Shown here: in pieces, positions 1 through 24,435 of the stretch | Layout of the letters: each line of letters begins with the position of its first letter | Position numbering within the stretch: the first letter of the stretch is position 1 | Virus record (IMG/VR): IMGVR_UViG_3300018080_000578 | Coordinates: 1-24,435 of that record | Source: a virus | Strand: one strand, 5' to 3' | DNA length: 24,435 nt | Made by a program: the position numbers and the translations under genes | Notes under the pieces: generated by a model | What the model was told of the DNA's origin: nothing | The model's database searches: none | The model's input: only the letters and a program-made list of their open reading frames with translations

Positions 1-98
1 GCAAGAGCTGCGGCCAGCTTCTCGGTGTCATTGAAGGCAACCGACTGGAGATCCACACCAAGCGCGGTCACCAGTACCGAGTCACGCTCGACGGGTAG
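1..98 (+). CDS. Partial Com/zinc-ribbon-like small protein, C-terminus only
   Basis: An open frame with codons starting at position 3 enters from the left edge and ends at TAG 96-98. The visible 31 residues begin KSCGQLLG and end RVTLDG. The bases before the first full codon are GC, so a TGC codon there would complete a C-x-x-C knuckle, but this cannot be seen. The pattern C-x-x-C-x-LL, a short loop, then L-E-I resembles the Com-type small zinc-binding proteins of phage Mu relatives, where Com activates translation of the mom DNA-modification gene. The second Cys pair of Com is absent here (the sequence reads TKRGHQY). The gene converges with the minor head gene with a single base between the two stops. 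The frame and stop are seen; the family is a guess from a short fragment. Confidence 0.4.
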   Translation, partial: KSCGQLLGVIEGNRLEIHTKRGHQYRVTLDG

Positions 99-99
99 G

Positions 100-1215
100 T
101 CATCCCTCGAGCCAGTCGGGGAGTACGGGATCTGACCAGCACCGGCACTGGTAGTCCCCGCCGGGGTGCTCGTGCCGTCCCGGCGCGACCTCTGGCGGGG
201 AGTCCCACGACTGCACGCTGTCGTCGAGCTCCAGGTGGCGGGGCCGGGTCCGCTCGTCGCCGACGGCCACCCAGCGGTACCGAGTGACGCCGACAGAGCG
301 CTGGCGGTGCTGGTTGATTTGGGCGTTGAGCTTGAGGACCTGATCCCGCGCGATGAGCTCAGCGCGGCGGCTCGACACCTCGAAGCGCTCCTGGATCTGG
401 CCAGCCACCTCCTCGACGCGGAGCCCCTGAGCGTGGGCGTTCTCGACCACCGACGAGACGTCGTCGAGCAGCGGTCGGAGCCTGATCCCGTCCATCGGGC
501 CGAGGGTGCTCGACTCGATGAGCCCGACGTTTCGGCCGCGCCACTGGTCGATGAGCGGCCTGATCCCCGGGACGGATTCACGGAGATCTATGGCGAGAAC
601 CCGCCCGAGCTCGCGGGCGTTGTGGTTGTTCACGGTGCGGCCCGCGGAGTCGAGGACCGGCGCGAGATTCTCCTCCCGGATCATCTCGCCGACGTTCAAG
701 CGCATCCACGAAAACTGCTCGGAGATCGTGCCCGCGCCGACGAACCTCGGCGTAGGCGGCGGCCCGATGGGCAGCCCGTTCGGCGCGAGGACCACCGGCG
801 GATCTGGCAGCGCGCGGCCTTGCGGGCGGATCTGAAACGCGCCGGGCTGCCGAGTGCTCGACCGCGACCCGAATGTCGGGTCTGCCTCTGGCGCCCGCAT
901 CCTCGCCTGGCGGATCGACGCCCGGACGTAGTCCTCGAGGTCCGCCCCGACGATGGGCCGCCCCGCCGTGATGAGCACCCGCTCGACCTCGTTGCGGCTC
1001 GTCGCCCACGGCGCAAAACGGCGCACCGCTGCCGGGTCCAGCGACGGCCACAGCTCGCGGTATTGCGCGTCGGTCAGCGGCCCGCGGTCCCCTCGAGGCT
1101 GAGGCCAGACCTCGAGGAGCGGAACCAGCCCGGCGAGCACCACCGACTGGATCTGGCGGTAGACCCTGCCGAGCCCGCGCATGTAGACCCGCTCGGCGCT
1201 TCGGGGCTGCGCCAT
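100..1215 (-). CDS. Minor head protein, phage Mu F-like / SPP1 gp7-like
   Basis: A 371-residue product, last gene of the minus-strand packaging operon. I chose the ATG at 1215, 22 bp after the portal stop; the open frame extends further upstream, but that part lies inside the portal gene and reads as Ser/Arg-rich shadow. The N-terminal half (about residues 1-140) is helical. The C-terminal third carries the hallmark of the Mu F / SPP1 gp7 domain: a stretch with ARDQVLKLNAQINQ, then VAVGDERTRPRHLELDD, and finally HPGGDYQCRCWSDPVL, the conserved H-P-(x)n-C-x-C signature near the end. Family members are minor capsid proteins at the portal vertex, needed for head morphogenesis and often ejected with DNA. 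Its position directly after the portal is the usual one. The ribosome-binding site before the chosen start is weak (GCGAGGCG), so the start is less certain than the family. Confidence 0.85.
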   Translation of the reverse strand: MAQPRSAERVYMRGLGRVYRQIQSVVLAGLVPLLEVWPQPRGDRGPLTDAQYRELWPSLDPAAVRRFAPWATSRNEVERVLITAGRPIVGADLEDYVRASIRQARMRAPEADPTFGSRSSTRQPGAFQIRPQGRALPDPPVVLAPNGLPIGPPPTPRFVGAGTISEQFSWMRLNVGEMIREENLAPVLDSAGRTVNNHNARELGRVLAIDLRESVPGIRPLIDQWRGRNVGLIESSTLGPMDGIRLRPLLDDVSSVVENAHAQGLRVEEVAGQIQERFEVSSRRAELIARDQVLKLNAQINQHRQRSVGVTRYRWVAVGDERTRPRHLELDDSVQSWDSPPEVAPGRHEHPGGDYQCRCWSDPVLPDWLEG

Positions 1216-1237
1216 CCTGCGCCTCGCGCGCCGCTGT

Positions 1238-2746
1238 CTACTCCGCGCCACTGTCGCCCTCGTCGCCAGGCGCCTCGTCCTCGCCGAACGGAGGTGCTGC
1301 GCCGTCGCCCGGTGCCGCGCCCAGCTCGGGATCTGGCTCCTCCCATGCGCGCTCCGTGTCCATCTCGAGCTGCCGCCGCCTGACGTCCTCGTCGATGACG
1401 ATTTCAGCGTCGACGCCTTGCGCTCTGGCCAGCGCAACCTCCTCGGGCTCGTAGACCTGGGCTGCGATGTAGGCGACGTCCCGATCCCCGACGAGCTTCG
1501 CTCGCTCGGCGATTGCCCGCGGCCCCTCAATCCACAGCGACGGGAAAGCCACCGACCAGCTCTCGGGATCAGGAGATCCGAGCGACGTCGCCGCGAGCCT
1601 GACGATGCGGTCGAGGATCGGCTGGACCGTCTGCTCCTGGTAGCTCATGACCTCGGCGTAGTCGTTCTCGAGGTCGCTCTCCCCGGTCGCGTTGAGCCCG
1701 GCGGGCGAGCGGCCGAAAAGCTTTGTGACCGAGATCCGGGCTGCGCTCGAGACCCGCAGCATAAACAGTGCGAGCATCGCGTCGACGCCGGCGAAAGTCC
1801 GCTCGATGTGCTGAAAAGTCTCGCCGTCGGCGTCGAGAACGAGCATCCGATTCGAGGATCTGTAGGTGTCGATGGACGCCATCCTCGCCTCGATGGCGGC
1901 GGCTCCGATGGCGCCGATGGACCGGATCAGCCCCTTCTGTGAAAGGACGCCCTGCGAGCAGTCGAGCAGCATATTCCCAACAGATCCGAACGCCTGCTCG
2001 AAGTCGCGGATTACTTCGTGGACACGCTGGAGGACCGACAGGGTCCAGCCGTGATTGCGCTGGCGGTACCGGCGAGGCGTGCGCGAGCCGTAGGTCTCAA
2101 TGAGCCGCGACTCGTGAATGGTTGTCACCTCGACGCCGCCGGATCTGCTGTAGCCGTGGGGGGTGAGCTGATAGATCTCGGGCTCGCCGTACCCCTGCTC
2201 TCTGGGGTCGTCGTACCAGTAGAGCGGCGAGAGGTCCCGGCGCTCGAGGTCGTTCAAGAACCGGAGATCCCGCACCCTGGTGTCGTCCAGCGGGACAGCC
2301 GCGTCAGCGACCCCGTCATCAGCGCCGAGGAGCAGCGCCCCGCCACCGTAGAGGCGACCCCAGCACAGCGCGTTCGTGACCCGCTCGGTCGTCTCGACCT
2401 CTCGGATCTTCTGCTCAATGGCGCGCTGGAGATCCGTCACGTCATCGCTCTCGCCCTCGTAGCGGATCTCGAATCCGCCGCGCATGGCGTGTTCTGGGAG
2501 ATGGTCGACGATGCGGGCCGCGAGGTCGTCACCGGCGTACAGGTTTTCAAGCTGGTCGTCGTCGAGGATCTCGACGTCGAGGAAACTCCCCCACGTCCGT
2601 TTGTCACGCGAATAGCCCAGCCCCGTCGCGAGATTCGCCCACCCGTCAAGGCGGTATTCGTCCCTCACTGCGTCGGATCTGGCGTCGGATCTCGCCTCGA
2701 ATCTCGCCTCGGATCTCGCCGCCTTCTTTTTTCGCCGCCTGCTCAT
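1238..2746 (-). CDS. Portal protein, DUF1073-type (anti-CBASS Acb1-like portal family)
   Basis: A 502-residue product starting at ATG 2746; its start overlaps the terminase stop (ATGA). The N-terminus is strongly basic (MSRRRKKKAARSEAR) followed by SEARFEARSDARSDAV, a charged repeat-like lead. The body has the family pattern: GYSRDKRTWGSFLD, an early DDLAARIVDHLPEHAMRGGFEI helix region, GRLYGGGALLLGADDG, then LYWYDDPREQGYGEPEIYQL and a C-terminal helical stretch (SRIS/SVTKLFGRSPAGLNATGESDLENDY) typical of the clip/stem region. Portals form the dodecameric ring at one capsid vertex that docks terminase and later the connector. Length fits the family (about 450-550). The C-terminal 40 residues are acidic and Pro/Ala/Gly-rich (EEPDPELGAAPGDG onward), probably disordered. 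Family recognition is by motif, not by search. Confidence 0.85.
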   Translation of the reverse strand: MSRRRKKKAARSEARFEARSDARSDAVRDEYRLDGWANLATGLGYSRDKRTWGSFLDVEILDDDQLENLYAGDDLAARIVDHLPEHAMRGGFEIRYEGESDDVTDLQRAIEQKIREVETTERVTNALCWGRLYGGGALLLGADDGVADAAVPLDDTRVRDLRFLNDLERRDLSPLYWYDDPREQGYGEPEIYQLTPHGYSRSGGVEVTTIHESRLIETYGSRTPRRYRQRNHGWTLSVLQRVHEVIRDFEQAFGSVGNMLLDCSQGVLSQKGLIRSIGAIGAAAIEARMASIDTYRSSNRMLVLDADGETFQHIERTFAGVDAMLALFMLRVSSAARISVTKLFGRSPAGLNATGESDLENDYAEVMSYQEQTVQPILDRIVRLAATSLGSPDPESWSVAFPSLWIEGPRAIAERAKLVGDRDVAYIAAQVYEPEEVALARAQGVDAEIVIDEDVRRRQLEMDTERAWEEPDPELGAAPGDGAAPPFGEDEAPGDEGDSGAE

Positions 2747-4269
2747 ATCCGGCCCTCTTTCTTCAGGCGCGCCATCGCTGTCGCGAGCTCGCCTTCGTAT
2801 CCGGTCTCGTCTCGGAGATAGGTGATCGCCTGTGATGCCGTGTCGACCTGATCCGCCACGTCGCCCTTCAATCCTGAAAAATTACACACGTTTTCGATCC
2901 ACTCGTCAACCCACGGGCAGGGGTGCGGGCGACCGTCCAGCCTGGCGTCGGTGGGGTGCGGAAGCCAGATATTCCCGGCCTCGGCAAGCCCCGTCCAGCT
3001 CTCGGCGCGGGCGAGCTTGCCACCCGTTGATCCGCCGACCTTCCACTCGACCAGCCCGCTGACGACATGCCTGAGATCTTGCACGATGGGCCGCCCTGCC
3101 GCCTTGTCTTCGATCAGCTTCGTCGTGACGCCAGGGTGCTTCGCGGAGAACGAGATCAGCGCCGTTTTCATCGCTGGAAATTCGCACTGATCCCGCCACT
3201 CGTCCACTAGATAGTAGTCCGCCCCAGCGCGGCCCCAGTCGTCGCCAACGACCCACGAGGCGGATTTCCCGATGGATCCGAAGGTGTGATCCCACGAATG
3301 GATCCGGGTGATGTGCGAGGGTAGCTCGGTCCAGAATCGGACGAACCAATCGCGCTGAAAGACCCTGCCTCCTCGGGGGCTGGGGCGCTGCTGGTGCTGC
3401 GCCGCGGCAGCGTGCGGGCCGAGAGCTCGCGCCTCGTTTGCGACTGCCGCGTCGTCCTTGAGATTTGGACAGAGCAGCTCGCCTTCCTCAATGCGCCGGT
3501 CCTCGGGGCAGGGGTGCGGGTGGTCCGCTTCGTAGCGCATGGGCAGACAGAGGTGCTCGTAGCCCCTGGCGAGACACCGCGCAGAGAGATCCCGCTCGTG
3601 GAGACGCTGCATGTCCACGATTCGCTTGAATTTTGTCCCGGGGACGCCTCGGGTCGAGGCCGTCTCGTCGTACCAATCGCTGACATCGTCGATGGCTTGC
3701 GCGCTCTTCGTCGCGTCCATTGCCTTATGCGGATCATCGACGATCTGGACGTGGGCATGCCAGCCCGTGCCCTTGGATCTGATCGACGAAGAAAACCGAA
3801 GCCCGCCCTCAGTCGTCCAGTACTCCCCGGCCTTTTCCGCAGCGGATCTCGTCCGGTCGATGGCGCAGCCCGGGAAGCGCGGATCAACACCCGGGCCGAA
3901 GCGCGCCTGGTACCACTCGGAGGTCACGAGGCGCCGAGTCCGCCGCGCGTCGCGGAGCACGAGCCCGTCGTCGAAAGACGAGAGCATCCACCGCCGCCAC
4001 GGGTGAAAGATCCAGTCCCACGCGGGGAGCATGACGCAGACCCAGGTGGATTTCCCCGTCCCCGGCGGAACGTTGATGACCAGTTCGTCGATGGCGTCGT
4101 CGCCGTCCGCGACCACCCGCTCGAGGTATTCGCAGAGCACCTCGAGGTGCCAGGTCTCGATTAGATCACAGCCCTCGATGACGGGCCACGCTGCCGCACC
4201 AAATTGGTAGAGGCCCCGCAGCGCGACTTCCCGATCCGCGAGGATCTCGAGGTCGTCGAACCTGCTCAC
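2743..4269 (-). CDS. terL: Terminase large subunit (ATPase and nuclease)
   Basis: A 508-residue DNA-packaging motor. It starts with GTG 4269, overlapping the small-terminase stop as GTGA. The N-terminal ATPase has Walker A NVPPGTGKST (residues 66-75) and a Walker B-like VQIVDDPH (174-181). A linker with the phage-typical QHQQRPSPRGGRVF follows (about 291-304). The C-terminal RNase H-like nuclease shows SWDHTF (catalytic Asp 347), KLIEDKAAG (acidic pair 397/398) and VADQVDTASQ (Asp 473/476), the spacing expected for the metal-binding acidic residues. The enzyme cuts concatemeric DNA and pumps it through the portal, whose gene follows with a 4-bp overlap. All key residues are present. Which packaging type (pac or cos) it uses cannot be told from the sequence. 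Confidence 0.95.
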   Translation of the reverse strand: MSRFDDLEILADREVALRGLYQFGAAAWPVIEGCDLIETWHLEVLCEYLERVVADGDDAIDELVINVPPGTGKSTWVCVMLPAWDWIFHPWRRWMLSSFDDGLVLRDARRTRRLVTSEWYQARFGPGVDPRFPGCAIDRTRSAAEKAGEYWTTEGGLRFSSSIRSKGTGWHAHVQIVDDPHKAMDATKSAQAIDDVSDWYDETASTRGVPGTKFKRIVDMQRLHERDLSARCLARGYEHLCLPMRYEADHPHPCPEDRRIEEGELLCPNLKDDAAVANEARALGPHAAAAQHQQRPSPRGGRVFQRDWFVRFWTELPSHITRIHSWDHTFGSIGKSASWVVGDDWGRAGADYYLVDEWRDQCEFPAMKTALISFSAKHPGVTTKLIEDKAAGRPIVQDLRHVVSGLVEWKVGGSTGGKLARAESWTGLAEAGNIWLPHPTDARLDGRPHPCPWVDEWIENVCNFSGLKGDVADQVDTASQAITYLRDETGYEGELATAMARLKKEGRI

Positions 4270-4799
4270 TCGGCCCCAGCCTTCGCCTTCAAAAGCAGCC
4301 TGCGGAAGGAGATCACCTCCTCGGTCGTGAGCGCCGAGAGGTCAAGCTGCTCCTGGATCTCGGTGCGGTCGGTGACGTCGCCCTCGGAGATCCGGCGCCA
4401 GTGCGATGCACGGTCGGCAACGGCCAGCGTGTCACGGACGCTCATATCCTCGGCTTGCTCGATTTTCTCGAGCAGCACGTCGAGGGCGCGCTCCTCAGCC
4501 GTGCGCCACTTCGCCGAGCTCGAGACGGCGTCGGCAGCCCTCGCCGCGAGCACCGCCCGGTCCTCCGCTCTGGCCTGCTCCTGATCCCACGCATCAGCGC
4601 GAGCCGTCCAATCCCACAGAGACGCGTAGTTCCGCGCGGTTTTTTCTGTGACGCCGACCCGCTCGGCCACGGTTGCCAGATCTCGGCGCTTTCTAAATTC
4701 TTGGAAGGCTTTCCACGGTTTGGCGCCCTCTTCAACCTGCCGCTCCCATGGTTTGGGATCGCTTGACGGCGTCGGGACGTTTCGGGATTTCTTGCCCAT
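4266..4799 (-). CDS. terS: Terminase small subunit
   Basis: A 177-residue protein, first gene of the minus-strand packaging operon. I chose ATG 4799 (MGKKSRNV); a further in-frame ATG at 4850 would add 17 residues but lies within the divergent promoter and its repeated TGAGACAC boxes. The N-terminal part has a helix-turn-helix-like stretch (LATVAERVGVTEKTARNY, about residues 41-58) followed by WDWTARADAWD, a combination common in small terminases that bind the packaging site. The rest is charged, predicted-helical oligomerisation sequence ending LLLKAKAGAE. The next gene is the large subunit with a GTGA overlap. Only a weak purine stretch (GCAGAAAG) precedes the start. Family assignment rests on the HTH, size and position. 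Confidence 0.82.
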   Translation of the reverse strand: MGKKSRNVPTPSSDPKPWERQVEEGAKPWKAFQEFRKRRDLATVAERVGVTEKTARNYASLWDWTARADAWDQEQARAEDRAVLAARAADAVSSSAKWRTAEERALDVLLEKIEQAEDMSVRDTLAVADRASHWRRISEGDVTDRTEIQEQLDLSALTTEEVISFRRLLLKAKAGAE

Positions 4800-4800
4800 G

Positions 4801-4857
4801 TGTCTCACTTTCTGCCCAAAGTGTATCACGCTTGACAGAATGAGACACATGAGACAC
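4801..4857. promoter_or_regulatory. Cluster of TGAGACA/TGTCTCA boxes in the divergent control region
   Basis: The 69 bp between the two divergent operons hold TGTCTCAC (4801-4808), a variant TGTATCA (4822-4828) and a perfect tandem of the 9-mer ATGAGACAC (4840-4848 and 4849-4857). More copies lie just inside the downstream gene (5020-5026 and the palindrome at 5042-5056). The same heptamer recurs at the second control region near 21401-21446 and nearly nowhere else. The boxes overlap candidate promoter elements for both strands, so a phage repressor or activator binding here could switch packaging and head genes together. The repeats are seen; their operator role is inferred. Confidence 0.65.
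4820..4828 (-). promoter_or_regulatory. Candidate extended -10 promoter for the packaging operon
   Basis: Read on the minus strand this is TGATACACT, an extended -10 (TGn plus TACACT, 4 of 6 to TATAAT). Transcription would start roughly 13 nt before the small-terminase ATG at 4799. The region 17 bp upstream (GTGTCT) is a poor -35, as is usual for extended -10 promoters, and overlaps a TGAGACA box. The match could be fortuitous. Confidence 0.4.
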
Positions 4858-4860
4858 TAT
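4832..4860 (+). promoter_or_regulatory. Candidate sigma70-like promoter for the head/tail operon
   Basis: A perfect TTGACA (4832-4837) is followed after 17 bp by CACTAT (4855-4860), a weak -10 (3 of 6). The spacer is almost entirely filled by the tandem ATGAGACAC repeat, a classic place for a regulator. The predicted start point is at about 4867, only 1-2 nt before the ATG at 4869, so this transcript would be leaderless. A competing reading uses TGTCTCA/TGTATCA (4801-4828) as the promoter elements, giving a leader of about 35 nt. Confidence 0.45.
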
Positions 4861-4868
4861 CGTCTTGC

Positions 4869-5996
4869 ATGCCCTTTCGATTCGACACTCGAGACCTGGG
4901 ACACGTCGAGCGAACGCCAGCCGGCGGGCTCCGCGTCCCTGCGACCGTCGCGAGGGAGGGCGTGCTGACCTATCCGTGGGGCCGCGAATATGTCCCACAG
5001 AGCACGCTCGACGCCAGCGTGAGACAGCTCAACGGGCTACCTGTCTCACTGAGACACCCGAGAGACAGGCGGGTCGACGCCGCGAACTGGCAGCGAGAGG
5101 CTGTGGGCCACGCGGGCGAGGATGCGCGCATGGACGACGACGCTCAGAGCGTCACCGTCTACGTTCAGCGCGCTGACGCCGTCGAGGCTGTCGAAAGCAG
5201 GCGCTACCGCCAGCTCTCCATGGGCTACGACACCACGCTAGACCCGACCCCCGGCGTGACCGAGAGCGGTGAGCGCTACGACGCGATCCAGACCGCCAGA
5301 TCCTACAACCACATCGCCCTGGTCGAGAGGGCCAGGGGCGGCGATACCCTCGCTCTTCGGCTCGACGAGGCCGGGGACGCAGTCATTGAGCAACCAGACC
5401 CGGCGCCGACCGGGAGGGAGATCCAGGGCATGATAGGAAAGATCCGCATCGACGGGATTGAGTACGAGATCGAGGCGCCGGAAAGCTTTTTCCAGGCCCA
5501 CGAGATCGCGTCGACCCGCCAAGACAAGGCGCTGAAGGCCGAGAAGGCCCGCGCCGACGAGGCCGAGGGCAAGGCAGCCGGTCTCGAGACGAAGCTCGCC
5601 GAGGAGACCCGGCGCGCTGACGAGGCGTCAGATCCGGCGCGGCTCGACGAGCGTGTCAAGGCACGCGCTGACCTCGAGGCCACCGCGCGAAAGGTGCTCG
5701 GCGCCGACGCGGATCTGACCGGCAAGACCGACCGCGAGGTCATGGAGCTGGCCGTCCGCACCGACGACGCCGAAGACCTCTCGAGCCGCTCGGATGACTA
5801 CATCCGCGGCGCGTTCGAGATCCGAACGGCGACGGCTGCGGCCCCGCGCGAAGACGGGCTCGACAGGGTCCGCCGCGCAGTGACAGGCCCGGGTGACCGC
5901 GAGGAGCCCCGCACCTCGCCGCTTCAGGCCGCGATCTCGAGGCTGCGACAGGATCAGGCCGAGGCCGCGACCCGGCAGATCGGAGGAGACCGATGA
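4869..5996 (+). CDS. Prohead protease with C-terminal scaffold domain, DUF2213 family
   Basis: A 375-residue product. The N-terminal domain (about 1-165) follows the DUF2213 pattern: RVPATVAREGVLTYPWG, LNGLPVSLRHP, NWQREAVGHAGE, VQRADAVEAVE, RRYRQLSMGYDT and YDAIQTARSYNHIALVERAR. His63, Ser117 and His148 sit where a serine-protease triad of prohead proteases would be expected. The C-terminal half (about 188-375) is charged, Ala/Glu/Arg-rich and coiled-coil-like (KALKAEKARADEAEG onward), typical of scaffold. The protease matures the prohead; the scaffold guides shell assembly. The capsid gene lies two genes downstream. No Shine-Dalgarno precedes ATG 4869 and no alternative early start exists, which fits a leaderless message. 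An internal start at 5430 may yield the scaffold alone. Catalytic residues are proposed from position, not shown. Confidence 0.85.
   Translation: MPFRFDTRDLGHVERTPAGGLRVPATVAREGVLTYPWGREYVPQSTLDASVRQLNGLPVSLRHPRDRRVDAANWQREAVGHAGEDARMDDDAQSVTVYVQRADAVEAVESRRYRQLSMGYDTTLDPTPGVTESGERYDAIQTARSYNHIALVERARGGDTLALRLDEAGDAVIEQPDPAPTGREIQGMIGKIRIDGIEYEIEAPESFFQAHEIASTRQDKALKAEKARADEAEGKAAGLETKLAEETRRADEASDPARLDERVKARADLEATARKVLGADADLTGKTDREVMELAVRTDDAEDLSSRSDDYIRGAFEIRTATAAAPREDGLDRVRRAVTGPGDREEPRTSPLQAAISRLRQDQAEAATRQIGGDR
5042..5056. promoter_or_regulatory. Perfect 7-1-7 palindrome of the TGAGACA box inside the protease gene
   Basis: TGTCTCA-c-TGAGACA is an exact inverted repeat with a single central base, lying in coding sequence (residues 58-63 of the DUF2213 protein). 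The same palindrome with central T occurs at 21401-21415 in a non-coding control region. A further box, GTGAGACAG, is at 5019-5027. Downstream intragenic operators are known in phage repressor systems, where they support looping or roadblock. The role here is inferred. Confidence 0.6.
5430..5996 (+). CDS. Candidate nested scaffold protein (internal start within the protease gene)
   Basis: An in-frame ATG at 5430 (residue 188 of the full protein) is preceded by GGGAGGGAG at 5412-5420, a strong purine-rich ribosome-binding site 9 nt upstream. The product would be 188 residues starting MIGKIRIDGIEYEIEAP, exactly the coiled-coil scaffold half without the protease domain. Lambda C/Nu3 is the known precedent for a scaffold translated from an internal start of a protease gene. 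The site and frame are seen; separate expression is inferred. Otherwise the scaffold could be released only by proteolysis. Confidence 0.5.
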   Translation: MIGKIRIDGIEYEIEAPESFFQAHEIASTRQDKALKAEKARADEAEGKAAGLETKLAEETRRADEASDPARLDERVKARADLEATARKVLGADADLTGKTDREVMELAVRTDDAEDLSSRSDDYIRGAFEIRTATAAAPREDGLDRVRRAVTGPGDREEPRTSPLQAAISRLRQDQAEAATRQIGGDR

Positions 5997-6835
5997 CACT
6001 CTGGACCGACAACACGTTCAACGTTGCCTACGAGGGCCAGGTCGCCGACGCACCCTCGTCGCTCAACGCGCTCTCCAAGATCGCCGAGGGCGATATCCGG
6101 GTCGGGCTGCTTCTCGAGCAGGGCACCTCGCACAACCAGGTCGCGCCCCTCTCGGCACTCCCCGTGCTCGATGACGATGCGATCACCGCGACCCCGCTGG
6201 CTTCAGCGGCGGCGGCAGTCGAGTACGATTTCGGGGACTTCGACGGTGTGGTCGGCGCGAATCCGATGGGCGTCTGCCAGCGCTACACCCTCGAGCTGAA
6301 CGCTCACGCCGACTGGCTGGACTCGGTCGGCCAGGTGATCTACGAGGAGCCCAGCGGGGCCGAGGTCGCCGAGGATTTCTTGATCCCCGCAGGTGGCGGC
6401 GTGACGCTGACCACCGACGGGATCGGGCGTCGCTTCAAGCTGATCACGTTGCCCGCTCAGGGCGGCACGAACGGGACCGTGACCATCGGGACGACCCCGA
6501 CGGCCTACGGGTTGAATCCCGATTTCTTTCATGCAGTTGGCGTCTACGACCGGATGGCGACCCCCTCGGACACCGCCACGGTCACCGTGGACGACGAGAG
6601 CAAGATCGCAGTCCTGCCCAAGGGCCGGATCTGGGTCATCAGCGAGACGGCAGTCACCGCGGCTCAGGTCGCCCTCGGCGGCGCTGACGCGTACGTGAGG
6701 ATGGTCACCGTGGGCGCCGCCGTTCGAGGTCAATTCCGCAGCTCGCCCGCGGCGAATTTCGCCAAGCTTCCCGGCGCGAAACTGCTCACAGCCTGCGATG
6801 CGGACGGCCTTTCCGTCCTCGAGATCGGAAGGTAG
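5993..6835 (+). CDS. Head decoration / structural cement-like protein
   Basis: A 280-residue protein between protease/scaffold and major capsid protein, the usual place of the cement protein in DUF2213-DUF2184 phages. ATG 5993 overlaps the preceding stop (ATGA) and follows a strong GGAGGAG at 5982-5988. The sequence is beta-rich and neutral to acidic, with an N-terminal SKIAEGDIRVGLLLEQGTSH, a central GVTLTTDGIGRRFKLIT and a C-terminal VRMVTVGAAVRGQFRSSP. The stretch DIRVGLLLEQGT and the Ala/Gly-rich VALGGADAYV resemble structural-cement families, but I cannot name one with certainty. It probably stabilises the expanded capsid. An alternative is a minor capsid protein of unknown role. Confidence 0.65.
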   Translation: MTLWTDNTFNVAYEGQVADAPSSLNALSKIAEGDIRVGLLLEQGTSHNQVAPLSALPVLDDDAITATPLASAAAAVEYDFGDFDGVVGANPMGVCQRYTLELNAHADWLDSVGQVIYEEPSGAEVAEDFLIPAGGGVTLTTDGIGRRFKLITLPAQGGTNGTVTIGTTPTAYGLNPDFFHAVGVYDRMATPSDTATVTVDDESKIAVLPKGRIWVISETAVTAAQVALGGADAYVRMVTVGAAVRGQFRSSPAANFAKLPGAKLLTACDADGLSVLEIGR

Positions 6836-6844
6836 GAGGACGAG

Positions 6845-7933
6845 ATGCCCAGCAAGATCACAGGCGATCAACTCGCCGATTTCATCGCCGCCCACTACCC
6901 CGCCGCGCAAGCGGATCGGGGCTACTGGCGCGCGGACGACGTGGACGTGGACCCCTGGCAGGCGTACACGGATCACCTCGTCGAGTGGGTCCGGCACGAC
7001 GCCGTCCCCGGTCTCCGTCTTGACGACGGTCAGACCGCGGTGTTTCGCGATGCCTTGGAACACATCGTCGCGCAGACGATCGACAAGCGATATCCGGCAC
7101 TCCGCGCTCGCGAGTTCATCCCGGTTGCGTCGGGCGTGAGCCCCGGAGCCGAGGAGATCTCGGTCATCGGCTACGAGGGTCGCGGCAGCGCGACCCGGCT
7201 GGCGACCTACGGCGAGGACATCCGGACCGTCGACGTCAGGGCCGGCAAGGCCACGATCCCCGTGGTCGGATCTGCCGCTGGCTGGCGGTGGACGACTCAG
7301 CAGGTCCGCGCCCTGGCGCAGGCCCGCAGCAAGGGATTCCCGAGCGACATCAACCAGAAGGGCATGGACACCGCCCGTCTGGTCGTGCTCCGCGACATCG
7401 ACGCCCTGCTCGCCACCGGCGAGGCTGACAGCGGCGTCGAAGGTTTCTGCGCGCTTGGCGACGTCAACGTCGTGACCGCTGGCGGCGCCTTCATCACCGG
7501 CGCGTGGGCTGGCGGCGTGACGACCCCCGCCCAGATCCTCGCCGACATCATCTATGCCCAGTCGCAGATCGAGGCGACCGGCGTGTGGATGATGGACACC
7601 CTGCTGATCCCGTCCTCGGTCTACGGCCACCTCGCGGTGACCGAGATCTCGGCCGGATCCGGCAAGTCCATCCTCGAGTGGCTGCGGGCGAGCCTGCCCC
7701 AGATCGGCATCGAGAAGTGGATCCACCTCGACACCGCCGGTGCTGCCGGCGTGACCCGCGCTGTCGCCTACATGCGAGATCGCGCTGTCGTCGAGGGCTA
7801 TCTCCCCGTCGACGTCGAGGCGCTCCCGCCCTGGCAGGACGGCCCGATGTCCTACTTGAACGTTTTCCATGCTCGCTGCGCCGGGTGTCACTCCGCGAAC
7901 CCGAGCGGCATGCTCTACATGGACGGAGTCTAG
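6845..7933 (+). CDS. Major capsid protein, DUF2184-type HK97 fold
   Basis: A 362-residue protein with a strong ribosome-binding site (GGTAGGAGG, 7 nt before ATG 6845). It shows the DUF2184 capsid pattern: YPALRAREFIPVASGVSPGAEEISVIGY near residues 85-113, then the GWRWTTQQVRALAQARSKG segment (about 147-165), ARLVVLRDIDALLATGE, a WMMDTLLIPSSVYGHLA beta/helix segment and the near-terminal VEALPPWQDGPMSYLNVFHARCAG. These elements are known in HK97-fold capsids recognised as DUF2184. It will form the icosahedral shell. It follows the cement gene and precedes the connector gene, as expected. Its C-terminus ends GMLYMDGV. Assignment is confident from order plus motif, without a structure comparison. 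Confidence 0.88.
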   Translation: MPSKITGDQLADFIAAHYPAAQADRGYWRADDVDVDPWQAYTDHLVEWVRHDAVPGLRLDDGQTAVFRDALEHIVAQTIDKRYPALRAREFIPVASGVSPGAEEISVIGYEGRGSATRLATYGEDIRTVDVRAGKATIPVVGSAAGWRWTTQQVRALAQARSKGFPSDINQKGMDTARLVVLRDIDALLATGEADSGVEGFCALGDVNVVTAGGAFITGAWAGGVTTPAQILADIIYAQSQIEATGVWMMDTLLIPSSVYGHLAVTEISAGSGKSILEWLRASLPQIGIEKWIHLDTAGAAGVTRAVAYMRDRAVVEGYLPVDVEALPPWQDGPMSYLNVFHARCAGCHSANPSGMLYMDGV

Positions 7934-7937
7934 ATCC

Positions 7938-8261
7938 ATGGCCGTGACCGCCGCATCGCTGAAGGCCGCTTGGCCGGAGTTCGACGCCGCCGCCGACGCA
8001 CTGGTGACGTCGAAGATCTCCCAGGCCGAGCGGTCTCTCAGCGAGTCGGCGTTCGCGGATTCCGACACCTACGACGACGCCGTCACGCTGAAGGCATGCC
8101 ACCTCCTCGCGCTCACCCCCGATGGCCGCGCGATGCGGCTGGATCCGGAGGGCAAGGCCGGTCGGTATGGCCTCGGAGTCACCATCTACGGCCAGGAGCT
8201 CGACCAGCTGATCCGCGCTTCGACGGTGGGCCTCGCCCGCCTTTCGGGGGACGGATCATGA
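7938..8261 (+). CDS. Head-tail connector protein, DUF4054-like
   Basis: A 107-residue protein. I chose ATG 7938, which has GGAG at 7925-7928 nine bases upstream; an in-frame start at 7869 would read back into the capsid gene. The sequence is mostly helical: SLKAAWPEFD, ISQAERSLSESAFADSDTYDDAVTLKACHLLAL, and a terminal SGDGS. The pattern 'F-P-E-F, then ISQAE..., then a helix ending in HLLA' is the connector signature seen in DUF4054 and gp6-like proteins. It should bind under the portal as the first connector ring. The next gene overlaps by ATGA. Confidence 0.75.
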   Translation: MAVTAASLKAAWPEFDAAADALVTSKISQAERSLSESAFADSDTYDDAVTLKACHLLALTPDGRAMRLDPEGKAGRYGLGVTIYGQELDQLIRASTVGLARLSGDGS

Positions 8262-8731
8262 CGGTCCGCGATGTGGATCACGGCTACGAGGCACTGTTTC
8301 GTCGCCTCGCTCAGCGGAACCAGGGCCGCGTCGTCGACGTCGGGGTCATGGGTCAGGAGGGCGCTGGGATCTACGAGGGGACCGGGCTCACCGTCGCCGA
8401 CGTCGCGAGCTTTCATGAGTTCGGTCGCGGCGTCCCCGAGCGCTCGTTCATTCGGGCCTATGTCGACGAAAACAGAGAGCAAATCGAGAACACGCTTCGC
8501 CGGATGGCGCAGAAGGTCATCAAGGGCGAGGTCAGATCTTTCGACGCGGGACTCGAGCTGATCGGGCAGAGGATCCAGAACGAGATCAAGAAACGGATCA
8601 AGGCTGGAATCGAGCCCGCACTTGCGCAATCCACCATCGACCGCAAGGGATCCAAGCCCCCGCTGATCGACACCGGCCAGCTCATCAATAGCATCACCTA
8701 CGAGCTGCGCCAGATCGCCGAGGGCGCGTGA
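8258..8731 (+). CDS. Neck / virion morphogenesis protein, HK97 gp10-like
   Basis: A 157-residue protein whose ATG 8258 overlaps the preceding stop. The open frame runs further upstream but that part is connector-gene shadow. It holds the gp10/virion-morphogenesis hallmark FHEFGRGVPERSFIRAYVDENREQI (about residues 49-73), where 'HEFG...PERSFIR' is the conserved centre, followed by a long helix and a terminal QSTIDRKGSKPPLIDTGQLINSITY. The last phrase (P-x-x-DTG-x-L-x-x-S-x-x) is also widely conserved in these proteins. Members help close the head-tail junction. Confidence is high for the family and moderate for the exact role. Confidence 0.8.
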   Translation: MTVRDVDHGYEALFRRLAQRNQGRVVDVGVMGQEGAGIYEGTGLTVADVASFHEFGRGVPERSFIRAYVDENREQIENTLRRMAQKVIKGEVRSFDAGLELIGQRIQNEIKKRIKAGIEPALAQSTIDRKGSKPPLIDTGQLINSITYELRQIAEGA

Positions 8732-9315
8732 TGAATCTCGGCGCGATCAGAGAGGCCGTCGCAACCTGGGTGGCTGACGTCACCGGGCTCCCCGTCCGGT
8801 GGATGGAGCGGCCCCAGTCCTTCGGCGCCGACCAGATGCTCCTGCATATCAGGGGCTTTCGCGGCGTCGGCCTCGACGAACTCGTCGAGGAATACGACGA
8901 AACGACCCCGCTCGGATCTGACTGGGGAGACATCGTCGGAGGCTACACCCCGACACAGACCGGCCAGCGGGTCGGCACCCTCGAGATCCGGGCCGAGCTC
9001 CAGAGCCAGGCGAGCGACGAGGACGCGCTGTACTACGTACAGCTCGTTCGCGACCGGCTGGCTCTGCCAGCATGCACCGACGCGCTCGAGGCCGCCGGGG
9101 CAGCCATCGGGGAGATCCTCCTCGAGCCGACAGAGATCAGCATGACGCGAGACCTTCGGCGCACGTCCACGGCTCAGATGGACGTCGCCCTGAATGCCGC
9201 CGCGGCTGCTGACGGGGTGCCTTACGGCACCATCGAATCCGCAGATCTCACAGTCGTCGGGCGGGACGAGGACGGCGCGACCGTCTTCTCCGTCGCGACG
9301 AAGATAGAGGTATAG
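8731..9315 (+). CDS. Neck terminator / tail completion protein, LIC_12616-like
   Basis: A 194-residue protein. I prefer ATG 8731, which shares one base with the preceding stop (TGATG), over the in-frame GTG 8728. Sequence features are LGAIREAVATWVADVTGLPVRWME at the N-terminus, an internal loop ending TGQRVGTLEIRAELQSQ, a helix YYVQLVRDRLALP and a C-terminal strand pair FSVATKIEV. The order 'short helix, V-x-W, basic loop, ALYYV-LVRDRL' matches the tail terminator families that cap the tube under the connector. Position before the sheath agrees. The terminator role is inferred from family and order. Confidence 0.7.
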   Translation: MNLGAIREAVATWVADVTGLPVRWMERPQSFGADQMLLHIRGFRGVGLDELVEEYDETTPLGSDWGDIVGGYTPTQTGQRVGTLEIRAELQSQASDEDALYYVQLVRDRLALPACTDALEAAGAAIGEILLEPTEISMTRDLRRTSTAQMDVALNAAAAADGVPYGTIESADLTVVGRDEDGATVFSVATKIEV

Positions 9316-9316
9316 A

Positions 9317-9574
9317 ATGTCCGAGCTGATCATCACGATCCACCGGGACGAGAGAGACTGGCCCGCGACCACGCGGCGCACCCGGATGACCGGCTATGGG
9401 GTCGGCGTCCACTCGATGACCTCCGAGCACTGGGCGGGCCGTGTCGAGCACGTCGGTCGCCCGCGAATCGACGCCGCGATCCGGCGCAAGGATCTCCGCG
9501 TCGTCGACGCATCGACGCTCGCAGATCCGGCAGCCGCGACCGAGGGCGAGGAGCCCGAAGGGGGTGAGCGATGA
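9317..9574 (+). CDS. Small pre-sheath protein, DUF2635-like position
   Basis: An 85-residue basic protein with an acidic, Glu/Gly-rich tail (EGEEPEGGER). GAGG at 9307-9310 lies six bases before ATG 9317, and the stop overlaps the sheath start as ATGA. Mu and relatives carry a short DUF2635 protein directly before the sheath, and the phrase GVHSMTSEHWAGRVEHV vaguely recalls its Tyr/Trp-Arg-Arg pattern. The match is weak, so I leave the function open: a sheath assembly helper or an unrelated small gene. The frame is credible because of coupling on both sides. Confidence 0.6.
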   Translation: MSELIITIHRDERDWPATTRRTRMTGYGVGVHSMTSEHWAGRVEHVGRPRIDAAIRRKDLRVVDASTLADPAAATEGEEPEGGER

Positions 9575-10959
9575 GCCTCAGCGACTATACCTCGATCACC
9601 GTCTCGCGTGAGACCCAGGCACCGAGTCAGCAGTCGTTCAACACGCTCGGGATTCTGGCATACCACAGTGTTTACGCGGACTACGCCCGCCAGTACGACG
9701 CGAACGCCGACGGCCTGGCACAGATGGTCACGGACGGATTCAACACATATGATCCGGCCTACCGCATGGCGAGTCGCTTCGTTTCGCAGGACGGCCACCC
9801 GCCGTATTTCCGCGTGCTGCGGCGCGAGACGGCGTACCAGCAGGGCGTCGAGCTCGAGCCGGATCAGGGCGGCGTTGTCCCGCCCGCGGCGCTGGTGATC
9901 ACCGTCTCGATCACCGGCCCCAACGGGACCACCATCGACTACACCCGCACCTCAGCGGGCGTTTCGAAAAACGCCGAGGCGACCGCGCTCGCGAACTCGA
10001 TTGACGTTGATCCCCTCGGCTGGGGCGCTGGCGGATCTGCGGAGTTCGTCTGCGCGGTTTCGGGCGGTGGCGCTGGTGACAAGATCGAGATCGACTCGGC
10101 AGCCGCAGACGGGAAGCTCTGGTATTTCACCGGCATGGAGTACCTCATCTATGAGGACGTCACGCCTGATCCGGGCATCGTCGCCGACCTGACCACAATT
10201 CGCACCTCGGGATCCGACGATTTCTACGGGATCATCATCGACTCGGAGAGCGACGCCGAGGTCGCGGCCCTCGCCGCTCACGTCGAGACGCTCAACAAGA
10301 TCTTCGGCTTCGCGTCCAGATCCACCGCGGTCCCGACAGCCGGCGCGGGCGACATCTTCACGGCGCTCGAGGCAGCCGACTACGACCGCACCTTTGGGGT
10401 CTCGACCGCTGGATCTCTCGCGACCTACCCCGCCGCAAGCTGGATGGGCCTGAAGCTCGGCGCCACGCCAGGATTCACCAACTGGGCCTTCGCGTCGTCC
10501 GCAGCCGGCGTCGTCGCCGACACCTGGACCGCAGCGGAGAAGGGATATATCCGGACGACCAAGGGCGGCAACTACTACATCGAGGAGGCCGAGATCTCCC
10601 ACTTCTACCCGGGGCAGATGTTCAGCGGCGAGTGGATTGACATCATCATGCTGGTCGACTGGACCGTCGCCCGAATCCAGGAAGCCGTCTTCGGCTCGCT
10701 GATTACGGCGGACAAGATCCCCTACACCGCCAAGGGCGCCGAGCAGATCAAGGGCGAGTGCTTCTCGGTCGTCCGCCAGCAGATGCGAGACGACGACTCG
10801 GGCGGGTACGTCAAGGGATCCGAACTCTTCACCTACCCCGAAATGTCAACGATCTCAACGGCAAACAAGGCGTCACGGAACCTCCCGGACTGCACCCTGT
10901 ATTGCCAATTCACCAACGCGATCAACACGGTCGGCCTCGAGCTGACGCTCAGCTACTAG
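9571..10959 (+). CDS. Contractile tail sheath protein, DUF3383-type
   Basis: A 462-residue protein; ATG 9571 overlaps the previous stop and follows GGGGGTGAG. The N-terminus SLSDYTSITVSRETQAPSQQ is the DUF3383 opening (V-x-V-S-x-x-T-x-A-P-x-x). Further features are a beta-rich insertion (about residues 105-190), DFYGIIIDSESDAEVAALAAHVE (about 213-235) as the Rossmann-like core, ASWMGLKLGATPGFTNWAFAS (about 289-309), and KGGNYYIEEAEIS with the terminal QFTNAINTVGLELTLSY, the C-terminal strand that links sheath subunits. The sheath surrounds the tube and contracts to drive it into the host. It defines this as a myovirus. Confidence 0.9.
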   Translation: MSLSDYTSITVSRETQAPSQQSFNTLGILAYHSVYADYARQYDANADGLAQMVTDGFNTYDPAYRMASRFVSQDGHPPYFRVLRRETAYQQGVELEPDQGGVVPPAALVITVSITGPNGTTIDYTRTSAGVSKNAEATALANSIDVDPLGWGAGGSAEFVCAVSGGGAGDKIEIDSAAADGKLWYFTGMEYLIYEDVTPDPGIVADLTTIRTSGSDDFYGIIIDSESDAEVAALAAHVETLNKIFGFASRSTAVPTAGAGDIFTALEAADYDRTFGVSTAGSLATYPAASWMGLKLGATPGFTNWAFASSAAGVVADTWTAAEKGYIRTTKGGNYYIEEAEISHFYPGQMFSGEWIDIIMLVDWTVARIQEAVFGSLITADKIPYTAKGAEQIKGECFSVVRQQMRDDDSGGYVKGSELFTYPEMSTISTANKASRNLPDCTLYCQFTNAINTVGLELTLSY

Positions 10960-10968
10960 GAGATCCCC

Positions 10969-11403
10969 ATGGGCGAACAGAGCACTCACAGCCTGGCGCG
11001 GACGGCGCTCTCGATTGCCGGGATCAACATCTCGGCGGGCGCGGGCACCGGATCTTTCGTCAAGGTGACCCCCGTCGGCGACTGGCGCTCGGTCACCGTC
11101 GGCGTCCAGGGCGACGTTTGCGTCAACGAAAACGCCGACCATTCCGCGACCTTCGAGCTGACGCTGCTTCACTCGGCGACGCTCAACCGCCAGCTCCAGG
11201 CCAAGCTCAACCTGACCACCGGCCAGGACGGCTCGGTCGGGATCGGGGCCTTCCAGCTCACGGATCTGGCGAGCGGATCCGAGATCTCCGGTGACTGCGT
11301 GCTGACCGCTCCCCCCGAGTGGGACGTTCAGACCGAGGTGCAGAACGCCGTCTGGAAGGGTACGATCCTCCAGGCCACCTACAGGCTCGGGGGCACCGCG
11401 TGA
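10969..11403 (+). CDS. Tail tube protein, DUF3277-like
   Basis: A 144-residue protein starting at ATG 10969, with AGGAG overlapping the sheath stop 7-8 nt upstream. It is beta-rich: LSIAGINISAGAGTGSFVKVTP, WRSVTVGVQGDVCVNENADHSATFELTLLHS, then DGSVGIGAFQLTDL and a closing VWKGTILQATYRLGGTA. The phrase 'V-x-G-x-x-G ... N-x-N-x-x-x-x-x-F-x-L-x-L' is typical of small tube proteins in this group. It forms the inner tube inside the sheath. The following chaperone start overlaps its stop as GTGA. Length and position fit the family. Confidence 0.85.
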   Translation: MGEQSTHSLARTALSIAGINISAGAGTGSFVKVTPVGDWRSVTVGVQGDVCVNENADHSATFELTLLHSATLNRQLQAKLNLTTGQDGSVGIGAFQLTDLASGSEISGDCVLTAPPEWDVQTEVQNAVWKGTILQATYRLGGTA

Positions 11404-11879
11404 GGAGCGAATCCCGCAAGATCGGGGGCCATCGCTACACTGTGACCATGCTCCTGCTGGATCAGTGGCAGGATCTTCGCGATGCGGTCTGGCCGACGCT
11501 GATGGGTGTGATCCCCGACGTGGTCGAGGCCGACAAGGTTACGAAGGAGCAGCTCACGGACGTGGTCAGATCCGCCTCGGTGCTCCTGCCGCTCCAGCCC
11601 GAGAGCTACCGCACCGCGATCCGGCTGCTCCACGAGTGCTCCGAGGTCGACGGGCAGGCCGGTCGCCTCTCGGACGTGGGCGAGATCTGGTGGGCCGAGC
11701 AGGGTTACGCCGAGCTCGGCGAGTGGCTCGCCTTCGCGCTGGAGATCCAGCTCGTCCCTTTCTTGCACAGTCTGCCTCTCGCGAGCCTCCGGCGTCTTGC
11801 TCAGGGCCGTCCGTCCGCATCCCCGATCACATCGACTGGGATGTCTGGCGGCTTGTCCGCAAAGGGTACGGGACTCTAG
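11400..11879 (+). CDS. Tail assembly chaperone, G-like (zero-frame product)
   Basis: A 159-residue product starting at GTG 11400, which overlaps the tube stop (GTGA). It opens VRSESRKIGGHRYTVTML, a start common to chaperone genes between tube and tape measure. The body is helical (LLDQWQDLRDAVWPTLMG; QGYAELGEWLAFALEIQ). Beyond the slippery site at 11756-11762 the zero-frame tail becomes low in family-like character (LRRLAQGRPSASPITSTG onward), as in lambda gpG. G-type proteins bind the tape measure before tube polymerisation and are absent from virions. The alternative GTG-independent start at an upstream ATG (11319) would lie inside the tube gene and is unlikely. Confidence 0.78.
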   Translation: MRSESRKIGGHRYTVTMLLLDQWQDLRDAVWPTLMGVIPDVVEADKVTKEQLTDVVRSASVLLPLQPESYRTAIRLLHECSEVDGQAGRLSDVGEIWWAEQGYAELGEWLAFALEIQLVPFLHSLPLASLRRLAQGRPSASPITSTGMSGGLSAKGTGL

Positions 11880-11968
11880 TGGAAATCCGCACCAAGTGGA
11901 CTATACTCGACGTGCTCGACGGGCACGATGTGGCGGATCTGGACAGGCGGCTCGCGGAGAAAGCATAG
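11400..11968 (+). CDS. Tail assembly chaperone GT-like frameshift product (-1)
   Basis: A -1 slip on C-CCT-TTC at 11756-11762 moves translation into a second frame that ends at TAG 11966-11968 and gives a product of about 189 residues. The added 68 residues include DHIDWDVWRLVRKGYGTLVEIRTKW and ILDVLDGHDVADLDRRLAE, resembling small proteins of the type DYDVWR-x-x-x-G...L-x-D-x-x-x-x-x-ALD that follow G in many phages. This second frame has no ATG, and its only start codon is GTG 11879, after most of the conserved-looking part. The TAGTG junction there offers reinitiation as a weaker alternative. In lambda, G and GT work together on the tape measure. Frame and slippery site are seen; frameshifting is inferred. 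Confidence 0.65.
11756..11762 (+). other. -1 ribosomal frameshift slippery heptamer
   Basis: C CCT TTC fits X XXY YYZ exactly in the zero frame (codons CCT 11757-11759 and TTC 11760-11762). After a -1 slip the tRNAs re-pair on CCC and TTT. The next codons (CTT GCA CAG) enter the frame that carries the conserved-looking chaperone tail. No clear downstream pseudoknot is visible; only a short CTCGCGAG palindrome follows about 15 nt later. Confidence 0.6.
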
Positions 11969-11971
11969 CTC

Positions 11972-13621
11972 ATGGCTGGCGCGCTCCGAGAAGTTCTCGC
12001 ACGATTTGGGATCAGCGCGGACACGCGCCCGCTCGACCGGGCGAACCGCCGGATCTCCTCGACAACAAGGTCATTGCGCGGCCTGGTCGCCGCTGCCGGC
12101 GGGGCTGCCACCCTCGTCGCCATGCGCCGGTTTGTGTCGGGGGCTGTCGCGATGGGCGACGAGCTGGACAAGACCGCGCAGCAGGTCGGGTTGACAACGG
12201 CAGAACTCCAAGCATTTCGGCACGCTGCGGAGCTTTCCGGCGTCGACGGGGCGGCGTTCGCGAACTCGCTCGGGCAGCTCCAGCGCCGCGCGCTCGATGC
12301 CGCCGAGGGCACGGCTGAGTCCGCCGATGCGTTCACTCGGATCGGGATCAGCATCGATCAACTGACCGGATCTAACGGCGAGCTGGTCGGGGCTGCCGAG
12401 CTCCTGCGGCTCGTCGCTGACGGGATGCAGGGCACCGAGAATTCAACCGTCCGCACCGCGACGGCCATGGAGCTCATGGGGAGATCTGGCCGCCGAATGC
12501 TGCCGATGCTCACCGGCGGACGCGAGGGTCTCGCCGCGATGGAGGCCGAGCTGGCCGAGCTCGGCGGCGGCGCGTCGGCGGAATTCATCCGTCAATCAGT
12601 GCAGATGACAGACGAGATGACACGCGCGAAGCTCGCGACGACGTCACTCCGCGCCACGTTTCTGACGGCACTCCTTCCGACGATGACGCGCGTCGTCCAG
12701 TGGCTCACGAGGATGGCGGCGGCGCTGTCCGAGACCGGCGCGGCGGCGGATCTGGCGAAGCCGATCCTCATCGCGCTCGGGGTCGCGGCCACGGCGGCAG
12801 CCGTCCAGATCGGCATTGCATGGGGCGCGACGGTCGCCCCGATCCTCCTTGCTGCTGCCGCCGCCGCGCTGCTCTACCTCGCAGTCGACGACGTCTACGG
12901 AGCCATCGAGGGCAGGGAGTCCGTACTCGAGGAGTTCGTGAATTCCCTTGGATATCTCATAGATATGCCGCGGCTCGGAACGAACTCGCTGCAAGGTCTG
13001 CGCGACACCTGGGAGCAGTATTTTGCCGTCGTCGCAGCAGGCACGCCCCCGATGGAGGCGCTCGGGTACGTGCTCCAATCGATGTGGGCGAGCGCGGAGA
13101 ACGGGACCGGGCTCGGGGTCGCGGTATCCGGCGTGATCCTCGTGTGGGTCGCCGCGATCCAGCAGCTCACGACGACGCTGGTTGACGCGTACTCGGCATT
13201 CACCGCATTTTACGGCGTCGCTGCCTCCGCGTCGTCCGGGACCGGATTCGACTTCGGATCTCGGGTCAGAAGTCAAGTCCAAAATGCGGGCGGATCCTTC
13301 CTCCGATCAATCCCCGGCCTCGGGGGCGCGGCAGACCGGATCTTTGGATCTCGCGAGGACGTGGACGCCAGCGGCGCGGCGCAGGCCCGCGCGAGGGCCG
13401 AAGACGCCAGGGTCCGCGGGATCTCGGGCAACTACGCCACGGCTCCCCAGCCGCCGCGCAACGTCCAGATCACCAAGGGTCCGACGTCTATCGTGGTGAA
13501 CGCGGCTGAAGATCCGCAGGCCACGGCGCGTATAGTCCGCGCCGAACTCGAGCGCAGCGAAGCGGCGAAGAATCGCGAATCCCTTGCCGCACTCGAGCCC
13601 GCCCCCGCAGGGGGCTCGTGA
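11972..13621 (+). CDS. Tail tape measure protein
   Basis: A 549-residue protein starting at ATG 11972, three bases after the GT stop. It begins with a helical region (REVLARFGISADTRPLDRANRRI) and the tape-measure-like TRSLRGLVAAAGGAATLVAMRR. A strong TP901-type phrase follows: DELDKTAQQVGLTTAELQAFRHAAELSG (about residues 63-90), then MELMGRSGRRMLPML. A hydrophobic block of about 45 residues (PILIALGVAATAAAVQIG to LLYLAVDDVY, about 265-310) and a second one (GVAVSGVILVWVAAIQQL) are typical membrane-active segments. The C-terminus is Ala/Pro-rich. Tape measures set tail length at roughly 1.5 A per residue, which would give a short tail near 80 nm. The chaperone neighbours support the call. Confidence 0.88.
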   Translation: MAGALREVLARFGISADTRPLDRANRRISSTTRSLRGLVAAAGGAATLVAMRRFVSGAVAMGDELDKTAQQVGLTTAELQAFRHAAELSGVDGAAFANSLGQLQRRALDAAEGTAESADAFTRIGISIDQLTGSNGELVGAAELLRLVADGMQGTENSTVRTATAMELMGRSGRRMLPMLTGGREGLAAMEAELAELGGGASAEFIRQSVQMTDEMTRAKLATTSLRATFLTALLPTMTRVVQWLTRMAAALSETGAAADLAKPILIALGVAATAAAVQIGIAWGATVAPILLAAAAAALLYLAVDDVYGAIEGRESVLEEFVNSLGYLIDMPRLGTNSLQGLRDTWEQYFAVVAAGTPPMEALGYVLQSMWASAENGTGLGVAVSGVILVWVAAIQQLTTTLVDAYSAFTAFYGVAASASSGTGFDFGSRVRSQVQNAGGSFLRSIPGLGGAADRIFGSREDVDASGAAQARARAEDARVRGISGNYATAPQPPRNVQITKGPTSIVVNAAEDPQATARIVRAELERSEAAKNRESLAALEPAPAGGS

Positions 13622-14301
13622 TGCCGAGATCCCGCACATCGATCCAGTGGGACGACGTAAAGACCCGGCCATCCGAAGACGGCGGCGACGAGATCGCGAC
13701 CGACCGTGGCGAGCTCGTCTTCGATGCCGTCACGGCGCAGACCCGAGATCTCGCAGCCGAGCTGCCCGAGCACCCCGTCGAGGACGGCGTCGCGAACACG
13801 GACCACGTAATCCCGCAGCCGAATCGGATCTCGTTCGAAGCCCACGTCTCGACAGCGGTTTTTGATCCGGCGCTCCTCGGCGACCGGCGGGCGGTGTCGA
13901 AGGACGGGACGGATCTGAGGGTGATCGCGGCGGACAGCCCGCGAGATCGCGCCGCTGACGCGCTGACGCTGCTCGAGGAGCTGAAGAACGCCGGGACCAC
14001 AATCGACATCATCGGCCTGCCCTACGGCGACCTCGAGAGCTACCAGATCCGCAGCATCTCGGCGACCCAGAGCGGGGGGACCGGCGAGCAGCTCGTGCCG
14101 ACCATCGAAGCGCGCCAGCGGGTCACCGCGACGGTCTCCGAGGTCGACGCACCAGCACCGAGGGTGGAGCGCACGCGGCGGCGGCGCGACCAGGGGCAGC
14201 AGGACGCGGATGAGAACGAGGACGAGAACGAGAACGAAAACAACGCCACAGCAGCGCGAAATCTTTTGATAAACACCGGCCTCCGCGTGTTTGGCGACTG
14301 A
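13621..14301 (+). CDS. Dit-like baseplate/tail protein
   Basis: A 226-residue protein following the tape measure. I chose ATG 13621 (TGATG junction), although GTG 13618 is in frame. The middle (about 60-160) reads NRISFEAHVSTAVFDP ... ALTLLEELKNAGTTIDIIGLPYGDLESYQIRSISATQSGG, which is the Dit-like pattern found in contractile-tail phages at this position. The tail of about 50 residues is charged: an Arg-rich patch (RVERTRRRRDQGQQD), then an Asp/Glu/Asn repeat of DEN/EN units (about 14206-14240), before NLLINTGLRVFGD. Dit-like proteins form the ring between tube and hub. The repeat is probably a disordered linker. Confidence 0.7.
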   Translation: MPRSRTSIQWDDVKTRPSEDGGDEIATDRGELVFDAVTAQTRDLAAELPEHPVEDGVANTDHVIPQPNRISFEAHVSTAVFDPALLGDRRAVSKDGTDLRVIAADSPRDRAADALTLLEELKNAGTTIDIIGLPYGDLESYQIRSISATQSGGTGEQLVPTIEARQRVTATVSEVDAPAPRVERTRRRRDQGQQDADENEDENENENNATAARNLLINTGLRVFGD

Positions 14302-14302
14302 C

Positions 14303-14632
14303 ATGGCCGTCCTTGAGCTCAGAGCCCCCGAGCGGCACGGCGACAGCTACGCGGTCACTCTCGATGAGTCGGTCTACGAGATCTCGTGGTCGTGGAACGC
14401 GAGATCTGGGCGCTGGTGGATGAGGCTCTCCGACGACGACGGCCAGATCGTCTACATCCCCGTGGTCGGCGGGCTCCCGCTTCTGCGCTCGGTCACAGGC
14501 GAGCGGAGGCCACCGGGCGAGCTGCTGATCCGAGACAGGCTGGGCCAGGGAAGGGAGCCCGGACTTCGCGATTTCACGTCTGATTTCGTGCTGCTCTACG
14601 TCGAGGAATCCGACATCCCCGAGGGCTATTGA
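14303..14632 (+). CDS. Baseplate plug protein, Pam3 gp18-like
   Basis: A 109-residue beta-rich protein. ATG 14303 comes one base after the preceding stop; another ATG at 14291 is in frame but lies in the previous gene. The sequence SYAVTLDESVYEISWSWNARSGRWWMRLSDDDGQ is the family hallmark: paired strands with Y-x-I-x-x-x-W-N-x-x-x-x-x-W-x-x-x-L-x-D. It continues IVYIPVVGGLPLLRSV and LLYVEESDIPEG. Such small proteins plug the baseplate below the tube in Pam3-type phages. Its place between Dit-like and hub genes agrees. The Shine-Dalgarno is poor, so translation is probably coupled. Confidence 0.75.
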   Translation: MAVLELRAPERHGDSYAVTLDESVYEISWSWNARSGRWWMRLSDDDGQIVYIPVVGGLPLLRSVTGERRPPGELLIRDRLGQGREPGLRDFTSDFVLLYVEESDIPEGY

Positions 14633-14633
14633 C

Positions 14634-15497
14634 ATGGCCGAGCTCTGGGGCAGGGTGTGGAGTCTACAGGTCGGCACGCTCCGCGTCGAGGGCGCAGCCC
14701 CGCGGGATCGCGGCGAGGATCTCTACTCTCTCGCCGTCGAATTCTCCGTCAAGAAAAGCCTCCGACGCGAGCCAAACGAGGCCGAGATCACGCTGTGGAA
14801 TCTCTCGCGGGAGCACCGCGCAGCGCTCGCCGCGATGGAGGCCGACGCGGACACCGTGCTGCGAGTCGGCTACCACGACACCGGCCTCGAGCAGATCTTC
14901 TCGGGCGATCTGCGTGCGTCTCCCGCCGAATGGGATGGGCCGCAGGTCAAGGTAACCCTCGAGGGATCCGACGGCGGCACGGCCTACCGCAGCGCCAGGA
15001 TCCAGCGGTCTTTCGCGCCGGGGACCTCGGTCTACACGGTGCTCGCCGCCGCCGTCGACGCGCTCGGGGTCGGGCGCGGCAACCTTCCCCAGCTCCGCGA
15101 CCAGATCCGCTTGACGTCGACGGGCAACACCTACCCTGGCGGGACGACCCTGTCGGGGCCAGCGCGCGACGAGATCAACCGGATCGTCCGCGGCTGCGGC
15201 GGCAGTTGGTCGATTCAAAATGGGGTCTTCAGGCTGCGGCTCAGAGGCCCCTCTCAGGCGACGGCGCTACGCGTCTCGCCAAGGACCGGGCTGGTCGGCA
15301 GCCCGACACAGGCCACCGACCGAGGGGTCACGACGGTGAGCGCGAAAGTGCTCATGCTTCCGGGGCTTTATCCGGGCCGTGTCGTCCAGATCCAGAGCCG
15401 CGAAATCGAGGGCAACTACGAGATCCACCGCGTGGAATACACCGGCGAGACCCGCGGGCAGGAGTGGGGTGCTACACTTGAGCTGAGACCGTACTGA
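14634..15497 (+). CDS. Baseplate hub protein, gpD/gp27-like
   Basis: A 287-residue protein with ATG 14634, one base after the previous stop. The N-terminus (about 1-75) gives LYSLAVEFSVKKSLRREPNEAEITLWNLS, the tube-like start of small hub proteins, where 'F-x-V-x-K-x-x-x-x-x-P-N-x-x-x-I-x-x-x-N-L-S' is common. A second half has RIVRGCGGSWSIQNGVFRLRLR, GLVGSPTQATD and VQIQSREIEGNYEIHRVEYTGETRGQEW, matching the closing domain of the family. It forms the hub that links the tube to the spike. Length is typical for short contractile tails. The next gene encodes the spike, which supports the call. Confidence 0.82.
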   Translation: MAELWGRVWSLQVGTLRVEGAAPRDRGEDLYSLAVEFSVKKSLRREPNEAEITLWNLSREHRAALAAMEADADTVLRVGYHDTGLEQIFSGDLRASPAEWDGPQVKVTLEGSDGGTAYRSARIQRSFAPGTSVYTVLAAAVDALGVGRGNLPQLRDQIRLTSTGNTYPGGTTLSGPARDEINRIVRGCGGSWSIQNGVFRLRLRGPSQATALRVSPRTGLVGSPTQATDRGVTTVSAKVLMLPGLYPGRVVQIQSREIEGNYEIHRVEYTGETRGQEWGATLELRPY

Positions 15498-15503
15498 GGG
15501 CAA

Positions 15504-16166
15504 ATGGCGGATAACGAAAACATCACCGGGAACGTGAGCCGACCGGAGCTCCTGCGCCGCGTCCTCGACGCTCAGCGCCGGACGATCCGCACCGCGACCC
15601 CCGGCGTGATCCAGTCCTACAGGCGGACCGGAGATCAAAAGAACACGGCTGACGTCGAGCTCCCCGTCCGCCCCGAGGGTGAGGCGCAGACGGTCCTCTC
15701 GCACGTCCCCGTGCTGATCCTCGGCGGCGGCGACGGCTACCTGATCTTCCCCTACGAGGCAGGAGATCCGGGCGTCGTCAACTTTTGCGACACCGAGATC
15801 GGGACGTGGCGGACCAGCGGCGACGTCGGAGCCCCGGCAGATGACGGGCGCCTCAACTCCGCGGGGCCAGTGCTGATCCCCGGGCTGCGCCCGGTCGGCG
15901 ACGCGCTCGACGCGCCAGCCGGGGCGACGGTGCTGGCCGGATCAGATGTGCGACTCGGCGACGGGGCTGCGACGAAGGCCGCCGTCCACGAAGATCTGCT
16001 CTCAGATCTCAACAGCCTGTGCAACTCACTCTCGACGTGGGCGACCCAGGTGAACGCCGCAGGGCCGTTCGCTGAGACGGCGAATCTCCTGATCCAGATC
16101 GCCACCATCGTCGCGGGTGTGGCTGGCGGATCATACGAGAGCCCGAGTGTCAAGGTGGAGGACTGA
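15504..16166 (+). CDS. Baseplate spike, Gp138 N-terminal OB-fold type
   Basis: A 220-residue protein starting at ATG 15504; GAGGG at 15496-15500 is close to the start. Residues about 20-115 follow the Gp138_N pattern: TATPGVIQSYRRTGDQKNTADVELPV, VLSHVPVLILGGGDGYLIFP, then EAGDPGVVNFCDTEIGTW. A short Gly/Ala-rich region follows (LAGSDVRLGDGAATKAAVHE), and the C-terminal helix-rich part has LLSDLNSLCNSLSTWATQ. In the family the OB-fold attaches to the hub and the C-terminal part forms the membrane-piercing tip. Here the tip is unusually short, with no long triple beta-helix. Function as spike is inferred. Confidence 0.8.
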   Translation: MADNENITGNVSRPELLRRVLDAQRRTIRTATPGVIQSYRRTGDQKNTADVELPVRPEGEAQTVLSHVPVLILGGGDGYLIFPYEAGDPGVVNFCDTEIGTWRTSGDVGAPADDGRLNSAGPVLIPGLRPVGDALDAPAGATVLAGSDVRLGDGAATKAAVHEDLLSDLNSLCNSLSTWATQVNAAGPFAETANLLIQIATIVAGVAGGSYESPSVKVED

Positions 16167-16170
16167 TCCG

Positions 16171-16596
16171 ATGACCCAGGGACTCCGCACGCGCGAGCTC
16201 GCTACCTTCGTCGACAGCGAGAATCCGACCATCGGGGACTGGCGCGTCGTCGACGGTCAATTTTCGTGGCTTGCCGCCGACGACCCGCAGGCGACCGCGC
16301 AAGCGATTTGGCGACGGCTGCGGACCTACCGCGGCGAGGTGATCTCCGACCAGCGGATCGGGTTCCCCTGGTTCCAAGAGATCCTCGGGCGCCGCGGCGT
16401 GATCCCCCGCCTTCAGTCGATGATCCGGCAGGCTGTCTCAGGTACGCCCGGCGTGCGGAGCTGCGAGTCAGCGGGGTACACCGCCGACGGGGCGGCCAGA
16501 TCCATCACCATCGAGTGGTCGGCGGTCTTTGACGACGGCAAGATCTACTCGTCCGCTGACTTTCAGATCCCCTACATCATCGAGGCCGACTCATGA
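16171..16596 (+). CDS. Baseplate wedge protein, gp25/gpW-like
   Basis: A 141-residue protein starting at ATG 16171 with GGAGG about eight bases upstream; an open-frame start at 16117 is inside the spike gene. It carries WRVVDGQFSWLAADDPQATAQAIWRRLRTYRGEV (about 21-54), then IGFPWFQEILGRRG and MIRQAVSGTPGVRSCESAGYTAD. The order 'A-Q-x-I-x-x-R-L-x-T-x-x-G-E, then G-x-P-W, then I-x-x-A-x-x-x-x-P-G-V' is the gp25/W pattern. The stop overlaps the gpJ-like start as ATGA. The wedge lets sheath contraction begin at the baseplate. Confidence 0.82.
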   Translation: MTQGLRTRELATFVDSENPTIGDWRVVDGQFSWLAADDPQATAQAIWRRLRTYRGEVISDQRIGFPWFQEILGRRGVIPRLQSMIRQAVSGTPGVRSCESAGYTADGAARSITIEWSAVFDDGKIYSSADFQIPYIIEADS

Positions 16597-17828
16597 GCCA
16601 CTATCTCGACGCCACCGGGCTGCACACTGACAGCTATGAGACGATCCGCGCCGAGATTGTGACGGCGCTCCACGCCGCGATCTCCCCGGTCCTCGACCTC
16701 TCCGAGCAGTCGCCGGATGGCGCGTTGATCTCGCTGCTCGCGAATCGCGAGAGGACGGTCGTAGAGCTCGCCGAGGAGGTCTACGCTGGCAGCTACCCGT
16801 CGACCGCGGACGGCTTTCAGGTCGACCTGATCTCGGCCCTGAGCGGCTGCTACCGGCAGCCCGCGACCAAGAGCACGCTCGACGCGACCGAGGCCGACGT
16901 CCAGCTCGCAGCCGGCGCGACCCTGCCCGCCGGATCAGTGGCTCACGTCGACGGGATCCCGAGCGACAGGTTCGTCACGGTCGCCGCGGTCACGAACGGC
17001 GGCGGCGCGCCGGCATGGATCCCCTGCGCTTTCGAGGCCGAGGAGACCGGCCCGGTCCAGTGTCTCTCAGGGACGCTGAGCACAATCGCCGAACCCGTCG
17101 TCGGCTGGCTCGCTGTCCAGAGCACATCCGACGCGACCGAGGGCGAGGACGAGGAGACCGACGCGGATTATCGTCTGCGCCGGGTCCAGGAGCTCGCTCA
17201 GGGCGGAGCGTCCACAGCCGTCGCAGTGCTCGCAGATCTCTCGGCGCTCACCGGAATGATCTCCGTCGCCGTGTTGGAAAATGACGGGGACCACGTCGAC
17301 GCTGACGGGCTCCCGGGCCATTCCATCGCCCCGGTGGTCTATGACGGGACCGAGCCCCCGGCAGCGCCAGTCGTCACCGACGCGGTGATCGCCGCGGCCA
17401 TCCTCGGCGCGCTCGACAGCGGGAAGAGCGCAGGGATCAGGTCGTGGGGGACGACGCTCGAGGGCGTCGAGGACTCGCAGGGCGAGATCCACGAGATCGG
17501 GTTCACGCGTGCCGATATCCTCGACCTTTACATCGACGTCGACCTCTCGACCGATGGCGACTACGACGAGGATCTCTACCCCGCCGGCGCGGGTCTCGTG
17601 GCCGCTGTGCAGACCGCGCTGGTCGATTGGGGAGGCGAGGATCTCGGCCTCGGCGACGAGGTGGTCTATCTGCGGCTCGCCGCCGTCGTGCTTGGCGTCG
17701 AGGGGATCAACGACATCACGGCGCTGACCTGCGGCTGGGCGGCCCCACCCGGCGGCGTCGTCAACCTCGCAGTGGGGCGGTTCGAAATCGCACACGTCGA
17801 CAGCGCGAATATCGGGGTGACCCCGTGA
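16593..17828 (+). CDS. Baseplate wedge protein, gpJ/gp6-like
   Basis: A 411-residue protein with ATG 16593 overlapping the previous stop. Typical gpJ landmarks are TDSYETIRAEIVTALHAAISPVLDLSEQSPDGALISLLA at the N-terminus, AGATLPAGSVAHVDGIPSDRFVT (about 110-132), then DATEGEDEETDADYRLRRVQELAQGGAS (about 179-206), where the 'G-x-x-x-E-T-D-x-x-Y-R-x-R' signature is the strongest. The C-terminal half has LTGMISVAVLEND, IHEIGFTRADILDLYIDVDL and a closing VEGINDITALTCG, as in baseplate J proteins. It dimerises to build the baseplate ring with the gp25-like wedge. Next comes an unusual long gene rather than the expected DUF2612 protein. Confidence 0.9.
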   Translation: MSHYLDATGLHTDSYETIRAEIVTALHAAISPVLDLSEQSPDGALISLLANRERTVVELAEEVYAGSYPSTADGFQVDLISALSGCYRQPATKSTLDATEADVQLAAGATLPAGSVAHVDGIPSDRFVTVAAVTNGGGAPAWIPCAFEAEETGPVQCLSGTLSTIAEPVVGWLAVQSTSDATEGEDEETDADYRLRRVQELAQGGASTAVAVLADLSALTGMISVAVLENDGDHVDADGLPGHSIAPVVYDGTEPPAAPVVTDAVIAAAILGALDSGKSAGIRSWGTTLEGVEDSQGEIHEIGFTRADILDLYIDVDLSTDGDYDEDLYPAGAGLVAAVQTALVDWGGEDLGLGDEVVYLRLAAVVLGVEGINDITALTCGWAAPPGGVVNLAVGRFEIAHVDSANIGVTP

Positions 17829-19486
17829 GCTGGCACCCCGACGGATCTACGACCGACGCGCACCTTTGCGGGGCGTGGCAGAGGTTCAGTTTCGGCGCCA
17901 GCGCCGCCGATATGCTGTGCATCGTTGCACCGGACACGAACGCATCCTACTATGGCCGCGACCCCGACGATGCCGCGCAATTCAACCATGCTGACGGCGG
18001 ATCTTCTCACGGGATCGGGGCCTCGGTTGGCGGCGAATCGGGCCTGATCGCGATCCCGTCCGATGCGTCCGGCGACATCGAGATCTCGCCCGGATTCCTC
18101 GGACCCCACACGATGCGGCTCATCGGGACGCTGGACAAAACCGACGACGGCCAGGTCCTCGTGAACGCTGCGAGCATCGCGTCTGGGTCGTGGGACACCC
18201 ACCAGATCACGTCGCTTGCCGCTGGCGGAGGCTGCGCCCTGCTCCGGTGCACGCAGGCGACAGGAAATAACAAGCGCGTGAGCGTCAGACCGAGCGACCT
18301 GACGGCCGCGGCGCAGAACACGAGATCTTACGTATATAAAAGAAATTGTTGGATCGCCGCGGGCGACATAAACGACGTGGCTTATGTCCTCGCCGTCACC
18401 GATTCGACGGGGCACGTCGACCTCCGCTCGTACAGTGTGCTGACCGCATGGACAGTGACCGTCGTCTGCACTGTCGACGACTTCGTCCTCGCGCGGACGG
18501 AGTTCGATTCCTGGGTCACGGCAGATCAGAACTACCACGCCAGATCCACCGGGGCTCCCGGCGATTCGTTCTGCGCGTACCTCGCCCGGACAACCGACGT
18601 CTTGACGGATCACAATGTCTACGTATCCGAGGACAGTGCAACATTTTCAACGAAGATCAACAGCGGACTGACGGGGATCTCGAGCGGGTATCGACGGTTC
18701 AACGAGTTGACGCAGGCCGTCCCCCTCTTCAGCCCTATCGACTCCAGCAGCGACGTTGACGTCGCAATCGTCGGCACGACCGGCAAGACATGGGCGATAG
18801 ATCTGCTCGGGTACGTGATCTCGAATATCGCGCCGGTCTGCACATGGACCTCGCCGTCTGGCGGCGGGATCATCCCCGGCGCGACAATATCCGGGACGAC
18901 CACGGACGCCGACGGAACGATAGATCCGGCGCAGACCCAGGTGACGATCACCCATGATCCGCTTGGGACTCCAACCGCCTACAACGCCATCGTCAACGGC
19001 GTGGTCCAGGCGGGATTCACCGGATCTTGCACGGCCGCGGGCTGGTCGGTCACAAAAGACGGTGGCATGTATCCGGGCACATGGAGCTCGAGTGCGTCGT
19101 GCCAGGACGACGTCGGGTCGTCGGACACGGACACCGGATCATGGACTGTCGCGTGGTCGACGCCACCAGGGATCGACTACGAGCACCCAGCGGACTATGC
19201 GCCCGAGCCGTCGATGATCCGGTTCTCCGTCACTGACGACTACGGGATTGATCCGGCGACCCTGTCCATCACGGCTGTCGAGACAGTCAGCGGAGAGCGG
19301 GTCTCCTGGCCCGCGGTGACGCTCGGGGTCGTCGAGGACGGGTGGGACGCTGTGATCACCTACACCGGCGCGACACCCACCAGAATCGACGTCGTGATCC
19401 GGGGGTGGCCACTCGACCTCTCGGGGGTGTATCGTAGGGTCGAGATGGTCGTCGACGCCACCAGCTCGACAGGGGTGCCGATGTGA
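17825..19486 (+). CDS. Unrecognised large baseplate-associated protein with Ig-like domain
   Basis: A 553-residue product placed between gpJ and the DUF2612 protein. The start is GTG 17825, overlapping the J stop (GTGA). The frame is open far upstream, but that part is Arg-rich shadow of J. I do not recognise the first 330 residues; they begin SWHPDGSTTDAHLCGAWQ, are beta-rich, and hold several Cys and Tyr. Residues about 333-440 look like an Ig-type domain (NIAPVCTWTSPSGGGI, ATISGTTTDADGTI, and a closing GSWTVAW). Residues about 450-553 form another beta domain ending VDATSSTGVPM. No enzyme motif is seen. A patch near 18328-18350 is AT-rich and uses codons rare elsewhere in the window, hinting at a different origin. 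It could be a baseplate appendage or receptor-binding protein; this is inference. Confidence 0.6.
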   Translation: MSWHPDGSTTDAHLCGAWQRFSFGASAADMLCIVAPDTNASYYGRDPDDAAQFNHADGGSSHGIGASVGGESGLIAIPSDASGDIEISPGFLGPHTMRLIGTLDKTDDGQVLVNAASIASGSWDTHQITSLAAGGGCALLRCTQATGNNKRVSVRPSDLTAAAQNTRSYVYKRNCWIAAGDINDVAYVLAVTDSTGHVDLRSYSVLTAWTVTVVCTVDDFVLARTEFDSWVTADQNYHARSTGAPGDSFCAYLARTTDVLTDHNVYVSEDSATFSTKINSGLTGISSGYRRFNELTQAVPLFSPIDSSSDVDVAIVGTTGKTWAIDLLGYVISNIAPVCTWTSPSGGGIIPGATISGTTTDADGTIDPAQTQVTITHDPLGTPTAYNAIVNGVVQAGFTGSCTAAGWSVTKDGGMYPGTWSSSASCQDDVGSSDTDTGSWTVAWSTPPGIDYEHPADYAPEPSMIRFSVTDDYGIDPATLSITAVETVSGERVSWPAVTLGVVEDGWDAVITYTGATPTRIDVVIRGWPLDLSGVYRRVEMVVDATSSTGVPM

Positions 19487-20106
19487 GCGGAGGTTGGACA
19501 TTTGCTGTCGCCGTCGGCGTCGAGCACGACGAGGAGCACGTTGCCGAGGCGCTCGGGGATCTGCTTTTTCAAGATCAGGATCTCCCCCGGGTTGAGGCAT
19601 ACGTCGAGACCATGGGCGCCCGGTGGCAGGTCGTCGAAGATTTCCTCTGGCAGCTCGCCACTGAGCGCAACCTCGATGACGCCGTCGGCGTCCAGCTCGA
19701 CGGGATCGGCGACATCCTCGACGAGGCACGCGGCGGGCTCACAGACGACCAGTATCGGCTATTCCTTCGCGCGAAGATCCTCGTGCTGAGATCCAGGGGC
19801 CGCGTCGAAGAACTGATCCAGATCCTCGAGGTGCTCGGGTACACGTCCATCGCCGTCCGAGAGCATCCCCCGGCGCACATCCAGGTCGAGGTCTGCGACG
19901 TGACGCTCGCGCTCGAGACAGACCGGATCTTGCGGCTGGCAAAGGCCGGCGGGGTAGGGCTTTTGTTCGTCTACTCGACGACGGATCTGGCCCACACCTT
20001 CCAGGCGTCCGGCATTTACGGTGCTGCCGAATCCGATGCTGACACCGGAGCCGGCAGCGCCTATGATCCGACCACTGGCGGCGAGTCCGCAGGGAGCTAC
20101 AGATGA
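19483..20106 (+). CDS. Baseplate/tail protein, DUF2612-like (gpI-like position)
   Basis: A 207-residue protein starting at GTG 19483 with the stop of the previous gene overlapping (GTGA). It shows the DUF2612 order: LPRVEAYVETMGARWQVVEDFLWQLATERNLDDAVGVQLDGIGDILDEARGGLTDDQYRLFLRAKILV, where 'LD-x-A-x-G-x-Q-L-D-x-I-G' and 'D-x-x-Y-R-x-x-x-R-A-K-I' are the strongest parts. Next come VEELIQILEVLGYTSIAV and EHPPAHIQVEV. The C-terminus is Gly/Ser/Ala-rich (AESDADTGAGSAYDPTTGG) and probably flexible. These proteins link wedges to tail fibres, which fits the fibre gene directly after it. Confidence 0.82.
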   Translation: MSGGWTFAVAVGVEHDEEHVAEALGDLLFQDQDLPRVEAYVETMGARWQVVEDFLWQLATERNLDDAVGVQLDGIGDILDEARGGLTDDQYRLFLRAKILVLRSRGRVEELIQILEVLGYTSIAVREHPPAHIQVEVCDVTLALETDRILRLAKAGGVGLLFVYSTTDLAHTFQASGIYGAAESDADTGAGSAYDPTTGGESAGSYR

Positions 20107-21386
20107 GACCAGGTCCGATACCGTGGGCGACCAACGCGAACCATGCCGCGGGCGCTGATCCGTGGAGCGCGCAGCCGAACAAGATCCCGCCTGCGGCGGG
20201 CAAGATCGCGACCGGACGCGTCCCCGAGGAGCTGCCGCCAGCCGAAGAGACGAACTATGTCAGATCCGTCACCGGCGAGCTCGCGAACCGGGCCGCGACG
20301 CAGCGGCTCGCCTCGCTCGGGATCGTCTCGGATACCCTCGCCGCGGCGGGCTACACCCTCGCCGGTATCCAGATCGACTACTGCTGGGAGGGCGCGCTAT
20401 CGGCGACGACGATAGCGCAGTACGCATGGGGGATGGGCTACCAGGTCGCGGGAAATCACGAGGAGTGCCAGGCCGCCAACGGCTGGGTCTGGCGCCAGAT
20501 CTTCCCCGGCGGTGTCATCCCCGGCGCGGTCTTTCCGGCGTCGATTGCGAGCCACATCAATGGCGACAGAGGCATGGTCGGATCTGGCATCGTCGACGCT
20601 GTCTATGCATCGCCGGCACCGCTCGCGGCATGGCAGGCATGGGGCTTCGGCGCGGCGCTCGGTTTGACCTGGACGCAGATGGAGTGTGACAAGATCCCCG
20701 CGGGCGACACCTGGGTGATCTACGACAACAATTCCGCGGCCCCGCACATCGCTTTGGGTCACCTGCTCCCGTTCGCTCCGGTCGCCGCGCCTCCCGGATT
20801 CGCCGTCTCGCCCTGCACTCTGCGCCACTCCCACCACCAGGCCGGCGACGTTTACGACAGCGACGCGGGCAATTCGGTGTGGATGGCGCTCACGGCGACA
20901 GAGATCTCGACGAGCGCCGACGGAGACACCTGGCTCCCGGCTGCCCTTCACGGACTCTCGGCGGCGCCAATGATCGATGCGCTCGCGTACTCGAAGGCCG
21001 GATCTCGGTGGGTCACGGTGCTGAATAAGGCCGCCGCGACCATCGCCTACTCGGACGACAACGGGCTCTCATGGGCAGAGGTCACGCTCAAAAATCCGCT
21101 GGGTATCGACGTCACCCTCGGCGGCGGCAGCGCCCGGATCGCCTGCGACGGGTACGGCCACTGGATCGTCGCCTACTGCGACACCGCCGGGGCAAACGCC
21201 GTCCAGCTCGAGGCGAGCGCCGACAATGGCGAGACCTGGCATCTGATCTACCCCGAGGAGCAGACCGCCCTAGCGCCGCTGTGGCCGCACCTCGCGCTGG
21301 CCTACGGCGGCGGGCGATTCTACTTCCTCTCAGCGGACGGGGCGGGGAATTTCTACGCCGCCTCGAGTGCGACGTGCCTTGACTGA
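20103..21386 (+). CDS. Tail fibre / receptor-binding protein with Asp-box repeats
   Basis: A 427-residue protein with ATG 20103 overlapping the previous stop. The N-terminus (RPGPIPWATNANHAAG, then ATGRVPEELPPAEETNYV) is a Pro-rich anchor of the type that starts fibres in this gene order. The C-terminal half has Asp-box motifs of the BNR/sialidase type: SADGDTW (271-277), SDDNGLSW (317-324) and SADNGETW (372-379), with a degenerate SADGAGNFY near 410. Asp boxes mark blades of beta-propellers, which are common in glycan-binding or glycosidase proteins. No sialidase Arg triad or catalytic Tyr/Glu can be picked out, so binding is more likely than hydrolysis. The fibre is the last gene before the second control region. 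Confidence 0.75.
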   Translation: MRPGPIPWATNANHAAGADPWSAQPNKIPPAAGKIATGRVPEELPPAEETNYVRSVTGELANRAATQRLASLGIVSDTLAAAGYTLAGIQIDYCWEGALSATTIAQYAWGMGYQVAGNHEECQAANGWVWRQIFPGGVIPGAVFPASIASHINGDRGMVGSGIVDAVYASPAPLAAWQAWGFGAALGLTWTQMECDKIPAGDTWVIYDNNSAAPHIALGHLLPFAPVAAPPGFAVSPCTLRHSHHQAGDVYDSDAGNSVWMALTATEISTSADGDTWLPAALHGLSAAPMIDALAYSKAGSRWVTVLNKAAATIAYSDDNGLSWAEVTLKNPLGIDVTLGGGSARIACDGYGHWIVAYCDTAGANAVQLEASADNGETWHLIYPEEQTALAPLWPHLALAYGGGRFYFLSADGAGNFYAASSATCLD

Positions 21387-21399
21387 TCTGGACAAGGGG

Positions 21400-21446
21400 T
21401 TGTCTCATTGAGACATTTCGATGTATCATATGGTAGCCTGAGACAC
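21400..21446 (+). promoter_or_regulatory. Second control region: promoter with TGAGACA operator
   Basis: In the 114-bp gap 21387-21500, TTGTCT (21400-21405) and TATCAT (21424-21429) form a candidate promoter with an 18-bp spacer (4 of 6 and 5 of 6 to consensus). The perfect palindrome TGTCTCA-t-TGAGACA covers 21401-21415, over the -35. TGTATCA is at 21422-21428 over the -10, and a third TGAGACAC at 21439-21446 lies at the start of the predicted transcript. The arrangement TGTCTCA-N14-TGTATCA is identical in spacing to 4801-4828. It would give the distal fibre/lysis cassette a transcript of its own under the same regulator as the head operon. Confidence 0.6.
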
Positions 21447-21488
21447 CGGGCAAGATCCGGTGAAAGCGCCGGGTAGATCCGGTGACAG
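21446..21488 (+). repeat. Imperfect direct repeat in the leader of the distal cassette
   Basis: Two copies of a 20-21 nt unit, CCGGG(C)AAGATCCGGTGAAAG at 21446-21466 and CCGGGTAGATCCGGTGACAG at 21469-21488, are separated by two bases. The first can also fold with the preceding bases as CACCGG-7 nt-CCGGTG (21444-21462). Both copies contain AGATCC, the window-wide favoured GATC context. They lie between promoter and Shine-Dalgarno, so they may affect translation or protein binding. No U-run follows, so it is not an intrinsic terminator. Confidence 0.6.
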
Positions 21489-21500
21489 AGGAGAAGGAAA

Positions 21501-22118
21501 ATGAAGGGATCCCTCACGCAGCCGGTCGAGCCCGCGGACAGCGCCGACAACGACCTGAGCTTCGAAGTTATCGGAAACAAAACGGATACCGTCGCGGGTG
21601 ACAGCCTCGTTTCGCTGGCGAAGCAGAACGCGGCGGCCATCGCCGTCGTCGACGCGGTCCAGGGTGATCTGACCGACGCTGCCGACGAGACGGCGGCCAC
21701 GTCGACCCAGGTTGCGATGCTCCGCGCGCTGGTCGGAAAGTCGAACGGCGGCGCCGTGACGACCTACCCCGACGCCGCCGCTGGCGCCGCGCTGACCGCG
21801 GGCGCAGCGAACGTTTACGGCGCTCTCGTGAGCGTTTCCGGCGCACTCGCAGCGGATTCTCGCTGTGTTTTCCTGGACTTCGATACGCCAGCCGTGGCCG
21901 TCGAGCCGGTCCAGTGGGAGCTCTCCTACGACTCGGGAGCCAGCGTCGTCGCGACCGGCGTGATTGGATTCGCGACCGCAGCAGGGACGTACCCGCCCAT
22001 CGACCTCAGTGGCAAGTGCGGGATCATCCCGTCGGGCGAGACGCTCCAGCTGCGGATCAGGTCGGCCACGGGCGGCACGACCTGCAACGCGCACCTCTCC
22101 ACGATGGCGGCGATCTAG
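21501..22118 (+). CDS. Structural protein of unknown role (fibre/appendage-like)
   Basis: A 205-residue protein, first gene after the second control region. ATG 21501 has a strong AGGAGAAGG seven to ten bases upstream. The N-terminus reads DNDLSFEVIGNKTDTVAGDSL followed by VSLAKQNAAAIAVVDAV, a short helical linker often seen at the start of phage surface proteins. The second part is beta-rich (VYGALVSVSGALAADSRCVF; VQWELSYDSGASVVATGVIGF; ETLQLRIRSATGG). It is Ala/Gly/Val-rich with few charged residues, as in virion proteins. I do not recognise a family; a capsid or fibre appendage is possible. Confidence 0.6.
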   Translation: MKGSLTQPVEPADSADNDLSFEVIGNKTDTVAGDSLVSLAKQNAAAIAVVDAVQGDLTDAADETAATSTQVAMLRALVGKSNGGAVTTYPDAAAGAALTAGAANVYGALVSVSGALAADSRCVFLDFDTPAVAVEPVQWELSYDSGASVVATGVIGFATAAGTYPPIDLSGKCGIIPSGETLQLRIRSATGGTTCNAHLSTMAAI

Positions 22119-22126
22119 ATCCGCTG

Positions 22127-22141
22127 GCCGGCTAGGCCGGC
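22127..22141. other. Short GC hairpin between two genes
   Basis: GCCGGC-TAG-GCCGGC can form a 6-bp stem with a 3-nt loop just after the stop of the preceding gene. No U-run follows; GGGGGTGGG, which may serve as ribosome-binding site of the next gene, comes directly after. It may slow ribosomes or RNase, but is not a convincing terminator. Confidence 0.3.
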
Positions 22142-22150
22142 GGGGGTGGG

Positions 22151-22441
22151 ATGTCACCGAATATCAGGCAGGATCAGCGGTGCGACGCGCATCAGGAGCT
22201 ATCGGAGCGCCTGGTGCGCGTCGAGACCGTCTGCGAGAGTACACACTCGACAGTCCTGGATATCCGCGGTGAGATGCGAGAGATCCGAGGCGCGCTCGCG
22301 AAGGCCGACGCGGGGACTCAGCGCGCCTCGGGGGCGTCGAGCACGATCTGGCGAATGATCGCCGTGGGTGTCGCAGCAGGGACGATGGGGGCTGGAATGG
22401 TCGCCGCCGTCGCCGCGGTGATCCGGCTGGTCACCGGGTGA
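22151..22441 (+). CDS. Small membrane protein, XhlA/holin-like
   Basis: A 96-residue protein starting at ATG 22151 after GGGGGTGGG. The N-terminal two-thirds is charged and coiled-coil-like (DAHQELSERLVRVETVCESTHSTVLDIRGEMREIRGALAK), and the C-terminus is one hydrophobic segment (MIAVGVAAGTMGAGMVAAVAAVIRLV, about 69-94). This 'coiled coil then one membrane helix' plan is that of XhlA/haemolysin-type lysis helpers and of some type III-like holins, often found near tail fibre genes. No endolysin is in the window, so a lysis role is an inference from shape. The gene ends inside a 20-bp tandem repeat. Confidence 0.6.
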   Translation: MSPNIRQDQRCDAHQELSERLVRVETVCESTHSTVLDIRGEMREIRGALAKADAGTQRASGASSTIWRMIAVGVAAGTMGAGMVAAVAAVIRLVTG

Positions 22442-22470
22442 TCCGGCTGGTCAACGGGTGTTCCGGCTCG
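22418..22470 (+). repeat. 20-bp tandem repeat across the end of the membrane protein gene
   Basis: GTGATCCGGCTGGTCACCGG (22418-22437) is followed at once by a second copy with one change (22438-22457), then by a partial third (GTGTTCCGGCTC, 22458-22469). The first copy encodes the final VIRLVTG; the TGA stop (22439-22441) lies in the second. The pattern looks like a recent slippage duplication that may have moved the stop. The repeat is seen directly. Confidence 0.8.
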
Positions 22471-22491
22471 CGACAGAGTGAGGAGAGATAG

Positions 22492-22863
22492 ATGATCCAG
22501 GCGATGCCAGCGATCCAGCTCGTGCCGACCGTCGACCAGGCGGATCACGCTGCGGGCACGGAGTACTACCCGTCATCCGACGGGATCCCCACCGACGAGT
22601 TCAACGTTTTCACGGTCGGGATCACTGCCGAAGACTGCACGATCAGCGTCGAGCAGTCCATTGACGGATCGACGTGGATTGACATCACAGACTACCTGAT
22701 CGACATAGGCGGTGGGTTCGTCGGGGGGCCAACGGTCTTCGCTGGATCTGACGACGTCCAGTGGCTCGCGCTGCTCATGTACCCGGATTTCATCAGGATC
22801 AAGGTCGTGTACCCGAACGACACCAACGCAACGTCGGTCATGTTCGGTAGGAGGTCGCTATGA
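22492..22863 (+). CDS. Small beta-rich virion protein of unknown function
   Basis: A 123-residue protein with a strong GAGGAG about 6-9 bases before ATG 22492; its stop overlaps the next start as ATGA. The sequence has alternating strands: EFNVFTVGITAEDCTISVEQSIDGSTWIDITDYL, then DVQWLALLMYPDFIRIKVVYPND, closing VMFGRRSL. The phrase 'V-E-Q-S-x-D-G-S-T-W' is frequent in phage jelly-roll or head-fibre-like proteins. No enzyme motif is present. Placement between a lysis-like gene and a fibre gene suggests a structural accessory or fibre-binding protein. The exact family is unknown to me. Confidence 0.65.
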   Translation: MIQAMPAIQLVPTVDQADHAAGTEYYPSSDGIPTDEFNVFTVGITAEDCTISVEQSIDGSTWIDITDYLIDIGGGFVGGPTVFAGSDDVQWLALLMYPDFIRIKVVYPNDTNATSVMFGRRSL

Positions 22864-23759
22864 TTTTCGGCGAGCGCGGGCCGTCGCAGGCGACCAAGAC
22901 GATCACCCTCGCGGGCGGACCTGGTCCGGTCGAGCAGGATCTCTTCCTCGTCACCGCCCCCGTCGAGATCTCCAGCCTCTCGGGTGTTGTCGAGACGGCG
23001 CTCGCGGCTGGTCTCACTGCGGCCTACTTCGACGTTTACGACGGGACGGCGTCCGTCCCGTTGACGCTCAACACCGCGGTGATCTCGTCCCTGCCGGCTG
23101 GATCCTGGATCGGCAAGCAGTATGAGGCGTCCGACGCGATGACAGTCCAGTCGTCGTCGACTGCCGCGCTCGTCGAGCTCTCGGCTGGGTCTGACGAGAT
23201 GCACCCCTGCATCGTCGTCCCGAAGGACGGGGTGTCGACGTACATCAGGCTGTGCTACATGGTTGACAGCGCGGCATCCGGTGTGATCCGGGTCCGACTC
23301 GAGTACGAGTCGCACTATCCGGGCGGGATCTCCAGGGTGCAGGACACCACCGCCCGCGGCCCGAATATCCTCGTCGACGGCGACATGGAGGCCGCGGGGG
23401 TCGGCGCCTGGACCGCAGGATCTTCTGCGGTGTTGACGAAGGAGACGCCGGCGCTTTTCAACGGATCTCAGAAGATGAGGATCACCTACGGCGGAAGCTC
23501 GAATCCGTCGGCTCGACAGGACGTCATGTCCCCCGGCTCAACCTACCGCGTGACCGGGTGCGCCGAGAGCGACGGGACAGCGGTTCCTCGCCTCTACGTG
23601 GTCGGGCTCGGAGATATCTGGACCGGCGCCGCTGGCGCAGGGCTCCAATTTTTCGATGTTACATTCGCGTCGACTCATGCGCGGCTCTATCTCACGCACA
23701 CCCTCGCGGTCCCGGGACATGCAGACTGGGACGGGCTCTATCTATCACTGGAGAGCTGA
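22860..23759 (+). CDS. Tail fibre-like protein with C-terminal carbohydrate-binding-like domain
   Basis: A 299-residue protein whose ATG 22860 overlaps the previous stop and follows GGTAGGAGG. Residues about 1-160 are beta-rich (ETALAAGLTAAYFDVYDGTASVPLTLN; ASGVIRVRLEYESHYPGG). Residues about 168-299 look like a CBM_4_9-type jelly roll: NILVDGDMEAAGVGAWTAG, then FNGSQKMRITYGG, a motif pair typical for this fold ('N-x-x-x-D-G-x-M-E ... W ... G ... S-x-x-x'), and later GSTYRVTGCAES. Such domains bind polysaccharides. It is followed by a pectate-lyase-like tailspike, so it may position the virion on surface glycan. The domain call is from pattern only. Confidence 0.7.
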   Translation: MIFGERGPSQATKTITLAGGPGPVEQDLFLVTAPVEISSLSGVVETALAAGLTAAYFDVYDGTASVPLTLNTAVISSLPAGSWIGKQYEASDAMTVQSSSTAALVELSAGSDEMHPCIVVPKDGVSTYIRLCYMVDSAASGVIRVRLEYESHYPGGISRVQDTTARGPNILVDGDMEAAGVGAWTAGSSAVLTKETPALFNGSQKMRITYGGSSNPSARQDVMSPGSTYRVTGCAESDGTAVPRLYVVGLGDIWTGAAGAGLQFFDVTFASTHARLYLTHTLAVPGHADWDGLYLSLES

Positions 23760-23763
23760 CGAC

Positions 23764-24435
23764 ATGATCGCGGTAACACCCGAGGATTTCGGAGCAACCG
23801 GCGACGGCGTCGCAAACGACGCGAACGCCTTTGACTCGGCGCTCGCAGCTCTCGCCGCGGCGGGGGGCGGGATCTTTCTCGGTGATCCAGTGGCGTCCTA
23901 CGCGCTGTTCCGCGACGTCGAGATCCCGGCGTCGCACATCACGATGGACCTGCGGGGGGCGACGCTGACGGCAAAGGGCCGACTTATCGCCTGCGGGGAC
24001 TCGGGGGTTCACGGCGACAGATCCGGCGTCCTGGTCGACGTCCACGTCCGAAACGCGATGCTCCGCGGGATCGGTGGGTACGCGTGCCCCAGGGGTCCCC
24101 GCCTCTGGTGGGTCGATGACAGCTCGATCTCTGGCATCGACCGCGAGGGCCAGTCGGGCTCGGTCATGAATCTCTACATGGCCCGCAGATCCGTGATCCG
24201 TGATTGCCGCATCGCGGGCGGGCGGGACACACCGGGCGGCGGCATGATCGGCGTCCTACTCTGGCACTCGTCGGACTGCATCGTCGACGACGTTGAGATC
24301 GACGGGCAGAATTTGCCCTTCGCCTACGGCCTCCAGATCAAGGGCGGATCGCGGAACGTTGTGAGCCGCGTCCGCGTCCACGACAGCGTCGACGGGAGCC
24401 ACGTTAGCGCCGATGTCGGGATCAGGGATCGGGGC
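23764..24435 (+). CDS. Tailspike with pectate-lyase-type beta-helix (3' partial)
   Basis: The frame from ATG 23764 stays open to the right edge (224 codons, no stop), with GGAGAG about 10 bases upstream. It opens VTPEDFGATGDGVANDANAF, the Pectate_lyase_3 signature (D-F-G-A-x-G-D-G-x-x-x-D-x-x-A), then ALAALAAAGGGIFLG. Later come repeats characteristic of right-handed parallel beta-helices: NLYMARRSVIRDCRIAGG, GVLLWHSSDCIVDDVEIDG, and LQIKGGSRNVVSRVRVHD. Phage tailspikes of this type bind and often cleave capsule or lipopolysaccharide. No catalytic residues can be assigned because the C-terminus is outside the window. Confidence 0.88.
   Translation, partial: MIAVTPEDFGATGDGVANDANAFDSALAALAAAGGGIFLGDPVASYALFRDVEIPASHITMDLRGATLTAKGRLIACGDSGVHGDRSGVLVDVHVRNAMLRGIGGYACPRGPRLWWVDDSSISGIDREGQSGSVMNLYMARRSVIRDCRIAGGRDTPGGGMIGVLLWHSSDCIVDDVEIDGQNLPFAYGLQIKGGSRNVVSRVRVHDSVDGSHVSADVGIRDRG

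What the first reader, a model, noticed from the sequence alone, without database searches (positions are those of the whole stretch)
4801..21446. A TGAGACA/TGTCTCA operator shared by two distant control regions
The heptamer occurs at 4801, 4841, 4850, 5020, 5042, 5050, 21401, 21409 and 21439, and only once elsewhere by eye (16434, inside a gene). About three copies on both strands are expected by chance across the window. Two are perfect 7-1-7 palindromes (5042-5056, 21401-21415). All clusters sit at starts of operons: the divergent packaging/head promoter and the distal fibre cassette. That fits one dimeric regulator controlling several late transcripts. No regulator gene is in the window.
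Basis: partly seen in the sequence, partly recalled or inferred. Interest (0 to 1): 0.75.

Follow-up and report, generated by a model that had tools for sequence, protein, structure and literature searches.

The report
Shared operator arrays at phage late promoters
A short DNA word, TGAGACA, is clustered three times in this phage fragment, at two promoters of structural genes and just inside one of those genes, almost certainly as the docking sites of one DNA-binding control protein; such switches are common in phages, but this one belongs to a recurrent word that unrelated phages, and bacterial genes next to one class of activator, also use.

Summary
In detail: 10 heptamers against 2.1 expected, and 9 of the 10 lie in three clusters of 56, 37 and 45 bp. 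One correction: cluster B (5020-5056) is not at an operon start. It lies 150-190 bp inside the prohead-protease gene and is written with rare codons; only 2 of 20,000 synonymous recodings give three heptamers. New: promoter regions A (4800-4856) and C (21400-21445) share a composite layout, TGTCTCA-N14-TGTATCA-N10/12-TGAGACA. This puts heptamers on the -35 box, the -10 box and near the start. TGTATCA occurs only at those two places. Best explanation: operators of one regulator missing from this 24-kb fragment, most likely a repressor, with B as an auxiliary operator. Heptamer arrays recur in unrelated phages (9 hits against 0 for a reversed control). In several they lie upstream of the terminase operon, and in L216 the array starts right after a near-consensus -10 box. 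On chromosomes many such arrays sit beside sigma54 activators with a Fis-type HTH. The window has neither a -24/-12 promoter nor such a protein. The regulator is unidentified. New member of a known kind.

The parts
4801..4807 (-). Half-site A1 (TGAGACA on -), just upstream of the terS ATG; read on + it is TGTCTCA over the -35 of the rightward promoter
4822..4828 (.). Variant half-site TGTATCA overlapping the -10 of promoter A; same offset (+21) as in C
4841..4847 (+). Half-site A2 (TGAGACA), direct repeat with 9-bp period
4850..4856 (+). Half-site A3 (TGAGACA)
4800..4829 (+). Putative rightward promoter: gTGTCT-N18-TATCAC, toward the protease/MCP operon
   Evidence: sequence; spacing identical to C; below the consensus-scan threshold
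4820..4848 (-). Putative leftward promoter: gTGTCT-N17-TACACT with TGn extended -10, toward terS
   Evidence: read from the sequence; below the scan threshold, (inference)
5020..5026 (+). Half-site B1, inside the protease gene
   Evidence: rare codon AGA
5042..5056 (.). Palindromic operator B (TGTCTCACTGAGACA), inside the protease gene, about 200 bp from A
21401..21415 (.). Palindromic operator C (TGTCTCATTGAGACA) over the -35 hexamer
21422..21428 (.). Variant half-site TGTATCA overlapping the -10 (TATCAT)
21439..21445 (+). Half-site C3 (TGAGACA) near the predicted start of transcription
21400..21429 (+). Sigma70-like promoter TTGTCT-N18-TATCAT for the distal cassette
   Evidence: 9 of 12 matches
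4266..4799 (-). terS (PHROG 6299), first gene of the leftward terS-terL-portal-head operon
2743..4269 (-). terL
1238..2746 (-). portal protein
4869..5996 (+). Prohead protease (DUF2213, PHROG 530), first gene of the rightward operon; contains cluster B
6845..7933 (+). major capsid protein
21501..22118 (+). First gene of the distal cassette (no family match); further downstream a weak carbohydrate-binding match and a beta-helix spike start

Best explanation
The heptamers are operator half-sites of one sequence-specific DNA-binding regulator encoded in the missing part of this contractile-tailed phage. At A and C the half-sites cover the -35 box, the -10 box and the start region of a sigma70-type promoter in the same order and spacing. 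Bound protein would therefore exclude RNA polymerase, so the most likely mode is repression: the structural and spike operons stay off until the regulator is lost or displaced. Cluster B, about 200 bp downstream inside the first rightward gene, would be an auxiliary operator (loop partner or roadblock), kept by selection on synonymous sites. Shown: motif excess, clustering, shared composite layout, codon cost at B, recurrence in other phages. Inferred: promoter activity, dimer binding, repression, looping, identity of the regulator.
For: Excess and clustering. TGTCTCA-N14-TGTATCA is present exactly twice, at the two promoter regions, and the next best match in the window has 3 mismatches. Consensus sigma70-like promoter at 21400-21429. 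Codon test at B: 2 of 20,000 recodings, and the worst codon stretch of that gene. Similar arrays in unrelated phages, 9 loci against 0 for the reversed control pattern, some with the same TGATACA variant. Arrays upstream of the terminase operon in L017, L214 and L216. In L216 the array begins immediately after the -10 of TTGACT-N16-TATACT in front of terS, a position that fits a repressor.
Against: No regulator gene is available and no expression data exist. Promoter A is below the consensus-scan threshold. No conservation in TerL relatives, which are all at most 40% identical. Repression and activation are not separable from sequence alone.
Confidence: 0.6

Rival explanations
1. Activator sites: a phage or host activator binds the heptamers and turns on weak late promoters. 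In the extreme form they act like the chromosomal arrays, which look like upstream activating sequences of sigma54 enhancer-binding proteins with a Fis-type (HTH_8) domain.
For: Both promoters have poor -35 boxes. Near-identical arrays on chromosomes lie within 100 bp of an HTH_8 regulator gene in 9 of 38 loci, against 79 HTH_8 genes in 31 Mb in six of those genomes, and -24/-12 promoters are enriched near the arrays (22 against 6.6 expected).
Against: No -24/-12 promoter near A, B or C. No HTH_8 protein over the cut-off in the window or in 12 other array-bearing or palindrome-bearing phage records. Half-sites at the start region and inside the gene are atypical for activators.
Confidence: 0.2
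2. Packaging site: clusters A and B are a cosB/pac-like array bound by the small terminase subunit, whose gene starts at A.
For: A abuts terS. Other arrays lie upstream of terS in L017, L214 and L216.
Against: Cluster C lies 16.5 kb away at a spike-cassette promoter with the same composite layout as A. Several phage arrays (L059, L064, L066) show no recognisable terminase gene in the stretch inspected around them (by eye).
Confidence: 0.1
3. Alternative-sigma promoter: TGTCTCA-N14-TGTATCA is simply the -35/-10 pair of a phage-encoded sigma factor.
For: Identical spacing in A and C. One array phage (G015) encodes a sigma70-like factor.
Against: Does not explain the palindromes, the inverted copies or cluster B. 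Most array phages have no sigma70 region 4 over the cut-off.
Confidence: 0.07
4. Chance clustering.
For: A 7-mer is short.
Confidence: 0.01

Closest known systems
Multi-operator phage repressor systems (lambda CI; L5-type stoperators; from general knowledge)
   Same: One short site repeated at several promoters, with pairs, inverted copies and an intragenic copy.
   Different: Sites are at structural-gene promoters; no repressor gene seen; not a known operator sequence to me.
Upstream activating sequences of sigma54 enhancer-binding proteins (HTH_8/Fis type)
   Same: Same heptamer in arrays of direct and inverted copies.
   Different: No -24/-12 promoter and no HTH_8 gene with the phage clusters.
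lac/gal-type operators with an auxiliary operator inside the gene (from general knowledge)
   Same: Operator at the promoter plus a strong palindrome about 200 bp downstream in the first gene.
   Different: Looping untested; regulator unknown.
cosB/pac terminase-binding arrays (from general knowledge)
   Same: Repeats next to terS.
   Different: A second composite copy 16.5 kb away at a cassette promoter.

Membership tests
Multi-operator phage repressor regulon | Repeated, mostly palindromic or paired sites well above chance | tested here: met
Multi-operator phage repressor regulon | Sites overlap promoter elements | tested here: met
   C by scan; A by shared layout, though A itself is below the scan threshold
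Multi-operator phage repressor regulon | Cognate repressor gene | not testable with these tools
   The record is a 24-kb fragment; HTH_8, sigma70 r4 and HTH_17 absent from it
Multi-operator phage repressor regulon | Binding and repression | not testable with these tools
   needs experiments
sigma54 activator UAS | -24/-12 promoter nearby | tested here: not met
sigma54 activator UAS | HTH_8 activator encoded near the sites | tested here: not met
   (fragment only)
cosB/pac site | Array adjacent to terS | tested here: met
   cluster A
cosB/pac site | Sites restricted to the packaging region | tested here: not met
   cluster C at 21401-21445
TetR-type operator | Recurrent TetR_N protein with the arrays | tested here: not met
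   TetR_N over the cut-off in only 1 of 11 array records; four named phages with relatives of that protein, plus Aeromonas phage 56, lack the heptamer excess

The most novel reading that the evidence does not exclude
TGTCTCA/TGAGACA arrays are a widely shared regulatory 'word': unrelated phages place them at packaging and late operons, and the same word is the enhancer of many Fis-type sigma54 activators. Some phages may therefore be wired into, or have captured the DNA-binding domain of, that host regulator class to time late gene expression.
Probability: 0.1. Interest if true: 0.65.

Novelty: new member of a known kind. Interest (0 to 1): 0.42.

Why it matters
It gives a testable regulatory map of a phage lineage with no close sequenced relative, with an operator that reaches into a coding sequence at a codon cost. 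The wider survey suggests a simple handle, a 7-bp word, for finding regulators of terminase operons in uncultivated phages, and it assigns a probable half-site to a class of sigma54 activators next to which the arrays occur. The literature searches made with this motif turned up no description of it as such a site.

Tried and rejected
TetR hypothesis (tetO is also a 7-1-7 palindrome; L017 encodes a TetR_N protein): rejected. HTH_8 protein encoded by the phages: not found. Sigma-factor promoter as the general explanation: not supported. HTH_17/AlpA-like regulators occur in several array phages, and one is divergent from the array in L216, but they are common in phages, so this is only a lead. 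Close relatives of the window: none by MCP, TerL, protease or portal; 80 TerL relatives at 40% identity or less lack the motif clusters. Literature searches for the motif returned mainly unrelated papers or nothing. An HTH survey of 69 small proteins of three array phages gave no shared regulator.

Full report
Observation. TGAGACA/TGTCTCA occurs 10 times in the 24,435-bp record, at exactly the listed positions. The dinucleotide-shuffle mean is 2.1, the maximum 6, and 0 of 100 shuffles reach 10. In 2000 simulated windows no 60-bp stretch held three copies, while the real window has three such stretches: A 4801-4856, B 5020-5056 and C 21401-21445. The two 7-1-7 palindromes are the only ones in the record.

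B is not at an operon start. It lies 150-190 bp inside the prohead protease gene (DUF2213, PHROG 530). Its heptamers use the rare codons AGA (7% of Arg) and TCA (9% of Ser), and this is the worst codon stretch of the gene. With the protein held fixed, only 2 of 20,000 synonymous recodings contain three heptamers. So the DNA sequence itself appears to be selected there.

New anatomy. A and C share a composite element in the same orientation: TGTCTCA, then TGTATCA exactly 21 bp later, then TGAGACA 40 or 38 bp after the first. TGTATCA is found nowhere else in the window (0.53 expected), and no other place in the window comes within two mismatches of TGTCTCA-N14-TGTATCA. In C, TTGTCT-N18-TATCAT is a consensus-level sigma70-type promoter. 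A has gTGTCT-N18-TATCAC at the same spacing, although it is too weak for the scan. A leftward promoter for terS can be read on the other strand of A (gTGTCT-N17-TACACT with an upstream TG, overlapping the same -10 region; by eye). The heptamers therefore lie over the -35, the -10 and the start region.

Genes controlled. A separates terS-terL-portal-head (left) from protease-MCP-tail (right); C precedes a cassette leading to a carbohydrate-binding-like protein and a beta-helix spike. No HTH_8, sigma70 region 4 or HTH_17 protein is in the window.

Relatives. No close relative of the MCP, TerL, protease or portal was found. An alignment search gave 80 TerL relatives at 40% identity or less. None has two heptamers within 150 bp, and their overall density is one per 24.4 kb. 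Conservation at the same sites therefore cannot be tested at a useful distance.

The same word elsewhere. The pattern TGTCTCA-N12..16-TGTMTCA-N8..14-TGAGACA hits 9 viral loci; the reversed control hits 0. Three of the nine (L062, L063, L065) are one phage family. All nine are arrays of 3-8 heptamers, several with the TGATACA variant. A second pattern gave five more loci. Arrays lie upstream of the terminase operon in L017, L214 and L216 and upstream of gpW-portal in L062. In L216 the array starts directly after the -10 of TTGACT-N16-TATACT in front of terS, with a small HTH_17 gene divergent from it. That position fits a repressor.

On chromosomes the same pattern gave 38 loci (about 8 expected by my estimate from base counts), most of them arrays. 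Nine have a gene with a Fis-type HTH within 100 bp, while six of these genomes hold 79 HTH_8 genes in about 31 Mb, that is roughly one per 400 kb. Pfam confirms sigma54-activator and HTH_8 domains for L090, L103, L110, L121 and L123, weakly for L108, and HTH_8 with the AAA lid for the truncated L119. -24/-12 promoters are enriched near the arrays (22 against 6.6 expected). I infer that this heptamer is the half-site of many such activators. The window has no -24/-12 promoter at A, B or C, so the phage sites are not of that type, although the DNA word is shared.

Mechanism. Best supported: operators of one regulator, probably a repressor, holding late promoters off, with an auxiliary operator at B. 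Activation, a terminase-binding site and an alternative-sigma promoter are rivals with lower weight. The regulator is not identified. TetR was examined because of the tetO-like symmetry and rejected.

Verdict. A real, well-built regulatory feature of a known kind, with unusual points (intragenic operator under synonymous selection; recurrent heptamer). Interest moderate.

Noticed in passing
L016, L014, L039, L023, L046, L050 (IMG/VR AT-rich T7-like phages, records G001-G004): The 15-mer TGTCTCAWTGAGACA occurs perfectly up to 15 times (plus one single-mismatch copy) in a 26-kb record, upstream of genes and also in frame inside genes, often as Cys-Leu-Ile/Asn-Glu-Thr; flanks are not conserved. 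A 118-aa HTH_23-like protein whose gene carries a single-mismatch copy (L016:3650-4006) is a candidate binder. Number and placement resemble a phage-wide promoter or operator set.
   Followed up: partly
L093, L100, L110, L111, L118 (Sorangium, Minicystis): Similar array TGTCTCA..TGTCTCA.TGTCTCA (TGTATCA in L110)..TGAGACA; in L100 and L110 it lies directly upstream of a kinase-sigma54-activator-HTH_8 fusion gene, suggesting autoregulation.
   Followed up: partly
L091 and L121: Conserved order: response-regulator sigma54 activator, TGTCTCA array, a gene starting with the similar motif YSHDTFGLGH; a -24/-12 promoter lies between array and gene.
   Followed up: no
L056 (Klebsiella phage JD001): 4781, 9863, 27156, 30710, 35803: A different repeated palindrome, TTGACG-N4-CGTCAA, five times, mostly between genes, in a phage that encodes a small TetR-like protein.
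   Followed up: no
L066:970-990: A parS-like TGTTCCACGTGGAACA lies about 20 bp after a TGAGACA array in an uncultivated phage.
   Followed up: no
L214:10100-10466: Very dense array of more than 12 GGTGAGACA-type repeats over about 350 bp upstream of the terS-terL-portal operon.
   Followed up: no
L099, L106, L124 (Pectobacterium, Serratia): A 125-aa protein with SSLYR-type helix whose own start codon region carries the heptamers; no confident Pfam match.
   Followed up: partly
window 4869: The protease start ATG has no visible Shine-Dalgarno; its message may be leaderless or short-leadered.
   Followed up: no
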